Positions 1 through 64,000 of a stretch of 64,000 nucleotides of DNA are shown here, in pieces; the first letter of the stretch is position 1; each line of letters begins with the position of its first letter. The position numbers and the translations under genes are program-made. Under the pieces are notes generated by a model. That model saw only the letters and a program-made list of their open reading frames with translations. It ran no database searches and was not told the origin of the DNA. This stretch comes from Agrobacterium vitis (lineage in GTDB: Bacteria; Pseudomonadota; Alphaproteobacteria; Rhizobiales; Rhizobiaceae), in contig NZ_CP146244.1 of the NCBI RefSeq assembly GCF_037039395.1, positions 62,001 through 126,000 on the forward strand. Direction: 5' to 3'.

Positions 1-44
1 CGTTTTCATTCAGTTCGATGGCCATTCAAATTGCCTTTATGATT

Positions 45-71
45 GGAGTACTCCAGTGGTATAGTTCACTG
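45..71. promoter_or_regulatory. Palindromes upstream of the gntR gene (candidate operator)
   Basis: Two symmetric elements lie about 80-100 bases before the GntR gene: a perfect 10-base palindrome GGAGTACTCC (45-54) and an overlapping inverted repeat CAGTG-N8-CACTG (54-71). GntR-family proteins bind short palindromes, often near their own gene, so autoregulation is possible. No clear -35/-10 pair was identified. Confidence 0.3.
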
Positions 72-146
72 AACTCCCATGCGCAATAATTTTTTGCAAA
101 CTTTGGCGCTGAGGTGTAAGCGGGAGCAAGGAATTCGGAGTCTGGC

Positions 147-887
147 ATGGTCCAAAAACAATCCAAGGTGCCTGTTTATCTACAGATCAAGCATTTTCTT
201 GAGGAACTTATTGATGGGTCAGATTATGGCCCTGGCGATCATATTCCAGCCGAACGGACCCTTGCTGACCAGTTGCAAGTCAACAGGCTAACTGTGAGGA
301 AGGCAATTGATCGCTTGGTATCTGAGGGAAAGCTCGAGCGGAACAGTACCAATGGAACCCGGGTGCCTGTACCCAGACTACTTCGTCCAGTCGAACCTCA
401 AAATTCAGGCGGCATAGCGCGTGTTATCCAGCTAAGCGGTGGGATATCCAGCAACAGGCTTCTTCATTTTGAACTGGCTAGAGCAAAGGAATCTATCGCC
501 AGTCATCTCAAAATTCCTGTAGGATCTGACATAGTTATCGTGCGACGACTTTGGCGCGTTGACAACACTCCTATCATTATTGAAACCAGCCATATTCCCG
601 CTCAGTACGTGCCCGGCTTAGAGGCAGAAGACTTAATTTCGGGGCAGTCTCTCTATAACATATTGGGGGAGCGGTATGGTATAGTTGCTGCATTCAGCAC
701 CCGAACATTCTCTGTACATACTCCGACAAGTTTCGAAGAACAAACACTTATGTTGCCGCCGCACTCATCTACACTTCTTATGCGACTACTCGTCGAAGAT
801 GCAAACCGACGACCCATTGAGTACGTCAGGTCTGTCAACCATCCTACTCATGTAAATTTCCGTAATTCGGTTCCTGCAAGAGAATAG
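147..887 (+). CDS. GntR family transcriptional regulator with UTRA domain
   Basis: A 246-residue DNA-binding regulator of the GntR/HutC type. Residues about 8-72 form the winged helix-turn-helix (VPVYLQIKHFLEELI, then PAERTLADQLQVNRLTVRKAI and DRLVSEGKLER). Residues about 90-240 fit the UTRA effector-binding fold (RRLWRVDNTPIIIETSHIP, then RPIEYVRSVNHP near the end), which usually senses a small metabolite. The ATG at 147 has GGAG about 7 bases upstream and gives a full-length family member. The gene is visibly more AT-rich than the operon at 2861-12187, suggesting separate acquisition. Its target is unknown. It stands alone, cut off from the downstream operon by transposon debris, and may control genes to the left of the window. 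Confidence 0.85.
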   Translation: MVQKQSKVPVYLQIKHFLEELIDGSDYGPGDHIPAERTLADQLQVNRLTVRKAIDRLVSEGKLERNSTNGTRVPVPRLLRPVEPQNSGGIARVIQLSGGISSNRLLHFELARAKESIASHLKIPVGSDIVIVRRLWRVDNTPIIIETSHIPAQYVPGLEAEDLISGQSLYNILGERYGIVAAFSTRTFSVHTPTSFEEQTLMLPPHSSTLLMRLLVEDANRRPIEYVRSVNHPTHVNFRNSVPARE

Positions 888-919
888 TCTCTGCTGCGAA
901 TTCCGATGATGCCGGACGG

Positions 920-1470
920 CTATTCCAATCTGAAGCCGGACAGTTGGTTTGCCTCTGGGTCGTTAGGTTTTTTGACCTGAAGCCGCTTGGCGGTCAAGGC
1001 CCGGGTTGTTTCAGCAGCGGTCACGGAACGTTGCTTTCGCGTGCTCTCGTCGGAGAGTTCGATGCGGTAGGCATTGTGGACAAGCCGGTCGAGGATGGCG
1101 TCGGCGATCGTGGGATTACCGATCATGTCGTACCAATGTTCGACGGGCACCTGACTGGTTACAATCGTGGACCTTTTCTCATAGCGGTCCTCAACGATCT
1201 CCAGGAGGTCGCGCCGTTGCTCGTCGCTGAGTTTCTCCGGGCCTCAGTCATCAAGGATGAGCAGGTCAGTTCTGGCGAGCGTCTTCAGGACTTTTAGATA
1301 TCGGCCGTCGCCACGCGCCAAGCAAGGGTGGCGAAGAGCCTGGGGAGGCGATGATAGGCGACGGAGAAGTCTTCACGGCATGCCTTGTATCCGAGAGCGC
1401 AGGCAAGCCAGCTCTTGCCCACGCCGGCTGGCCCGATCATGAGCAGGCTGTTACGCTGCCGGATTCCGCC
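920..1470 (-). pseudogene. istB: IS21-family IstB helper ATPase, decayed
   Basis: Read on the minus strand from about 1450, the sequence gives MIGPAGVGKSWLACALGYKA (Walker A of IstB), then LPRLFATLAWR, a frameshift near 1300, LKTLARTDLLILDD followed by a stop where IstB has Trp-Gly, then [20 protein letters not shown] and [20 protein letters not shown] to the normal C-terminus near 920. The N-terminal DNA-binding part is missing. IstB assists IstA transposase in IS21 elements. With a frameshift, an in-frame stop and a lost N-terminus, it cannot be functional. It abuts an IS66 fragment near 1470, so one element probably broke the other. Confidence 0.85.
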
Positions 1471-1625
1471 AACCCCAGACCTTCACACCACTCGGAACCG
1501 AGGTCATCGCAGACCCTGCATACAATCGAGAATGCGGCCCAGCGCATCCGTGTCAATATCGCTATCCACGCGGATGCGTCTGCCCCGACCAAGTTCGATC
1601 GTTACATCGCTGCACTTCCGGCGTG
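1470..1625 (-). mobile_element. IS66-family fragment (end of TnpA, start of TnpB)
   Basis: On the minus strand a segment reads VTIELGRGRRIRVDSDIDTD and then ALGRILDCM, resembling the C-terminus of IS66 TnpA. It is followed at once by MTSVPSGVKVW, resembling the start of IS66 TnpB (usual form MIPVPSGVRVWLA). The similarity stops at about 1470, where the IstB remnant begins. It is a short non-functional scrap; the family call rests on remembered IS66 motifs. Confidence 0.55.
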
Positions 1626-1689
1626 ATGTCATCGGCGATTCCGTGGCCGCGGGCTGGCAGTCAGCGGTCTATCTTCGCAAGACGGCCTT

Positions 1690-2031
1690 CAACGTCTTCC
1701 GATTACCCACATTGTCGGCGAGTTCCGATGGAGATGCCGAAGGCGATGTCATTGAGGCGGGTCAGGCCTCGCCATACGACCATGTTTCCGGGAGGTGGAT
1801 CGTGCTTGCGAGCGAGATAGCCACCGGCATGGCGATCTGGAGCAAATAGGAGGCAAGGGTCCTGCGCTGGATGCGCGGCGTGGGGCGCGCTGCATCGATG
1901 CTGTCGAGTGTCGCGATTTCAGTCGGGGTAAGAATTATCTCCGGCTTCGCCTCGGGCTTTTCCCGTGCAGACATGGTGAGGAAAAATATCCGCCAGCTGA
2001 CCACCGCAATCGGGGCGAGGAACTTCGCCAA
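1690..2031 (-). pseudogene. C-terminal remnant of an IS4-type transposase
   Basis: Minus-strand translation gives PEIILTPTEIATLDSIDAAR and PTPRIQRRTLASYLLQIA. After a frameshift near 1840 it continues as GGYLARKHDPPPGNMVVWRG and LTRLNDIAFGISIG. This matches the characteristic tail of a DDE transposase group (usual form LGGYLARANDPPPGN-x-VMWRGLSRLTDI). The catalytic core is absent and the frame is broken, so it is dead. The exact IS group is not certain. Confidence 0.65.
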
Positions 2032-2079
2032 TCGATCTGCGGTCTTGAGGTATTAATGCGCTTCAGGTAACGCAGCATG

Positions 2080-2450
2080 TCGAAATGCAGCGAGCTGGTT
2101 CACTGGCTGTCGGCGCGGCCGTCGCGCAAGCCCCCGAGATGACGTTCGGCCGATTGCTTTTCAATCCGGCGCACTTCGACCTTCATATCCATCAAATGTC
2201 TGGCGAGAGTGGAGTCGCGGGTAACGAAGATCGTCTGGGCGATCCACAGATTGTCGATGGTCAGATCGAAGAGCGCCTTTAACTCCTCGTACCCATCCGC
2301 TGAGAGCTTCAGGCTCAGCGAGGCTTTCCTGCCACCTCCTGCTGCAGGCTGTCGACACGACTTTCCAGCAACGGGACCTCGTTTGACGTCGAGGTGCCGT
2401 TTTTCTCGAACGCTTCGAATGCGGTTTCAAAGACACGGCTTCTTCGCCAC
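2080..2450 (-). pseudogene. Na/Pi-cotransporter family protein, C-terminal PhoU-like remnant
   Basis: In the minus-strand frames one reads VFETAFEAFEKNGTSTSNEV, LLESRVDSLQQEV, a break, then SADGYEELKALFDLTIDNLW, STLARHLMDMKVEVRRIEKQ, SAERHLGGLRDGRADS, a stop and LHFDMLRYLKRINTS. This is the cytoplasmic helical PhoU-like tail of NptA-type sodium/phosphate cotransporters. The membrane domain is missing, and at least one frameshift and one stop interrupt the rest. I could not identify the adjoining stretch 2451-2676, which also lacks a convincing gene. Confidence 0.6.
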
Positions 2451-2676
2451 ATCACTTTCTCTTTTGGGAAGTTCCATCAAGCACCGCGGGCAACTTGGGA
2501 GGTTCGCTGCCAACCGGCTTCCTGTCCGCGACGCTTCGCACTCAGGATAAGGGATGCAAACCGCATGTCGTAGCGCGGTCGTAGCCTGTCCGGATCGCTA
2601 CGAAGCAAAACCAAACCCCCCTTCAGTAATGCGCTCGATGCAAGCGTCACACCGGTTCCTTCTCCAATCCTCATTG

Positions 2677-2692
2677 TGATCGATATCGATCA
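2677..2692. promoter_or_regulatory. Perfect 16-base palindrome upstream of the sugar-phosphodiester operon
   Basis: TGATCGATATCGATCA is perfectly symmetric and lies about 170 bases before the DeoR-type gene. It shares the CGATCA half-site word with the inverted repeat at 2814-2831, so both could bind the same repressor and permit looping. This is inferred from symmetry only. Confidence 0.35.
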
Positions 2693-2796
2693 TTGATTCA
2701 AAATGGTTTTGATTTTCGCATCTCACCCGTCTCGCTCGGGCAAACATCATCCGCAGAACTGCTGCTGCGCAACATGTTTCGTCATCAATCTGTCAT

Positions 2797-2831
2797 TTGA
2801 CAGAGATAGATAACGATCATACGAATGATCG
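2797..2831 (+). promoter_or_regulatory. Candidate promoter and operator of the acc-like operon
   Basis: TTGACA at 2797-2802 is followed after 17 bases by TACGAA (2820-2825), a usable -35 with a weak -10. Overlapping it is the inverted repeat CGATCAT-ACGA-ATGATCG (2814-2831). Transcription from here would begin near 2832, after the ATG at 2825, which favours the GTG start at 2861. A repressor on the repeat would block the -10 region, typical of DeoR-family autoregulation. Confidence 0.45.
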
Positions 2832-2860
2832 AATTAGATCACCATTCGAAGAGAGACACC

Positions 2861-3634
2861 GTGTTAACAGCCGCCCAGGACCGCCAGGCAAAAATCGCAG
2901 AGCTGCTGCGCGAGGAGCAGTTTGTCGCGATCAATACGCTAACTGAACGTTTTCAAATCTCGCTGGCAACAGCGCGGCGCGATCTTGGCGACCTCGAGCA
3001 GGCCGGCGTACTTCGCCGGACGCATGGTGGTGCGGTGAGCGTCAATCAGGTCGGTCAGGACCCAACGCATGCTGCGCGCGCCATTTCGCGTCAAGCAGAG
3101 AAGGCAGCCATTGCTGCCGTCGCCGCGGGGATGATCGCCGACGGTGACGCAGTCTTTCTCGATGCCGGAACGACCGCACTTGAGGTCGCCAAGATCCTGT
3201 CGGCTCGCAAGGGTTTGACGCTGATCTCCAACGGTCTTGATATTGTCGCCGAGCTCTCCCGGGGCGAAGGGAACACCATTTATTCCGTCGGTGGTGAGTT
3301 CACCGATACGAACCGCTCCTATCGCGGACCGCATGCGGAAAGCTTCATTCGCCAATTCAACGCCGACAAGCTGATCCTCAATGCCAGCTCGATCGATCTC
3401 GATCGCGGCCAGATCTGCACATCGACACCGATGAACGCCAGCGTTCAGAAAGCCATGATCGAAGTCTCGAGCCGTGTGATCGTGGTCGCCGACCACTCGA
3501 AGTTCACGAAATCCAGCCTGTCGGTCACAGCAAAAATCGAGGACGTCGGTGTGATTATCACCGACGTCGGCACCAGGACCATCATCGACACGGTGCCAGA
3601 AAAACTGCGGAGGAAGTTCGTGATCGCGAACTAG
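2861..3634 (+). CDS. DeoR family repressor, AccR-like
   Basis: A DeoR-type regulator of 257 residues from the GTG at 2861. An in-frame ATG at 2825 would add 12 residues but sits inside the likely operator, and GAAGAGAG lies 4-11 bases before the GTG. The N-terminal helix-turn-helix shows the DeoR pattern (RQAKIAELLREEQFVAINTL, FQISLATARRDLGDLEQAG, LRRTHGGAV). The C-terminal sugar-phosphate sensor domain carries IADGDAVFLDAGTTALEVAK and VVADHSKF. It heads an operon laid out like accR-accABCDEFG of pTiC58, whose repressor AccR is DeoR-related and senses agrocinopine products. The ligand here is probably a phosphorylated sugar released by the downstream enzymes, which is inference. Confidence 0.85.
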   Translation: MLTAAQDRQAKIAELLREEQFVAINTLTERFQISLATARRDLGDLEQAGVLRRTHGGAVSVNQVGQDPTHAARAISRQAEKAAIAAVAAGMIADGDAVFLDAGTTALEVAKILSARKGLTLISNGLDIVAELSRGEGNTIYSVGGEFTDTNRSYRGPHAESFIRQFNADKLILNASSIDLDRGQICTSTPMNASVQKAMIEVSSRVIVVADHSKFTKSSLSVTAKIEDVGVIITDVGTRTIIDTVPEKLRRKFVIAN

Positions 3635-3691
3635 GGCTCGATGTCCCCGCCAATCCGTCAATAGAAATTTGTTAAGTCCGGGAGAGGACCG

Positions 3692-5257
3692 ATGGTAAAA
3701 ACTGATCGCAGAAATTTCCTAATTGGCGCAAGCGTTGCCGCGCTCGCATCGACCACGAGCATGAAATTCGCCTTTGCAGCAGATCGCCGCGCGTTGCGGA
3801 TCGGCGTCAACGGCCTGCCGAGTTCGCTTGAGCCGATCAACGGTATCAGCAACACCGGTCCCCGCATCATCAACCAGATCTTCGACACTCTCATCCGTCG
3901 CGACTATTTCGCTGACGGCGCAAAGGGAAATGGCATCAAGCTGGTGCCGGCACTCGCCGAAAGCTTTGAACGCATCGACGACAAGTCGGTACGCTTCAAG
4001 CTGCGCCAGGGCGTTAAATTCCACAACGGCGCCGAGATGACTGCCGAGGACGTAGCCTTCACCTTCTCTTCCGAGCGTCTTTGGGGCGATGAGGCGATCA
4101 AGACAGTCCCGAACGGCCGCAATTTCTCGCCGAACTGGGATGAGCCGGTCGTCGAGGACAAGTACACGGTTGTTCTGCGGACCAAGACGCCGTCCTATCT
4201 CATCGAAAAGTATCTCGGTTCCTGGCTCGGCCCCATTGTCCCGAAGGAATATTACAAGAGCCTTGGCGCGGTCGCCTTCGGCAACAAGCCGATCGGTACC
4301 GGCCCGTACAAGTTCCAGGAACTGGTCGCCAACGATCACGTTACGCTGGAAGCCAACGACGCCTATTGGGGTGAAAAGCCCACGGCCTCGAAAATCACGT
4401 ATCAGGTCGTCGCTGAACCGGCGACACGCGTCGCCGGTCTCATCAGCGGCGAATACGATATCATCACCACTTTGACGCCGGACGACATGGCGCTGGTTGA
4501 CGGATACTCGGACCTCGAAACGCGGGGCACGCTGATCGAAAACGTCCACATGTTCACCTTCAACATGAACCAGCCGATCTTCCAGAACAAGACGCTGCGC
4601 CGGGCCCTGGGCCTCGCGGTCAATCGTCCTCTGATGGTCGAAGCACTCTGGAAGAAAACCGCGTCCATTCCGAACGGCTTCAACTTCCCGCACTATGGGG
4701 CAAGCTTCGATCCGAACCGCAAGGCGATGGAATACAACATCGAAGAAGCCAAGCGCCTGGTCAAGGAAAGCGGCTACGACGGCACGCCGATCACCTATCA
4801 CACGATGGGTAACTACTACGCAAACGCCGTACCGGCGCTAATGATGATGATCGAGATGTGGAAAGCGGTCGGCATCAACGTCGTGCCCAAGATCTACGCT
4901 CCGGGAACCACGCCTAAAGATCCCGACATTTTCATCCGCAATTGGTCGAATGGCCAGTGGCTGACCGATGGTCTCACGACCCTGGTATCCGAGTTCGGTC
5001 CTGGCCGCGGCATCCAGAAGCGCTGGGGCTGGAAAGCACCTGCCGAATTCAACGAACTTTGCGACAAGGTGGCCCAGATGAAGGATGGCGAGGAGCGCTC
5101 GGCCGCTTTCAATCGCCTGCGCGATATCTTCGAGGACGAGGCTCCTGCCGTGCTCTTGTATCAGCCGTATGACGTCTATGCCGCGCGCAAGGACGTCCAG
5201 TGGAGCCCTGTCTCGTTCGAGACCATGGAATTCCGCAAAAACCTGAACTTCAAATAA
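3692..5257 (+). CDS. ABC transporter substrate-binding protein, family 5 (AccA-like)
   Basis: A periplasmic solute-binding protein of 521 residues in the DppA/OppA family. The N-terminus carries a twin-arginine type signal (DRRNFLIGASVAALASTTSM, cleavage expected after about residue 29). The mature protein has the family core: RQGVKFHNGAEMTAEDVAFT, then GTGPYKFQELVANDHVTLEA and AYWGEKP. The start at 3692 follows GGGAGAGGACCG. It sits 57 bases after the repressor and before two ATPases and two permeases, so it gives the operon its specificity. In pTiC58 the protein at this position, AccA, binds agrocinopines A/B and the antibiotic agrocin 84, although its family was named for peptides. The ligand here is not readable from sequence. 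Confidence 0.87.
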   Translation: MVKTDRRNFLIGASVAALASTTSMKFAFAADRRALRIGVNGLPSSLEPINGISNTGPRIINQIFDTLIRRDYFADGAKGNGIKLVPALAESFERIDDKSVRFKLRQGVKFHNGAEMTAEDVAFTFSSERLWGDEAIKTVPNGRNFSPNWDEPVVEDKYTVVLRTKTPSYLIEKYLGSWLGPIVPKEYYKSLGAVAFGNKPIGTGPYKFQELVANDHVTLEANDAYWGEKPTASKITYQVVAEPATRVAGLISGEYDIITTLTPDDMALVDGYSDLETRGTLIENVHMFTFNMNQPIFQNKTLRRALGLAVNRPLMVEALWKKTASIPNGFNFPHYGASFDPNRKAMEYNIEEAKRLVKESGYDGTPITYHTMGNYYANAVPALMMMIEMWKAVGINVVPKIYAPGTTPKDPDIFIRNWSNGQWLTDGLTTLVSEFGPGRGIQKRWGWKAPAEFNELCDKVAQMKDGEERSAAFNRLRDIFEDEAPAVLLYQPYDVYAARKDVQWSPVSFETMEFRKNLNFK

Positions 5258-5275
5258 CAACGAACCGACAAAATT

Positions 5276-5301
5276 GGCGGTGCGCATCCGTGCGCACCGC
5301 C
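5276..5301 (+). promoter_or_regulatory. Intercistronic hairpin after the binding-protein gene
   Basis: A perfect 11-base-pair stem (GGCGGTGCGCA, loop TCCG, TGCGCACCGCC) lies 18 bases after the binding-protein stop and just before the ATPase ribosome-binding site. It has no U-run, so it is more likely an mRNA stabiliser or processing barrier that keeps binding-protein mRNA abundant than a full terminator. A near-identical stem lies after proX (46422-46443). Confidence 0.7.
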
Positions 5302-5316
5302 CCCTGGGAGGGAAGA

Positions 5317-6264
5317 ATGTCCACTTTGTTGAATGTTCGTAATCTCGTGGTCGAGGTTCCGGCACAAAAGATCAAAATCATAGATGATGTGAGCTTCTCC
5401 CTCGAGGCCGGGCAGACGCTTGGGCTCGTCGGAGAATCCGGCTGTGGCAAGAGCATCACCTGTTTTGCCGTTGGCAACATGCTTCCTCGCGGGATCGCCC
5501 AAACAGCTGGCTCGATCGAATTCGGAGTGGATCCGGCGGTAGTTGGCAAGGCCGGCAAACCGACCATCGCGATGATTTTCCAGGACCCGACGAGCAGCCT
5601 GAACCCGGTCCATACGATCGGCTATTACCTTGAATCGGCGCTCTACCGCCATCAGGGCCTAAGAGGCAGTGACGCCCGAATGGAGGCCATGCGCCTTCTT
5701 GAGCGGGTAGGTATCGACCGGGCCAAGAGCCGGCTTCGTTCGTATCCGCATCAGTTTTCCGGTGGCATGAACCAGCGGGTGATGATTGCTCATGCCCTTG
5801 CGGCCAAACCCCAGCTGTTGATTGCAGACGAACCAACGACAGCGCTGGACGTAACGATGCAGGCGCAGATCCTGCATCTGCTCGAAGAACTGAAAGCTGA
5901 AACCGGTATGGCCCTGATCATCGTTTCGCATGATCTGGGTGTCATCGCGCGTTTGGCCGACCGGGCAGCCGTGATGTATTGCGGCAAAATCGTAGAGACA
6001 GCACCCGTTGCCGAACTGCTGGACAGGCCAGCGCACCCCTATGCCCGCGCGCTTATCGACTGCATGCCAAGCATCGATGCTGCCGATCTCGAGCCGCCGG
6101 TTCCGATCCCCGGGTCCGTCCCGCTTCTCGATAGCCTGCCTGAGGGCTGTTATTTCCATCCGCGCTGTTCGCGGGCGAGCGGTGAATGCACCGCTCGCTT
6201 CCCGGCGCCTGCAAGGATCGGCCCCGCCCATGAAGCCGCTTGCTATCACCCGGTGGCCGCATGA
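5317..6264 (+). CDS. ABC transporter ATPase, DppD/OppD type (AccB-like)
   Basis: The first of two nucleotide-binding subunits of the importer, 315 residues. The open frame extends upstream to 5200, but the ATG at 5317 has a strong GGGAGGGAAGA site and starts where the family does (MSTLLNVRNLVVEVPAQK). Walker A is GESGCGKS (about residues 40-47), the signature is SGGMNQR, Walker B is LLIADEPTTALDVT, and the H-loop is VSHDLGV. The C-terminus has the oligopeptide-transporter extension (PAHPYARALIDCMPS, then EGCYFHPRCSRASGECTARF) with the conserved cysteines. It acts on the inner face of the membrane, hydrolysing ATP with its partner at 6261. The stop overlaps the next start by four bases (ATGA). 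Confidence 0.9.
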   Translation: MSTLLNVRNLVVEVPAQKIKIIDDVSFSLEAGQTLGLVGESGCGKSITCFAVGNMLPRGIAQTAGSIEFGVDPAVVGKAGKPTIAMIFQDPTSSLNPVHTIGYYLESALYRHQGLRGSDARMEAMRLLERVGIDRAKSRLRSYPHQFSGGMNQRVMIAHALAAKPQLLIADEPTTALDVTMQAQILHLLEELKAETGMALIIVSHDLGVIARLADRAAVMYCGKIVETAPVAELLDRPAHPYARALIDCMPSIDAADLEPPVPIPGSVPLLDSLPEGCYFHPRCSRASGECTARFPAPARIGPAHEAACYHPVAA

Positions 6265-7274
6265 CGACTCATCTTCTTAAGACGCGTGACCTGTCCAAGG
6301 CGTTCAAGCACAAGACTGGTTTCTTCGCCAAGCCAACCAGCCAATTCGCATGCAATGCCATTGATCTGGAGCTCGCCCCACGCGAGCGGCTGGGCGTTGT
6401 CGGCGAGTCCGGTAGCGGCAAGTCCACGCTCGGCCGACTTCTTCTCGGATTGACGCCGCCCACCAGCGGCGACATCTGGTTCGAGGGTGTCGATCACAAG
6501 GAGCGAAGCGCACAGGACTGGAAGCAGTTCCGCATCAGAACATCGCTCGTGCAGCAAAACCCATTGTCCGCGCTGAACCCGCAGATGACCATCGGTCAGC
6601 AGGTTGCCGAGGGCCTCCTGGTGCATCATGTCACTGATCGCTCAGGCGCCTATGAACGAGCCGCGGCCATGCTGGAGCGTGTCGGCCTGTCGAGTGCGAT
6701 GATGAGCCGCTATCCCCACCAGATGTCGGGCGGCCAGAGACAGCGCGTGGTTATCGCTCGTGCTCTGATCCTCGATCCGAAGCTCGTCGTCTTCGACGAG
6801 GCCGTCTCTGCGCTGGACGTTTCGGTGCAGGCGCAGGTCGTCGCCTTGCTGCGCGAGCTTTGGCAGGAGCTCAATCTCGCCTATGTCTTCATCACCCATG
6901 ACCTCCGTATCGTTCGTCATCTGGTTGATCGTATCGCCGTCATGTATCTCGGCCGCGTCGTTGAGACCGGAGATATAAAGTCGGTTTATCAGTGGCCACG
7001 CCATCCCTATACGCGCGCACTACTGGCGTCAGTTCCGACGATGGACCCAACGGTTCGCAACATAGAACCGCCGATCAAGGGTGAGCTCGACGCGTCAAAA
7101 GTCGCGCAGGGTTGTGCATTCCGTTCGCGCTGCCCATTCGCGATCGAAAGATGCGCAACCGAGACACCGGCCCTCCGACCGGTTGGTCAGCAAGTCGCGT
7201 GTCATCGGGCGGAAGAATTCCCGCAATCGATCGCGTCGTCGCCCGTGACCACGCCGCACAAGGAGATCGCGTGA
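6261..7274 (+). CDS. ABC transporter ATPase, DppF/OppF type (AccC-like)
   Basis: The second nucleotide-binding subunit, 337 residues from the ATG at 6261, which overlaps the previous stop (ATGA); a start at 6240 would lie within the upstream gene. Walker A is GESGSGKST, the signature SGGQRQR, Walker B LVVFDEAVSALDVS, and the switch histidine is in FITHDLRI. The C-terminal oligopeptide-type domain is present (PRHPYTRALLASVPTMDP, GCAFRSRCPFAIERC). It should pair with the preceding ATPase as a heterodimer under the two permeases. Its stop shares a base with the next start (TGATG), indicating translational coupling. Confidence 0.9.
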   Translation: MTTHLLKTRDLSKAFKHKTGFFAKPTSQFACNAIDLELAPRERLGVVGESGSGKSTLGRLLLGLTPPTSGDIWFEGVDHKERSAQDWKQFRIRTSLVQQNPLSALNPQMTIGQQVAEGLLVHHVTDRSGAYERAAAMLERVGLSSAMMSRYPHQMSGGQRQRVVIARALILDPKLVVFDEAVSALDVSVQAQVVALLRELWQELNLAYVFITHDLRIVRHLVDRIAVMYLGRVVETGDIKSVYQWPRHPYTRALLASVPTMDPTVRNIEPPIKGELDASKVAQGCAFRSRCPFAIERCATETPALRPVGQQVACHRAEEFPQSIASSPVTTPHKEIA

Positions 7275-8191
7275 TGGGTCCGTTCATTCTTGCCCGCATC
7301 GTCCGGGCAGCTATCGTGCTTGTCTCCACCGTAACGGTCGTCTTCGTTGTCCTCCGCCTGAGCGGTGACGCTGCTCAGCAGATGCTGCCTGATACGGCAA
7401 GCCCGGAGGCTCTGGCGGCATTTCGCACCAAATGGGGGCTGGATCGGTCGATATTTGAACAATACCTTATCTATGTCGGCAATGCGGTGCGCGGCGACTT
7501 TGGGACGTCCTATGCCGACGGCCGCGAGGTCTTCGAAATTGTCAAAGAGCGAATTCCGAAGACACTGCTTCTGACGGTGTCCGCCTTCTTTATCAGCATA
7601 ATGATTGGCATCCCGGCCGGTATCATCGCTGCTGTGCGCCGTGAGTCCCCAGTCGACAAGGGTGTTATGGCGGGAGCGGTGCTCGGCTACAGTATCCCAA
7701 ACTTTCTGCTTGGCTTGATATTCGTCTTTCTGTTCGCCGTCTGGCTGCGTGTGCTTCCAAGTTCCGGCAGCTCTTCCTGGAAACATATGATCCTTCCGGT
7801 GGCAACGTTCGCCCTCTTCAATGCGGCTGGCATTGCCCGGTTCATGCGTTCGACGCTGATTGACGTGATGGGCCAGCCCTACATCGCTGCCGCACGTGCA
7901 GACGGGATCCCGAACTGGGAGATCATTGTCCGGCATGCTTTGCCGAACGCTGCGATCCCGATGGTGACAACGCTCGGTTTTACCGCCGGTGGTCTGCTTG
8001 GCGGTGCTGTGCTCATCGAACCGGTGTTTGCGTGGCCAGGCCTTGGTAGCGGTTTTGTCGCCGCCACCAGCAGTGGCGACCTCTCCGTGGTTCAGGCAAT
8101 GATCCTGTTGTTCACCGCCTTCATGGTGACCATCAATCTGACCGTCGACGTCCTCTACGCGGTTCTCAACCCCAAGATCAGGAAGCAGTGA
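7274..8191 (+). CDS. ABC transporter permease, DppB type (AccD-like)
   Basis: An integral membrane permease of 305 residues. The frame is open from 7112, but the ATG at 7274 overlaps the preceding stop by one base and starts with the usual short cytoplasmic lead (MGPFILARIVRAAIVLVSTV). A TM helix comes first, then the DppB-type periplasmic stretch (WGLDRSIFEQYLIYVGNAVR, FGTSY), then further helices. The EAA-like coupling loop reads YIAAARADGIPNWEIIVRHA followed by LPNAAIPM, and the C-terminal helices contain LLGGAVLIEPVFAWPGLG. It pairs with the product of the next gene to form the channel. Confidence 0.9.
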   Translation: MGPFILARIVRAAIVLVSTVTVVFVVLRLSGDAAQQMLPDTASPEALAAFRTKWGLDRSIFEQYLIYVGNAVRGDFGTSYADGREVFEIVKERIPKTLLLTVSAFFISIMIGIPAGIIAAVRRESPVDKGVMAGAVLGYSIPNFLLGLIFVFLFAVWLRVLPSSGSSSWKHMILPVATFALFNAAGIARFMRSTLIDVMGQPYIAAARADGIPNWEIIVRHALPNAAIPMVTTLGFTAGGLLGGAVLIEPVFAWPGLGSGFVAATSSGDLSVVQAMILLFTAFMVTINLTVDVLYAVLNPKIRKQ

Positions 8192-8192
8192 T

Positions 8193-9059
8193 ATGACGAC
8201 AGCGACATCATCGCGTTCGTACACGAGCGCCATATGGACCCCTTTCCACCGCATGCCAATCAGCATCGGCGCATGCTGCACTTGGATCGCAATCGTTATC
8301 GCTATCGGTGTTTCGGCGCGATGGGTGGCGCCCTTTGACTACCTCCATCAAGACCCTCTGGCCCGCTTTGCCAAGCCTTTCTTGTCCGCCGCCCATTTTC
8401 TCGGGACCGATTACCTTGGCCGAGACGTGGTCAGCAATCTTCTGGTAGCAACCCAGACGACGCTGATGATTGCCATCATCGGATCGATCATCTGTGCTTT
8501 GGTCGGGACCAGCCTTGGTCTGCTTGCCGCCCACTTCGGTGGCTGGGTGGATAATGCAATCATGGGGTTTTCCGACGCCATGGCGTCTATTCCCTTTATC
8601 ATCGTCGCACTCGGCGTATTGGCAATCTTCGGATCCAGCCCGCTCCTGTTCGTGTTCCTGGTCGGGTTTGCAAACTGGGAGCGCTATGCTCGCCTGACAC
8701 GCGGGTTGGTTTTAAGCGCCAACGAAGAGGGCTACGCGGAGGCCGCCCGGATCGTCGGCGTCCCGCCGATGCGTATCTACCTGAGGCACATGCTCCCGAA
8801 TATCGCCGGGCCGCTCATCGTGCAATTCACGGTCAATTTCCCGGAAATCATCCTGCTTGAAAGCGGCCTGAGCTTCCTCGGCCTTGGCATTCAACCTCCG
8901 GCGACGAGCCTGGGCCTGATGGTGGCAGACGGTCGTAACTACCTGGCTATCGCGTGGTGGCTGGCTGCTTTTCCCGGCGCCGTGATTGTCCTGACGACCC
9001 TGTCGATCAGCCTGCTCGGCGACTACCTGCGCGACCGTCTCGACGCGCGCCTCCGTTAA
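8193..9059 (+). CDS. ABC transporter permease, DppC type (AccE-like)
   Basis: The second permease, 288 residues, starting at an ATG one base after the previous stop. It has the DppC features: a first TM helix (ACCTWIAIVIAIGVSARWV), the HFLGTDYLGRDVVSNLL motif before the core helices, and the coupling loop GYAEAARIVGVPPMRIYLRH followed by MLPNIAGPLIV. The end reads LSFLGLGIQPPATSLGLMVA, standard for the family. With the DppB-type partner, two ATPases and the binding protein it completes a five-component importer. Confidence 0.9.
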   Translation: MTTATSSRSYTSAIWTPFHRMPISIGACCTWIAIVIAIGVSARWVAPFDYLHQDPLARFAKPFLSAAHFLGTDYLGRDVVSNLLVATQTTLMIAIIGSIICALVGTSLGLLAAHFGGWVDNAIMGFSDAMASIPFIIVALGVLAIFGSSPLLFVFLVGFANWERYARLTRGLVLSANEEGYAEAARIVGVPPMRIYLRHMLPNIAGPLIVQFTVNFPEIILLESGLSFLGLGIQPPATSLGLMVADGRNYLAIAWWLAAFPGAVIVLTTLSISLLGDYLRDRLDARLR

Positions 9060-9075
9060 ATGAAAGGAAAAGAAA

Positions 9076-9879
9076 ATGAACCCGCTGAGAATGACACCGA
9101 AAACGATGCGTGTCGCTGGCCATCGCGGCCACAGTGAAGGTGCGCCGGAAAACACGTACGCCGCATTCCGCAAGGCCCGCGAATATGCCGGACCCGGCGT
9201 GACATGCGAAACCGATTTGCGCATCACCAGCGACGGAGAGCTCGTCTTGATCCACGATGAGACCGTCGATCGCACGACCGATGGCCACGGCCTTGTCCGC
9301 AATATGACCTATGCCGAAATCGAGACCTTGAGTGCCGGCCGCTGGTTTGATGAGGAATTCGCGGAGGAACGAGTGCCTCGTCTAGCCGACGCACTGCAGT
9401 TTGCTCGTGAGCATGGCATCATCTACCAGCTCGAATTGAAGACCTACGGTCAGGACGAAGTCTTCTTCCCGAGGTTAAAGGCGCTGATCGAAGAACTGGG
9501 CTGCGCCGATCTGTTGCAGTTTTCGTCGTTCGACTTCGTGCAACTGCGCGCGTTGAAGAAGGCGATCCCGGACGTTCCAACGGTCGGTCTTTCTCATTCC
9601 CGTCTGATTGATCCGGCCGCGATTGCCCTGGAGGCAAACGTCGACGCTATTAACCTCGAAATCCATCATTTCCCAAGCGGCGAGGCACGCCAGTTGCACG
9701 ACGGCGGTATCGCGACCTTCCTGCACGTGCCACCCCCAAGCAAACTGAAGAGCCTCAAGACCTACGGCGTCGATATCGAGGCTGACGTCGTTGAATGGAT
9801 CCACGATGGTCAGCTCGACCAGCTGATCAGCAACGATGTCTCCCAGGTCGTCCGGCTCAAGGACATGGCCAATGCATGA
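9076..9879 (+). CDS. Glycerophosphodiester phosphodiesterase family enzyme (AccF-like)
   Basis: A GDPD-type TIM-barrel phosphodiesterase of 267 residues. The catalytic core is clear near the N-terminus: GHRGHSEGAPENTYAAFRKA, then CETDLRITSDGELVLIHDET and DRTTDGHG, giving the His/Arg, Glu/Asp and second His of the family. LELKTY supplies the later acidic and lysine residues. There is no signal peptide, so it acts on an imported substrate in the cytoplasm. AAAGGAAAAG precedes the ATG. In the acc operon AccF, a UgpQ-like enzyme, cleaves agrocinopine to a sugar and a sugar phosphate. The same role is inferred from position. A plain glycerophosphodiesterase is the alternative. Confidence 0.87.
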   Translation: MNPLRMTPKTMRVAGHRGHSEGAPENTYAAFRKAREYAGPGVTCETDLRITSDGELVLIHDETVDRTTDGHGLVRNMTYAEIETLSAGRWFDEEFAEERVPRLADALQFAREHGIIYQLELKTYGQDEVFFPRLKALIEELGCADLLQFSSFDFVQLRALKKAIPDVPTVGLSHSRLIDPAAIALEANVDAINLEIHHFPSGEARQLHDGGIATFLHVPPPSKLKSLKTYGVDIEADVVEWIHDGQLDQLISNDVSQVVRLKDMANA

Positions 9880-10672
9880 TTTGAATACGCCAGCCTCGGT
9901 CGAGACAATCATCGAAGGAATCGCTCGGGAGGCCGGCAAGCTTGCCCTTGAGCATTTTCGATCGCTGGCAAGCCTGCCCGTCGAAAAAAAGGGGCACCTT
10001 GATCTTGTGACGGAGGCCGACAGGCAGGTCGAGGATTTGTTGATCGCACGTCTCAAACAGGCTTTTCCCGACGACGGTATTTACGGAGAGGAACGCGGCG
10101 AGATCCTGGGGACATCAGGCCGGATCTGGGTCATCGACCCAATTGACGGCACGTTTAATTTTATTCGTGGCGGTCAGAACTGGGCGATTTCGATTGGCCT
10201 CTACGAAAATCGTTGGCCGGTATTCGGCGTGATCTACGCCCCAGTCCGTGATCTGATGCTGGTTGGTGGTAAGAGTGTCGAAACTCGATTGAACGGTAAG
10301 CCTCTGAGGTTACTTCCTCCGCTCGATCTCTCGCAGGCATCAATGGGGATAGGCCTCCATCCTTCGGTCGTCACCAAAGATCGTCTGGAAGTAGTGCGGT
10401 TTATATCAGATGATCTTCGCATCAGTTTCCGGTGCTGCGGTTCCGCGACTCTCTCATTGATCGAGGTGGCGATGGGAGAGACCGATGGTTACGTGTCGCT
10501 GGGGGATTCGACTTGGGATGTAATGGCGGCTCTGCCCATCCTCGGCAATCTCGGCGCCTCCCATACGATCGATTGGGACCGGATCGAGCTGCAAGACAAG
10601 CTGCGGTTTGCTGTTGGAAGTAGCTCATTCCTGGAAAAGGTCAGACCTTTGCTGGAGAAGGTGGCTGCATAG
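9872..10672 (+). CDS. Inositol monophosphatase family sugar phosphatase (AccG-like)
   Basis: A magnesium-dependent phosphatase of the IMPase fold, 266 residues from the ATG at 9872, which overlaps the preceding stop by eight bases. Metal-binding motifs are present: DLVTEADRQVEDLL, GEERG (Glu of motif 1), WVIDPIDGTFNFIRG (motif DPIDGT) and, at the C-terminal site, STWDVMAALPI in place of the usual WDxAAG. Following a phosphodiesterase, it probably removes phosphate from the released sugar phosphate. In pTiC58 AccG does this on arabinose 2-phosphate. The sugar used here is not known. Confidence 0.85.
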   Translation: MHDLNTPASVETIIEGIAREAGKLALEHFRSLASLPVEKKGHLDLVTEADRQVEDLLIARLKQAFPDDGIYGEERGEILGTSGRIWVIDPIDGTFNFIRGGQNWAISIGLYENRWPVFGVIYAPVRDLMLVGGKSVETRLNGKPLRLLPPLDLSQASMGIGLHPSVVTKDRLEVVRFISDDLRISFRCCGSATLSLIEVAMGETDGYVSLGDSTWDVMAALPILGNLGASHTIDWDRIELQDKLRFAVGSSSFLEKVRPLLEKVAA

Positions 10673-11160
10673 TGCGGTGTGGCCCCACGAGAAAAGGCCG
10701 GACGCCGGCAGACCCGAAGGTCAACCAATGCGCGGCAATATGCTTGCGATCAACGGATGTCGCTGCCAGCGAATTCGAGGTTCTTCTCATCACCAGCCGC
10801 GAGACCGGCCGTTGGGTGATCCCCAAGGGCTGGTCAATGGCCAAGAAGAGGCCGCATCAGGTTGCCCGGCAGGAAGCTTGGGAGGAAGCCGGCGTACGGG
10901 GGCGGGTACGCAAAAAGCCATTCGGCCACTACACCTATAACAAGAAGCGCTCGCAGGATGAAATCGTCCGCTGCTTGGTTCAGGTTCATCTGCTGACCGT
11001 ATCGGGACTCGAAGGCGACTTTCCTGAAAAAGGACAACGTCAAATCAGGTGGTTCTCGCCAGAGGATGCAGCTCGCGCAGTAGAAGAGCCCGAGCTGCAA
11101 CGGCTGTTCATGAATCTGCCGCATCAGACGGAGGCGAACGAACAGCGTCGTCCTCACTGA
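10672..11160 (+). CDS. NUDIX hydrolase with altered Nudix box
   Basis: A 162-residue NUDIX protein starting at a GTG that overlaps the previous TAG by one base. The box reads GWSMAKKRPHQVARQEAWEE followed by AGV. Against the consensus G-x5-E-x7-RE-U-x-EE-x-G-U, the first Glu is Lys and the Arg before the helix Glu is Gln, while the catalytic QEAWEEAGV helix keeps the metal-binding glutamates. The protein resembles rhizobial proteins with WVIPKGW before the box, related to diphosphoinositol-polyphosphate hydrolases. It would hydrolyse a nucleoside or polyol diphosphate linkage. It is not part of the known acc operon, so it may be an added step for this operon's substrate. Confidence 0.85.
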   Translation: MRCGPTRKGRTPADPKVNQCAAICLRSTDVAASEFEVLLITSRETGRWVIPKGWSMAKKRPHQVARQEAWEEAGVRGRVRKKPFGHYTYNKKRSQDEIVRCLVQVHLLTVSGLEGDFPEKGQRQIRWFSPEDAARAVEEPELQRLFMNLPHQTEANEQRRPH

Positions 11161-11209
11161 CGGCCGTTCGGAAGTTCTTTTCGGCGTGCGGCGCACTATC
11201 GAGGGTAAT

Positions 11210-12187
11210 ATGGATATCAACCTGCTAAAAAAGACGCCCGATTTAAGGGCCGTCGCGGACATTCGTCTGGCAACGCTAGAGGACGGTCCCGGACGTGGCC
11301 AGAGGCTTCTGATCGCCCGAAATGGAAACGGAATCACGTTCGAGGTTGCGGTCGATAGAGGGTTCGATATCTCCAGCCTCTCCTTCAAGGGCACTAATAT
11401 CGGGTGGAATTCGCCGACGCAGTTGCGTTTCCCTCCATCCGATCCTGGCTCCGAGGAAGGGTGGGCCTTTATGCGCAACTTCGACGGATTCATGGTGACA
11501 TGCGGCCTCGATCATATCAGCCGGCCCCGTGAAATAGATATTTCTCACTACGAGCACCCGCATCTCAAAACGAAGACCATGCCGCAGCATGGAAGGATTT
11601 CGACCGAAAAGGCGCGCCTTATTGGCTATGGCGTGGATGCGGAGACTGGCAAAATCTTCTGCGAAGGGCTCGTCAGGCAGGCGAGCGTTTTTGGTGAAAC
11701 GCTGGAATTGCGTCGGCGGATCACTCTGGGTGTGTTCGACTCCAAGCTTGCCATCGACGATACGGTGAGCAACCGCGGCTTCATCCCGTCGCATCACGCC
11801 GTCATCTACCATCTGAACTACGGGTATCCCTTCCTTGACGAGAACTTGGAGGTCACTGGATTGCCTGAGCTTCTATCGGCTACAATGCTGGCGGACCCGC
11901 CTGTACCAAATGACAAATACGGCGAGCGGGTGGACTCGGCTGATAGTCGTGAAATCCCGGAAGCGGGTTCGATCATGCTTAGCAATCCCGCGCTCGATAT
12001 ATCCGTTGGTCTGACATTTAGCCGTACGCACTTAACCAAGCTCGCTATCTGGCGCGCATACCAGTCAGGTGTGTTCGCACTCGGGGTGGAGCCGCGGACT
12101 GAACTGGCCCAAGACAGACCTCTGCTTCAGCCCGGGGAAAGCTGCGCGCATTCTCTGCAACTTGCCCTCGGCAATCACAGAGACTAG
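11210..12187 (+). CDS. DUF4432 / aldose 1-epimerase-like protein
   Basis: A 325-residue beta-sandwich protein of the galactose-mutarotase superfamily. The start at 11210 (MDINLLKKTPDLRAVADIRL) is preceded by GAGGG; a GTG at 11186 lacks a comparable site. Family features are GNGITFEVAVDRGFDISSLS near the N-terminus, GWAFMRNFDGFMVTCGLDHI, HGRIS, YHLNYGYPFLDE and EPRTEL near the C-terminus. Such proteins interconvert sugar anomers or bind sugars. As the last gene of the operon it suggests that a free reducing sugar is released. No terminator is obvious within 100 bases, though reading distance before the next gene is short. Confidence 0.8.
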   Translation: MDINLLKKTPDLRAVADIRLATLEDGPGRGQRLLIARNGNGITFEVAVDRGFDISSLSFKGTNIGWNSPTQLRFPPSDPGSEEGWAFMRNFDGFMVTCGLDHISRPREIDISHYEHPHLKTKTMPQHGRISTEKARLIGYGVDAETGKIFCEGLVRQASVFGETLELRRRITLGVFDSKLAIDDTVSNRGFIPSHHAVIYHLNYGYPFLDENLEVTGLPELLSATMLADPPVPNDKYGERVDSADSREIPEAGSIMLSNPALDISVGLTFSRTHLTKLAIWRAYQSGVFALGVEPRTELAQDRPLLQPGESCAHSLQLALGNHRD

Positions 12188-12293
12188 CGAAAGCCGCGGC
12201 ACGCGCCACATAACTTCCTCTCGAACTGAGTTTACATACGAAGGAATTGCGGCCACCGGTCAACTGCAGCGCAGTATGAGGAGTTAAAAGGCA

Positions 12294-12827
12294 ATGTTCG
12301 GTATAACTATTAGCACCTCATCCGAAGCGCAGCCATTTTGGCAACTGGTTAAAAGGGCCTCCGTCTTTGAACGCAATTCGTCGATCGAAGCGTTGGGATA
12401 CGCGCCACATATCACACTAGCGCGCTACTCTGAGATAGAGCCCGCTACTCTTCTCGAAGCGGCAGAAAGAGTGCAAGAAGCGAAGGCCTTCTTACTAACG
12501 TTCGATCGCATCGCTTTTTTTGACACTGAACCAATTGTCTTGTGGCTATCGCCACGCGCCAATCAGCGCCTTTTTAAACTGCATGATGAAATCCATAGAA
12601 TTATCGACCCTCAACTCTGCGACCCGCACTATCGCCCGCTGCAGTGGACGCCGCACCTGACAATCGCAATGGCGATTGACGCTACGCAACGTGACGGAGT
12701 GTTGGAACTTTCCAACCAGCCTTTTGATCCCGTGACCTTGAGCTTCGATGCTGTCGATTGCGTTTCCTGGCCACCGGTTCGTGTCTTGAGCACGTTGTCG
12801 TTGCAACCGCGGGAGTTGCGCCCGTGA
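12294..12827 (+). CDS. 2H phosphoesterase superfamily protein (2'-5' RNA ligase-like)
   Basis: A 177-residue protein with the two HxTx signatures that define the 2H superfamily: HITLARYSE near residue 40 and HLTIAMAI near residue 123, about 80 residues apart as expected. Members act on 2',3'-cyclic phosphates or 2'-5' linked nucleotides, and some degrade oligoadenylate or cyclic-nucleotide signals. The gene is AT-rich relative to the preceding operon and is separated from both neighbours, so it looks independently acquired. A link to the adjacent defence island is possible but unproven. Confidence 0.75.
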   Translation: MFGITISTSSEAQPFWQLVKRASVFERNSSIEALGYAPHITLARYSEIEPATLLEAAERVQEAKAFLLTFDRIAFFDTEPIVLWLSPRANQRLFKLHDEIHRIIDPQLCDPHYRPLQWTPHLTIAMAIDATQRDGVLELSNQPFDPVTLSFDAVDCVSWPPVRVLSTLSLQPRELRP

Positions 12828-13140
12828 CTATGCTGCTGCACGGAAAAGCAAGTTGAGATGGTTGCGTGCCGGCCGTGCCAAACTCGATGTAAAAAGGGCG
12901 TTTGAGCCCCCGCGGGGGGCGTTCTGGACGAGTACCCCGCCGGATACTCGATGGCGTCAGTTTAATCATTGCAAATGAGGAGCTTGTCAGCAACTCTTGC
13001 TGGTAGAAGAGGCGATTCGGAGGTGCGCCAAACACGTAATTTGATTTAGTCTTTCGATCAAAGATCAAACTCTAGGGACGAAACCGATAAGATAAATCAG
13101 CTGTCGCTGACAGAGGATTTGGGGCGCAAACGGGGCAGAT
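12828..13140. promoter_or_regulatory. Intergenic region before the dpdE operon
   Basis: This 313-base gap should carry the promoter of the eight-gene dpdE-dpdD operon. The only ordered element I see is TTTGAT (13040-13045) facing two direct ATCAAA words (13057-13062 and 13064-13069), a possible operator. There is also a GC-rich patch near 12905-12925 (GAGCCCCCGCGGGGGGCG) that could fold. No confident -35/-10 pair was found. Confidence 0.35.
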
Positions 13141-16100
13141 GTGTTTGTAAGGGCAATCGAGGGAGAGTTTGCCGAGTTAGGGATCGGAAAGTTAATTGAC
13201 CGAAGAGGGCAGACTGCGCTCGTCGAGTATTTTGACTCGCCCAACAGTGAAACTCATGTCCATTCGATGGACGTTGAGCTTGTAGCACCAGTTGCGCTAC
13301 CTGAGCAGACGCGCATTTACTATTTTAGCAAGGCGACGGCAGCCTGGGAAATTGGCCGCGTTCTCGATGACCAAGGTGAATTCCTCTACGTCAAGTTTCC
13401 CAATGGGATAGACAGGCGCTTAAGACCTTTGGAAGCATTCGTCAGATGGGCAAAGCCGATTTCTGACCCCACGGCCTTCCTGGCAGCGAGGATTAACGAG
13501 ACGCCCCGGTTCTCGGCCGGGCGTAGCGGTTTTGTACGTTCGCTTGTGAGCCAACGAGGGGCCACTATCGGCATGTCGGCCGTTGCTTCTTCCGCCATCG
13601 AATTGGAGGCCCACCAGATCGAGGTGGTTCGCCGCGTGCTACAAGACCCGGTGCAACGCTACCTCCTTGCGGACGAGGTCGGGTTGGGCAAGACCATCGA
13701 AGCGGGAATGTTGATCCGCCAATGTCATCTTGACGCGCCCGATGTCCAAATTCTCGTGATCGTTCCGGATGCACTTGTTCAGCAATGGCGCATCGAACTG
13801 ACATCCAAATTTTTTCTCGGTCATTGTCTCGATCAATCGCTACACGTTGTTTCTTACTCCAACGTCGACCAAATCGTGGCTCTGCTCCCATCTCTCGCGA
13901 TGCTCGTTATTGACGAAGCCCATCACCTAACCGAGGACCGGGGACGTGGCGCTAACAGCTTGTACCCTGCAGTTGCGAAAGCAGCTCCGGCTATCGAACG
14001 GTTTATTCTCTTATCCGCGACGCCCGCCCTCCACAATGAACGTGGCTTTCTCGAAATGCTTCATCTGCTCGACCCCGACACCTATTCGCTCGATGACGTA
14101 CCGGGGTTTCGGCAGAGGGTTGTAAACAGGCAGGCACTCGCCGAGATTGTGGCTGGGCTTACACCCGACAACGCATTGTTCCTAGACGAACGCCTTGCCG
14201 AACTTGAAGAGTTCTTCCCCGATGATGAACTGCTTCATACGTACGCGCGGGAATTGTTATTAGTAACGAATGAAATGCCAACCGAGGACGATCCGAGGTT
14301 GATCTCGGCGATCAATGTGCTGAGGGCACATCTGAGTGAAGTCTATCGGCTTCATCGCCGCGTCCTCCGGCATCGGCGCAGCAGCGTCGGTGGCTTGACT
14401 CCTCATCGAGCAGGCGCCCACGTTATTGAATATCGATCGGAAGAAAGTGGTCGACTGTCTAACACCACCGAAGACTGGCGGTTTGAGGAGTCGGTGGCCT
14501 CTGCAGGCGATCCAACCGGCAAAATGCGACTCACTCGGTCATCGGCGTTTGCCAAGTTACTCGACCGTTCGTCTCAGTACGCTGCGAACGGCAACGGCGT
14601 TGTCGGATCGCTCGCTCGTCGACCGGAACTGGTCGGCAATATGGAAAAATTCGATCGCATTGCCGAGCAACTGAACAGTGACGCGCATTTTGAGGCGAGG
14701 CTTGATGCGCTGATAACGGGTATTCAGCCTATGCTTGTCCCCAAGCAGCAGGTGGTTGTCTTTTGCTCAGATGAAAGGACGGCTGATAAGCTTGCTAAAA
14801 GCCTGGAGGATCGTTTGAAAGCCCTGGTCTATCGCCATCACCCGGAGGACCGAGGGTGGCAGGCGTTCAACGACAATTCTGAACCCGCGATTTTGGTGTG
14901 TGATCAGCGCGCTGAGGAGGGACTCAACCTTCAAGGTGGACGCAAGATCGTGGTTCATTATGATCTTCCATTTAATCCAAATCGCGTAGAGCAAAGGTTG
15001 GGTCGTGTCGATAGATACGGTTCAGGAGATGCAATTCGATCAGTTGTTCTTAATTGTCTCGATAATGCGCTTGAAGGTGCGTGGCTGGGGTTCTTGGACA
15101 GGGGATTGGAGATTTTCAATCGCTCCGTTGCAAGCCTCCAGTATTTTATCGAGGACATGAACAGTGCGTTGGCTCACTCGCTGTTCGATGGTGGATTGGA
15201 CGCCTTGCTTGAATTGACGGAGGTGAGTGGCGGTAAAGACGGGCTTATCGCAAAAGAAATGCATAGTCTGAACCAACAGGATGCACTGGACGCACTTGGT
15301 GCCACGCCTTCGGAATTGCTGGACCAGTTATCGGACGTCGATGAGGATTGGGAGGTCCTGGAAGCGGAGGCTAGAAACTGGATAGAGACTACGCTCCAGT
15401 TTCATCGAACAGTCGAGCATGTTGGGGGAAGCCGCGACGCAAAGGGGTCGCCACCATTCCGCTATCAATACGCATCATCGGGCCGCGCCACGTTGGTACC
15501 CCTGGAGACATTCTACGCCCGATGCCAGTCGGCGGTTGATCGATCACAAGCTGCCGCACTGGCGAGGAAAATAAGAACCGTCCCACTCACGTTCCGGAGA
15601 AGAACAGCGCTCAGCCGGGCTGGGCAATCGATGGAAACGCGAATCCTTAGATATGGCGACCCCTTCATCAATGGGATGTGGTCGATTACACAGGCCGATG
15701 ACCGGGGCCGCTCTACTGCGTTGTGGCGCTACCTGCCGGGACACAAGAGCGATGGCCAAAGTAATCTGTTCTTTCGGTTTGATTATATCGTCGAGGCCGA
15801 TATTTCGGGCGCCACTGAGGTTCTCTTAGCGGCGTCCCGGATAACCCGGTCGTCGCAAGCGGCCGTCTTGCGACGCGGAGACATGGCGCTCCCGCCGTTT
15901 TTCTATACGGTCTGGCTTGACCGCGACCTCAACCTCGTCGAAGACGCCTCTATCCTGCGAAACCTTGAAGTCGACTATCGCCCTGAGCCGTCGGGAGATG
16001 GGGGACGTGATTTCAACCTGAACCCCAGACGATGGCACCAACTGGACCGTCTTGACATCCCCGAGCTTGGAAACTGGGCGGGTTTATGTATCGAGGCGCG

Positions 16101-16386
16101 GCGACGGAGTGAAGAACTACTGAGGACATCACCATCCTTCGTTCAAAAATTGGCGAGTGCGTTTAACCATGCTTCCGAAACTGACATCGGTCGAATTGGA
16201 CAGTTGGCAGCCAGGGCACAACGAAACGGTAGACCAGATGAGATTGCCGATCTCGCGTTGGAGCAGGCCCTGTCTGGCGCCTTGTTGGAAGGCATCGTCG
16301 CTCCTCGCATTCATGTGGATGCGGTACGCGCTTGTTTCTTAAGCGGCCTCGCTTCAGCAGCGTCAATATTGGATAAACCAGCATGA
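13141..16386 (+). CDS. dpdE: DpdE, SNF2/HepA-like helicase of the 7-deazaguanine-DNA system
   Basis: A 1081-residue superfamily 2 helicase. After an N-terminal SH3-like region (about 1-90) comes the Q-motif-like LEAHQIEVVRRVL, Walker A DEVGLGKTIEAG (about 177-188), DEAH box LVIDEAHHL (about 255) and LLSATP (about 292). The second RecA domain has VVVFCSDERTADKLAKSL, RAEEGLNLQGGRKIVVHYDL and PNRVEQRLGRVDRYG (about 612-626). This is the RapA/HepA type. It starts at a GTG (13141) with only GGGGC upstream, and its end overlaps dpdF (ATGA). In the known Dpd island the DpdD-K proteins are assigned to restriction of DNA lacking the modification. DpdE probably translocates on that DNA. Confidence 0.85.
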   Translation: MFVRAIEGEFAELGIGKLIDRRGQTALVEYFDSPNSETHVHSMDVELVAPVALPEQTRIYYFSKATAAWEIGRVLDDQGEFLYVKFPNGIDRRLRPLEAFVRWAKPISDPTAFLAARINETPRFSAGRSGFVRSLVSQRGATIGMSAVASSAIELEAHQIEVVRRVLQDPVQRYLLADEVGLGKTIEAGMLIRQCHLDAPDVQILVIVPDALVQQWRIELTSKFFLGHCLDQSLHVVSYSNVDQIVALLPSLAMLVIDEAHHLTEDRGRGANSLYPAVAKAAPAIERFILLSATPALHNERGFLEMLHLLDPDTYSLDDVPGFRQRVVNRQALAEIVAGLTPDNALFLDERLAELEEFFPDDELLHTYARELLLVTNEMPTEDDPRLISAINVLRAHLSEVYRLHRRVLRHRRSSVGGLTPHRAGAHVIEYRSEESGRLSNTTEDWRFEESVASAGDPTGKMRLTRSSAFAKLLDRSSQYAANGNGVVGSLARRPELVGNMEKFDRIAEQLNSDAHFEARLDALITGIQPMLVPKQQVVVFCSDERTADKLAKSLEDRLKALVYRHHPEDRGWQAFNDNSEPAILVCDQRAEEGLNLQGGRKIVVHYDLPFNPNRVEQRLGRVDRYGSGDAIRSVVLNCLDNALEGAWLGFLDRGLEIFNRSVASLQYFIEDMNSALAHSLFDGGLDALLELTEVSGGKDGLIAKEMHSLNQQDALDALGATPSELLDQLSDVDEDWEVLEAEARNWIETTLQFHRTVEHVGGSRDAKGSPPFRYQYASSGRATLVPLETFYARCQSAVDRSQAAALARKIRTVPLTFRRRTALSRAGQSMETRILRYGDPFINGMWSITQADDRGRSTALWRYLPGHKSDGQSNLFFRFDYIVEADISGATEVLLAASRITRSSQAAVLRRGDMALPPFFYTVWLDRDLNLVEDASILRNLEVDYRPEPSGDGGRDFNLNPRRWHQLDRLDIPELGNWAGLCIEARRRSEELLRTSPSFVQKLASAFNHASETDIGRIGQLAARAQRNGRPDEIADLALEQALSGALLEGIVAPRIHVDAVRACFLSGLASAASILDKPA

Positions 16387-18953
16387 ACGCCAAGCTCGAC
16401 TTTGACGTTCTATATGCAGTGCTGGACGAATGGCCTAACGCCGATTTGCCTACTGGTGCCCAAGATGGGCTCTTCGATCGCATCCTCCAGATCCTGACAG
16501 CTTGTCGAGCACAGGATAAATTGACGAACGATTTCATTAGCCTGCTTCGCCACGTTTTGAGGCGTCATACTCTTCAAGCGCAGATGACAGCGCGTTTGAG
16601 GGTCCCGGCTGTATCCATGTGGCCTTCTCGCGATCAATGGGCAAAATTCGGTGTTCGCGCCCAGAGAGTGGGAGTCGATCAATTTTTGATCGAGGCCCAT
16701 CCGTACGCTCCGTCATGGCTAAGCGATACCGATGTACCTATTTTCGAGGACTCGTTTGCAGAACGAGAAGTACGCCTCGATTGGCGGCGGCCGATAGATC
16801 CATTTCTCGAGCATGCCAGCAATTTTACTAGCTACACCTCGCCGGGACAACGTGAGGCCGTACGAAGCGCATTTCTTATGGCTCCGGGCGAAACGCTAAT
16901 TGTTTCGCTGCCGACCGGATCCGGTAAAAGCTTCGTGGCTCAGGCGCCAGTGCTTGTTCGCGGACTGGAGTCGGGACTTACGTTATGTGTCGTTCCGACG
17001 ACAGCGTTAGCGCTGGATCAAGCACGACAGACCAGGAAATTGATCAAAGATCGTCATCCACGCACCGACGTGCCCGAACTCGCGTGGCATGCTGGGCTTA
17101 CTGATGAGGAGAGAACAGAACTCAAGAGTGCGATCAGGCAGGGGCGGCAAGGAGTGCTCTATTGTTCTCCTGAGGCGGTAACCGGGGCGTTGCTTCCTGC
17201 CCTATACGATGCAGCAAGGGCCGGGTTCCTTGCGTATCTGATTATTGACGAGGCTCATCTTGTCAGCCAGTGGGGCGATGGATTTCGGCCTGCATTTCAG
17301 ATGCTTTCCGGGGTACGTCGCGGCTTACTCGAAGCCTGTGGCGGTGAGCGCTTTCGAACCATCTTGATGTCGGCGACCTTGACCCCGGAGACTGTCGGCA
17401 CGATCGACGCATTGTTTGGACCTGCGCGTACAACGCAAATGATTGCGTCAATCTATCTCCGGCCAGAGCCACAATATTGGATCCACCGCGAGTTGGACGA
17501 GCAAGCAAAGGTAGCCAAGATCCTCGACGCTGTTCGTCATGCTCCCAGGCCATTCATTCTTTACGTCACGAAGCGTGATGATGCCCGCGCATGGTTGAAG
17601 CGGCTGAGAGCAAACGGCTTTCTTCGCACCGAATCCTTTCATGGAGAGACGCGTGACGGCGAGCGACGGCAGATCATCGATATGTGGGCTGGTAACAAGC
17701 TGGACGGTATTGTGGCGACGTCCGCTTTTGGTGTTGGCATCGACAAGCAAGACGTTCGCACCATTATTCACGCGACGGTCCCCGAAACACTCGATCGCTT
17801 TTACCAGGAAGTCGGACGCGGCGGGCGCGACGGAAAGACATCAACGTCGCTGTTGATTTATTCAGAAGTCGATCGCGAGATAGCAGAACGATTGAGCGCG
17901 CCCTCCCTGATCAGCGAAGAATTGGGTTTTGAGCGATGGTCAGCCATGCTTGAGACGGCAAAGCCACTCAATCCGACGGGAAGCCTGCTCGAACTTAGTC
18001 TCGATGTCGTTCCTCCGCGTCTACACCAACAAACTGACTACAACGCAGCTTGGAATATGCGCACTTTGATCATGATGGCGCGAGCGAATATGATCGATCT
18101 AGGATCTCGTCCTCCGGAGGCTTTGGCCCGAGATGAAGGCGAGTTGGACGCGGCCTTCGATCTGCGAAATGAAGAACATTGGGCACAATATTTCCGGCAA
18201 ATCATCGTGAGCACAAACGAGTTCGCCCATCGTAGTAGGGAATTCTTTGACGCCCGCATAGCCGAAGAGCGGGGCAGATCGACGCGAGCAGCAGACGCGG
18301 GCAACGAACTCTTGGGCAGTCTCCTCCAAGGTTCGACGGAGGTCTCTAGCCTGCTTGATGATCTATATCGCAGCCACGCGCCCCGCCGCGCGATGATCGT
18401 ATCGCGCGCATGTGGAGGATGCCCAGCACATCGAGCGGCGGGGAGCGCCGACTTGTCGTATGCTGAGCCGGTCGCTCCAGGTATCGATCTATCCACTAAG
18501 CCCGACACTTCCGCTTTTGAAGGACGATTTCCGCACCTGAGTGTTCACGCCCCCATTCTCTTGCCGTTGTCCACACCCTTTGATCCAAGTCAGATCATCA
18601 AAGTACTCGGAGCACTCGTTGCAACATTTGGGATCCGCGAAATCAGTGTGTCTGACCGATTCCGCATGGAAACGCCGGCTTTGAATAGACTGCACACCCG
18701 GTCAGACAATGGAATTTTGTTATTGCAGTCGATGGACGAGGAACGCCAGCGCATGTCAGGTTTCAAGTTGGCGAGAGCGACCATCTTAGAAGAGGGGATG
18801 GCGGTGGAACCTATGCTTCTACTTGACCGACCGCTACATTTCCTCCTTTTGCCGGCGACAACGAAGGATCCGTTCCATCCTGAAAGGCGTCTTGTCGAAA
18901 CCGACAGGAACACAATTACATTCGACCAGTTCATGCTGGGTGCTCGCGCATGA
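16383..18953 (+). CDS. dpdF: DpdF, RecQ-like helicase
   Basis: An 856-residue DEAH helicase with RecQ-type motifs: YTSPGQREAVRSAF, Walker A LPTGSGKSF (about 175), LIIDEAHLVSQWGDGFRP (about 286, the RecQ aromatic-loop region), MSATL (about 329), ATSAFGVGIDKQDVRTIIHA and FYQEVGRGGRDG (about 470-480). A CGGCPAHR cluster late in the protein may bind zinc. The start overlaps dpdE (ATGA) and the end overlaps dpdG. It is very likely the DpdF component, acting with DpdE and DpdJ on unmodified DNA. Its individual biochemical role is not established. Confidence 0.85.
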   Translation: MNAKLDFDVLYAVLDEWPNADLPTGAQDGLFDRILQILTACRAQDKLTNDFISLLRHVLRRHTLQAQMTARLRVPAVSMWPSRDQWAKFGVRAQRVGVDQFLIEAHPYAPSWLSDTDVPIFEDSFAEREVRLDWRRPIDPFLEHASNFTSYTSPGQREAVRSAFLMAPGETLIVSLPTGSGKSFVAQAPVLVRGLESGLTLCVVPTTALALDQARQTRKLIKDRHPRTDVPELAWHAGLTDEERTELKSAIRQGRQGVLYCSPEAVTGALLPALYDAARAGFLAYLIIDEAHLVSQWGDGFRPAFQMLSGVRRGLLEACGGERFRTILMSATLTPETVGTIDALFGPARTTQMIASIYLRPEPQYWIHRELDEQAKVAKILDAVRHAPRPFILYVTKRDDARAWLKRLRANGFLRTESFHGETRDGERRQIIDMWAGNKLDGIVATSAFGVGIDKQDVRTIIHATVPETLDRFYQEVGRGGRDGKTSTSLLIYSEVDREIAERLSAPSLISEELGFERWSAMLETAKPLNPTGSLLELSLDVVPPRLHQQTDYNAAWNMRTLIMMARANMIDLGSRPPEALARDEGELDAAFDLRNEEHWAQYFRQIIVSTNEFAHRSREFFDARIAEERGRSTRAADAGNELLGSLLQGSTEVSSLLDDLYRSHAPRRAMIVSRACGGCPAHRAAGSADLSYAEPVAPGIDLSTKPDTSAFEGRFPHLSVHAPILLPLSTPFDPSQIIKVLGALVATFGIREISVSDRFRMETPALNRLHTRSDNGILLLQSMDEERQRMSGFKLARATILEEGMAVEPMLLLDRPLHFLLLPATTKDPFHPERRLVETDRNTITFDQFMLGARA

Positions 18954-19855
18954 GTATTTTAAACATGCCCAGTGACGGGCTCTTCAACGTCTTGATTGTC
19001 CTCGTAAGGGCACTGGTTCGCTTCGGTCCTAAATCGCGAGATGAACTCCTAGGGTCTTGTGGTGCAAATGTTTCTTCAATCGATCCGAAGCAATTGAATC
19101 AGACGCTAAACCGCTGGATGGAGCTCGGATTATTCGAACTTGAAGCGGATCAGGTTCGGCTGAATGAAGCCCACAGAAAAACTCTTGGCAAAATTCCAGA
19201 CCTGGCAGAACTGAAACTGCCAGGAATCATTCGATCCGTGGCGTTGAGACCAGAAAACAATCTTCGCTTTTGGGAATCTGAGGGCAATAGAAGCGCCGAC
19301 CTCAATCGAGGTCTTTCGTGGATACTGGCCCAAGACGTCTACTCGATCGACACCGGGTCTCATCAGCTAATACAGAAGCTGGAGAATGAGCAGATTGCGG
19401 ATTTATCAAAGCGCATCTTTCAAAATGATACGCGTTGGAACGGCCTCCGGACGTGGATGGTCTATCTCGGATTCGGCCGAACGGGGACCCGAGTGACGGT
19501 GGATCCAACTGTCGCAATCCGAGATGAATTGCCGCAAATCTTCAAACAAGACACAACCTTGTCGGCATCAGTTTTTCTTGATCGCGTGGGCGAGATCCTC
19601 CCTGTACTTGATGGTGGGAAATACCGCGTGGAAATGGAGGGCGTTCTCAATCCAGCGAGTTGGGCGGCCCCGGCAGAAAATCGGTTATCCACATCCCTGT
19701 CTCGCGCCATACAGCGTCTCGATCGCGAAGGTCTTATCGCAACAGAACAGAAAAGCGATAGCATCGACGGCGGCTTCACCTTGACGGGATATGGTGGTCG
19801 CCAGTGGCGAGACGTTACCCACATTCGACGTCTCCCTGAAAAAGGGGGCAAGTGA
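18950..19855 (+). CDS. dpdG: DpdG, Dpd system protein of unknown biochemical role
   Basis: A 301-residue protein placed between the RecQ-like helicase and the large ATPase, exactly where DpdG stands in Dpd islands. The N-terminal half has a winged-helix look (LLGSCGANVSSIDPKQLNQT, LNRWMELGLFELEADQVRL), and a second HTH-like segment occurs near the C-terminus (SRAIQRLDREGLIATEQ). No catalytic motif is visible. It overlaps dpdF by ATGA, and its stop shares a base with the dpdH ATG. It may bind DNA or recruit partners. Confidence 0.75.
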   Translation: MSILNMPSDGLFNVLIVLVRALVRFGPKSRDELLGSCGANVSSIDPKQLNQTLNRWMELGLFELEADQVRLNEAHRKTLGKIPDLAELKLPGIIRSVALRPENNLRFWESEGNRSADLNRGLSWILAQDVYSIDTGSHQLIQKLENEQIADLSKRIFQNDTRWNGLRTWMVYLGFGRTGTRVTVDPTVAIRDELPQIFKQDTTLSASVFLDRVGEILPVLDGGKYRVEMEGVLNPASWAAPAENRLSTSLSRAIQRLDREGLIATEQKSDSIDGGFTLTGYGGRQWRDVTHIRRLPEKGGK

Positions 19856-22800
19856 TGCTGGAACGCTATTGGCCTGATGCAGCTGCAGTCAACGCTTGCA
19901 TAAAAAACGAAGCTGAAACCGCAGACGTCTCTGTTTTGCTAGCGGTGCATCAGCCTGCACCGCTCATTCAACGTGGTGCGGTCTCAGGAAACAAAACCTC
20001 CGGATCAGAGCAAGACTTGCTGGAGGCGTTCCTTACCGACAATGTGCCGACAGGCGCATTGCTGATGCCTATCACAGGGCCGTCTGGTGTTGGCAAGTCC
20101 CACATCATACGTTGGCTTGATGCCCAGTTGCAGCGATCCGCCAAACGCGATCAGCTCCACATAATTCGAATCCCGAAGAGTGCGAGCTTACGTACAGTCG
20201 TGGAGCTCATCTTGGAGCCGCTTAAAGGCGATCCGCGTTATGCAAAAGCACGCGAGGACATGACACGCGCAGTTAGTGAAGTGAACCTTGCGGAGGCAGT
20301 TGTAACCTTCCGTGCTCACCTGCAAAACGCACTTACTGCGAGCCGTGCGCGGATGGTCACTGAGGTCCGTGAGAATCCAGAGCGTGCGCATCTTAAAGCG
20401 CTAATAGCGCACGCGGATAAATTGCCGCAGTTATTTAGTGATGGCGCGCTAGAGCAGCATTTTTCTGAGAAGGTCCTATCACGCGTGGTTTCACGCGCGC
20501 TGGGCGGGCGGACGGAGGACCAAAGCGACGAGGATGCGCTCCCTCAGTTTTCGGTCGCGGACCTCGTTCTCCCTGAAACCGTAGCGATCAATCAAGCGTC
20601 GCGGCCAGTCCATGATTATTACGTTCGCAATATCGCAGGCGTGGAAGTCGAAAAACTTGGCGCAGTCGTAGATTTGCTCAACGATGCGGTCGACCCAGCC
20701 ATTGGAAACCTATTCCAACTCCAACAGAGCACCGGGGGGATCACTCTGCAGGATATCATCCTAGCAGTCCGAGAGATTCTGTTGGCAGACAACAAAGATC
20801 TGGTTCTGCTTGTAGAGGATTTTGCCGCTCTTGCCGGCATCCAAGAGGTTCTCCTCAAGGTCTGCATCCAAGAAGGCGAGCGGGACGGAAAAAAAGTCCG
20901 CGCAACAATGCGAACTGCACTTGCGCTAACTGACGGCTATCTGTCCTTCCGCGATACTATTTTGACGCGAGCCCAGAGAGAGTGGGTCGTGGGCGGGCGC
21001 ACCCAGAGCGACAGCGAAATAAAGGCGAGCGTCGTTGAGATGGTTGGAGCCTATCTCAACGCGGCACGATGGGGTGAAGCCGAATTGGAACGGCGTTTCA
21101 ATCTTAAAGGCGATAGTCAGGAGTTGCATGACTGGCTTCCGTCTTGGCGTGACGAAGATATATCCGAAAGCGAAAGTGAGGCGGTTGCGGCCTTCGGCTA
21201 TAATGAAAAAGGGGATGCCCTCTTTCCCTTCAACCGAAGAGCGATAGAGCAACTCACTGTTCGTCATCTGACGGTCGGCGGTAATCTCCTTTTTAATCCA
21301 CGACGGATTATAAACGAGATTCTGCGCAACACCCTCTTAATGCGCGGGACATATCTGGCCGGCGGCTTCCCGCCAGCCGGGTACGAAGCCATGGCGCCTA
21401 ATGCAGTCCTTGCCAATTGGCTTCGGCAGACACATCAGCCGGAACAGATTTCTCGTCGCCTCGCTCCCCTCCTCGTGGCTTGGGGTGGCGATCCGATCGA
21501 TCAGAATGAGATCGCGCATATGCATCCGGCGATTTTCACGACGTTCAATCTCCCACCACCTCTCGAACTGGCCAATATCAAGTTTACGCCAGAGCCCGAA
21601 CGGCCGACGGTCCCGAAGGCCGTGGTCGTTGATACAAAGTCCGGCTCGGTCAAAGAACTCATAGAGCCCGAGGTGCCAGAGCCCGAGCATCCAAAAATTA
21701 CAGATCTGCGCAGTAAGCTCGACGCATGGTCGAAGGGAGCGTTGTTGGGCCAGAATGAGGCTCGTGACATTCGCACCGCACTGTTCGAGTTACTGAAGGA
21801 CGCAATTGACTGGCCAAGTTTGCGCATGCGGTCGTCCGACCTTCGAGCGGCATGGATTAACATACCCAATGCCTGGGGCAATCCAAGGTCTGGCCCGTAT
21901 CTCCACGTTTGCGAAGATCAAAGCGACGAGTATGGCACCATCCGCGCTGGTTTGATTGCTGCGGTCCGCTTTGCGAATCTCAATGGCAGGCGTTGGACGT
22001 ATTCAGAGGCGGACGATGACTATGTGGCTGTGGCACCGATCGTCGACCACCTTCTTGGCCAATTAATGCCCAAGCTCCTCAATGAGGCAAAAGCGCAAAG
22101 TGCAAGTCTTGCGAAGGCTCTTTTGACGCAAGCGCGGATTGCTGGTCTTTCACCATCTGTAAGGCCCTCCGGCCCCGATGTCATTCTGGAGGGGATGTTC
22201 AGTTTCACCGATTTGAAATCAGAGGCGCAGCCCTTTGAAGAGAATTGGGACAGTCTTCGCGCAAGCGCCCTCAGTATGATGCGACAACGGCCGGCCTGGG
22301 TTGCCTTGCAGGAAGAATTACTTGCTCGTTCCGCATCCTTCCAAGGTACGGGCAACACACCGTTTGCGATCGACACTGTAAGGCTCTTAGATGCATTTGG
22401 CGAAGAGGCATATGGGACCGAGGCACTCGATGGGTTGCCCGAGGATGTCCGCGTTTTCCTGCGCCCCTTGGCTGAAGCACGACTATGGCCACAACTGACG
22501 CCGGTCGTTCAAAAGCTCGACAATTTTAAAAGGCAAATCGCTGACTACGTAGATGCCAATTTCGACAAATCGACATTTGTCGCGGATCTTCAGACAATCG
22601 TGATGTTGCTGGCCAAAACTGGAACCGCTCCGTCAAACGGTATCAATCTGAAAGAGTTCGAGAAACAACTACTTGAATTCAAACAAAGCGCGTTTGTTGA
22701 TTTGGTTGGGAAAATCAATGTCATAACGGAAGCTGATCGTGAACAAATTCCGAAACTGCTTAATGCGCTCGGCGCAATCGATCTGGGTTTGATTGGACGA

Positions 22801-22974
22801 ACAATGATGTTTCTGAATCAGACCACCCAGTTGCTGTCAGCGTCTGAGATCAGCGTTTCGCGTGAAGAAGCGAACCGAAGTCAGTCTGATCCATCGGACG
22901 TCAGCCAAGAGATTGTTGCCATGCTCGAAAGTGTAGCAGGCATATACTCACAGGCAGAGGGAGAAGTGCGTTGA
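19855..22974 (+). CDS. dpdH: DpdH, large P-loop ATPase
   Basis: About 1039 residues. GTG at 19852 is immediately followed by ATG at 19855, giving TGATG overlap with dpdG; the ATG is preferred. The AAA/STAND-like P-loop is PITGPSGVGKSHIIRWLDA (about 75-90), and a Walker B-like strand is LVLLVEDFAALAGIQ (about 315). The long C-terminal half is helical and has no recognised catalytic motif. DpdH is one of the set assigned to restriction in Dpd islands. By its size and P-loop it probably couples ATP hydrolysis to target recognition or nuclease control. Confidence 0.8.
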   Translation: MLERYWPDAAAVNACIKNEAETADVSVLLAVHQPAPLIQRGAVSGNKTSGSEQDLLEAFLTDNVPTGALLMPITGPSGVGKSHIIRWLDAQLQRSAKRDQLHIIRIPKSASLRTVVELILEPLKGDPRYAKAREDMTRAVSEVNLAEAVVTFRAHLQNALTASRARMVTEVRENPERAHLKALIAHADKLPQLFSDGALEQHFSEKVLSRVVSRALGGRTEDQSDEDALPQFSVADLVLPETVAINQASRPVHDYYVRNIAGVEVEKLGAVVDLLNDAVDPAIGNLFQLQQSTGGITLQDIILAVREILLADNKDLVLLVEDFAALAGIQEVLLKVCIQEGERDGKKVRATMRTALALTDGYLSFRDTILTRAQREWVVGGRTQSDSEIKASVVEMVGAYLNAARWGEAELERRFNLKGDSQELHDWLPSWRDEDISESESEAVAAFGYNEKGDALFPFNRRAIEQLTVRHLTVGGNLLFNPRRIINEILRNTLLMRGTYLAGGFPPAGYEAMAPNAVLANWLRQTHQPEQISRRLAPLLVAWGGDPIDQNEIAHMHPAIFTTFNLPPPLELANIKFTPEPERPTVPKAVVVDTKSGSVKELIEPEVPEPEHPKITDLRSKLDAWSKGALLGQNEARDIRTALFELLKDAIDWPSLRMRSSDLRAAWINIPNAWGNPRSGPYLHVCEDQSDEYGTIRAGLIAAVRFANLNGRRWTYSEADDDYVAVAPIVDHLLGQLMPKLLNEAKAQSASLAKALLTQARIAGLSPSVRPSGPDVILEGMFSFTDLKSEAQPFEENWDSLRASALSMMRQRPAWVALQEELLARSASFQGTGNTPFAIDTVRLLDAFGEEAYGTEALDGLPEDVRVFLRPLAEARLWPQLTPVVQKLDNFKRQIADYVDANFDKSTFVADLQTIVMLLAKTGTAPSNGINLKEFEKQLLEFKQSAFVDLVGKINVITEADREQIPKLLNALGAIDLGLIGRTMMFLNQTTQLLSASEISVSREEANRSQSDPSDVSQEIVAMLESVAGIYSQAEGEVR

Positions 22975-23696
22975 CGGCCAATCTCGCTATTAGGGCTTCT
23001 GCTTTACGGTTGCGACTCGAGGCGCTGGAGAAGGCAGCGTCTAATGTTGCCGAAGTTAGCGCGCTAGAGGGTTTGCGAGCGGATTTGGCAAGCCGGGCTC
23101 AGAAATTGGCTGTCGAACAAGGCAAGCAGTTGGTGCTCACAGCGTCAAAGATCACTGTGCCGGACCCGAAAAGCATTATTGCTGCTCGAAAACGCGCCGC
23201 CGGCCTACTTGAAAAGTTTCTGGTTGAACGACAGGCCTCCACTCTAAAGCGCGGTCAAGGTTGGCGACTGTTACTTGAGGAAACTGATGCTGCCACCGGT
23301 GAACTCGCATCCGTCTTGATGAGCGCTTGGCGAGCCTACCGGCAGGCAGTATTCGCTGGCGAAACGCCCGCACAGATCCGCGGAAAGCTTGCTCACACCA
23401 AAGAGAACGATGCTGTATTCGATGAATATCAGCGTCTTTTTACGGAATTGAGGGCTAAGTTCGACACTCTTCCAAACGATCAGGCCGCCGTGAAGCACGT
23501 TGAAAGCCTCGCGGAAAGCCTGGTAAAGGTCGGGAAATCTTTCAACTTCAACGTACCGGCGGACGTAAAGCGGTTTTTGGAGGCCGTACTGTCGGTTAAT
23601 GGAGCGCCATTGTCGTTGATGACGCCGGCTGTTCAAGAATGGCTGACAGCTAACGGAAGCCTTGACAGCTACAGCATTCGAGCAGCGGCACAATGA
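22971..23696 (+). CDS. dpdI: DpdI, small helical Dpd component
   Basis: A 241-residue, mostly alpha-helical protein with coiled-coil character at the start (LRLRLEALEKAASNVAEVSA, LEGLRADLASRAQKLA). It starts at TTG 22971, overlapping the dpdH stop (TTGA) with GAGGGAGAAG just upstream. No ATG in the first 50 codons fits better. It is assigned to DpdI by position between dpdH and dpdJ and by length. No enzymatic motif is present; a structural or bridging role is likely. Confidence 0.7.
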   Translation: MTANLAIRASALRLRLEALEKAASNVAEVSALEGLRADLASRAQKLAVEQGKQLVLTASKITVPDPKSIIAARKRAAGLLEKFLVERQASTLKRGQGWRLLLEETDAATGELASVLMSAWRAYRQAVFAGETPAQIRGKLAHTKENDAVFDEYQRLFTELRAKFDTLPNDQAAVKHVESLAESLVKVGKSFNFNVPADVKRFLEAVLSVNGAPLSLMTPAVQEWLTANGSLDSYSIRAAAQ

Positions 23697-26600
23697 TCAA
23701 TCCCAACGAAAGATTTATGATCGCTGTGCTCGACAGGATTGAGCAGCGTGAGGCCCGTCTCCTGACATGGGGCCTTGTTGATGGGTTTTTGGCATCGCAC
23801 GAAGTTGCGGAGATCATCGATGCGATGTTGGACGATCCAGCGCACGCTGATGGAATAACCTTCGTCCGTGTCTCTGAGGTCGTGGAGCGACTGCGCGAGC
23901 GTGTTCTTCTTCTCGACATTGGTGAAACACCAGGCGAGCGATACCGCTCACGGATGGCTGAGACTGTTCGGCTCTCCTACCGACTGAGGCAACTCTTTCC
24001 ACAGCACCGCGGCTTGGTGGGCTGGCAGGCCGCTCCGACCCTCGTCGCAGATTTCCGATTTCTATGGCGTCGACGCCGTTACCCCAACCGGACGATCTCA
24101 GCGGAGAGAAGTCTGCGCGAGATCAGTGACGCGACATCGGATCACTATGCACGCCAAGCAATTGCTGATCTCATTGAAAGCTACGGTTCGGACTTCGGGC
24201 TAGCAGGTTTTCAGGTAGAGGCAGCAACCCGCATTTTATCCAGCCTTGAAAGTCCACGTTCGCTTGCGACTTTGGTCAGCGCAGGGACCGGCAGCGGAAA
24301 AACACTGGCGTTCTATTTGCCGGCGCTCGCCCGAATAGCATCGCATATACGTCGAGATGGTGCGCGGAGGAAGTGGGTCAAGATACTTGCAGTTTATCCC
24401 CGAAACGAACTGCTCAAAGACCAGTTCGCCGAGGTTTACAGCCAGGCTCGTCGCCTCGACACATCGTTGCAGACGGTTGGTGGTAGGAAAATCCTCATCG
24501 GAACGTTGTTCGGCCCAACCCCCGATAGTGCTGCTGAGGCTCAGGACAGTAGTGGGTGGCGGCGTCATGCAACGGGACTGGTCTGCGAATACCTGCGATG
24601 CCCTGATCCAAACTGCGACGGGGAAATGATTTGGCGCGAAAACGATAGAGCCAATAAAATCGAGAGACTGGTCTGCTCTGAATGCGATCATGCCATTGAA
24701 AGCGACGAGATCATCCTCACAAGAGAACGCCTTCGGCGCGAAAGCCCCGACATTCTCTTCACGACGACCGAAATGCTTAATCAGCGGATGGGAGACAATC
24801 GGATCCACCATCTCTTCGGCATTGGCGAGCGGGCGGCTCACGCGGTCGAGATGATGCTTCTCGACGAGGTTCACACATACGCAGGTGCGTCGGGTGCGCA
24901 GGTCGCGTATCTTCTCCGACGTTGGCGGCAGATGGTTCGCGGGCCAGTTAGCTTCGTCGGTTTGTCGGCGACATTGACGGACGGCGCGCGATTCTTTGCA
25001 ACGCTTACGGGGTTGTCGGAGCATGCCGCAGCGGAGGTAGCACCCAAAGCCGGTGATATGATCGCTGAAGGGGCGGAATACTTGTTGGCTCTTCGAGGCG
25101 ACCCAGTATCACGCACGGCGCTGCTTTCGACAACAATTCAAGCCGCGATGCTGTTGTCGCGAATGCTCGATTCCTCGGAAAGCCGGGTAAGTCGTGGTAT
25201 CTTTGGCGAAAAGGCTTTTCTTTTCGCTGACAACCTCGATGTCATTAATCGCTTGTACTATGCGATGTTGGATGCGGAAGGCCGGCGCAGTAACGGCGCC
25301 CCAGATTTGAACGCCCATCCCACGGGCGGACTTGCGACGCTTCGTTTTCCCATGACGAGCGAGCACCGAAAAGTACACGGCCAAGATTGGGAAGCGGCCG
25401 TTGACATCGGTCACAGTTTGCAAGCTTCCGATCGGAAACGGGTGGGGCGTGTAATGTCAATGGATCCGGGTGTGGGAAACAATCTCGACGTCATTGTTGC
25501 GACCGCTTCATTGGAAGTCGGATACAATGATCCGCTAGTGGGCGCGGTACTTCAGCATAAAGCACCGCGGGATGTGGCTCAGTTTCTGCAGCGGAAGGGC
25601 CGAGCGGGTCGTTCGCGCCGAATGCGTCCATGGACCGTCGTTGTGCTGTCGGACTATGGAAGAGATCGAATTGCCTATCAGGGCTACGATTTGCTTTTTG
25701 ACCCAGAATTGCCGATGCGCACACTGCCTATCGGCAACCGTTATGTCACCCGCATCCAGGCGGTTTATGCGACCCTGGACTATCTTGCCCGGATGACCGG
25801 TTATGATCGTGGTGGCAGCGTCTGGACCAATTTGTCCGGTCCTTCTGAATACGCCAACCAAAGATCGCGCCAGGATCGGTTTGCCGAAGTCATTCATGGT
25901 TTGATCACCAGCCCGTCTGAGCTTGAGCGTTATTCTTCTTACTTATCAGAAGCATTGCGTCTGGACATGCAGGAAATTCAGTCACTGCTGTGGGAACACC
26001 CCCGTCCTCTTCTAACCGAAGTTCTGCCGACGGCTTTGCGGCGTCTTGAGACACAATGGCGAACGCAGAAACAGGGCGTTATAGATTATAATGTTCGCAA
26101 CTCCCCCTTGCCAGAGTTTGCGCCTGCAAATCTGTTCGGTGAATTGAATCTTCCCGAGGTCGATATCATTACACCTGCAGTCGGTGGGGTTGTCCCCGAT
26201 CCCGTGTTTATGCCGATCGTACAAGCGATGCGGGAATTTGCTCCTGGGCGGGTCTCACGGCGCTACGGAATAACCCATGCCTTCGAAAAGCACTGGGTAT
26301 GCCCACCTCTTGATCAAAACGTTGAGCAGTCTATGCCGATCGATGCGAACGTTCGGTCAGACATGATTGGTATCTGGCAGATTTCCACTGCAGCCGGTGC
26401 TCAATCAATCCCGGTCTACCGCCCGCGTACCTACACTTTAAATCAGTCACCTGGCACAGTAGTGGACACGTCGAACGCGCGCCTAAGATGGCAGAGCCAG
26501 ATCGTCGCTCGAGACGTTGGCCAAGTCTTCAACGCGCCACCCGGGAACCCTTGGGCCAAATTTATCGCGGATGTGCGTTTCTACACCCATCAAGGCCTAA

Positions 26601-28246
26601 GCCCGATCGAGGTGCGCCGAATGGCGCTCGGCAGCGACGCCGACATACGATTCAAAGATGGGACGTCGTCGAAAAAGCGGTTCTGGTTTGAACGGGACGG
26701 CCTGGCGAGTGCACTCGGGTTCAATCTCTCTGTCGATTCGCTTTGCATTCGCCTTCGGTTCGACGAGTCATTATGGTCGAGTGTGGGACCTGAAAGCTGC
26801 CAACTTTATCGGGCCTTGAGGACAGCGCGGTTCCACGATGAGGCCAAGGGAGAAGCGTATTTAGCCTCGGTGGACAACGTTTTCGCCCGCGGATGGCTCG
26901 CGCAACTGTTGTTGTCAGCGCTGGGTAACGAAGCGATGGCGAAGTCCATTACGTTGCGCGAGGCGGCCGGCAATCTCGCAAATGGACACGCCGATCTTTC
27001 GTTGGAACAGACCCTAGTGATCCTTTTTCAATCGCCTATCGTTGATGATGCCAACGGTCAGGGTAACCTCCAGGATAAACTGCGGCAGGATCTAGGAGCC
27101 CTTTTAGCGGATCCGGTGGTCAAATCCGGACTGTTCAATCTTGCGACCATTTTGTGGGCATCGATTGGACTGGATTGGGAGCCGTGGCTACGGCAGAGGT
27201 TTGCAGCAACGGCAGGCGCAGCGGCCTTCAATGCCATTTTAAGCCTCTGCCCGGAGATCGATGGTGAGGGTCTCGTCGTCGATATCGATCCCGGTCCGCG
27301 CGAACCAGATGACGTGCTTAGTGGAGAGCAGGAAGCGGAAATCTGGATTAGTGAGCTGGCTCCCGGAGGAAACGGTCAGATAGAGGAAGCGCTGAAGCAA
27401 TACGTCGAAGACCCGCGCCGGTTCTTCAACCTCATGACATCCCAGTTAAGGGATAGCGACTTTGCATTGAGCGACTATCAGTTGGCGAAGTTTGTCACCA
27501 TAGTTTGCGAAAGCGATCCTTCTGGCGACATCTCCACTGCGGCCCAGGCCTTTCGCGACGCGTACGGCTCGGACGAAAGCCATCGAGCAATGTTATCTCT
27601 GCGTCATTCGCTCGCTGCCGGAGGGTTTGCGACATTTCACGCTTTCATGGTCGCACTCGCAAATCGTGTACTGCGTGCCGGTTCCAGTCCCCAGAGCGAT
27701 CGTTTTTTCCTGAGTGCAATGCGTCAATGGGATGCCGAAGAGGCACGTCTTGGCGTTGAACTAGACGCTCGGGTCATCGCGTACCGTCTAGCAAGGCGTG
27801 ACGACATCGATAATGCGCTAAGCTTTGCTGGGATCGATGCGCCAACTGTCAATCCAGATCAATGGCGTTTTGGTGTGGTCTATGGCCTGCTTTGGCCACG
27901 TGGATCGCAAATCAGGCAGGCAGGGCTTAGGATAGAGTCTCTTTTTGTTGATCTCCCGCTGACTGAGCCACTCCTTGTTCGAGCATTTATCAATGAAGCG
28001 GTTCAGGCCGTCCATCTTCGAGAACCAGATTGGAAGACCAGATGCTTGGAGGCTCTCGCTTCGCAGGGATCGATTACTTTGGTCTGCGAGATAACGGATG
28101 GCGAAGACCTTGCCAGCGCTCTCAATTTCCTTGCCACCAATCCAGTTCATACCGCCTATCTGTCTGTATTTGCGCGGGTGCAGGCGGTGCGTCGGGTTGG
28201 CGATGCCTATGAAATTGATGTGGACATTGCAGAGGCGTTACAATGA
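23693..28246 (+). CDS. dpdJ: DpdJ, very large DEAD/DEVH helicase with zinc-binding insert
   Basis: A 1517-residue superfamily 2 helicase. Walker A is SAGTGSGKTLAFYLPALA (about 195). An inserted cysteine-rich module follows (CEYLRCPDPNC, then CSECD, about 298-332, probably a zinc ribbon). The DEVH box is MLLDEVHTYAGASGAQ (about 387), motif III is GLSATLTDG, and the second domain carries TASLEVGYNDP and DVAQFLQRKGRAGRSRR (about 625-641). This arrangement resembles DrmA- and Lhr/YprA-type helicases of phage defence systems. The remaining 850 residues are unassigned. It overlaps both neighbours by ATGA. It is likely a core DNA-translocating part of Dpd restriction. Confidence 0.85.
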   Translation: MINPNERFMIAVLDRIEQREARLLTWGLVDGFLASHEVAEIIDAMLDDPAHADGITFVRVSEVVERLRERVLLLDIGETPGERYRSRMAETVRLSYRLRQLFPQHRGLVGWQAAPTLVADFRFLWRRRRYPNRTISAERSLREISDATSDHYARQAIADLIESYGSDFGLAGFQVEAATRILSSLESPRSLATLVSAGTGSGKTLAFYLPALARIASHIRRDGARRKWVKILAVYPRNELLKDQFAEVYSQARRLDTSLQTVGGRKILIGTLFGPTPDSAAEAQDSSGWRRHATGLVCEYLRCPDPNCDGEMIWRENDRANKIERLVCSECDHAIESDEIILTRERLRRESPDILFTTTEMLNQRMGDNRIHHLFGIGERAAHAVEMMLLDEVHTYAGASGAQVAYLLRRWRQMVRGPVSFVGLSATLTDGARFFATLTGLSEHAAAEVAPKAGDMIAEGAEYLLALRGDPVSRTALLSTTIQAAMLLSRMLDSSESRVSRGIFGEKAFLFADNLDVINRLYYAMLDAEGRRSNGAPDLNAHPTGGLATLRFPMTSEHRKVHGQDWEAAVDIGHSLQASDRKRVGRVMSMDPGVGNNLDVIVATASLEVGYNDPLVGAVLQHKAPRDVAQFLQRKGRAGRSRRMRPWTVVVLSDYGRDRIAYQGYDLLFDPELPMRTLPIGNRYVTRIQAVYATLDYLARMTGYDRGGSVWTNLSGPSEYANQRSRQDRFAEVIHGLITSPSELERYSSYLSEALRLDMQEIQSLLWEHPRPLLTEVLPTALRRLETQWRTQKQGVIDYNVRNSPLPEFAPANLFGELNLPEVDIITPAVGGVVPDPVFMPIVQAMREFAPGRVSRRYGITHAFEKHWVCPPLDQNVEQSMPIDANVRSDMIGIWQISTAAGAQSIPVYRPRTYTLNQSPGTVVDTSNARLRWQSQIVARDVGQVFNAPPGNPWAKFIADVRFYTHQGLSPIEVRRMALGSDADIRFKDGTSSKKRFWFERDGLASALGFNLSVDSLCIRLRFDESLWSSVGPESCQLYRALRTARFHDEAKGEAYLASVDNVFARGWLAQLLLSALGNEAMAKSITLREAAGNLANGHADLSLEQTLVILFQSPIVDDANGQGNLQDKLRQDLGALLADPVVKSGLFNLATILWASIGLDWEPWLRQRFAATAGAAAFNAILSLCPEIDGEGLVVDIDPGPREPDDVLSGEQEAEIWISELAPGGNGQIEEALKQYVEDPRRFFNLMTSQLRDSDFALSDYQLAKFVTIVCESDPSGDISTAAQAFRDAYGSDESHRAMLSLRHSLAAGGFATFHAFMVALANRVLRAGSSPQSDRFFLSAMRQWDAEEARLGVELDARVIAYRLARRDDIDNALSFAGIDAPTVNPDQWRFGVVYGLLWPRGSQIRQAGLRIESLFVDLPLTEPLLVRAFINEAVQAVHLREPDWKTRCLEALASQGSITLVCEITDGEDLASALNFLATNPVHTAYLSVFARVQAVRRVGDAYEIDVDIAEALQ

Positions 28247-28782
28247 ATTTCGAGACACGCCGGATCTTCAAGAGCGCCGTCACGAGCCAAAACCTAATCC
28301 GCGAATTGCTCCAATTGATGTTACTAGGAGAGCTCTTGGCACCCAGCGGCGAGCGGGCATGGATCGTCAGCCCTTGGATTAGCAATGTCATGCTTTTCGA
28401 CAACCGAGCGGGCGGCTTCTCATCCGTAAATCCTGAATGGGGAACACGTGAAATTCGTCTTATCGAAGTCGCTTGCGATTTGGCGGCGCGGGGAACGCCT
28501 CTCGGCATCGCGACCAGTTTCGATCAGCATAATGCACCCTTCATAAATGCCATTACTTCAGGTCTTCAGGAGGTGGGGCTTTCTGAGAACGTCGTCATAG
28601 TTCAGCGGGAGCATCTTCATACAAAGGGTGTCTTGCTCAAACGCGGGCTCCTGACCGGATCGATGAATCTTACATTCAGGGGGCTCGAGCTTAATGACGA
28701 AATGGTCGTATACGACACCAATACCAAGACGCTCGCAGAAGCCCGGCTCAATTTCGAATCATACGTCGGGGCCGGCAAATGA
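28243..28782 (+). CDS. dpdK: DpdK, phospholipase D-like protein
   Basis: A 179-residue protein with one PLD-type HKD half-site: HTKGVLLKRGLLTGSMNLTF (about 125-145), i.e. His-x-Lys followed by Gly-Ser-x-Asn. One site per chain implies a dimer, as in PLD-family nucleases such as Nuc and BfiI. It is the best candidate for the DNA-cutting activity of the system. The Asp of a classical HxKx4D is not present (HTKGVLL), so activity needs proof. The start overlaps dpdJ and the end overlaps dpdD (both ATGA). Confidence 0.82.
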   Translation: MNFETRRIFKSAVTSQNLIRELLQLMLLGELLAPSGERAWIVSPWISNVMLFDNRAGGFSSVNPEWGTREIRLIEVACDLAARGTPLGIATSFDQHNAPFINAITSGLQEVGLSENVVIVQREHLHTKGVLLKRGLLTGSMNLTFRGLELNDEMVVYDTNTKTLAEARLNFESYVGAGK

Positions 28783-31046
28783 GAGAGGACCTCATTCTCG
28801 ATAATCCTTGGTTAGCCCGTTTCTTTGCGGCTCCAAATCAATTGGCATGGAGCGCAATCGTTGGCGGTACTATCGAGCCGGATATTGACCATTATCTTCG
28901 TCCGTGGCTCCAACTTCTTGACCAACCGGAGATCCGTGCGCCTATCATTCTTCCGTTTGTGCGAAACGATGCCGTCGTAGGCTGGTATGCCAGCACGAGG
29001 GACGCTAAAGGCGGAAAGGAACTCGGCTCCGAGATCCGCGCTTGGCTCGGTCCGACGTTTCTTGACTTGTTCGAGATGGCGCCGATCGACCGAGATCCCA
29101 TGGCCGGTGCGATGCGTGAGCGATCTGGCGGTATTGTTTGGCGGTTTAGCGGCTCCGATGCAGCGTCAAATCGAGAAATTTTGCAACGGCTCGACAACTT
29201 CGCGGCACTGCTTGTTCGACGGCCGGATTTGAAAAGCAATGTCCGCCGCCCGGTGGGCGCGATCCGCGCACAGTTTGAGCGCGCACTTGTGGCGAGAGAC
29301 GCAGCGCAAGCAGAGGCCCTTATCGCCGAACTTAAAGCGACGGGAAGGCTCAATCAAGAGAATCTAAAATACCTCGATGTTCGTATGAGTGCTGGCCTTG
29401 GCCTCTGGCCGCAGATCGCTAGGGATCACTGGCTCATTCGGACCCTGTCTGATTTAACGCTTCCACCGCAAATTCAATCCGATCTAATTGAGGCACTTTA
29501 CCGCACTTACGTTGAGGAGAGTGAGGCGCTCAACGACCCGACCCAAACGCGCAGTATATTTGAGCTTCATGTAGCGAAACGCTATCCGGGATTGTTTGCC
29601 TCACGGCGCGGTATCCGCACGCCGCGGGTCGTAAAGTCTTTTCTGCTTTTCGAGCAACTCCAGCCGTCGCCGAACGGAGCGCTCTTAACAGAACTGTTTG
29701 AGTTGCTACCAGACAATAGCAAGCTCGGGATCTCTGTTGAGCAGACCAATATTCAGCAGCCACCGCCTGTCGACGAAGGTGCTGCTGATGAGGCCTTCGA
29801 TGATGGTCAGTTTGATCGTGCGCTCGCATTGTACCGGCCACTTCCCATTTCGAAGAAGTCGATATCGCGTATGATCCATTGCGTGAATTTCATCGATACT
29901 CCGGAGTCACGTCAAGACTTCTTGGCGGTGATCGACGGCGCAGATCAGCAGCTCATCGAGAGCTTGACGCCAGCAGTCCGAGAAAAGCTCAACGTCCTGC
30001 AATCTCCAACAATCCAAATCACTGCAACCGAACTGTTGTTTCCGACCGCGGCGACTTTGCCCCCGGCTGGGAGTCCGCTCGGTTGGCTGAAGTGGGCGGA
30101 AGACTTATCTTACGGAAGGGATCTAGCCGGTCTAGAACTCGCGGTTCAAAATGCGGCAACTTGGGATACAAAAGAGTTCCAGAGCGAGGCATTGTCGCGC
30201 CAATTCGCCGACCTCCTTGGCAATCTTGTTGGCGAGGCTGCGGCTGTCGCGCGTCGATCTGTCCCTCAACTGTTCGGCAGCTTCTTTCCCATTGGAGCGG
30301 ATCCCGAGGTCGGTGCGAAGCCCATAGCATCCGTCCTGTTCTACTTGATCGCTGTTGATGAGAGGCTGTCAGGCACCGATCTTGACCTTCTTGCACAATT
30401 GCTTTCACATCTTCTGACGCTTGGGGTGGCGGAGGGCGAGTATCTTTCGACTATTCAAGACCTTTCTGAGATCCAAGACCGCGTTCGCTCCTACAAGCAT
30501 TTGCCGTGGAGCCTCGACATTTGCGAGACGCTGGCGATTGCGCCTGCGCCGTCTAAGGCTGCTCAAGCCGCCCGTGTGGAGTTCTTCGTCAAGATTGTCG
30601 GTCAAAGTCAGGCGTTTGCGCATCGTATCGGGCCGTCAGACATGTTGCCCATCGAATTCCTTGCCCAAGACTTCGGCGTTGGTCCAGATGTGCTTACATC
30701 GCTGCGGCGGACCGAGGAAGCGGAGCAGCAGTCGGCGGACCTGCGCGATCTAAACGGCAAGACAATCGGAATTTACACATTGGCCGAAACAGCAGGAATA
30801 AGAGCAAAGGCGGCTTTGGAGCGAATGTTCCCGGGCTGCGTCGTCGAAGTTAATTCCGACACTGTTGCCACCGCGAAATTGAGGCACCTCGCCCAGCGGG
30901 CCGATCTTTTCGTGTTTGCATGGAAATCCAGTAGTCATGCCGCCTTTTACTGCGTCAAAGAAGCGCTTCCCACGGGTGAACCTATCTGGGCTCCTGGGAA
31001 GGGGACAGCCAGTATTCTAAGGGCGGTCCTCGACAGTCTTCTTTAG
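28779..31046 (+). CDS. dpdD: DpdD, Dpd system protein
   Basis: A 755-residue protein at the end of the operon, overlapping dpdK by ATGA. It has no P-loop. Much of it is predicted helical with a repeat-like middle. The C-terminus (NGKTIGIYTLAETAGIRAKA, FPGCVVEVNSDTV, LFVFAWKSSSHAAFYCVKEA) resembles an alpha/beta nucleotide-binding or TIR-like fold, a guess only. DpdD is assigned because it is the one large non-helicase member left in a full dpd set and its length agrees. Only about 100 bases separate it from the convergent queuosine-precursor transporter gene, with a weak CTTTTC/GAAAAG stem (31073-31087) between. Confidence 0.75.
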   Translation: MREDLILDNPWLARFFAAPNQLAWSAIVGGTIEPDIDHYLRPWLQLLDQPEIRAPIILPFVRNDAVVGWYASTRDAKGGKELGSEIRAWLGPTFLDLFEMAPIDRDPMAGAMRERSGGIVWRFSGSDAASNREILQRLDNFAALLVRRPDLKSNVRRPVGAIRAQFERALVARDAAQAEALIAELKATGRLNQENLKYLDVRMSAGLGLWPQIARDHWLIRTLSDLTLPPQIQSDLIEALYRTYVEESEALNDPTQTRSIFELHVAKRYPGLFASRRGIRTPRVVKSFLLFEQLQPSPNGALLTELFELLPDNSKLGISVEQTNIQQPPPVDEGAADEAFDDGQFDRALALYRPLPISKKSISRMIHCVNFIDTPESRQDFLAVIDGADQQLIESLTPAVREKLNVLQSPTIQITATELLFPTAATLPPAGSPLGWLKWAEDLSYGRDLAGLELAVQNAATWDTKEFQSEALSRQFADLLGNLVGEAAAVARRSVPQLFGSFFPIGADPEVGAKPIASVLFYLIAVDERLSGTDLDLLAQLLSHLLTLGVAEGEYLSTIQDLSEIQDRVRSYKHLPWSLDICETLAIAPAPSKAAQAARVEFFVKIVGQSQAFAHRIGPSDMLPIEFLAQDFGVGPDVLTSLRRTEEAEQQSADLRDLNGKTIGIYTLAETAGIRAKAALERMFPGCVVEVNSDTVATAKLRHLAQRADLFVFAWKSSSHAAFYCVKEALPTGEPIWAPGKGTASILRAVLDSLL

Positions 31047-31143
31047 CTTCACCTCGCGGTGCACTCGGATCTCTTTTCAGAGAAAAGTCCCCTCCGCGGG
31101 ATTTATGATCTGAAAGCCTGATCCTCGTATTGAGCTATTGCGA

Positions 31144-31707
31144 TCATGCCGGAAGAAGACCCAATTTGCGCTCGCGGTTCCGGATCCACAACAGGACCGG
31201 TAGTGCGGCGACTACCATGATGAACTTCCCAATCATTTGGCCTGCAACAAAATCAAGAGATCCGAAAGCAAGCCATAGGAATATCACGCTATCGACAACC
31301 AGACCGGCAACACTGCTCGCGAACGCCGCTTTTATTAGCCCCTTCCTTTGAAGAGGAGTGAATACAAATAGGTCGACAAACTCCGAGGTCAGGAAAGCGA
31401 CAGCGGAGGCAAATGCCAAGGCAGGTGCCGTAAATGTTGTCGACAGAAACGCACCAGCAATGATCGCGCCGATTGCCCAAATCAACCCAAGCCGCCGCTG
31501 GACTAAATCACGCAGCACAAGCGCGAGCCCAACCAGCAGAACCCCGCTTGGTGCCGTGATGCCGAAACCGACAGGGATGAGGCAAGGGCCTTCTGGCACG
31601 CAAACCGTGCCGACATGACCGATCATATAATTGGCGAGTGGGATGCAGGCGGCAAAGCCAACCAGAAATATCCCGCCCTCAATCCATTGCCTGTTGCGCG
31701 TCGTCAT
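31144..31707 (-). CDS. VUT family queuosine-precursor transporter (YhhQ type)
   Basis: A 187-residue membrane protein with about five to six hydrophobic segments (IFLVGFAACIPLANYMIG, APSGVLLVGLALVLRDLVQR, LIWAIGAIIAGAFLSTTFTA and others). The motif LRDLVQRRLG and the segment FLTSEFVDLFVF match VUT/YhhQ proteins, which import preQ0, preQ1 or queuine. The ATG at 31707 has AAGGAG 8-9 bases upstream; a GTG at 31725 would overlap queC. Located at the end of the que-dpd operon, it probably supplements preQ0 supply for DNA modification. Confidence 0.85.
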   Translation of the reverse strand: MTTRNRQWIEGGIFLVGFAACIPLANYMIGHVGTVCVPEGPCLIPVGFGITAPSGVLLVGLALVLRDLVQRRLGLIWAIGAIIAGAFLSTTFTAPALAFASAVAFLTSEFVDLFVFTPLQRKGLIKAAFASSVAGLVVDSVIFLWLAFGSLDFVAGQMIGKFIMVVAALPVLLWIRNRERKLGLLPA

Positions 31708-31721
31708 CCCGCCTCTCCTTG

Positions 31722-32423
31722 TCACACTTCTTCGGCGACGAATTTTTCGTAGCCTCTTGCCCGAAGATCACAGGCCGGGCATGTGCCACAGCCATAACCC
31801 CAATTATGAAACTCGCCTCGCTCGCCGAGATAGCAGGTGTGGCTATCTTTCACGACGATATCCACCAGCGCCCGGCCGCCCAAATCCTTGGCCAGTTGCC
31901 AGGTTTGGGCTTTGTCGATCCACATCAACGGTGTGTCGAGGACAAACCGCTTTTCCATTCCGATGTTGAGCGCCACCTGCAAGGCTTTGATCGTATCGTC
32001 ACGGCAGTCGGGATAGCCGGAATAATCCGTCTCGCACATTCCCCCGACGATATGCTTTAGGCCGCGACGATAGGCCAGGGCGGCTGCAAAGGTCAGAAAT
32101 ATCAAGTTTCGGCCCGGCACGAACGTGTTTGGAAGTCCGGATTCGGACATTTCGATCTGCATGCCGCTGGTCAGCGCCGTATCCGAGATCTCACCGAGTG
32201 CGGCCAGCGATATCGTGTGATCATCGCCAAGGCGATCTGCCCATACAGGATTGAGCGCACTCATTTGAGCGCGCAACGTGTCCCGGCATTCGAGCTCGAT
32301 CCGATGGCGCTGACCATAATCGAAACCAACGGTCTCCACGCGCTCGAAACGGTCGAGCGCCCAGGCAAGACAAGTCGTTGAATCTTGGCCGCCCGAAAAT
32401 AGCACCAGTGCAGTCGTCGACAT
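31722..32423 (-). CDS. queC: QueC, 7-cyano-7-deazaguanine (preQ0) synthase
   Basis: An ATP-dependent enzyme converting 7-carboxy-7-deazaguanine to preQ0; 233 residues. The start at 32423 has AAGGAG upstream and gives [20 protein letters not shown], placing the SGGQDS PP-loop at the N-terminus as usual; an ATG-like start at 32450 would only add an unconserved lead. The zinc-binding cysteines lie near the end: [20 protein letters not shown] followed by AC. It is the third enzyme of a queE-queD-queC set embedded in the dpd operon, dedicating preQ0 synthesis to DNA modification. A second housekeeping copy for tRNA queuosine is expected elsewhere. Confidence 0.93.
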
Positions 32424-32436
32424 CGCCCGGCTCCTT

Positions 32437-32793
32437 TTAGTTGCCTTCAAATTCCGCCCAGCAGGATGGCGTTTCGAATACCTTCACGGAATTCAACTCG
32501 TCGATGAGCGGCTTGACCTTCTGCCAAATCCAGACAGCGATATTCTCCGCCGTCGGGTTCTCGAGGCCGTCAATATCGTTGAGTGTATGATGATCGAGGC
32601 TCTCAAGAACCGGCCCGAAGACCTTCTCCACATCAAAGAAGTCGATCACAAATCCAGTTTGTGGATCGACGACGCCTTTGAGTTGCAACTCGACCCGATA
32701 AGAATGTCCATGCATGCGATGGCATTTGTGCGTTTTGGGCACATTCGGAAGTCTGTGGGCCGCCTCGAATGTAAAAGCTTGTGTGATTTTCAT
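32437..32793 (-). CDS. queD: QueD, 6-carboxy-5,6,7,8-tetrahydropterin synthase
   Basis: A 118-residue PTPS-family enzyme making 6-carboxytetrahydropterin from dihydroneopterin triphosphate. Zinc histidines and the catalytic cysteine are in [20 protein letters not shown] followed by [17 protein letters not shown] carries the catalytic His/Asp region, and [11 protein letters not shown] the conserved substrate Glu region. The start overlaps queE (ATGA). Its stop lies 13 bases before the queC start. Confidence 0.93.
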
Positions 32794-33422
32794 GGGATCC
32801 CGATCATTTTGTGTGTCTGCAGGCTGAGCCGCCAGCGGGGGTTTTCAAGACAAAATGCCGTCACCGCCGCGATATTCTCGATCTGATCTGGCCCGTCCAT
32901 CGGCTGCAGGAAATAATGCTCGAAGGCGACGTCGGGGAGATCGTCCGGTAGCAATTTCGCCTGAGGATAAACCAGTTTCAGTTCGCTCCCGGATTTGAGA
33001 GTGAATGGCGCGCCGGCCTTCGGACTGACGCAGATCCAATCGATGCCCTTTGGCGGTTCGATTGTTCCATTCGTCTCGATTGCAATCTCGAAACCGTGTT
33101 CGTGGACCGCCGCAATCAGCGCATCATCGATTTGCAGAAGCGGTTCGCCGCCGGTGAAGACGACATAGCGCCTGCTCTCAACGCTCCCCCATGTCCGGGC
33201 GATCGCCGACGCAAGCTCGCCGGCGTCGCGAAACTTACCGCCGCCTTCGCCATCTGTCCCGATGAAGTCTGTGTCGCAGAACTGGCACACCGCCTTATGC
33301 CGGTCTTCCTCGCGACCGGTCCAAAGATTGCAACCAGCAAAACGGCAAAATACCGCGGCGCGGCCAGCTTGAGCACCTTCGCCCTGGAGCGTCTTGAACA
33401 ACTCCTTGACAGAATAGGTCAT
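32790..33422 (-). CDS. queE: QueE, 7-carboxy-7-deazaguanine synthase (radical SAM)
   Basis: A 210-residue radical SAM enzyme. The cluster-binding cysteines have the QueE spacing (CRFAGCNLW, then AVCQFCDTDF: C-x14-C-x2-C rather than the canonical CxxxCxxC). The N-terminus MTYSVKELFKTLQGEGAQAG and the VFTGGEPLLQ and ETNGT motifs are typical. It forms the 7-deazapurine ring from carboxytetrahydropterin. The start overlaps the end of the upstream DpdB-like gene by ATGA, so the pathway genes are co-translated with the insertion machinery. Confidence 0.93.
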   Translation of the reverse strand: MTYSVKELFKTLQGEGAQAGRAAVFCRFAGCNLWTGREEDRHKAVCQFCDTDFIGTDGEGGGKFRDAGELASAIARTWGSVESRRYVVFTGGEPLLQIDDALIAAVHEHGFEIAIETNGTIEPPKGIDWICVSPKAGAPFTLKSGSELKLVYPQAKLLPDDLPDVAFEHYFLQPMDGPDQIENIAAVTAFCLENPRWRLSLQTHKMIGIP

Positions 33423-34537
33423 GATAAGCTCACCAGTTTTTGCGGAACAGTCTCGGATAAATCGGTCGCCTGGCTACGGCGGCGCTTGATGTCAGCTCGA
33501 ACAATGCCAACCAAGTACTGCGCAAGCGTGACGATGTCGCGATTGACGTTCTGAACAGACTTCCAGTTCCGCTTGTCGGTTTCGCCGAAGTTCCATTCCC
33601 CCGACGTCCAGGCCGTGTTGTCGATCAGGCAGGCGAGGCCCTTGGAAAACTCATCTGACGTTCTCGCCCCGTCGAGCAACGCCAAGAGTTCCATGACATA
33701 GCCAAGCGACATGATGCCTGCGCCATGCACGAGCCGAGAGGTCTTCGGCGTATGATCGACCCATTCTTTTCGGAAAACGTATTGAACAGCGCCATAAAAG
33801 TCACTGATCAGTTTGAAGCAGAGGTCAGCGCCATCGGGCTCGCGAATGAGTTCGCGCATCACGCCGTCGCTCAATGAATTGATGATCACACGCTGGATTG
33901 CGGTATCCCTGATAATGCCGGTGGGATTGGTGTGCTGATACACCTGCCCCTTAAGCAGCGACTTTTCGTCGTAGTTCAAGCGCGCGGCGATCTCTGCGGC
34001 AACGGAGCGGTCGCCAAGGCGTCGCGGCAGGCCGGTAACGGTTGGCAGCAGTTCGTAGATCAGCGATTTCGGCAGGGGCCGAGTGTTGTTGATCAGCACG
34101 AACTGCCGACGGAGTTCTTCGTCGTCGCGGCAAATGATTGCGGACACGAAGACCTGGAAATCTTTCTCGTGAACCTGCCCGAGCGCTGTGAGGCGCTGTT
34201 GTCCGTCGACGACCATGCCGGGCGCGCCGGCGGCGATATCGATTTCGACCGTGCAGCGCCCGTCGGCGCTTTGGTCGAACACCTGGACGCTGTTGGTAAA
34301 AGCCACGACGATCGGGTTGGGCAAAATTGCTTCCGGTTTTTCTAGGTAGTCACGGATCTCACGAATATGACCGGCGATCTGTGGACGCTGAAAACCGCTC
34401 AGTGCACCTGCATCATCGCGCGCAACCCGCTCGATAACGGCAAACTTCTGGAGATCAGACGCTAGCGCTGCAAATGAAAGGACTGTGTGCGCTTCGCTCT
34501 GTCGGGCTCTGATCGCTTGGAATTTCAATGTTGTCAT
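33419..34537 (-). CDS. dpdB: DpdB-like DGQR-domain protein, copy 1
   Basis: A 372-residue member of the DndB/DpdB group, recognised by the ParB-like DGQR motif GMVVDGQQRLTALG (about residue 110). The frame starts at 34576, but MTTLKFQAIRARQSEAH at 34537 fits the family start. That start lies inside the end of dpdA, giving an 83-base overlap. DpdB works with DpdA to place preQ0 in DNA, possibly as an ATPase. The protein shares layout with the second copy at 35819-36943 (DGQQR, then FVLINNTRPLPKSLIYELLP and SRLVHGAGIMSLG), but the sequences are clearly divergent. Confidence 0.82.
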   Translation of the reverse strand: MTTLKFQAIRARQSEAHTVLSFAALASDLQKFAVIERVARDDAGALSGFQRPQIAGHIREIRDYLEKPEAILPNPIVVAFTNSVQVFDQSADGRCTVEIDIAAGAPGMVVDGQQRLTALGQVHEKDFQVFVSAIICRDDEELRRQFVLINNTRPLPKSLIYELLPTVTGLPRRLGDRSVAAEIAARLNYDEKSLLKGQVYQHTNPTGIIRDTAIQRVIINSLSDGVMRELIREPDGADLCFKLISDFYGAVQYVFRKEWVDHTPKTSRLVHGAGIMSLGYVMELLALLDGARTSDEFSKGLACLIDNTAWTSGEWNFGETDKRNWKSVQNVNRDIVTLAQYLVGIVRADIKRRRSQATDLSETVPQKLVSLS

Positions 34538-35822
34538 TTCGGCCACTATTGCTTGGGAGTTGGTCGACCAGGGCATCGTAGACGCCCAGATTGTGAATGC
34601 CGCGCCGCTTGTTGCGATTGCTCGCTCGAAAGATCACGACTTCGATCGAAAGCGCAGAACAGATAGGGCAGTTGCAACGCTTCCAAGGCCTGTCGCGAAG
34701 CGTTCGCTCGTAGCGCTCGCGGAGGTCCTTGACTGCTTTGGCGCCGGGTAACTCGTCGATCGTCGTCCCCATCACTGCAGGCGTGGTATAGGCCAGGACG
34801 CTGTCGAGCGTCTCGTCCAATTGCGCTTCGCCCTTATCGTAGGAACGCAGCGCCGCAAGCGCGGTTTTCTCCATGGAAACAAGGCGCTCCTGGTTGAGCG
34901 ACCCGCGCTTTGCAAGGCGCTGCAGCTTCGGGTTCTCAAGCGCCTGAGGCACGCGAATGGCTGTGTAATATTCGAGTTTGCCGCTCTTTGTCGGAAGAAA
35001 GTAGTTCGCCTTCGCATCCTTGAATGCGCGGATCAACGGCGACGTCGTGTCAAAGCTGGTGATGTTAAAAGAGCCAAAGGTATGGATCTCATCAGCTTTT
35101 GCAAAACCGAGAATATGAAGGCGGGTAGTTTGCGGAATGGCATCTCGGATCGCGATCAGGCAGGATTTGATCTGTGCCGCCTTCAGCGGAACGGTGCCGC
35201 CGAGTGCCAGATAATCGTAGCCCATCGCGACCAGACGGCGGGCGCCCTCGGCCATGCTGCCAGGGGACCAGCCCTGGATGACGCCCATCGGAGTGAAGCG
35301 GTTTGACATATGCTGCGTGGCAGTCCGAAAAGCGGCCGCATTCTCAAGCGTGATCTCAAAGCGCCGGCGTGCTTCTTCAGTGCCGCCTTCAAACCCGGTC
35401 AGGCTCTCGTCGAAGTCGAAAATGATATGGTCGACCGAGCAGCCATGGGTGAACCGCGCATCATCGTAAAATTCAGCCGTGTCCTCCGGTGTGTAGGGAG
35501 GCTTGTCTTCCTTATGATAGGTAAACGCCCCGCAATCGCCAAAGATAGGCAGATCTTCGAATGCTGGCTTGTCGAGGCGGAGAAACTCTCGCGCACCCAC
35601 CCGGCGGAAGCGCATTGACTGTGCTTCCGTATATTTTCCGCCCACTGCGGCGCCGCCGACGATGCCGCGGGAAACAAGCATGCCTTTGTACGGGGCGTAT
35701 CCCATGATTTCGTGCGGGTAAGCGTCATCCCAATAAGGCGTGCGGCCCTCCGAATAGCGGTCCCGGAGAAAGTCGTAACCGGGATCGACGTGATCGAGAC
35801 TGTCGGCAAAAATGAACTTCAT
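34455..35822 (-). CDS. dpdA: DpdA, DNA 7-deazaguanine transglycosylase
   Basis: A 455-residue relative of tRNA-guanine transglycosylase. It starts MKFIFADSLDHVDPGYDFLR, like DpdA rather than tRNA enzymes. The nucleophile region reads LPIFGDCGAFTY, with Asp where TGT has DSGGFQ, and IIFDFDE follows. The C-terminal zinc site is RCNCPIC with His about 28 residues on (RRGIHNLGVY), matching the C-x-C-x2-C-xn-H site of TGT. It exchanges guanine in DNA for preQ0. The start overlaps the second DpdB-like gene (ATGA), and the tail overlaps copy 1 by 83 bases. The last 35 or so residues after the zinc site are unusually polar and may exist only because of this overlap. Confidence 0.92.
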   Translation of the reverse strand: MKFIFADSLDHVDPGYDFLRDRYSEGRTPYWDDAYPHEIMGYAPYKGMLVSRGIVGGAAVGGKYTEAQSMRFRRVGAREFLRLDKPAFEDLPIFGDCGAFTYHKEDKPPYTPEDTAEFYDDARFTHGCSVDHIIFDFDESLTGFEGGTEEARRRFEITLENAAAFRTATQHMSNRFTPMGVIQGWSPGSMAEGARRLVAMGYDYLALGGTVPLKAAQIKSCLIAIRDAIPQTTRLHILGFAKADEIHTFGSFNITSFDTTSPLIRAFKDAKANYFLPTKSGKLEYYTAIRVPQALENPKLQRLAKRGSLNQERLVSMEKTALAALRSYDKGEAQLDETLDSVLAYTTPAVMGTTIDELPGAKAVKDLRERYERTLRDRPWKRCNCPICSALSIEVVIFRASNRNKRRGIHNLGVYDALVDQLPSNSGRNDNIEIPSDQSPTERSAHSPFICSASV

Positions 35823-36943
35823 CGTGTCGGCCTCGATAGCTTGCGGTCGAGTTGCATCAGGTGCTCGGCAAGCAGCCGATTATGCTGCGGCGTGCCCTGG
35901 ATCTCATTCCACTGGAGACCAAGCCCCTCCCAAGTTCCTTCCGTCCAGGCGCAAAGGGGTGCGATCCGGTGCAACGCCTCCCTGACTTCGGCCTCCGGCG
36001 TCGCAGAGCTATCGGCACGTAGCATCACCTGATCCATCAAAGCGCCCATTGCCTTGATGCCAGCAGAATGCATCAGCCGGCTTTCGGTCGGTTGCTTTCC
36101 CCAGGCTTCTTGAAAAACCTCGCGGACGCCTGACCAATAAAGGAATAGCGCCTCGTACATGGCATCAGGATTATAGGTCTCCGCCGTAAGTTTATACTGG
36201 TTTAGCGCGCCGTGTGGGGTCTTCAGGTTATGCTTAATCGCGTCAATCAAAGCGGTATCGTTGACGACGCCTTGCTCATTACCAGTATCGGAGGCGCGAC
36301 GGATCAGACGGTAAAAGGGCGATTTTTGTTGTCGATTGAGAAGGTTGCACAACTCGCTCGGGAGGCGATTGGCTGCCAGGTCCTTTGGTAACAGCGACCC
36401 CACCTCCGGGAGGAGTTCGTTGATCAGCCTGACGTCGAGGGCTTTGACCTTGTTGACCAGAATAAATTGTTCGCGATGGACCTGTACATCCTGAGAAACG
36501 AAGCCGACGACCGGAACCGGGAAGCGGCTATCCTTCGCTTTCGCGAGCGCCAAGGAGCGCTGCTGACCATCGACGATCCAAGCGGCACGTTCACCGGCCA
36601 TCCTGATCGGGATGTTCAGCGTTCCCGATTGGCCGACCTCGGTCAGCCCTTTCGGCTTCGGTCCGCGAGACACGTCAAACGTGACGTCGGAAGAAAGGGC
36701 GAGCGTGATGGCATTGGGAAAAAGAACCGGGCCGCTATCGAGAAACTCCGTGATCGCGTTCACATGGCTCCGGATTTCCTTACGTTGAAAACCCTTCAGG
36801 TCCTTCTCGTCACGATGAATCCGACTGATATCGGCAATCCGCGTGAGGTCCGAACCGTGGAGAAAGAAGGCGTAAACATCGACGCCGTCCCCTTGCTGGG
36901 TTTTGACCGCACGTATTATGAGCTTGTTCTCGTCAATACTCAT
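35819..36943 (-). CDS. dpdB: DpdB-like DGQR-domain protein, copy 2
   Basis: A 374-residue DndB/DpdB-type protein. The open frame reaches 37066, but MSIDENKLIIRAVKTQQGDG at 36943 overlaps the upstream stop by ATGA and is the sensible start. The DGQR motif is AAWIVDGQQRSLALAKA, and the family block FILVNKVKALDVRLINELLP aligns with FVLINNTRPLPKSLIYELLP of copy 1. SRLMHSAGIKAMG aligns with SRLVHGAGIMSLG. Either protein could be the true DpdB, or they may act as a heteromer. The pair flanks dpdA on both sides. Divergence suggests an old duplication or two recruitments. Confidence 0.82.
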   Translation of the reverse strand: MSIDENKLIIRAVKTQQGDGVDVYAFFLHGSDLTRIADISRIHRDEKDLKGFQRKEIRSHVNAITEFLDSGPVLFPNAITLALSSDVTFDVSRGPKPKGLTEVGQSGTLNIPIRMAGERAAWIVDGQQRSLALAKAKDSRFPVPVVGFVSQDVQVHREQFILVNKVKALDVRLINELLPEVGSLLPKDLAANRLPSELCNLLNRQQKSPFYRLIRRASDTGNEQGVVNDTALIDAIKHNLKTPHGALNQYKLTAETYNPDAMYEALFLYWSGVREVFQEAWGKQPTESRLMHSAGIKAMGALMDQVMLRADSSATPEAEVREALHRIAPLCAWTEGTWEGLGLQWNEIQGTPQHNRLLAEHLMQLDRKLSRPTR

Positions 36944-37854
36944 AGGGCTTGTTCTTTCCGGATCTCGGCCGCCAACTTTGCGAAGCGCTTTTGCTCGCAA
37001 GCGACGTTCAATTCGTCCCGCAATATCCGCAGGAGCTTGGTGGAACGGCCGCCGGCACGCGACCAATGATCACGAACGATAGATTTGAGCGCCGCGTCGG
37101 ACATTCGAGTGCCAGACTTCGTGGTCGGACGTGTCCATGTTGACATCGAGGCCTCAGCCAGGGCGCGGTGAATGTCGATTGATGCGACCGGAGCATTCAC
37201 CAGTATTTCTTCCGCGAAATGGCGAGTTGCACGGGAAGCAAAATCAGATTTTGTCCCCGGCAAGGAGCTGTCTGGGCCATCCAAGCGATCGTCATAGGGG
37301 AGCCGGAAGTGTTCAAGGCGCGGATCCAGATCCGGCACATCACGACCTCCGACAATTCTCAGCTTGCTGCAGAGTCCATCGGATAGAAGCGCCAGCGTCG
37401 GTGCGATCATGCGCAAATAAGGGGAGGGGAGTCCGACAACGACCACCGGGTCAGCTTGCTTGATCACGTGAAGGAGCGCTTCGCCGCCGCCTAGCGCCGC
37501 CCACCAGTCGGCTTCAGAGTATTCGCCATCGAGCTTGTTCATAACGCAGTCGGCGGCCCCCTTCGAGACCGTTAGGTTATAAGAAGGCACGTCGACGTCG
37601 CCCGGAACGAGGCCAAGGCCAGCCGAAACGATATAAAGATCAGCCTGGATGTTTTGGGCCCCTTTGACTGCCTCAGAGAAGGATCGGCCGCAATAAAGAT
37701 CCTTTGCTGGGCGGGTAACCTTAACTTGACTGAGGCGATCGGCCCAAGTCTCGATCACGTCCGAAAGCTTACCCTTGGGCAGATCTCTCGCAGAGAGCAA
37801 CGGGCTGTGGGAAACCCGCTTTCTCTGAGTGCAGGCGGTGAGAATTACGGTCAT
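36940..37854 (-). CDS. DpdC-like protein (candidate preQ0-to-amide converting enzyme)
   Basis: A 304-residue protein at the head of the modification operon. The start at 37854 (MTVILTACTQRKRVSHSPLL) is used rather than 37911. The N-terminal part resembles DUF6884-type and archaeosine-synthase-associated domains: ACTQRKR, then DLYCGRSFSEAVKG and LYIVSAGLGLVPGDVDVPSY. A second region, LLHVIKQADPVVVVGLPSPY, continues the fold. In Salmonella DpdC converts DNA-borne preQ0 to 7-amido-7-deazaguanine. Position in the operon and association with 7-deazapurine chemistry make that the best guess here. I cannot confirm family membership from memory, so the symbol is withheld. Confidence 0.6.
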   Translation of the reverse strand: MTVILTACTQRKRVSHSPLLSARDLPKGKLSDVIETWADRLSQVKVTRPAKDLYCGRSFSEAVKGAQNIQADLYIVSAGLGLVPGDVDVPSYNLTVSKGAADCVMNKLDGEYSEADWWAALGGGEALLHVIKQADPVVVVGLPSPYLRMIAPTLALLSDGLCSKLRIVGGRDVPDLDPRLEHFRLPYDDRLDGPDSSLPGTKSDFASRATRHFAEEILVNAPVASIDIHRALAEASMSTWTRPTTKSGTRMSDAALKSIVRDHWSRAGGRSTKLLRILRDELNVACEQKRFAKLAAEIRKEQAL

Positions 37855-38500
37855 AATGGTTGTCTCTGTGGTCGTTACCCGGTTACTGGAGCAACCAAAT
37901 CCTGAATCCAAAATAACTGCATCGCAGCATTTTGGTCAATGCAGAAACTGCAGGGCATGGTGGAAAGTCCAGAAATTACTGTAATCGCCCCAAAGGGTGG
38001 TGCGCAATTGTTTCGCCGATTGCCGATTCTTTTTCTGAGGAAGCGCGGTAGTGAAGATAGTATTCGACCCGGTCAGGAAGGCGATCACGGCTCAGTGCAT
38101 ATCGCTCCTACTGGACGATAGGGCCTCGGCCGCACCACTGCTGTCTTTACCTATGGAGGAATGCTCCAATTTAGGATCGGCAGTCGCGATCTCTGATGGC
38201 ATGCTCGTCTATTCACGCGAGTTGGTGAAGGCCCAGACCGTGGATGAGTTTAAGCAGGCCATCAAGGGCTTGGTGAAATCTCAACGTGTGGATCCGCGGT
38301 GATCCAAACCAGAATATCTAGACGCTGCTTCGACAAGCGATGGCACACTCCAGATTTTCGTTCTGACATGACGGCGCCTGGTGCAAACTCTATCGCGCTA
38401 GGCGGCTGCACGAAGCAGCCCGATCCAGGCGCTGCGACGAGCTTTGATAGCAGGTGGTACTCTGAAAGCGGGTGATTCAGGACGAACTGTAGGCCACTAT
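37855..38500. other. Gap between dpdC-like gene and restriction-enzyme remnant
   Basis: This stretch should hold the promoter of the leftward dpdC-queC operon, but I find no convincing -35/-10 pair. Apart from the short reading frame at 38051-38302, reported separately, no gene is recognisable. Codon structure is weak, as expected for decayed DNA. Confidence 0.4.
38051..38302 (+). CDS. Possible small protein, 83 residues, unrecognised
   Basis: A GTG-started frame with GAGGAAG seven bases upstream encodes MKIVFDPVRKAITAQCISLL, ending KQAIKGLVKSQRVDPR. It is soluble-looking, with no known motif. The ribosome-binding site is the main support. It sits in a degraded intergenic region next to a pseudogene, so it may be a remnant rather than a working gene. 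Confidence 0.35.
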   Translation: MKIVFDPVRKAITAQCISLLLDDRASAAPLLSLPMEECSNLGSAVAISDGMLVYSRELVKAQTVDEFKQAIKGLVKSQRVDPR

Positions 38501-38504
38501 GCAC

Positions 38505-38745
38505 TATGCACTATACGCCTTCGCGTCGTGATCCAATGCAAACACTGGACGAGGCGGAGCGTAAGCCCTTCGGAGGTCGCGTCGACCATGGAGCAAATGG
38601 CGCTTTCGCCCAATCGACGGGTTGATGTGCTTGTCGTTGCAACAAGCGCGCACGAATCCAGGCGGATGCGGTGCACTACCTTGTATTGAGACACGCTGAC
38701 GTTCGCCACATATCCGTTAGGTACGAACCGTCAGTGCGACGCTAA
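38505..38745 (+). pseudogene. Restriction-endonuclease-domain remnant
   Basis: The plus strand encodes LRVVIQCKHWTRRSVSPSEV, then MEQMALSPNRRVDVLVVATS, which matches the Mrr-like QxK core (V-x-IQCKHW) of defence-associated restriction endonucleases. After ATSA the frame shifts, and the similarity continues as RIQADAVHYLVLRHADVRHI and SVRYEPSV, then stops. Neither the N-terminal part nor the effector domain is present. It is a decayed piece of a former defence gene. Confidence 0.6.
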
Positions 38746-38863
38746 AATCGGGAGCGCGACGGCGAGCAAGGGATAGCGCAGATATTACGCTGCAGTATCT
38801 TGACGCGCGCAGTCGCCACTGGCCAAAGATGCGGGGACAGTTTTTTGGGAATTATCGAACGAC

Positions 38864-40987
38864 ATGACACTTGATATCAGGGGAAGCATCAAGAACACCA
38901 AGCTGAGCTCGAATCCGTATGTCGTTTTCGAAGAGCTTCTTTCAAATGCGATTGACTCCTTCTTGATACGCAAAGGCGCCGAGCCGTCGGTGGCTCAGCT
39001 GAAGGTAGCCATCAAGGTTGAGTTTACACGCGGCGATCTACTCGGAGACCATGAGGGGCTTGCCATCTCATGCACAGACAACGGGTGTGGCCTTGGCGAC
39101 CCCCAGCTTCGAGCTTTCCTGACCAAGGACACTTCCTACAAGGATGACTTGGACATTCCCGGCATCGCCCAGTGCAAGGGGGCGGGCCGAATCCAGTTCT
39201 TCCATCATTTCGCCCAGCTCTCGATTGACAGCAATTTCCCAAGCGACGACGCTATTGTCCGTCGGCAGATGCGGTATGCTGAACCGCAGAAGCAAATCGA
39301 CTTCGGTGATTTCGCAGACAGCGTCGGCGGTGAATCCGATATCGGTACAGAGATTAGGCTTAGCGAATTCAAGGACTCCGCGCGAAGCCGAGCATTGCGC
39401 GGGGAAGCACCGAGTGCACTGTATTCCGCGCCTGCGCTGAAGAGGGAGATGCTCGTCGCATTTCTTCAGCGCTTGGTGGGACTTCAAACCCGCCTTGGCG
39501 AATTCGAGATAGTTTTCACCTCAAAGCGCTGGGACAAAGAAGAGGTGGAGACCGAGTACCTGCGTCGAACCAATTTGCCCGAGGTCACGGCGCAGCGATC
39601 TGTGCTGGTCGAGGAGCGGGACCCGCTAACCGGCAACGGGCTCACCACGTTTCAAACGTTCGACCTTTCGCACTACCAGCTCGATCCGAGTCAGTATGAC
39701 CTTCCCAAGAACGCGATCGCACTATGCGCGAAGTCATCTCCGGTCAGAGACATCACGGCCCATTATCTTCGCACCCGAGCCGAGCAGAATAATCCGGTAA
39801 GCGGTTTCCATCACATTGTGCTTGTGGAGAGCCCGTTTCTTGACGATCGTGTCAACGAGCAGCGAGACGACTTCGAGAACATCCCTGACGAGATTCCGTC
39901 AGACATGTTTTCTTCCGATCGCATATCATATGCCGACATCCATGCAGCAATCGATCCAATAATCGAAGAAATGGTTGTCCCAGCAGACTGGAATAAGGAG
40001 GAGGTGCTTAACGAAATCAGTGAGCAGTTCGGCTTGAACGAGGCGATGCTCGCCGACACTACGACCCGGATTCGATACGGAGAGCCAGCTAAAGCGGTCG
40101 TCGAACGCGTCCTAAAAAAGTATCAAGAGCGTGTAATCGAGGAGACGGCAGAGATTTTCTCGCTAAAGGAAGAGATATTAAAGGCCGAGCCGGATTCAGA
40201 GGAGTTCAGAACCAAGGTTCATGAGCTATCTTGGAAGTATACCGCCTCGCTCAAGAATTTTGATATGGCTAACCTGTCGCAGCTGATCGTTCGCCGGACA
40301 GCGATCGTGGAAATTCTGAGCCTCGCCTGCAAGAAGGAACTGTTGGTTCAGGCGGTGGTGAAAGGTGAACGGCGCAAAGATGAACGCATCATCCATAGCA
40401 TTTTCTTCCCGATGCAGAAGGACAGTGCTGGTGTGTCTGATCACGATATCTGGTTACTTAGCGAGGAGTATCACTACTACGATTACATCTCATCGGACAT
40501 GCCGCTGGCCAATATCACCTGGAATGGGGGCGAGAAAGTCTTCGACGAGGACATCGATGTGAGCTTCCAAGAGATTCTCGCCAAGCGCACCGACGACAAC
40601 AGCAAGAAGCGCCCGGATATTGCACTGTTCAGTCAGGAGGGGTCGGCGATTATCGTTGAATTCAAGGCGCCCGGCGTCGCGATGGATGACCACATCGGTG
40701 ATCTAACTGAATACGCACATCTGCTCGCGGCGAAGTCTGGCGGCAAACTGAAGCGGTTCTACTGCTACTTGATCGGTGATACGTTGAACCCACTGCGGAT
40801 GGGGCCGGGCTGGACCCAGTTTCCGGTCGGTCAAGGCTGGTTCCAATCCGGCGAGTTGCGTGACCCCGTGTCGCGACAACAACTCGGCGAGACGTATTCG
40901 GAGATTTTGTTCTTTGATGATGTGGTGGATCGCGCGCGAAAGCGGATCGTCGTGTACAAAGACAAGCTGAACATAAATTTTAGTTAG
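38864..40987 (+). CDS. GHKL ATPase fused to a PD-(D/E)xK-like nuclease domain
   Basis: A 707-residue protein. The N-terminal GHKL (Hsp90/MORC-like) ATPase is clear: EELLSNAIDSF (N box with Glu and Asn, about residue 24), SCTDNGCGLGD (G1 box) and QCKGAGRIQFFHHFAQLS (G2 box). The middle contains long helices (KKYQERVIEETAEIFSLKEE) that may form a coiled coil. The C-terminus reads KRPDIALFSQEGSAIIVEFK followed by AP (about 583-602), the Asp...Glu-x-Lys pattern of PD-(D/E)xK nucleases. An ATP-gated nuclease for phage defence is inferred from this fusion and the island context. The ribosome-binding site is poor (GGGA about 13 bases upstream). I do not recognise a named family. Confidence 0.75.
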   Translation: MTLDIRGSIKNTKLSSNPYVVFEELLSNAIDSFLIRKGAEPSVAQLKVAIKVEFTRGDLLGDHEGLAISCTDNGCGLGDPQLRAFLTKDTSYKDDLDIPGIAQCKGAGRIQFFHHFAQLSIDSNFPSDDAIVRRQMRYAEPQKQIDFGDFADSVGGESDIGTEIRLSEFKDSARSRALRGEAPSALYSAPALKREMLVAFLQRLVGLQTRLGEFEIVFTSKRWDKEEVETEYLRRTNLPEVTAQRSVLVEERDPLTGNGLTTFQTFDLSHYQLDPSQYDLPKNAIALCAKSSPVRDITAHYLRTRAEQNNPVSGFHHIVLVESPFLDDRVNEQRDDFENIPDEIPSDMFSSDRISYADIHAAIDPIIEEMVVPADWNKEEVLNEISEQFGLNEAMLADTTTRIRYGEPAKAVVERVLKKYQERVIEETAEIFSLKEEILKAEPDSEEFRTKVHELSWKYTASLKNFDMANLSQLIVRRTAIVEILSLACKKELLVQAVVKGERRKDERIIHSIFFPMQKDSAGVSDHDIWLLSEEYHYYDYISSDMPLANITWNGGEKVFDEDIDVSFQEILAKRTDDNSKKRPDIALFSQEGSAIIVEFKAPGVAMDDHIGDLTEYAHLLAAKSGGKLKRFYCYLIGDTLNPLRMGPGWTQFPVGQGWFQSGELRDPVSRQQLGETYSEILFFDDVVDRARKRIVVYKDKLNINFS

Positions 40988-41379
40988 GCCTGCTGGAAAC
41001 AGAAGGGCATTTGCCGCAGTCAGAACTTCACCGCTCGACGATGAACCGAACTGTCACAAGTTGGGCGGTAGGTGACTGACTAACGAGACGGAAACTGCTT
41101 CGAGTTCAATCGGGGCAGCGGTCTGTGTTTGAGCTTGATCTGCTGTCGTCGGCATGATTGGCCAGTCCATGTTGAAAGTCGGGCTTTTCCGACTTGGATA
41201 TTATCGCAGCTGTCTGGGTTCGACAGCTGGTCAAGGGAATGCCGCAGATCGGCGACCGGATACTGGAGCAATGGCAGTTGGATGGATTTGGCCAGGCCCA
41301 AGTCAAGCTGCAAGAAAATTGGGCTCGCGGCTGATATTGCCCAGCACGACGTGCGCTCGCAATGGAGTAAGGATTGGGA
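40988..41379. other. Gap between the GHKL gene and the TIR-like gene
   Basis: About 390 bases with no recognisable gene; several short overlapping frames exist on both strands, none with family motifs. It presumably holds the promoter of the TIR-like gene, but no strong promoter or terminator was identified. Confidence 0.4.
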
Positions 41380-42681
41380 ATGAAGGTATTTTGGTCCTGG
41401 CAGAGCGACCGTGATCAGACGCTCCACCACTATTTTGTTCGCGATTCCCTGAAGGATGCATGCAAGCTGATCGCAAGCGATCCCGACTATCAGGAATCAG
41501 AACGGCCGGAAGTCGACCATGATATGAAAAATGTGCCCGGTACAGAGGACATTGCGTCGACCATTCTCTCCAAGATCGCGTCAGCGAATGTCTTTGTCGC
41601 GGACATGACACCAGTTGGCATCACAGACCCGGCTGCCCTGCAGCCTAGTGTCGTCCCCGATAAGCGACCCGAGCCCAAATATCTTCAGAACCCGAATGTC
41701 ATGTCGGAACTCGGCTACGCCGAGCGCGCGATCACAAAAGGACGCATAGTTCTTGTCGCCAACGCGGCTCACTATCCTGGGCCAGAAGCGCTCCCCTTCG
41801 ACTGGCGTCATCGCAGTGGCGCCAAAACATACACGCTGGCCGATGGGGCGACAAAAGCTGAGATCAAGGCCGAGCGACAGCGGTTTGCCGACGTCCTCAA
41901 GGCACATATTCAGCCAATCCTTGCAGCCCAGGTGCCAGCACAAGCAGCGCTCTCCGCAATCGTTTGGCAACCAGCGAGCGAGACGGATCCGGCGATCTGG
42001 GTAGGCGCTGAAGAAAGCCTTCAGTATCGCAACACATCGATGAGCGAGCCGCAGCGTCAGGTCAAATTAAACGCCGGCCGACGGATTTTCGCCAGGATCG
42101 CGCCGACGCAATGGACGCCTCCGCCGAGGAGCGATCTTGAATCCAGAATCTCAAAAGTGGGCCTTCACATCCGCAGCACCGACGGAGACTGGGGCCTTAG
42201 TCGCGAAGGCGCACTCTCGGTATGGGGACGCATAGGGTCGCAGCGCAACGATATGGATGTCTGGAACGCGACGCAGTGGTTTCAGGCAACAGGCGAGCTT
42301 TGGGCCGTCAATTGCAACAGTTTTACCGAGCATGAAGGACTGACATACTTTTCGTCTGCCATACCATTTGGGCAAATTGATGAGTTTCTGCGTAACGGTA
42401 TCGCTGCGATCCGCGAGATGGGTGGTAAGGGACCGATCGGCATCAAGCTTGGTGCAACCGACCTCACTCAAACCATCCTCCCTGGAATCTATAGGTCTGA
42501 ACAATTCGAGGATGTTGCCAGCGCGGCGGCGGTCGAGTACGAGGCAGAGGACTGGACACCCACCACGCGCCGGGAATTCCTCCTTCGCTTCTGGAATGAA
42601 CTGCACGACGCCTACGGCCGACCGCCGCAGTCGATGGAGCAGTTCGAACAAGACGCCAGAATGCGGCCTATGGAAGAATGA
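41380..42681 (+). CDS. TIR-like domain protein, probable defence effector
   Basis: A 433-residue protein from the ATG at 41380, preceded by GGAGTAAGGAT (a TTG two codons earlier is less likely). The N-terminal 160 residues form a TIR-like nucleotide-binding domain: MKVFWSWQSDRDQTLHHYFV, DHDMKNVPGTEDIASTILSK, ASANVFVADMTPVG and QNPNVMSELGYAERAI. Here the Glu before Leu-Gly-Tyr-Ala occupies the catalytic position of NAD-cleaving TIR domains. The C-terminal half (GLHIRSTDGDWGLSREGALS, WNATQWFQATGELWAVNCNS) is not recognised and may sense infection. It is the last gene before the island's right end. Confidence 0.7.
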   Translation: MKVFWSWQSDRDQTLHHYFVRDSLKDACKLIASDPDYQESERPEVDHDMKNVPGTEDIASTILSKIASANVFVADMTPVGITDPAALQPSVVPDKRPEPKYLQNPNVMSELGYAERAITKGRIVLVANAAHYPGPEALPFDWRHRSGAKTYTLADGATKAEIKAERQRFADVLKAHIQPILAAQVPAQAALSAIVWQPASETDPAIWVGAEESLQYRNTSMSEPQRQVKLNAGRRIFARIAPTQWTPPPRSDLESRISKVGLHIRSTDGDWGLSREGALSVWGRIGSQRNDMDVWNATQWFQATGELWAVNCNSFTEHEGLTYFSSAIPFGQIDEFLRNGIAAIREMGGKGPIGIKLGATDLTQTILPGIYRSEQFEDVASAAAVEYEAEDWTPTTRREFLLRFWNELHDAYGRPPQSMEQFEQDARMRPMEE

Positions 42682-42819
42682 CAACTCCAACGGCATTGAG
42701 TGTCATCGAGCTTCGGCACGGAAGAGGCACTCGCGGCCCTTGGCAATCGTGCGATGCTTCTTGTTTGCGAAACTGGTATTTATCGTCAGGCTCCTACGCT
42801 GCGGTACGAAAGAGTCCGC

Positions 42820-42861
42820 TACGGTCGCCGGTAGGAAGAGTACGGTCGCCGGTAGGAAGAG
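42820..42861 (+). repeat. 21-base tandem duplication
   Basis: Two identical 21-base units (TACGGTCGCCGG...GGAAGAG) follow each other directly at 42820-42840 and 42841-42861, about 100 bases before the tRNA-derived attachment sequence. They may be a polymerase-slippage product or recombinase-arm sites of the integrated element. Function is unknown. Confidence 0.85.
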
Positions 42862-42901
42862 ATTTTAATAGGGCATGGAGCGGTTGTGGTGATCGCAAGT
42901 G

Positions 42902-42957
42902 AAGATGGTTGCATGTCCCCGCAACCATCTTTACTTGCTCGGGCAGCAAGTAAAGAT
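42902..42957. repeat. Two overlapping inverted repeats at the island end
   Basis: The first is AAGATGGTTGC (42902-42912), loop ATGTCCCC, GCAACCATCTT (42921-42931). The second is ATCTTTACTTGCT (42927-42939), loop CGGGC, AGCAAGTAAAGAT (42945-42957). They share five bases, so the two hairpins exclude each other if transcribed. CCCCGCAACCA at 42917-42927 is also a second short copy of the tRNA end found at 42961-42978. Recombinase core or arm sites are the likeliest role. Confidence 0.75.
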
Positions 42958-42960
42958 TAG

Positions 42961-42978
42961 ATCCTGCCCCCGCAACCA
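42961..42978 (+). other. Candidate attachment site: 3' end of tRNA(fMet)
   Basis: ATCCTGCCCCCGCAACCA equals the last 18 bases, including encoded CCA, of the alphaproteobacterial initiator tRNA as I remember it. The preceding bases (TAAAGATTAG) do not continue the T-loop, so only the tail is present. Integrases that target tRNA genes leave exactly such a 3' fragment at the far end of the inserted DNA. As the fragment reads on the plus strand, the element lies to its left, and the whole tRNA gene should be at the left end outside the window. Confidence 0.6.
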
Positions 42979-43010
42979 ATCCCCCGCTATACCAACCCTG
43001 CTATAACATC

Positions 43011-43032
43011 AAAGCCCCCAACGGGGCTTTTT
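43011..43032 (+). terminator. Intrinsic terminator downstream of the tRNA remnant
   Basis: AAAGCCCC (43011-43018), loop CAAC, GGGGCTTT (43023-43030) followed by TT forms an eight-pair stem with a T-run. It lies 33 bases after the tRNA-end sequence, the place expected for the original tRNA terminator. The A-run on the other side would let it also work for leftward transcription. Confidence 0.75.
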
Positions 43033-43247
43033 GGCGTTCGAAAATCTCACAAAAACGCCTCTGGAAGTCATGCTCGTGGAACACTTCACGCGCAGTGCCG
43101 CTCGCAAACCAATAGCATGAAAGCCGTGCCGCATATGATGAGTAGCGCAGCAGGCCAATTCCAGGCGCCTTTCGCTAAACTGCAAGGGAACGGGCTGCTC
43201 GCACATATGTCCAATGAGCGGATGACGATAGCGGATGGCGGCGTAAC
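43033..43247. other. Gap after the terminator, before ldh
   Basis: About 215 bases with no recognisable gene, between the tRNA terminator and the end of the leftward ldh gene. No repeat or RNA was seen. It is the first resident DNA beyond the proposed island boundary. Confidence 0.4.
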
Positions 43248-44276
43248 TTAAGTCAAATGGGCTGCACCAAATCCGGGATGCTTCACAAACTCACAAATTG
43301 TTTCATAGACTGATCGTCGCATCCTCAATCGCGCCGATGGTATGTGTCCAGGCTTGGATCCGCTGGTGCCGGGTATGAAGACGCCGGCGTTTGCCAGGCG
43401 GTCCGTTTGCTTGCGGGCGCGGGCAATACGGTTGTCTTCGGGTGTGCCTGGCATCATGGCGAGGATCGTCAGGCCCACGGCGGGGCGGGCGCTTCCGGAG
43501 CGGAAATCCGGTGTGTCTAGCGACCACGATCCGCCAGAAAGGCCGGCGGAAAGCATCTCAACAAGCAGGGCGATGTTTGCGCCCTTGCGACCACCGAAAG
43601 GAAGCAGCGCGCCCTCCAGCGCCTTTTTAGGATTGTCAGTATCGACGCCGCTGTCGTCCACCGCCCAGCCTATGGGAATGGGTTTTCCTTCGGCGGCTGC
43701 GGCGACGATGTTGACATAGGCTGTCGCGCTGGAAGCCTGATCTATAATCAAAGGCAACGATCCGTCGCCGAGTGGAAAGCCGAATGCCATCGGATTTGTG
43801 CTGTAGACGGCGGGGCCGCCGGGCTTTGATACGACCATGGCGTTGGCGTTCGTCACAGCAAACCCGACAAGTCCGTCTGCTGCGAGGCGGCGCACATAAT
43901 AGCCGAGTTCGCCGGTCGTATAGCTGTTTGTCTGAGTGAAGATAGCGATGCCGAAACTGCGTGCCGCTTCGACAAGCTCTTTAAAGAAAAGATCGAATCC
44001 AAGTTGCGCAATGCCGCCATCGGCGTCGGAGGTGAGCATGGCAGGCAAGGGGTGCGTCAGCCTCGGTGCGGGCGTATTATTGATGCGCCCGTCGCGGTAG
44101 CTGTTAAGGTAATCCACCATATGTGGAAAGCCAAGCGTTGGCGGGCCGAAACACGCAGCCGACATTGTCGCATCGACGAGGGAGCGGGCGCTTGCCGGGT
44201 CCGCGCCAGCACCGAGGCAGGCCCTGAGCGCCAGATCCTCCGCGTCTTGATGGTCCAGTTCGATCTCGTCTGTCAT
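43248..44276 (-). CDS. Ldh family oxidoreductase (malate/L-lactate dehydrogenase type 2 fold)
   Basis: A 342-residue NAD(P)-dependent oxidoreductase of the Ldh2/MDH2 family. Typical blocks are YYVRRLAADGLVGFAVTNAN, YSTNPMAFGFPLGDGSLPLI, AVDDSGVDTDNPKKALEGAL and PFGGRKGANIALLVEMLSAG. Family members include malate, ureidoglycolate and delta-1-pyrroline-2-carboxylate (or piperideine-2-carboxylate) reductases. Lying after a betaine-type transporter and a ProC-like gene, a cyclic-imine reductase in proline or hydroxyproline betaine breakdown is a reasonable inference. It is the last gene of the leftward cluster, 125 bases after proV. Confidence 0.85.
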   Translation of the reverse strand: MTDEIELDHQDAEDLALRACLGAGADPASARSLVDATMSAACFGPPTLGFPHMVDYLNSYRDGRINNTPAPRLTHPLPAMLTSDADGGIAQLGFDLFFKELVEAARSFGIAIFTQTNSYTTGELGYYVRRLAADGLVGFAVTNANAMVVSKPGGPAVYSTNPMAFGFPLGDGSLPLIIDQASSATAYVNIVAAAAEGKPIPIGWAVDDSGVDTDNPKKALEGALLPFGGRKGANIALLVEMLSAGLSGGSWSLDTPDFRSGSARPAVGLTILAMMPGTPEDNRIARARKQTDRLANAGVFIPGTSGSKPGHIPSARLRMRRSVYETICEFVKHPGFGAAHLT

Positions 44277-44401
44277 GTCAGATGCTCAATCCTGCTTTTC
44301 CGCCTCCCGTTATTCTCCACCACTGCCACGCCGTTTGCAGGTAGGCGCCATGCCGGCGTGGACAGTGGAGACGATCCGCTTCTTCTCGGTTGCCTTCGGG
44401 G

Positions 44402-45481
44402 CTAAACCGCCATGGCCGGCACCACGGCTGGTTCGATTGCCGCCTCATGGTTCACCATGGCAGCGGCGAGTTGCCGGAAGGTAAGGTTGCCGATGGGTTT
44501 GCCAGCGGTATCGACCACGGTGATTTGACCGCCTTCGGGGGCGGAGGCGAGGCTGCGCAACGCATCCTCGATTGTCGTACCCGCGACAACGGTCGTGCCA
44601 ATCCGATCGGATGATACGTGCAACGGGCTCATGACCGCCTCCACATGCACGATGCGGCCGCGGTTCACTTCCTTCACGAAGTTGGCCACATATTCGTCGG
44701 CAGGGCGCAGCACGATATCCTGGCTGGTACCCTGTTGGACGACCTCGCCATCGCGCAGGATGGCGATCTGGTCACCGAGCCTCAGGGCCTCGTCAAGGTC
44801 ATGCGTGATGAAGACGATGGTTTTCTTGATCTCCTTCTGCAGGGTCAGCAAAACGGTCTGCATATCGGTGCGGATCAGCGGATCGAGCGCGGAATAGGCC
44901 TCATCCATCAGAAGGACAGGCGCATCGTTGGCCAGCGCTCGGGCAAGGCCGACACGCTGTTGCATGCCGCCGGAGAGCTGGTTGGGGTATTTTTGCTCAA
45001 ATCCCTTGAGACCGACACGGTCCAGCCAGCGCATGGCCGTTTCGATACTCTTCTGGCGCGGAACGCCTTGGATTTCGAGGCCGAATATCGTGTTGTCCAG
45101 CACGGTGCGGTGCGGTAGCAGCGCGAATTTCTGAAACACCATCGCCGTCTGATGGCGGCGAAACTCTTGCAATTGCGCGGCCGGCATCTGGACCACATCG
45201 ACGCCGTCAACGAGAACCTCGCCTGCGGTGGGATCGATCAGCCGGTTGATGTGACGGATGAGCGTGGATTTTCCGGAGCCGGACAGGCCCATGATCACCT
45301 GGATGCCGCCCGAGGGAATCTCGATATTGATGTCGCGAAGCCCGAGAATGTGGCCGTATTTTTCATTCAACTCGGTCTTGCTCAGGCCGTTCTTGACGGC
45401 CTCGATGTGTGAAGCGCCATTGGGTCCGAAGATCTTGTACAGGTGGCGGATCTTGATGCCGCCGAAGACATGCTCAGCCAT
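44402..45481 (-). CDS. proV: ProV, glycine betaine/proline betaine ABC transporter ATPase
   Basis: A 359-residue ATPase of the ProU/OpuA type. The start at 45481 (MAEHVFGGIKIRHLYKIFGP) overlaps the proW stop by eight bases; the longer frame from 45583 runs inside proW. The ProV-specific lead before the P-loop (GLSKTELNEKYGHILGLRDI) is present, followed by Walker A GLSGSGKST, FALLPHRTV, signature LSGGMQQR and Walker B LLMDEAYSALDP. The C-terminal CBS region (about 260-340: VSSDRIGTTVVAGTTIEDAL, ITVVDTAGKPIGNLTF) may sense ionic strength. It drives uptake through ProW. Confidence 0.92.
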   Translation of the reverse strand: MAEHVFGGIKIRHLYKIFGPNGASHIEAVKNGLSKTELNEKYGHILGLRDINIEIPSGGIQVIMGLSGSGKSTLIRHINRLIDPTAGEVLVDGVDVVQMPAAQLQEFRRHQTAMVFQKFALLPHRTVLDNTIFGLEIQGVPRQKSIETAMRWLDRVGLKGFEQKYPNQLSGGMQQRVGLARALANDAPVLLMDEAYSALDPLIRTDMQTVLLTLQKEIKKTIVFITHDLDEALRLGDQIAILRDGEVVQQGTSQDIVLRPADEYVANFVKEVNRGRIVHVEAVMSPLHVSSDRIGTTVVAGTTIEDALRSLASAPEGGQITVVDTAGKPIGNLTFRQLAAAMVNHEAAIEPAVVPAMAV

Positions 45482-46361
45482 GGACGATCTCCCGGTGCTT
45501 CTGCAGTCGCTTGCCATACGCCTGGCTGACACGGTCAAAGATGATGGCAATGCCGACGATGGCGAGGCCGTTGAAGATGCCAAGCGTGAAGTATTGGTTG
45601 GCGATTGCCTTGAGCACCGGCTGGCCTAAACCTTGCACGCCAATCATCGAAGCGATCACCACCATGGCCAGCGCCATCATGATCGTCTGGTTGATGCCAG
45701 CCATGATGGTGGGCAGGGCAAGCGGCAATTGAACCTTGAACAGCTTTTGCCGGCTGGATGACCCGAATGCGTCCGCAGCCTCCAGAACATCCTTGTCGAC
45801 AAGGCGAATACCAAGGTCGGTCAGCCGGATCATCGGTGGAATGGCATAGATAACCACGGCGATCAGGCCGGGAACCTTGCCGATGCCCAGCAGCATGACG
45901 ACGGGGATCAGATAAACGAAGCTCGGCATGGTCTGCATCACGTCCAGAATGGGGCTGACAACTCTTTGAACGGAGTTGGAGCGCGACATGAGAATGCCGA
46001 TGGGAAGACCGATGGCAATTGAGAGAACCGTGCAGACGAAGATCATCGACACCGTGCGCATGGTGTCATCCCACATGTCGAAATAGCCGATCAACATCAG
46101 GGTCACAAGACAGCCCAGAACGATCTTGACGTTACGGCTGGCAAACCACGCCATGGCCAGGATGATCAAGGTTATGATCGGCCAAGGCGTTTTGGTCATA
46201 AACCGTTCCGCAGCAATGAGAAAATGCTGCAACGGGACAAACAAACCCTCGATCGTATCGCCATAAGCCCGTGTGAACCCGCGAAATCCGTCGTCAATCG
46301 CCTTCTTGAGGTTGCGAAGAGCATCGTCATCCATATGCGGGAATTTATAAAACCATTCCAT
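45474..46361 (-). CDS. proW: ProW, betaine ABC transporter permease
   Basis: A 295-residue permease of the ProU family with about seven hydrophobic segments (IITLIILAMAWFASRNVKIV, VSMIFVCTVLSIAIGLPIGI, MPSFVYLIPVVMLLGIG, MMALAMVVIASMIG). The coupling loop is VDKDVLEAADAFGSSSRQKL followed by FKVQLPLALPTI, which contacts ProV. The soluble N-terminus is short compared with E. coli ProW. It sits between proX and proV on the minus strand. Confidence 0.92.
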   Translation of the reverse strand: MEWFYKFPHMDDDALRNLKKAIDDGFRGFTRAYGDTIEGLFVPLQHFLIAAERFMTKTPWPIITLIILAMAWFASRNVKIVLGCLVTLMLIGYFDMWDDTMRTVSMIFVCTVLSIAIGLPIGILMSRSNSVQRVVSPILDVMQTMPSFVYLIPVVMLLGIGKVPGLIAVVIYAIPPMIRLTDLGIRLVDKDVLEAADAFGSSSRQKLFKVQLPLALPTIMAGINQTIMMALAMVVIASMIGVQGLGQPVLKAIANQYFTLGIFNGLAIVGIAIIFDRVSQAYGKRLQKHREIVHG

Positions 46362-46421
46362 TTCTGTTCCCCTTGTTGAAAGAAGCCGGGCACGTTTTTT
46401 TATTTTACCGGCGCTTAAGAG

Positions 46422-46443
46422 GCGGTGCGCAGAAGCGCACCGC
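46422..46443 (-). promoter_or_regulatory. Intercistronic hairpin between proX and proW
   Basis: A perfect nine-pair stem GCGGTGCGC, loop AGAA, GCGCACCGC lies just after the proX stop in the direction of transcription. It has no T-run. Like the stem at 5276-5301 it follows a binding-protein gene and shares the GCGGTGCGC arm, and probably protects the upstream mRNA to raise ProX over ProW and ProV. Confidence 0.7.
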
Positions 46444-46454
46444 TGAATCGAGGA

Positions 46455-47456
46455 TTAGAGAGCGGCTTCGATTTTCTTGGCTGCTTCCGGCTTGACCCAC
46501 TTGGTCCAAATGGCCTTGTTTTCTTTCAGGAAGTGCTTGGCACCGTCTTCGCCGCTTGCCTGATTGTCTGTCATCCAGGCCATCAGCTTGTTGACGGTCT
46601 CATTGCTCCAGGAGCGTTTCGCCAGGTACTCCATCACATCTGGGCCAGCCTTTTCAGAAAATGGCTTGGCAACCAGGGTAACGATCTTATCGACCGGCCA
46701 TGCATTCGGCTTGGGGTCAGGGCAGCTCTCCACTGTATTGCAGCGCTTCCATTCGGCAGCGTCAGCAGGGACGCCAGCCTCAAGCTTCACCATGGGATAT
46801 TTGCCGAGCAGGGCCGTTGGTGCCCAGTAGTATCCGACCCAGGCTTTCTTGTTTTCGTAAGCTTTGGCGATTGCGCCATCGAGACCGGCAGCAGATCCGG
46901 TATCAACCAGCTTAAAGCCTGCCTTTTCAGCGTTGAACGCTTTGTAGAACTGCGAGGTAACGACAGTACCGCCCCATCCTTGAGGACCGTTGTAGATAGC
47001 GCCCTTCGAGGGATCTTCTGGATCCGGGAACAATTCAGGATGCTTCAGAAGATCAGGGATGGTCTTGATGTCGGGATGGGCATCCGCAAAATATTTGGGA
47101 ATCCACCAGCCCTGATTGCCACCATCTGGCAGGGGAGAGCCGACCTGGACGATCTTGCCTTCTTCCGTGCCTTTCTTGACGACATCCGGCAGCAGATCGA
47201 TCCATGCTTCAGGCGCGATGTCGGGCTGACCTTTTTCAGCCATGGAGGTGATCGTCGGGACAGTGTCGCCGACAGTAATGTCGGCGCTGCAGCCATAACC
47301 TTCATTCAGAATGATCTTGTCGAGATTGGAAAGAACCTCGGCACTCTGCCAGTTCATGCTGGCAATTGTCAGGCTGCCGCACTCGGCGGCATTCGCCAGG
47401 GATGATCCGGCAAGAGCGCTGAAAATGAGGCATGTCGATGCAAGCAAGCTTTTCAT
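46455..47456 (-). CDS. proX: ProX, periplasmic betaine-binding protein
   Basis: A 333-residue OpuAC-type binding protein. The start at 47456 has GAGGG about 10 bases upstream and gives a clean Sec signal peptide (MKSLLASTCLIFSALAGSSL, cleavage after ANA); the longer frame from 47777 overlaps the next gene. Aromatic residues for a quaternary amine cage are plentiful (MNWQSAEV, QGWWIPKYF, NGPQGWGG, VGYYWAP). It delivers glycine betaine, proline betaine or a related compound to ProW/ProV. The adjoining demethylase and ProC-like genes favour a catabolic rather than a purely osmotic role. Confidence 0.92.
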   Translation of the reverse strand: MKSLLASTCLIFSALAGSSLANAAECGSLTIASMNWQSAEVLSNLDKIILNEGYGCSADITVGDTVPTITSMAEKGQPDIAPEAWIDLLPDVVKKGTEEGKIVQVGSPLPDGGNQGWWIPKYFADAHPDIKTIPDLLKHPELFPDPEDPSKGAIYNGPQGWGGTVVTSQFYKAFNAEKAGFKLVDTGSAAGLDGAIAKAYENKKAWVGYYWAPTALLGKYPMVKLEAGVPADAAEWKRCNTVESCPDPKPNAWPVDKIVTLVAKPFSEKAGPDVMEYLAKRSWSNETVNKLMAWMTDNQASGEDGAKHFLKENKAIWTKWVKPEAAKKIEAAL

Positions 47457-47526
47457 TGTCGTTCCCTCTGTTATGCGGCTGATAGTATCGAGGAGCGAGA
47501 CACCGCGCGAACCCGCTCCGACGGCG

Positions 47527-48327
47527 TTAGGAAGCGTCTCCCATCGCCACCGATTTCCTGAGCGCCGCTGCGAGCCCGCGTGCCACCGCAGTATCAAAGC
47601 CAGCGGCGCGCATCTCGTCAATCGCGGCAGCTGTCGTGCCGCGATATTCAAGGAAAGCCTGGACCGTCTCGCCGGGACACTCGCCATGTTGTTCAAGCAG
47701 GCGTCCGGCACCGATGATAAGCATGTTAACGGCGCGCTGTGCAACATCACGATCGAGACCATGCAAAATCGCGTCATCCATCATCGCTTTGGCAAGCAGC
47801 GCCGGAAAGGCCGGTCCTGAACCGGTGAGGCCGGCGAGATAGTCGATCGCCTCCTCCGTCCGTACTTCGTCCTCAACCCCGCAGGCACCGAAGATGGCCC
47901 GCACAACGGTGCGGTCCTCTTCACTCGTGTCGGAAGAGGCAATCCAGGGCGTATAGGATTTGCGAACCTTGGCGGCGGCATTTGGCAGGGAGCGGACCAC
48001 ACGCCTTATCTTATGATATTCGCAAAGTGCGCTTAGCGGAATACCGGTCATGACGGAGATCACGAGCTTGCCTTCGAGATTAATCTTCAGCTCAGGCCAA
48101 TCGGCTGGACGGACCGAGAGAATGATGACATCCGAGCGGTCGGCAAGGGTCTGATTGTCTGAGGTCCAGAAGGCATCGGGGAAGCGGTTCGGGCGCTGTC
48201 TGCGATAGGAGAGCGAAAGGTCTTGAGGCTTGATGATACCGGCATCAAGAACCGCAGCGGCTATCGCGCCGCCGAGCCAGCCCGCACCGCCGATCACCCC
48301 AATCGTGAGTGCCCTGCCTTTGTTCAC
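47527..48327 (-). CDS. Pyrroline-5-carboxylate reductase family protein (ProC-like)
   Basis: A 266-residue NAD(P)-dependent reductase. The Rossmann motif is IGVIGGAGWLGGAIAAAV and the C-terminal ProC signature region is YLAGLTGSGPAFPALLAKAM. MRSLPNAAAK appears here as VRSLPNAAAKV, typical of the family. It starts at a GTG (48327) with AGGAG eight bases upstream, the AGGAG overlapping the tetR stop. Sequence details (WLGG instead of the usual MGG/MA) suggest a paralogue, not the housekeeping enzyme. It may reduce a cyclic imine made during betaine demethylation. Confidence 0.82.
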   Translation of the reverse strand: MNKGRALTIGVIGGAGWLGGAIAAAVLDAGIIKPQDLSLSYRRQRPNRFPDAFWTSDNQTLADRSDVIILSVRPADWPELKINLEGKLVISVMTGIPLSALCEYHKIRRVVRSLPNAAAKVRKSYTPWIASSDTSEEDRTVVRAIFGACGVEDEVRTEEAIDYLAGLTGSGPAFPALLAKAMMDDAILHGLDRDVAQRAVNMLIIGAGRLLEQHGECPGETVQAFLEYRGTTAAAIDEMRAAGFDTAVARGLAAALRKSVAMGDAS

Positions 48328-48332
48328 GCTGC

Positions 48333-48963
48333 CTACTCCTGCTTGTAGCCATGTCGGGCGAAGAAGCGGTCGAGCTCCCTTTGCTGTGGGGTATTACCAG
48401 TGTAAATGGCAATGTATTCAGGAATACGCTTCATGCGAAGCTCAAGGTCTTCGGTGGATTGCATCGAGATGTAGCCGATCTGAACCAGATAGGTCGTTCG
48501 CGCACGAACGTCCGCTGCTTCTTCGCTATAGCCGAACCGTATGAACATGCGGCTGATCGCTTCCACTCTGAGTCTGATCCGCCTGCTGCACCTCCGCCTG
48601 AATGTCCGCTGACTGCAATGCCCAACTGCGAATGGCAAATTCGAACTGCGAGTCGAACAGGTCTTTGTTCAGCCAGCAATCGAAAACGTTCAGCATGGCC
48701 TCGGCAAGCGACTCCGCATAGGCCTCGGTCTGTTTGACGATGTTACCGGTGTTCTTTTCTCTCCATCTCGAGATCAACCCGCTCAGCAATTCCTCGCGGT
48801 CTTTGAAGAACCAATAGAAGCTGGTCCGCGAAAGATTGAGCCGCTTTGCCAACGGAAGAATCTTCACCGAATCCACGCCGGATTCCAGCAGAGACTCATA
48901 AGCCGCCTCAAGCCATCCCTCGTATGAGCCACGCCAGCCGCTGTCATTCGTCGCCTGTTCCAT
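48333..48963 (-). pseudogene. TetR family regulator, frameshifted
   Basis: The N-terminal part from the ATG at 48963 (AGGTGA upstream) is a TetR DNA-binding domain: WLEAAYESLLESGVDSVKIL, LAKRLNLSRTSFYWFFKDRE and ELLSGLI. Translation in that frame ends badly after ADIQAEVQQAD at about 48590. The correct continuation, RVEAISRMFIRFGYSEEAAD to HGYKQE, is in another frame and runs to 48333. One base is missing (or two extra) near 48575-48595. No homopolymer lies there. It is either a genuine inactivation or a sequencing error. An intact version would regulate the divergent cluster and demethylase. Confidence 0.8.
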
Positions 48964-49004
48964 AGATATCACCTAGCAAATTGATAGGGGCGTCGCAAGC
49001 AAAA

Positions 49005-49062
49005 TGTACATATGTGTCCAAATCATGAACCATAGTGTTTTCGATATTGACACAGGTGTACA
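49005..49062. promoter_or_regulatory. Inverted 14-base boxes between tetR and the demethylase gene
   Basis: TGTACA-TAT-GTGTC (49005-49018) and its mirror GACAC-AGG-TGTACA (49049-49062) face each other, 44 bases centre to centre, in the divergent promoter region. Each box also contains a small palindrome (ACATATGT, GTGTACAC). TTGACA at 49047-49052 could be the -35 of the rightward gene. Paired sites of this type fit binding by the adjacent TetR protein. Confidence 0.5.
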
Positions 49063-49107
49063 CTCCCGCTTAGCCTTGCTCAAAATCCTTAAACCGGAGC
49101 CCGTCGC

Positions 49108-51144
49108 ATGTCGAACGATCCCCTCCTTCAGCCTTACCAGCTGAAGCATCTGACCCTGCGCAACCGCATCATCGTCACCTCCCATGAACCGGCCTATCCG
49201 GAAGATGGCATGCCGAAGGAGCGATACCGGGCCTATACTGTGGAGCGGGCAAAAGGCGGCGTTGCACTGACGATGACAGCCGGATCCGCTGCCGTCTCTA
49301 AGGACAGCCCCCCGGTTTTCAACAATCTGCTGGCCTACAAGGACGAGATCGTTCCATGGATCCGGGACATGACCGATGCCGTGCATGAAGAGGGCGCGGC
49401 GATCATGATTCAGCTCACGCATCTTGGCCGCCGCACCCGGTGGGACAAGGGCGACTGGCTGCCGGTTGTCGCTCCGTCCCATCAGCGCGAGGCGGCCCAC
49501 CGTGCCTTCCCCAAGAAATTGGAGGACTGGGATATCGAGCGGATCATCAAGGATTTCGCTGATGCTGCCGAGCGCATGAAGGCGGGCGGCATGGATGGTG
49601 TCGAGCTTGAAGCTTACGGCCATTTGATCGACCAGTTCAACTCGCCACTGACGAATGAACTCGACGGTCCCTACGGCGGCTCACTCGACAACAGAATGCG
49701 CTTCTGTCTCGACGTGTTCAGGGCGATGCGCGAGAGGGTCGGCGATGACTTCATCCTCGGCGTTCGCTACACAGCCGATGAATGTCTTCCCGGTGGGACC
49801 GGGCAGAATGACGGTATCGAAATTTCCAAACGGCTGCGTGATAGCGGCCTGATCGACTATCTGAATGTCATCCGTGGTCATATCGATACGGACCCCGGCC
49901 TCACCGACGTCATACCGATCCAGGGCATGGCCAACGCGCCGCATCTCGATTTTGCTGGCGAAATCCGTGCCGCCACCAGTTTCCCGACATTCCATGCTGC
50001 GAAGATTCCGGATGTTGCAACGGCGCGGTATGCGATTGCCGCTGGCAAGGTCGATATGGTCGGAATGACCCGCGCCCATATGACCGACCCCCATATCGTG
50101 CGCAAGATTATCGAAAAGCGCGAGGACGATATCCGCCCCTGCGTCGGCGCTAACTACTGTCTTGACCGGATCTATCAGGGGGGCATGGCCTTCTGTATCC
50201 ATAATGCGGCCACTGGCCGCGAGCAGACCATGCCGCACATCATTTCGAAAGCCGAAACCACCAGGAAGGTGGTCATTGTCGGCGCTGGCCCGGCTGGTCT
50301 TGAGGCGGCCCGCGTCGCTGCCGAACGCGGCCATGCGGTCGTGGTTTTCGAAGCCGCAAATGATCCCGGTGGACAGATCCGCCTGACGGCGCAAAGCGAG
50401 CGTCGGCGCGAGATGATCAGCATCATCGACTGGCGCATGAGCCAATGTGAAAAGCTTGGCGTCACCTTCCATTTCAACAGCTGGGCAGAGGCCGATACTA
50501 TTGCGGCAGAAGCGCCGGATGTCGTCATCATCGCCACGGGTGGACTGCCGCATACCGATGTCCTGTCGAAGGGCAACGATCTGGTGGTCTCCTCCTGGGA
50601 TATCATCTCCGGTGACGTGAAGCCCGGTACCAACGTGCTGATCTTCGATGATGCCGGTGATCATGCCGGTTTGCAGGCGGCGGAATTCATCGCCAAGGCC
50701 GGTGCCAAAGTTGAGATAATGACGCCCGACCGGTCCTTTGCGCCCGAAGTCATGGCGATGAACCTCGTTCCCTATATGCGGTCGCTGCAAAAGCTCGATG
50801 TCACCTTCACCGTCACCTATCGGTTGGAAGCGGCGGAGAAGAGCGGCAACCAGATCATTGCCCATGTCGGCAGCGACTATGGTGGGGTCGCCAAACAGCG
50901 GACGGTGGATCAGATCGTTGTCAACCACGGCACCATTCCGCTGGATGATCTCTATTTCGAGCTGAAGCCGGGCTCGAAGAACCTCGGCGAGGTCTCTTAC
51001 GATGAATTGCTGTCAGGTGCGCCACAGACTGTTGAGCGCAATCCGGCCGGAACCTACCAGCTCTTTCGGATTGGCGATGCGGTGGCGGCCCGCAACACGC
51101 ATGCTGCCATCTACGATGCATTGCGCCTTGCCAAGGATATCTGA
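49108..51144 (+). CDS. TMADH/OYE-type flavoenzyme, candidate N-methylproline or dimethylglycine demethylase
   Basis: A 678-residue two-part flavoprotein. Residues 1 to about 350 form an Old Yellow Enzyme barrel (LLQPYQLKHLTLRNRIIVTS, IQLTHLGRR, DGVELEAYGHLIDQFNSPLT and NELDGPYGGSLDNRMRF). A cysteine cluster follows, CVGANYCLDRIYQGGMAFC, which compared with trimethylamine dehydrogenase keeps three of four iron-sulfur ligands, the second being Ala. From about 390 an FAD/NAD-type domain begins (VVIVGAGPAGLEAARVAAER). Relatives include DgcA-type and stachydrine-pathway demethylases. Its divergent arrangement with betaine-transport genes supports oxidative N-demethylation of an imported betaine derivative. 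Confidence 0.8.
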   Translation: MSNDPLLQPYQLKHLTLRNRIIVTSHEPAYPEDGMPKERYRAYTVERAKGGVALTMTAGSAAVSKDSPPVFNNLLAYKDEIVPWIRDMTDAVHEEGAAIMIQLTHLGRRTRWDKGDWLPVVAPSHQREAAHRAFPKKLEDWDIERIIKDFADAAERMKAGGMDGVELEAYGHLIDQFNSPLTNELDGPYGGSLDNRMRFCLDVFRAMRERVGDDFILGVRYTADECLPGGTGQNDGIEISKRLRDSGLIDYLNVIRGHIDTDPGLTDVIPIQGMANAPHLDFAGEIRAATSFPTFHAAKIPDVATARYAIAAGKVDMVGMTRAHMTDPHIVRKIIEKREDDIRPCVGANYCLDRIYQGGMAFCIHNAATGREQTMPHIISKAETTRKVVIVGAGPAGLEAARVAAERGHAVVVFEAANDPGGQIRLTAQSERRREMISIIDWRMSQCEKLGVTFHFNSWAEADTIAAEAPDVVIIATGGLPHTDVLSKGNDLVVSSWDIISGDVKPGTNVLIFDDAGDHAGLQAAEFIAKAGAKVEIMTPDRSFAPEVMAMNLVPYMRSLQKLDVTFTVTYRLEAAEKSGNQIIAHVGSDYGGVAKQRTVDQIVVNHGTIPLDDLYFELKPGSKNLGEVSYDELLSGAPQTVERNPAGTYQLFRIGDAVAARNTHAAIYDALRLAKDI

Positions 51145-51649
51145 CGATGACCCGTCGCAATGCATTGCAGGGTTTTATCGATCACGCCATGCGCTCGCCG
51201 CTGTTTGCCTTCTGGCTGCTGCTGGCAGATCCGCCGAAATATTGATCCAAAACCGGCCACCTGTGACTATGTCGCCACCCGACGCGGCGGCTGGGGCAAA
51301 TCCGTGATCGTCGGGGTTGCGGGCGCTGGCCATGGAGGGCAAGATCATGATCGATCCGATGATCACCCCACATGCCGCTCGAGGATATCCATAAAAGCTT
51401 TGAGCTGATGCATTATTGTCCACGAATTTCGTGGCGTCTGCCCGCTCGATATCCTCAATGTGGTTCTGCATGCTGTCGTAGCAATTGCTGGGCGCAAGCT
51501 GGCTTCAATTTTTCACTCCTGGGGTTGCGCAAAAGCAACATGTGTTTTTTGAATGTCGTTTTTGCGGCATTTGTCGGTTTTTGCAATTGTTAGTTAGGCT
51601 TGGGCTGCTATCTATTTTTTCTATTGATTCTTGGATTTTGGAGCAGCGA
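51145..51649. other. Gap between the demethylase and polysaccharide-export genes
   Basis: About 500 bases. A 98-residue minus-strand frame (51175-51471, beginning MQNHIEDIERADATKFVDNN) is not recognised and is probably not a gene. The last 100 bases are strikingly T-rich on the plus strand and probably carry the promoter of the export gene. No repeat or RNA was recognised. Confidence 0.4.
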
Positions 51650-52792
51650 ATGCGCAAGGTTTTGCCAGTTCTTTTGATTGCGATTTTGTCGAGCTGTGCA
51701 AAACCATCGGATGGACCAAGTGCTGGGGCCATCCGGTCTGCGACGTTCCCGGGCAGTTCAAGCAAGGTGCCGGTGATAGAGCTTTCCAAGGCACCAGCGG
51801 TCACGGCTGCAGCACCGCAATCGGGTTATTCAGCCTCCGAGCCGGGTTTGTCGGTGCTTCGCGGCGCCTATAATCAACAGCGGCTGAGGCCGGGCGATGT
51901 GTTTGACGTGACCTTGCTGGATACCGGCGAAGAAGGTCTGTTTTCCTCCACCCATAGCAGCACCCTTAATCTTGGTCGCTTCACTGTCGACCCCCAAGGC
52001 AGTGTCACCATGCCTTTCGTTGGCAAGCAGCGGGTGACGGATTCCACCCCGGAAGGCCTGCAAAATCGTATTGTTCAGGGCATGAAAGGCTCGGCTGTTA
52101 ACCCACAGGCCGTCGTGACGGTTGTGGACAAGCCGTCCAGCGCCGTTTTGGTCAGCGGTGGCGTCAAGACCCCCGGAAAAGTGGCGCTGACAGCGCGGCG
52201 TGAGCGGGTTCTGGATATCATTTCGCAGTCGGGCGGGGCGTCTGTCGCACCGCAGGCCGCCAAGGTCACCGTGGTGCGTGGTCGCGAACGTGCGACCACG
52301 ACGCTGGATCGGGTGATGAGCGATGAAAAACAGAATATCGTCCTGCTGCCCGGCGACCAGGTGATCGTCGACGGCGAACCGGCCAGCTATACGGCCCTCG
52401 GCGCTTTCAAAAGCACGGGCGAATTTCAGTTTGAAACCGGCAAGCTCACCCTGGCTCAGGCTGTTGGCCGGGCTGGCGGATTGCTGGATGACCGGGCCGA
52501 TGCCCGCAATGTCTACGTGTTCCGCAACCAGTTGATCCAGGTTCCGGCATCCACAGTGACGGCAAACGGCGCCAAGGGACCGGTTACCATGGTTACCAGC
52601 AGCAAGCCGGTGATCTACCATGTCAATATGAAGGACGCCTCCAGCATCATGCTGATGCAGCTGTTCCAGATGCAGAAGGGCGATGTGCTCTATGCCAGCA
52701 ATTCGGGCATGGTTGATGCCGCTAAGTTGCTGACCGTTTACCAGAAAGTGCCGTCAACATCGGCGGCTCCGCTCCCCGGCTCCTCCAATTGA
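51650..52792 (+). CDS. Outer-membrane polysaccharide export lipoprotein (Wza type)
   Basis: A 380-residue export protein. The frame is open from 51485, but the ATG at 51650 starts a lipoprotein signal (MRKVLPVLLIAILSSCAK, lipobox LSSC with Cys as mature residue 1) and has GGAG upstream. The polysaccharide-export domain begins LRPGDVFDVTLLDTGEEGLF, with VDPQGSVTMPFVGKQRV and SLBB-like segments (VSGGVKTPGKVALTARRERV, LLPGDQVIVDGEP, GAFKSTGEFQFETGKLTLAQ). It forms the outer-membrane channel for capsule or exopolysaccharide. No partner genes lie next to it here. Confidence 0.88.
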   Translation: MRKVLPVLLIAILSSCAKPSDGPSAGAIRSATFPGSSSKVPVIELSKAPAVTAAAPQSGYSASEPGLSVLRGAYNQQRLRPGDVFDVTLLDTGEEGLFSSTHSSTLNLGRFTVDPQGSVTMPFVGKQRVTDSTPEGLQNRIVQGMKGSAVNPQAVVTVVDKPSSAVLVSGGVKTPGKVALTARRERVLDIISQSGGASVAPQAAKVTVVRGRERATTTLDRVMSDEKQNIVLLPGDQVIVDGEPASYTALGAFKSTGEFQFETGKLTLAQAVGRAGGLLDDRADARNVYVFRNQLIQVPASTVTANGAKGPVTMVTSSKPVIYHVNMKDASSIMLMQLFQMQKGDVLYASNSGMVDAAKLLTVYQKVPSTSAAPLPGSSN

Positions 52793-52804
52793 GCCTTATA
52801 AGCT

Positions 52805-52893
52805 GAACCAGCGGCCTGCTGGTTCTCTGATTGAAAATGACCGTCGAAATCCCGGTCTTGGACATCTCAAATTCTTCATGGATTTGAGATGTC
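52805..52893. terminator. Two inverted repeats between convergent genes
   Basis: GAACCAGC-GGCCT-GCTGGTTC (52805-52825) lies 12 bases after the export gene. A perfect 12-pair stem, GACATCTCAAAT-N9-ATTTGAGATGTC, follows at 52861-52893. Neither has a long T-run, but being between convergent transcription units they may act as weak bidirectional terminators or RNA 3'-end stabilisers. Confidence 0.5.
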
Positions 52894-52941
52894 TTCAATG
52901 CTTTGAGGGCGAGAAGGCGTAAGCGTCGTTACGCTTAGATA

Positions 52942-53744
52942 TCATTTCTTTGCCTCTATCTGCGACAGTTTCGTCAAGGCTTCTTTGGCAGTCTTTGGCC
53001 TGTTGACAGGATCGACGCTACAGAGGTGATCCGCGAGCTGCGCAAGATCGGCGTTCTGGCCCAGCGGCACTGTGCCGAGCATTCGTAAGAGCACGCGGCC
53101 TGCGCCGTAGAGATCCATTGCCGCCGATGCCTTGCTGGAAGCATTTTGTTCCGGGGCGCGATATTCCGGGGAGCCAGCCTCTGCAAGACCGAGATCGGCC
53201 CAGCTAGCATCGCATTCTATGGTCAACCCAAAGTCGGCCAATCTTGCTATCCGCCGTTGCTGATCGAGAATGATATTGCCTGGGCTAACATCGCCGTGGA
53301 CAAGACCGTGGTCATGCAAAGCCGCGAGTGCCGTCAGCAGATCATGCATGATTTGCACTAGGTCGAGGCCGGTTTCTCCCTCCTTCTCCAGTCTCTCCCT
53401 CAGAGAATACCCAGCCCAGGGTTGGATGAGGCCTGGGCTGCCATCGGCCAGTCGCAACAGTATTGAGGTGCCAACCAGGCGGGGGTGGTGCAGGTCGAGG
53501 CCGATCCGGGCTTCACGGATCAACAGTTCCGCCTGGCTGGCTGACGAAGCCCCATCCTTTGGCAGTGTTTTCAGGACATAAGCGGTTCCCAAATCCCGGT
53601 GACGCAGTTTGAGGACGCGGCTATGGTCACCCTCGTAAAGCAGGTTTTCGACGGCAAATGTTCCTGCAATGAAGGCGGGGTCCGAGGGAGCCAATGCTTC
53701 GGCCCGTCGGTCGAGAGCATTTCTCAACTGGTCGATCAGCAGCT
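52942..53744 (-). pseudogene. ppkA: ppkA 3' part: T6SS-associated Ser/Thr kinase, split by an IS
   Basis: This part carries the whole kinase domain: AYVLKTLPKDG (lysine), a glycine loop region before it, HDHGLVHGDVSPGNIILD (catalytic loop), LADFGLTIE (DFG) and GSPEYRAPEQN (activation segment). The C-terminus is LTKLSQIEAKK. The start codon and first 35 or so residues are on the other side of the insertion (55055-55161). Joining them across a 4-base AGCT duplication restores ...NDGEQQL-LIDQLRNALDRR. In A. tumefaciens PpkA phosphorylates TssL to activate the secretion system. A chimeric start inside the IS (GTG/ATG near 53862) could still make a kinase with a foreign N-terminus. Confidence 0.85.
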
Positions 53745-55054
53745 GGACACCTCGATTTACCGGTCGCAGTTGGCAAGATGGTGCCGTGGATGTATTTCCG
53801 CGATGAACTCGCGCGGATGATCGCCCATTTTTTGTGATGATTGCCGCATCTGCGGCATGCATTTCGGCCTTCCGGCCAGCTGCGCGTTATGCGGTCCGTG
53901 GTTTTCCAGTCAGCCAGACATAGCGAAGCATGTTGTAGGTGATATTGGCCATGCCGATCTTCACCCTCGCTCGGCTGATTCCGATGGTGCGCACGAAGAG
54001 CTTCATCTTGTCCTTCTGCCGCGCAAAGACATGTTCGATGGCGGAGCGGACCTTCGAACGACGGCCGTTGGCGCGCGACATCGCCTCCGGCATGGGTTTG
54101 CCCTTTGGCTTCTTCTGATGGATGTCGGACTTTAGGCCATTGTCCTGCAACCATTCCTCGTTGGTCTTGGAGCGATAGGCCGTATCGGCCCAGACCGTCG
54201 ACGCGGTATTGTCTTTGGTCACTACGTTTCGAAGCTGGGCTCCGTCATGGGCGCTCGCACTCGTCACCGTCCATCCCCGGATAAAGCCATGGGCTCGGTC
54301 GATGCCTGCATGGTTTTTGTAACCAAACATTGGAATGGCAATATCGTGCTGGCCAGTCGTCGTCGACGTCGGCGTCTCCGTTGGCCGTTTCGCCTTGGAA
54401 TACTTCACTGTCCATCGCGCGTCGCGGTCCTTCTGGGCCAGCCTGGCGGGTTTATCCTTCCAGTCCTCAGGGATTTCGCCGGCCTTGATCGCGTCTTTCT
54501 CGTCCTGGCTGTTATGTTGCTTGGGAGCCTGGATGATCGTGGCGTCAACGATCTGCCCGCCTTTGGCCAGATATCCGGAACGTGAGAGATGCTTGTCGAA
54601 ACGGGCAAACAGATTATCAATGGCACCTGCACGCACCAAACTCTCTCGGAACAGCCAGATCGTCTTGGCATCCGGCACCTTCTGCGAAAGGGAAAGGCCA
54701 AGGAAACGCATAAACGACAGCCGGTCCTGGATAACAAACTCCGCTTGGTCGTCGGAGAGATTATAAAGCGCTTGCAGCACCAGGATTTTAAACATCAGAA
54801 CCGACGGAAATGGTGGACGTCCACCCTTCGATCCGTCGGACCGCTTCAGCGCCTTCGCTAAAGGTTTTTCAAATATCGCCCATGGAATGATGCTGTTGAG
54901 CTTCTCCAGCGGATCGCCGACGGCACTCAGCCGTTCGTAACGATCATCCAAATCCCAAAAGCCCGGTTGCCCACGCATCATCCGCTCCCAGAAAATCACA
55001 CTGGCCGGATTGAATCATGAAACGCGGAAAATGGGGAGGTTTTTAGAGGTGTCC
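53745..55054. mobile_element. IS5-family insertion sequence inside ppkA
   Basis: A 1310-base element. Terminal inverted repeats are GGACACCTC (53745-53753) and GAGGTGTCC (55046-55054). The flanks AGCT at 53741-53744 and 55055-55058 fit a 4-base target duplication; because AGCT and the adjoining CAG/CTG are themselves symmetric, the apparent repeat extends to 17 bases and the exact edge could shift by a few bases. It carries one transposase gene, in the same direction as ppkA. Confidence 0.82.
53887..54999 (-). CDS. IS5-family transposase
   Basis: A 370-residue DDE transposase. The N-terminus PGFWDLDDRYERLSAVGDPL and PPFPSVLMFKILVLQALYNL are typical of the IS5 group. The catalytic residues fit GGQIVDATIIQAP (first Asp), VWADTAYRS (second Asp) and the final helix RSKVRSAIEHVFARQKDKM with its Glu. 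The frame is intact and full length, so the element may still move. It occupies most of the insertion in ppkA. Confidence 0.9.
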   Translation of the reverse strand: MIFWERMMRGQPGFWDLDDRYERLSAVGDPLEKLNSIIPWAIFEKPLAKALKRSDGSKGGRPPFPSVLMFKILVLQALYNLSDDQAEFVIQDRLSFMRFLGLSLSQKVPDAKTIWLFRESLVRAGAIDNLFARFDKHLSRSGYLAKGGQIVDATIIQAPKQHNSQDEKDAIKAGEIPEDWKDKPARLAQKDRDARWTVKYSKAKRPTETPTSTTTGQHDIAIPMFGYKNHAGIDRAHGFIRGWTVTSASAHDGAQLRNVVTKDNTASTVWADTAYRSKTNEEWLQDNGLKSDIHQKKPKGKPMPEAMSRANGRRSKVRSAIEHVFARQKDKMKLFVRTIGISRARVKIGMANITYNMLRYVWLTGKPRTA

Positions 55055-55161
55055 AGCTGCTGTTCCCCGTCATTACGGGGTGTCCCGCTATGCCCCCGTA
55101 CCGCTTGTATCAGGGCGTTGAAACGGGCGGCGACTTCGCTGAAACCCTCAGGCAGAGGCAT
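55055..55161 (-). pseudogene. ppkA: ppkA 5' part, cut off by the IS
   Basis: The ATG at 55161-55159 overlaps the last 14 bases of tagF-pppA and reads MPLPEGFSEVAARFNALIQA, VRGHSGTPRNDGEQQL, after which the IS begins. It supplies the native start of the kinase whose remainder lies at 52942-53744. Coupling to pppA translation matches the operon order known from A. tumefaciens. Confidence 0.8.
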
Positions 55162-56604
55162 CGGCTCGCGCCAGGCTAACGACGATAGCGCTTACATTTT
55201 CGCGCACATTGGCAATCAAAGCCTCCTGAACCAACCGTTCGGCATTTTCGGTATCGGTGCATTGGTCTAGAATTTCCGCAACGGTTCGCTCCGTCAGAAC
55301 CTGGATCAGCGGAAAACTGCATAACAACAGGCGATCACCCGGTAATATGTCGGTGGTCAGGGTTTCCGGCAAGAATTGCTGATCCAATCCCACCCCACGC
55401 CGCAGCCGTTTTTGCAGGCCGATGGCAATATGGTCGCGGGTCAGCGGCACCATGGTACCGTCACGCAGCAGATAGGCCCGGGCATCGCCCGCCCAAACCA
55501 GCAGCAGTTGATCATTCACCAAAGCCGCGACAACTATACTGGCGGCGGGTGCGGTTCCGTCGGTGCGTTGCGCGCGGGCTTGCAGCAGGCTATTGGCCCG
55601 GCCAAGCTTGCCCTTGATTTCCTGCAGCATGGTATCGAGATCGGCGGTCTCACCGATTTCGGTCAACTGGCCCGCGGTATAACGTGCCGCTTCCTGCGAC
55701 GCGGTGTCATCTCCGACGCCGTCGGCAATGGCGAAAATCCTTGGTTTTTCGCAGATGAATAGCCCGTCCGCATTGATCGAAAACCGCGTACCGGCATGGG
55801 TGGCGTAACTGTAACGTAGCCCTGCTGTTTGCGGCTCAGCTTTTTTGGGGTCTCTGGGTGGCTTATCCGGGCTTGGAGTGGCCCGTTGAGGCACAGATTT
55901 TGCGTCGGCTGTTGTCGGGACTGACGCTGGGGCTCGGGCTGGGGCAGGCGCGGTCGCGGTGTTGTCTTGCGATCGGGACATAAGACCGGCACTTTGCCGG
56001 AAAAGCCGCAGAAAGTCCTCGGCTTTCATCTGGCTTGAAAAGCGCAGTCCCTGCGGTTTTGAGGTCTGCGGGTCGATATACCACCAGAGCGCGGTGCCAT
56101 CCTTGCTGGCTGAGGCGGTGCCTTCCTCCTCCTGGGGACGCGGCATACGCATGCGCTTCAAGGTGTCAGTGAAGCGGTTGATGTCAAATTCCCGCGTCAT
56201 CGTCGATTCAGCCAGGCCTTCGGCGGCCATGAACCAGGTATGGTCCAGAAATAGCGTGCGGGGGTGATGGGAGAACCGGTGCATCTGCGCCATGATGATC
56301 AGCGGAAAACTGCGACCGACCCGATCACGGCTGGCCAGCATGACACCAGCATGCGCCACCTGGCCCCAGACACCTTTTTCGACGATGAACCGCCAAGGGG
56401 GGAGGCGCTGAACAGCTCCGGCCAAGCCGCGCCGAATTCCTGTTCACAGGCATGCAAGCCGCCACGGATCCAGCCATCGAGCGTCGCGACCATTTCCCGT
56501 TCCAGGCCTTCCGAGAGGAAATCCCCATGGCTTGGTAATTTGCCGAAAAACCCGATCCGGTCCTGACCGGCGGGCTTTTCTGTCTGGGCAGGTCGCAATG
56601 CCAT
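55148..56604 (-). pseudogene. tagF-pppA fusion (T6SS repressor/phosphatase), frameshifted
   Basis: The gene starts at 56604 (GAGGAAGAG upstream) with a TagF domain: DRIGFFGKLPSHGDFLSEGL, then EREMVATLDGWIRGGLHACE. Near 56397-56402 the frame breaks at a run of six G on the plus strand. Translation in the next frame continues correctly with PPWRFIVEKGVWGQVAHAGV and SFPLIIMAQ, through a linker, into a PP2C-type phosphatase domain (RYSYATHAGTRFSINADGLF, IFAIADGVGDDTASQEAARY, LLVWAGDARAYLLRDG) ending at 55148. A seventh G would restore the frame. In A. tumefaciens TagF-PppA is a natural fusion that represses the T6SS. Slippage in vivo, phase variation or a sequencing error are all possible. Confidence 0.85.
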
Positions 56605-56704
56605 GGCTTGCCTCTTCCTCAGGATGCATCCCGGCGGAGTGATCCGGGGTGCCTTTGATAGGGAGGTAGGACCCGGCCATCAAGCCGGGTGCTACGATTG
56701 CAGA

Positions 56705-59700
56705 TCAGAACTGGGTCGGGCAGGTAAATTCGGACAGCGCCTTCAGCCTGAAGGCATTCAACACCGAACCAAACTGCACATCGAACTCCGCCACCTGGTT
56801 ATCGCTGGTGAATTTCGCCCTAAACAGATCGTCGCCTTGGTTTTGGATATTTGCATCGTCAAACAGGCGGAAAGGCGACCAATCGCCATTTTCTGTTTTC
56901 GCCTGTTGCCAGCCGCCCGGTTGGAAGGCGATGCGTGACATGCTGGCGGCCTCTTTCGATGGCCAGGTTATGGTTTTCGCCTGAACCGGGCCGTGGAAAT
57001 ACACCACCCGTTCGCCCTGGATTTCCAGCATCACCGCCGTCGAGGTCTCACCAAGCGACACCGGTTTGACATTGATGGCAATCGCCGGTGTCTCGCTGCC
57101 ATTCGGGAAGAAGGCGCGGAAGATCTGGTCGGCCCTTTCAAACTCGGCAATGCCCTCGCTGGGAATGCCCGCCGCACCAAAGGTGCCTTTCCAGCCCCAG
57201 GGGGAGATAGACTGATCGACGAAGGGCTCCATGCGTTGCTTGAAGAAGGTCTGGAACAGGCCCTTCGGTCCAAAAAGCCGGATGAAGTCGTTCATGGCGA
57301 CGTCGCGGCTGGAGGCGCGGTCGAAGGGATAGCGGCCCGTGACGATGGAGCTGCACAGGCCTGCCCCTTCGCTCGACCACAGGTCGCCAATCCGGCTGCG
57401 GGCCGATTTCACGGCAAGTGAGCCGGTATCGGCGGCAAGTCCGGCCATCCAGCCATCCAGCGGCCCCGGCAGGCGGCGGGCATCCTGGAGCAGGTCCTGA
57501 TTGGCCCGTGTCAGCTGGCTATCGACATCGAACACTTTCGCTACTTCCGCTGAGGACGTGACCGAGCGGGCCAGTTGATCATGAAGGGCGGTGATGACAG
57601 GCAATATCGCATCCACCTGCGAGGCAGGCTTGTCCTGATTGCCTGTCGTGGCCTTGCGGCTATCGTCTGCGGCAGGCGTATCCAGCGCCTCGCGCAAGCG
57701 GCTGTAGGGATCAGGAGCGGCCATGGAGGATGCCAACATGGCGGCCACCGTGTCACCACTGGCGGATGATACCAGCGTGGTCATGCCCGCCGTGTCACCC
57801 TTCGGGCGCAGATCCGTCGCATCGGCAATCGAGCGGGCGGCCTGGGCGACGATATTGCGGTCATTGGAAAGGATGCGCGTGGTTTCCACCGCATCACCAA
57901 GGTTTTGCGACGGCCTGACGGCGAGATCCCCCAGCACGGAGGTCCAACGCTGTTCAAGCCGGTCGTAATAGATCTGCAAGGCCGCCTGGGCCACCGATTC
58001 CAGCGTCTGGCCGCGCAATTGCGCATTGGAGCCGCGCACCCATTCTTCTTGAAGGGCTTCGCGGGCTGCATCGGCAATATGCGGCAGGACGACACTGCGG
58101 TAGCCGGTCGCGGTAAACAATCCCTCGACCCCTTCCGTCAGCGGCGCGCCGGACTTGCGGATGAAGGCTTTTTCACCCAGTGCACCAAAGGCAAGCGATG
58201 GCTGCCAGGGCATCAAAGCCTGTGCTTGTTTCGATCCGGCCAGGATGTCGAAAGCCCGTTCGGCAACCGTTTGGTTGCGGATGGTGTTGCGGGCTTTTTC
58301 GATGAGCCGTCTGTCGATTTCGACCGGTGGTAATACACCTGCGGCCATGGCACTGGCATGCTGAATCAGTGCTCTGCGCGCCGCGGTCCGGCCTTCGCCC
58401 GGATAAAGGGCGTTGAACATCTGGTTTGCCTGGGCCGAGACGAATTCCCGGTCGAGCCGCCCCAGACCGCCCAGCATTTCATAGAGTTTCAGCGAATTGA
58501 AGGTTCGCGTGACGTCGCTTTCGCCGGTCAGGTCCTTTTGCAATTGCACCAGCATCCGGGGCAGCAAAAGGCTGTTCAGCGCGCGCTGATAGGCGTCGCG
58601 CTGGCGACCGGCAATCTTGTCGCGCTGGCTGAGGCCAAAACTCGCAGCCCAGACATAGCGGTTGTCAAAGCCGGTCGTCACGGCTCGCAGATTGTCCAGC
58701 GCAGGCAGGATGCGCAGAAAATCCGCATCCGACACATTGCGCACTGGCACATCCTGGATCAGCTTGTCATAGGCGTTCAGATGTTCTTCGGCCTGGGCGA
58801 GAGCTGCCCGGTTCTGGAAAAACGTCATGGTCCAGCCGGCAAACACAATGACCACCGCCGCCACCGCCAGCCCCCAGACGGCCTGGCGCAGCAGAACCTG
58901 GCGAGAGGAAAGGCGCTTGTCGCGGGCAACCAGGGCGGCCTCGTTGAAAATAACCTCGCTGAACAGCTTCGGCAGGAAATAGCTGCGCCGCGCCCGGTTG
59001 GCATTGGTGCGGGTAAGGTTTTCTTCCGGCTGCGTAGCTGAGACGAAGTAAATGCCACGGATCAGCGGTGCCTCGACCAGTGACGAGCCGGTGCAAAGCT
59101 CGCTGATCGCCTCACCGAGCTTTTCCTGCAAACTGGCCAGCTCGGCCGGAAAACGGAAAATCCGGCCGCGGATATCGGCACTTTGTTCCTGTTGCAGCCG
59201 CTCGATCAGCATGGCATCGACGCGCTGTTGCAACAGGGCGAATTCCTCGGCAAAGCGCTCCGGCAATGTCTTTGCGCCGTAGCTCTCCTCCAGGCTGAAG
59301 GTCGTACCCCAGACCTGTTCGCGGTCGCTTTTGTTGAAACTATCGTAGAATTCCACGAAGCCGGTGAGAAGATCGGCCTTGGTCAGCAGGATATAGACAG
59401 GAACGCGGGCGCCCAGATGGTCGTCCAGTTCAGCCAGCCGCTTGCGGATCGCCCGCAGTTCTTCGCGCTGGGCTTCCGGGTCACGGGTCAACAGGTCGCC
59501 GATGGACAGTGTGAGAAGCGCGCCATTGACCGGCTGCGAACGGCGATAACGGCGCAGCAGGCCAAGAAACCCTTCCCATCCGGCTTTGGATGATCCATCG
59601 AGGTCATCCTGGGTCGTATAGCGACCGGCGGTGTCGATCATGATCGCCTGATCGGCAAACCACCAATTGCAATTGCGCGTGCCGCCGATGCCTTTGACGG

Positions 59701-60199
59701 CATCACTGCCAAGCGCGTCGCCAAGCGGAAATTGCAGGCCGGAATTGGTCAGCGCCGTCGTCTTGCCGGAGCCGGGCGCACCGAAAATCACATACCAGGG
59801 CAGTTCATAGATATAGCCGAAGCGCTTCTTGGTAATCCGCCGCAGCAAGGCCAGCGCTTCTTGCAGCCGGTTGCTGATTTCGCTGACCTCGGCCTGCTGA
59901 TTGGCCAGCGCCTGCGCCTCGATACTGTCGACCAGTTCCTTGTCCTGGCGCTTGTCGCGCACCATGGTGACGATCATATAGGCCGCCCAGATGGCGAAGA
60001 TCGCCACCATGGTCCAGATGCGGGCGGAAACGCTGGCGAGTGGTTTGAAACTGCCGAAGGCAGCCAGATAGCCGTAGAACCAGATCAGCACACAAAGGGC
60101 CATGACCCAGATCAGCGAGATAAAGCGCCGCCCCACGACACCCGCGTAGGAATCGACATAGGAGCGTATGGTGTAAAACCAGCTGAGTGGATTGATCAC
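56705..60199 (-). CDS. tssM: TssM (ImpL/IcmF), T6SS inner-membrane ATPase component
   Basis: A 1164-residue protein, starting at a GTG (60199) that overlaps the tssL stop. Two TM helices lie at the N-terminus (VMALCVLIWFYGYLAAF, IWTMVAIFAIWAAYMIV) and a third near residue 450 (AVWGLAVAAVVIVFAGWTMT). The cytoplasmic domain has Walker A IFGAPGSGKTTALTNSGLQF (about 138), DTAGRY (about 190) and LTKADLL (G4-like). The rest is the periplasmic IcmF domain, with the family C-terminus (NVKPVSLGETSTAVMLEIQG, ERVVYFHGP). It forms the membrane complex with TssL and TssJ. Confidence 0.95.
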   Translation of the reverse strand: MINPLSWFYTIRSYVDSYAGVVGRRFISLIWVMALCVLIWFYGYLAAFGSFKPLASVSARIWTMVAIFAIWAAYMIVTMVRDKRQDKELVDSIEAQALANQQAEVSEISNRLQEALALLRRITKKRFGYIYELPWYVIFGAPGSGKTTALTNSGLQFPLGDALGSDAVKGIGGTRNCNWWFADQAIMIDTAGRYTTQDDLDGSSKAGWEGFLGLLRRYRRSQPVNGALLTLSIGDLLTRDPEAQREELRAIRKRLAELDDHLGARVPVYILLTKADLLTGFVEFYDSFNKSDREQVWGTTFSLEESYGAKTLPERFAEEFALLQQRVDAMLIERLQQEQSADIRGRIFRFPAELASLQEKLGEAISELCTGSSLVEAPLIRGIYFVSATQPEENLTRTNANRARRSYFLPKLFSEVIFNEAALVARDKRLSSRQVLLRQAVWGLAVAAVVIVFAGWTMTFFQNRAALAQAEEHLNAYDKLIQDVPVRNVSDADFLRILPALDNLRAVTTGFDNRYVWAASFGLSQRDKIAGRQRDAYQRALNSLLLPRMLVQLQKDLTGESDVTRTFNSLKLYEMLGGLGRLDREFVSAQANQMFNALYPGEGRTAARRALIQHASAMAAGVLPPVEIDRRLIEKARNTIRNQTVAERAFDILAGSKQAQALMPWQPSLAFGALGEKAFIRKSGAPLTEGVEGLFTATGYRSVVLPHIADAAREALQEEWVRGSNAQLRGQTLESVAQAALQIYYDRLEQRWTSVLGDLAVRPSQNLGDAVETTRILSNDRNIVAQAARSIADATDLRPKGDTAGMTTLVSSASGDTVAAMLASSMAAPDPYSRLREALDTPAADDSRKATTGNQDKPASQVDAILPVITALHDQLARSVTSSAEVAKVFDVDSQLTRANQDLLQDARRLPGPLDGWMAGLAADTGSLAVKSARSRIGDLWSSEGAGLCSSIVTGRYPFDRASSRDVAMNDFIRLFGPKGLFQTFFKQRMEPFVDQSISPWGWKGTFGAAGIPSEGIAEFERADQIFRAFFPNGSETPAIAINVKPVSLGETSTAVMLEIQGERVVYFHGPVQAKTITWPSKEAASMSRIAFQPGGWQQAKTENGDWSPFRLFDDANIQNQGDDLFRAKFTSDNQVAEFDVQFGSVLNAFRLKALSEFTCPTQF

Positions 60200-61731
60200 G
60201 GCTTGGCCCCCTGCTGCGTCTTTATATCTGCGTTCGGCACTTGATTATTTTGACCGTTGTCGATGCTTTCGACGGGCGGGGTCAGGATACCGGCATCGGT
60301 GATTTTCTCGTCAGGATTGGTCAGAACAAGGATTTCCGTGCGCCGGTTCATTTCACGGCCTTCCGGCGTGTCGTTACCGGCGATCGGATCGCTATCGGCG
60401 CGGCCTTCGGTCAGAATGGCATCCGGTCCGGTAAAGCTGGAAAGGATTTCGCCAACTGCCTTGGCGCGAGCTTCCGACAGGTGCCAGTTGGACGGAAACT
60501 GCACGGTCTTGATCGGCACATTATCCGTATAACCGATCACGACCGCCCTGAATTTTTCCGCTGCCAGCGCTCCGCCGATGCGTTGCAGCAGATCGCGGAA
60601 CTGGCCCTTCACATCGGCGCTGCCGGTGTCGAACAGGCCGGAATTGTTGATGCGAACACGCAGCCGTCCATTGGCGTCAGACAGCGAGACCAGTTTCTTT
60701 TCGACTTCCGGCTGAAGGAAGGTAATGAGGTTTTTCAGGCGGCTTGGCGGCGGCGGTGCCGGGGGCTTGACCGGCTGCGGTTCCGGCTCTTGTGGTGCAA
60801 CCGTTTGCTGGGTCTGTTGTTCCGGCACGGGAACCGTGATCATCACGCCCGGCGCTTCATGTGGACCAAGCCCAGCCAGCCGCTCAAAAGTTCGGTCGGA
60901 ACTGTCGTTCAGGGTCAGGGTGAAAAACAGGTAGCCAAGCCCAAGCGCCAGAGCCAGCAGCGACAGCACGGTCCACAGCGCGGCCATGGTGCGAAGCGGC
61001 TTGTGGCGGGCATGGACGCCCTGCCAGTGGGGCGAAAGCTCTCGTTCAAACACGCCATATTGGCCCAGAAGTGTTTTGTAGAGACTGTCGCGAATACGGG
61101 AAAGCTCAAGCAGTCCCTTGGAGGAAACACGGGTGCGGCCTTCGAACGCCAGTGACAGGGACAGGTAGATCAGCAGCAGCAGATCCTTGGCAGACCCAGG
61201 CGATTGATGGAAATGATCGAGAATATCGAACACCCGGTCGCCGCCCGTCACGTCATTGTGGAAGGTGGAGACCAGGCCCGAGCGCGCCCATCCGGCCCGC
61301 ACACCCCAGGGTGTGGACAGAACCACATCGTCGATGGTGGCGCAGACGACATAATGGGCGGCGCGCGCCCGTTCGGGGCTGATACGGGCGCTGGCGAGGT
61401 CCCGCTCATAGCGGTTGACCGCGTTGATGCAGACCTGGCGCAGTTCCTCGATATCCGGCTGTTCGGAGCGGTAGCGCAGCGCATGCGCAAGGTTGAGAAG
61501 CGGTGCTGCGGAGCGCACCAGCACCGGCATTTCGCTGCTGCCGAAGCGGAAATTGTCGATCAGATGCGCAACGGGCATCCGCGCCACGCCATCGGCGGGT
61601 GCCGGTTGCAATGCTTCGCCGTCGAGCAGGTCGGCGACCTTACGGGCGTTGTCGTCCTGGAGGCGTTTTTCCTCCGTGACTTCCACCACGGTCGGCAGAT
61701 CCTGCCAGGAAGGAGGCCGTTCGTTGCTCAT
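60196..61731 (-). CDS. tssL: TssL (ImpK/DotU) with C-terminal OmpA-like domain
   Basis: A 511-residue protein. The start at 61731 (MSNERPPSWQDLPTVVEVTE) overlaps tssK by ATGA and places threonine at position 14, the residue phosphorylated by PpkA in A. tumefaciens. The DotU domain (about 70-240) includes PVLVRSAAPLLNLAHALRYR and YVVCATIDDVVLSTPWG. One TM helix follows (AALWTVLSLLALALGLGYLF, about 248-272), then a proline-rich linker and an OmpA-like peptidoglycan-binding domain (VVIGYTDNVPIKTVQFPSNW, LSEARAKAV, GREMNRRTEI). It anchors the T6SS membrane complex to the wall. Confidence 0.95.
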   Translation of the reverse strand: MSNERPPSWQDLPTVVEVTEEKRLQDDNARKVADLLDGEALQPAPADGVARMPVAHLIDNFRFGSSEMPVLVRSAAPLLNLAHALRYRSEQPDIEELRQVCINAVNRYERDLASARISPERARAAHYVVCATIDDVVLSTPWGVRAGWARSGLVSTFHNDVTGGDRVFDILDHFHQSPGSAKDLLLLIYLSLSLAFEGRTRVSSKGLLELSRIRDSLYKTLLGQYGVFERELSPHWQGVHARHKPLRTMAALWTVLSLLALALGLGYLFFTLTLNDSSDRTFERLAGLGPHEAPGVMITVPVPEQQTQQTVAPQEPEPQPVKPPAPPPPSRLKNLITFLQPEVEKKLVSLSDANGRLRVRINNSGLFDTGSADVKGQFRDLLQRIGGALAAEKFRAVVIGYTDNVPIKTVQFPSNWHLSEARAKAVGEILSSFTGPDAILTEGRADSDPIAGNDTPEGREMNRRTEILVLTNPDEKITDAGILTPPVESIDNGQNNQVPNADIKTQQGAKP

Positions 61732-63068
61732 TCTCTCAAGGCCCACATTTCGAGTTCAAGACCAGGGAAGTCGCCTGCCAGGTGCAGGGCAATCGCTCCG
61801 GATGTTTCAAGCTGTTTCCAGAGCGGCGTTTTGGTATCCAGCTCGAAATAGATGGTCCCGGCCCGGTAAGGCAGCTGGCGTGGCAGAACGGGCAGCGGGC
61901 GCACCGGAATGCCCGGCAGCGCGACATTGACCAGTTCGGCAATCCGCTCCACCGGTCCGACCTTGATGCGAGCGGGAAGGGTGCGGCGCACGTCTTCCGC
62001 CGACATGTCTGCCCGCACTGCCAGCACAAAACCGGCATCGCGCAGCAGGCTGCGGTCGTTGATCGTGCCGACCCGAACGCCGTGGCGGCGCTCCACCAGC
62101 TCGATGGCAACAGCCGATTGCGCCAGCACCGAGGATAGCGAGGTACGCAAATCCTCGAATACGGCGCCGAACGTCGCCTTCAGGTCGTCATGGCGATAGG
62201 CCGGAAAATCCGTCGCCCGCTTGCTCTCCATGGTAAATGTGGCGAGCTCACCGGCGAGCTGGATGCATTGCTCGTAAAACTGCATGGGATGCAGGCGTGT
62301 GGCATTGGCCAGGGCGTGTTTCAGCAGCGGATCGGCGCGGTTGAGGATCTGCAACAGGAAGTAATCGCCGACTTCAGCGGTGCCGCGAATGGTTGGATCG
62401 CCGATCCGTTCGGCAATTGCTTCCGCCCGGTGCCGGACGATGCCCAGCAATTCGGTCATCAATTCATGCAGCCTTGAGGATGCCGTGCAGTTCAGGCTGG
62501 CTGGAATGAAATCCGGGTCGAGGAGAACAGCCTTGTCGGAGCGCACCTCGACCACGCGGGCAAGCCCCAGCAGTTCATAACCAGCCAGATCGTCGCCGGT
62601 CTTCAACAGTTTCAGGTTCAGACGGCCGACATCGATGGGCGCCAGGAAATCGGTTTCCACATTGGCATCAGGCGCTTCATAGGGTGAAGCAACAAGCCGC
62701 ACGCTGTTGACCGCCGAGGTGCCGGTCTGAGCCATGTCCGCCTTGCCGGGCTGGCGGGCGGGCAGGGCCAGATAGATCACCGCGTTCTTGACGGATTCGT
62801 CCAGCTCCAGGGCGGCGGGCAGGTCGGTATCCTCTGGCGCATCAAAGGGCGTGCCATCCGGCAACATGCCACGCAGCCCCGATAGCGCAAACTGGCCGAT
62901 GGCTAGGGCGCTGCGGTCGAGGCCGATCTCCAGAATGCCCCAGGGATAAGGCGTAAGGCTGCGCGCCACCGAGCGAACCAGACGCTCCGTCCAGCGGTCG
63001 GACTGCTGGAAATGTTGGACGCGAAGGAACATGCCTTCGGTCCAGGCAACCCGGTTTTCATGTCTCAT
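61728..63068 (-). CDS. tssK: TssK (ImpJ), T6SS baseplate adaptor
   Basis: A 446-residue protein with the family start RHENRVAWTEGMFLRVQHFQ followed by QSDRW. The ATG at 63068 overlaps the fha stop by 11 bases; a TTG at 63080 is less likely. The N-terminal shoulder (LEIGLDRSALAIGQFALSGL) and the C-terminal receptor-binding end (TIYFELDTKTPLWKQLETSG, IALHLAGDFPGLELEMWALR) are typical. TssK links the baseplate to the TssL/TssM membrane complex. Confidence 0.95.
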   Translation of the reverse strand: MRHENRVAWTEGMFLRVQHFQQSDRWTERLVRSVARSLTPYPWGILEIGLDRSALAIGQFALSGLRGMLPDGTPFDAPEDTDLPAALELDESVKNAVIYLALPARQPGKADMAQTGTSAVNSVRLVASPYEAPDANVETDFLAPIDVGRLNLKLLKTGDDLAGYELLGLARVVEVRSDKAVLLDPDFIPASLNCTASSRLHELMTELLGIVRHRAEAIAERIGDPTIRGTAEVGDYFLLQILNRADPLLKHALANATRLHPMQFYEQCIQLAGELATFTMESKRATDFPAYRHDDLKATFGAVFEDLRTSLSSVLAQSAVAIELVERRHGVRVGTINDRSLLRDAGFVLAVRADMSAEDVRRTLPARIKVGPVERIAELVNVALPGIPVRPLPVLPRQLPYRAGTIYFELDTKTPLWKQLETSGAIALHLAGDFPGLELEMWALRE

Positions 63069-64000
63069 TTGATGTTTCAACCCCCATTATTCTGTCGGCC
63101 TGAACCGGTGCGGCAGGCTCTTCGGCCTGTTCGCCCATGGCGGCGCGACGCATGAAATCCCTGAATGAAAGAATGCGGCCCTCGGCCTGAAACAATTGCC
63201 GATAGGCCGCCCAGTAGTCGCGCTCGGCAAGAAACGGCAGCCGCATCGGCATGTTGGCGTCCACCTTGGCCTCCAGCAGACGGGGGTCCAGCGAGCGGCC
63301 CGCCGCCTGCATCATGGTTTGCAAAATCGCAGTAAAGGCCTCCTGCTGTCCGGCAAAGGCTTCAAGCCGGGCGGCAAGATCGGTTCCGCCGCTGGGCGAC
63401 AGGTCAGGCACAGCATTACCCGGCAGGTCGAAGGCCGCGATGCTTTCAGCCAGCGCCTCCTGGGCGCGGGCGAGCGCCGCCATCATCCGCTCCGCTTGCA
63501 AATCTGAAGCCGATGGGCTCTGTCGCGTATCCGGCTCCTGATCCTCGGGATCGGCGAACACGGCGTCAAATTCGTCCTGCGGTTTTGACCGCTCCTCCTG
63601 GGAAGGGGGCAAGTCCTGTGGCGGACGGCGAACGGGTGGCGCGATGGTCACGAAGGTTTTCGGCGCGGCCAGATGTTCCATGGCGCTTCCACCGGCATCC
63701 TCATCGAACCAATTGTCCGGCAAGACGGGCTTCATGCCGTCGGTCTGCGGCGGACCGCTCCAGCCGATATCGACATGACGGGTAAAGCTCTTTTCCTTGT
63801 CCGCCCGACGGTCAGATTGTGTGGCTCCTCCAGACATGCCTCGCTCTGAGGGCCGAGGTTGCTTCCACGGTTCCTCCACCTGCCGGTCTCCCAGAAGGCC
63901 GCGAGCGGTGGTGCCATTCGGGGCGATATCGGCAAGAATCGATGAAATCGTCAGCGTCTCACTGCTAAGCGGCATGGTGGGATCGGGATCGACCGCCTCA
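63058..64000 (-). CDS. Fha (ImpI/TagH) C-terminal part, cut by the window edge
   Basis: The reading frame is open from 64000 and stops at 63058. At least 313 codons are visible, and the N-terminal FHA domain must lie to the right. What is seen is a low-complexity proline/acidic linker (PPVRRPPQDLPPSQEERSKP) and the conserved type VI C-terminal domain (FAGQQEAFTAILQTMMQAAG, RSLDPRLLEAKVDANM, RDYWAAYRQLFQAEGRIL). In A. tumefaciens Fha binds phospho-Thr14 of TssL. An internal ATG at 63975 is probably not the start. Confidence 0.88.
   Translation of the reverse strand, partial: EAVDPDPTMPLSSETLTISSILADIAPNGTTARGLLGDRQVEEPWKQPRPSERGMSGGATQSDRRADKEKSFTRHVDIGWSGPPQTDGMKPVLPDNWFDEDAGGSAMEHLAAPKTFVTIAPPVRRPPQDLPPSQEERSKPQDEFDAVFADPEDQEPDTRQSPSASDLQAERMMAALARAQEALAESIAAFDLPGNAVPDLSPSGGTDLAARLEAFAGQQEAFTAILQTMMQAAGRSLDPRLLEAKVDANMPMRLPFLAERDYWAAYRQLFQAEGRILSFRDFMRRAAMGEQAEEPAAPVQADRIMGVETSNET

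What the first reader, a model, noticed from the sequence alone, without database searches (positions are those of the whole stretch)
13141..37854. Complete Dpd 7-deazaguanine DNA modification-restriction system as two convergent operons
dpdE-F-G-H-I-J-K-D (plus strand) and dpdC-like, DpdB-like, dpdA, DpdB-like, queE, queD, queC, transporter (minus strand) meet tail to tail near 31046-31144. Nearly every junction in both operons is a 1-4 base overlap. The split separates modification plus precursor supply from the presumed restriction set, and dpdD is last rather than near dpdA-C. Few Dpd systems have been studied; this is a compact, apparently intact one.
Basis: partly seen in the sequence, partly recalled or inferred. 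Interest (0 to 1): 0.75.

Follow-up and report, generated by a model that had tools for sequence, protein, structure and literature searches.

The report
Twin mosaic Dpd DNA-marking defence systems
The window holds a complete known-type bacterial DNA-marking defence system, and the same genome carries a second complete one on another replicon; comparison with relatives shows that the "mark" genes and the "attack" genes are swapped between such systems, which gives a way to test what the attack half actually recognises.

Summary
Confirmed and extended. All 16 genes match Dpd or preQ0-supply families. Two convergent operons with dpdD last is ordinary: 18 of 66 named loci and an Enterobacter plasmid show it. 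The two DpdB genes are old, separate orthogroups, each in 66 of 68 sources.

New here: the genome has a second complete, diverged Dpd system on a 207-kb repC contig. Dpd proteins are 46-77% identical between the two, but DNA from within queE through queC is 90-95% identical (dS 0.19-0.59 against 1.76 to saturation in the other 13 genes), so it was exchanged recently. Near-identical modification operons sit beside different restriction cassettes (DpdA 99%, DpdJ 27%), and similar restriction cassettes beside different modification operons (DpdJ 88%, DpdA 52%). Over 16 loci restriction type shows no signal on the DpdA tree (8 changes; shuffles 8.05, sd 0.97).

New member of a known kind; twin carriage and cassette reassortment are the interest. 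No modified base or restriction was shown.

The parts
13141..16386 (+). dpdE, SNF2-like helicase (1081 aa)
   Evidence: NCBIfam NF041062 999.5 bits, PADLOC DpdE; Walker A EVGLGKT and DEAH present
16383..18953 (+). dpdF, RecQ-like helicase (856 aa)
   Evidence: NF041063 898.2 bits; PTGSGKS and DEAH
18950..19855 (+). dpdG (301 aa)
   Evidence: NF041064 305.6 bits
19852..22974 (+). dpdH, AAA ATPase (1040 aa)
   Evidence: NF041065 826.3 bits; GPSGVGKS
22971..23696 (+). dpdI, divergent (241 aa)
   Evidence: NF041066 117.7 bits, below cut-off 150; PADLOC 38.3 bits; 46.6% identical to the C3 copy in the same position
23693..28246 (+). dpdJ, YprA-type helicase (1517 aa)
   Evidence: NF041067 1833.7 bits; GTGSGKT, DEVH
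28243..28782 (+). dpdK, PLD-like nuclease candidate (179 aa)
   Evidence: NF041068 191.5 bits, PLDc_2; HxK and GSMN kept, no Asp at the HxKx4D place in window or 9 other DpdK; L016 and L017 have an Asp one residue later
28779..31046 (+). dpdD, last gene of the restriction operon (755 aa)
   Evidence: NF041061 562.6 bits; predicted helical repeat with a C-terminal alpha/beta domain, pLDDT 79.7, pTM 0.45
31047..31143 (.). 97-base gap between the two convergent operons
   Evidence: sequence
31144..31725 (-). queuosine-precursor transporter (VUT/QPTR type)
   Evidence: Pfam Vut_1 41.3 bits; NCBIfam below cut-off
31722..32450 (-). queC
   Evidence: TIGR00364 208.1 bits
32437..32793 (-). queD
   Evidence: TIGR03367 104.8 bits
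32790..33422 (-). queE (Cx14CxxC radical SAM)
   Evidence: TIGR04508 352.9 bits
31800..33250 (-). recombination tract queE(3' part)-queD-queC, 90-95% DNA identity with the second system of the same genome; edges approximate
   Evidence: window identity, dS, tree
33419..34537 (-). dpdB2, DGQHR/ParB-like protein (372 aa from the conserved ATG); overlaps dpdA by 83 bases
   Evidence: NF041060 389.3 bits; start and overlap
34455..35822 (-). dpdA, DNA-guanine transglycosylase (455 aa)
   Evidence: NF041059 561.9 bits; PDB 7ui4; Cys cluster CNCPIC
35819..36943 (-). dpdB1, DGQHR/ParB-like protein (374 aa)
   Evidence: NF041060 442.5 bits; start
36940..37854 (-). dpdC (304 aa)
   Evidence: PADLOC DpdC 323.2 bits, DUF6884

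Best explanation
This is a complete Dpd restriction-modification system on a 1.23-Mb RepC-bearing contig of a bacterium of (by inference from its relatives) the Rhizobiaceae, one of two complete Dpd systems in that genome, and a mosaic. Likely working: QueD-QueE-QueC make preQ0 (the transporter imports precursor); DpdA, helped by DpdB1 and DpdB2, swaps guanine in DNA for preQ0; DpdC turns it into the amido form (ADG); the DpdE-K plus D set (three helicases, an AAA ATPase, a PLD-type nuclease candidate) attacks DNA without the mark. Shown: gene content, order, intact frames and motifs, the second system, the recombination tracts, and the absence of linkage between modification lineage and restriction cassette in 16 loci. 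Inferred from studied relatives: the chemistry and the restriction. Inferred here, at lower odds (about 0.3-0.4): because cassettes reassort, the restriction half reads the mark (or a mark pattern common to these cassettes) rather than its own DpdA-B partner, so the two systems can protect against each other's attack; and the two DpdB proteins act as one mixed complex. The confidence given is for the Dpd identity, the twin carriage and the mosaic.
For: Family matches over curated cut-offs and PADLOC. DpdA matches 7ui4, deposited as DNA-guanine transglycosylase. Second system: tblastn of the 16 window proteins hits C3 in the same two-operon layout, 45.6-96.6% identity; DpdA and DpdJ over cut-off with no stops; C3 and C4 each carry their own RepC; an IS copy 99.9% identical over 1316 bases lies in the window (53741-55056) and between the two C3 operons, so both replicons probably share a cell. 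Mosaic: DNA identity window against C3 is 47-77% from dpdC to dpdB2, 90-95% from within queE to queC, 73-79% in the transporter; dS queC 0.19, queD 0.35, queE 0.59, the other 13 genes 1.76 or more or saturated; block trees conflict ({win, L016} 100/99 in dpdC-dpdB1 but AU p 2e-24 in dpdA-dpdB2; {win, ownC3, L019, L021, L011, L012, L013} 100/100 in queE-D-C but p 2e-7 in dpdA-dpdB2). Cassette swap. Dedicated precursor genes: the genome has another queC-queD-queE run on C2, 27-37% identical, and a Tgt there.
Against: No chemistry or restriction was measured. DpdI is under its curated cut-off, DpdC has no NCBIfam match, the transporter is under its NCBIfam cut-off. DpdK lacks the Asp of the HKD motif. 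Two similar modification operons could mark the same sites, in which case the free pairing says nothing on what restriction senses. The restriction-type count rests on 16 loci chosen for DpdA likeness; type T3 is broad (DpdJ 47-93% within it), and with 16 loci and 4 types the test has little power to see a weak signal. DpdJ alone rejects {win, L011} only at p 0.009, with a long branch in play. The window's restriction cassette has no close DNA relative in hand, so selection on it could not be measured.
Confidence: 0.85

Rival explanations
1. The two systems have different sequence specificities and are fully independent; each restriction cassette only works with a modification cassette that marks its own sites, and the swaps seen are between cassettes of equal specificity.
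For: dpdC, dpdB1 and most restriction genes differ most between the two systems, and 5' dpdB1 plus dpdC is itself an exchange block, as specificity parts in other systems are (recalled, no call).
Against: One modification core (DpdA 96-99%) pairs with three restriction types, which is hard to keep up if matching is needed, unless all cores mark the same sites.
Confidence: 0.35
2. The modification operon is kept for its own sake (for instance as protection from other restriction enzymes), and the restriction cassettes are loosely attached extras.
For: Modification operons with no dpdD-K relative found in the stretch fetched: L015b, the S. americanum plasmid and G794a; PMC11888242 also reports islands lacking the restriction operon (section read).
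Against: The window, C3 and 14 other loci have restriction genes in the same stretch; restriction frames are open in window and C3.
Confidence: 0.2
3. The second system is an assembly mixture, not a resident of the same cell.
For: Contamination estimate 2.35%.
Against: An IS copy 99.9% identical on both contigs; 5 contigs only, four of them with a RepC, which fits a rhizobial multi-replicon genome (recalled).
Confidence: 0.04
4. queE-queD-queC look alike only because they are under strong constraint.
For: They are conserved enzymes.
Against: Synonymous divergence is also low (0.19-0.59 against 1.76 to saturation in the other genes), with edges inside queE and near the transporter.
Confidence: 0.02

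Closest known systems
Dpd (7-deazapurine in DNA) systems, such as that of Salmonella Montevideo
   Same: dpdA-K gene set, TGT-derived DpdA, DGQHR DpdB, DpdC, restriction genes
   Different: two DpdB orthogroups around dpdA, own queE-queD-queC and transporter in the operon, a second complete system in the same genome; DpdI divergent. The main Montevideo papers were not held here; the comparison is with family models and passages of PMC11888242.
Dpd of Enterobacter cloacae plasmid pPOL9A (NZ_CP086409)
   Same: dpdA-dpdB then convergent dpdD-dpdK-dpdJ-(hypothetical)-dpdH
   Different: one DpdB and no que genes found in the stretch; DpdA 44.7% identical
Dnd/Ssp phosphorothioate systems
   Same: modification module described as commonly decoupled from DndFGH and linked to other nucleases (PMC10853773, passages); Dnd and Ssp systems shown compatible in one cell (PMC10470545, passages); both DpdB match Pfam DndB
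   Different: backbone sulfur, different enzymes
DISARM, Druantia and other YprA-helicase systems
   Same: DpdJ is a YprA-family helicase with an associated PLD nuclease (PMC12458937, passages)
   Different: no base-exchange enzyme in DISARM or Druantia as described there

Membership tests
Dpd system | DpdA of the DNA-guanine transglycosylase kind, not a tRNA Tgt | tested here: met
   NF041059 561.9 against 200; only PDB sequence match 7ui4; below Pfam TGT cut-off. No tree against tRNA enzymes was made.
Dpd system | DpdB | tested here: met
   two copies, 389.3 and 442.5 against 300; DGQQR in both
Dpd system | DpdC | tested here: met
   PADLOC 323.2 bits; DUF6884 31.0 against 30; no NCBIfam match
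Dpd system | restriction set DpdD-DpdH, DpdJ, DpdK | tested here: met
   7 of 7 over NCBIfam cut-off
Dpd system | DpdI | tested here: inconclusive
   117.7 against 150; PADLOC 38.3 bits
Dpd system | preQ0 supply encoded nearby (frequent, not obligatory) | tested here: met
   QueC, QueD, QueE over cut-off
Dpd system | dPreQ0 or dADG in DNA | not testable with these tools
   needs mass spectrometry
Dpd system | restriction of unmodified DNA | not testable with these tools
   needs transformation or phage assay
PLD nuclease (DpdK) | HxKxxxxD motif | tested here: not met
   HxK and GSMN present, no Asp at that place in the window or 9 other DpdK; L016 and L017 have an Asp one residue later. DpdK membership is met; catalysis is not shown.

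The most novel reading that the evidence does not exclude
Dpd restriction cassettes read the 7-deazaguanine mark itself and not the sequence or the partner that placed it, so any modification cassette licenses any restriction cassette; replicon-borne systems that meet in one cell protect each other and trade parts by homologous recombination, as through their shared queE-queD-queC, and this genome is caught with two complete systems.
Probability: 0.3. Interest if true: 0.72.

Novelty: new member of a known kind. Interest (0 to 1): 0.52.

Why it matters
What a Dpd restriction complex senses is open; [quoted passage not shown] Nature has made the swap experiment: one DpdA-DpdB2 core (DpdA 96-99%) with three different restriction cassettes, and one genome with two complete systems. 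Deleting one modification operon in that strain asks the question directly. If cross-protection holds, these systems behave as exchangeable cassettes, much as has been argued for phosphorothioation.

Tried and rejected

One DpdB degenerate: not supported; both keep DGQQR (frequency 1.00 at each position in 66 DpdB1, 0.98-1.00 in 66 DpdB2). Of 68 sources, L071 gave neither DpdB over 250 bits, L033 no DpdB1 and L050 no DpdB2.

Regulatory RNA or tRNA: none found in the window. Promoter and terminator scans of 12000-31900 were at shuffle level (13 against 10.5; 20 against 22.1).

Dual carriage as a trend: 10 of 394 family genomes match DpdA, 8 over cut-off, 2 of these 8 twice, but the window's genome was in by design. 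Of the genomes behind 28 of the 66 named loci, 2 have two DpdA over cut-off. By equal contig lengths six of the eight recur in the 28, so the union is 30 genomes with 3 dual carriers; only the window's genome showed two complete systems in what was fetched. No enrichment is claimed.

Rows dropped: the type count used 16 loci (window, C3 and 14 of the 66 named loci, G794b being the contig of L056). L015b, S. americanum and G794a (no restriction relatives found near) were unlabelled, G165 (a further cassette type) was left out, and 52 of the 66 named loci were not used, mostly with only about 10 kb of flank in hand. L011 is a MAG whose dpdF and dpdJ appear in several frames. AU tests used groups suggested by the identity table and by other blocks, so they were not named blind; DpdE and DpdJ trees carried long-branch warnings. 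In the transporter block 2 of 6 groupings were rejected (p 0.002, 4e-5) and 4 were not (p 0.08-0.48); in queE-D-C {ownC3, L019} was not rejected (p 0.33). The middle of the output was cut. The DpdB tree is a quick one with 22 rows of each kind and long-branch warnings. An order-wide DpdJ search (397 genomes) had only the window's genome over cut-off.

Literature: 8 searches over openly licensed PMC papers; in the listings and the passages I opened (PMC11888242, PMC12839542, PMC12458937, PMC10853773, PMC10470545, PMC6884629, PMC12707154) I saw no report of two complete Dpd systems in one genome or of modification and restriction cassettes reassorting. PMC11888242 reports extra dpdB copies (n=801) and variable dpdD-K content. 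Three key Dpd papers (PMC10164549, PMC10966956, PMC6207457) are not held, so absence from print is not claimed.
Full report
What is there. The 16 genes of the finding were scanned against PADLOC, Pfam and NCBIfam. Seven restriction proteins pass the curated NCBIfam cut-off by wide margins; DpdI does not (117.7 against 150) but is in place and hit by PADLOC. DpdA, both DpdB, QueC, QueD and QueE pass theirs; DpdC is supported by PADLOC and a marginal Pfam match; the transporter by Pfam only. Of 14 junctions within the two operons 12 overlap by exactly 4 bases; the exceptions are queD/queC (14, start uncertain) and dpdA/dpdB2 (83). An ATG giving the 83-base overlap is present in 14 of 17 loci; it is 4 bases in the three loci with distant DpdA. 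The S. americanum record annotates the same 83-base overlap.

Is DpdA a DNA enzyme? Its only match among PDB sequences at E 0.001 is 7ui4, named DNA-guanine transglycosylase (339 bits, E 4e-100). A Tgt of 506.9 bits is a separate gene on C2, and a separate queC-queD-queE run lies on C2 with 27-37% identity to the Dpd copies. So the operon has dedicated precursor genes.

Ordinary features. The tail-to-tail layout with dpdD at the end: 18 of the 66 named loci fetched with DpdA show D-K-J on the opposite strand beyond the modification genes, within flanks of at most 10 kb, and an annotated Enterobacter plasmid with one dpdB does too. Order dpdC-dpdB1-dpdA-dpdB2 is nearly constant in these loci. 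DpdB1 and DpdB2 form two clades (22 rows each, one change, SH-aLRT 99-100, one single-DpdB outgroup; quick tree), each with its own invariant residues and both with DGQQR. Extra dpdB copies are on record (n=801, PMC11888242, section read); that they are two fixed orthogroups in this set is my result. A mixed DpdB1-DpdB2 complex is inference.

A second system. A DpdA search of the window's own genome (6.04 Mb, 5 contigs) gave two matches of nearly equal score (563 and 561.8 bits), one on C4 (the window) and one on C3, 206,864 bases. The 16 window proteins find partners on C3 in the same two-operon layout: dpdC 45.6, dpdB1 58.0, dpdA 77.1, dpdB2 75.7, queE 92.4, queD 96.6, queC 95.5, transporter 81.7, dpdD 54.2, dpdK 76.7, dpdJ 66.7, dpdI 46.6, dpdH 55.5, dpdG 53.6, dpdF 59.7, dpdE 52.3% identity. 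Between the C3 operons lie about 7.5 kb with two more genes and IS elements; one IS is 99.9% identical over 1316 bases to an IS at window 53741-55056, which argues for residence in one cell. C3, C4, C1 and C5 each carry a RepC gene, so both Dpd systems sit on RepC-bearing contigs and not on C2.

Recombination. Along the modification operon the DNA identity window/C3 is 47-50% in dpdC, 56-69% in dpdB1, 65-77% in dpdA-dpdB2, then 90-95% from inside queE to queC, then 73-79% in the transporter. Synonymous divergence shows the same (queC 0.19, queD 0.35, queE 0.59; transporter 1.76, dpdA 1.85, the rest 2.79 or more or saturated), so constraint is not the reason. Other exchanges: window and L016 share dpdC and 5' dpdB1 at 89-96% and fall to 67-85% afterwards; window and L021 are 60-67% in dpdC and 89-99% from the 3' end of dpdB1 to queC. 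Block trees conflict with strong support: {win, L016} is 100/99 in dpdC-dpdB1 and rejected in dpdA-dpdB2 (p 2e-24) and in queE-D-C (p 6e-61). The transporter block decides little.

Cassette swapping. Longer stretches of relatives were fetched and typed. Next to related modification operons lie: the window's cassette; a C3-type cassette of the same gene order (C3, L011, L015, L018, L019, L054; DpdJ 84-96% among them while DpdA is 52-95%); a second type (L016, L017, G794b; DpdJ 69-93%); and a third, broader one (L012, L013, L014, L020, L021, L058; DpdJ 47-93%) with a DpdJ over 2,000 aa, whose extra N-terminal part carries AAA_11/AAA_12 helicase domains in L012 and whose DpdF, DpdH and DpdJ are matched by PADLOC. 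Window and L021: DpdA 99%, DpdJ 27% over 774 columns. C3 and L054: DpdJ 88%, DpdA 52%. DpdA data reject the restriction grouping (p 1e-73), DpdE data reject {win, L011} (p 2e-46, long branches noted), DpdJ less strongly (p 0.009). Four cassette types on the 16-locus DpdA tree need 8 changes; 5000 shuffles give 8.05, sd 0.97, 66% of them at 8 or fewer. So in this set the restriction type does not follow DpdA descent detectably. The window's cassette is rare: DpdD has relatives at 97% and 87% and then none above 58% among the 120 listed of 213 matches, with 8000 candidates scored.

Dual carriers. Among 394 family genomes 8 have DpdA over cut-off, two of them twice. In both, the second copy has no dpdD-K relative in the stretch fetched (60 kb and 36 kb). 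The window's genome is the only one here with two complete systems.

Reading. The system works, most likely, as described for Dpd systems (PMC11888242 and PMC12839542, passages and one section: DpdA and DpdB put preQ0 into DNA, DpdC makes ADG, dpdD-K restrict). The free pairing of cassettes suggests that the restriction half reads the mark, or that these modification cassettes mark the same sites; the present data cannot separate the two. Decoupling is described for phosphorothioation (PMC10853773, passages), and Dnd and Ssp systems were found compatible (PMC10470545, passages).

Verdict.

Noticed in passing
G000:C3:23508-55667 (L004, L005): Second complete Dpd system in the same genome, with two extra genes and IS elements between its two operons.
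   Followed up: yes
window 53741-55056 and C3:32121-33436: IS copy 99.9% identical on two replicons, one copy inside the C3 Dpd locus.
   Followed up: partly
L198:24657-26313 (Sinorhizobium americanum plasmid), C3, L012-L015, L018, L019, L021, L015b, G794b: Two further genes after the transporter in many relatives, a ~300-aa protein without Pfam match and a HAD hydrolase; not found in the window, L011, L016, L017, L020, L054 and L058.
   Followed up: partly
L145:12527-18898 and L148:6983-9379: A Dpd-type restriction cassette with a 2124-aa DpdJ (L012) carrying an added N-terminal AAA_11/AAA_12 helicase part; in L013 a neighbouring 799-aa protein has no PADLOC or Pfam match.
   Followed up: partly
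L198:26925-28412 and L015b: Two modification-only loci have a further, weakly DndB-like protein (495 aa in L198; Pfam DndB 23.8 bits, below cut-off) on the other strand nearby.
   Followed up: no
window 34455-34537: 83-base dpdA/dpdB2 overlap kept in 14 of 17 loci; possible translational coupling or a shared-sequence constraint.
   Followed up: partly
window 38864-40987: 707-aa ORF right of the island with no Pfam match at E 1e-4.
   Followed up: no
window 12294-12827: 2'-5' RNA ligase/LigT-like gene directly left of the island; the left flank also carries peptide ABC transporter genes.
   Followed up: no
L147:6819-13217: Beside the third cassette type in L013 lie a BilD-like protein (PADLOC 542.8 bits) and a GajB-like UvrD helicase (216.1 bits), a likely defence neighbourhood.
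   Followed up: no
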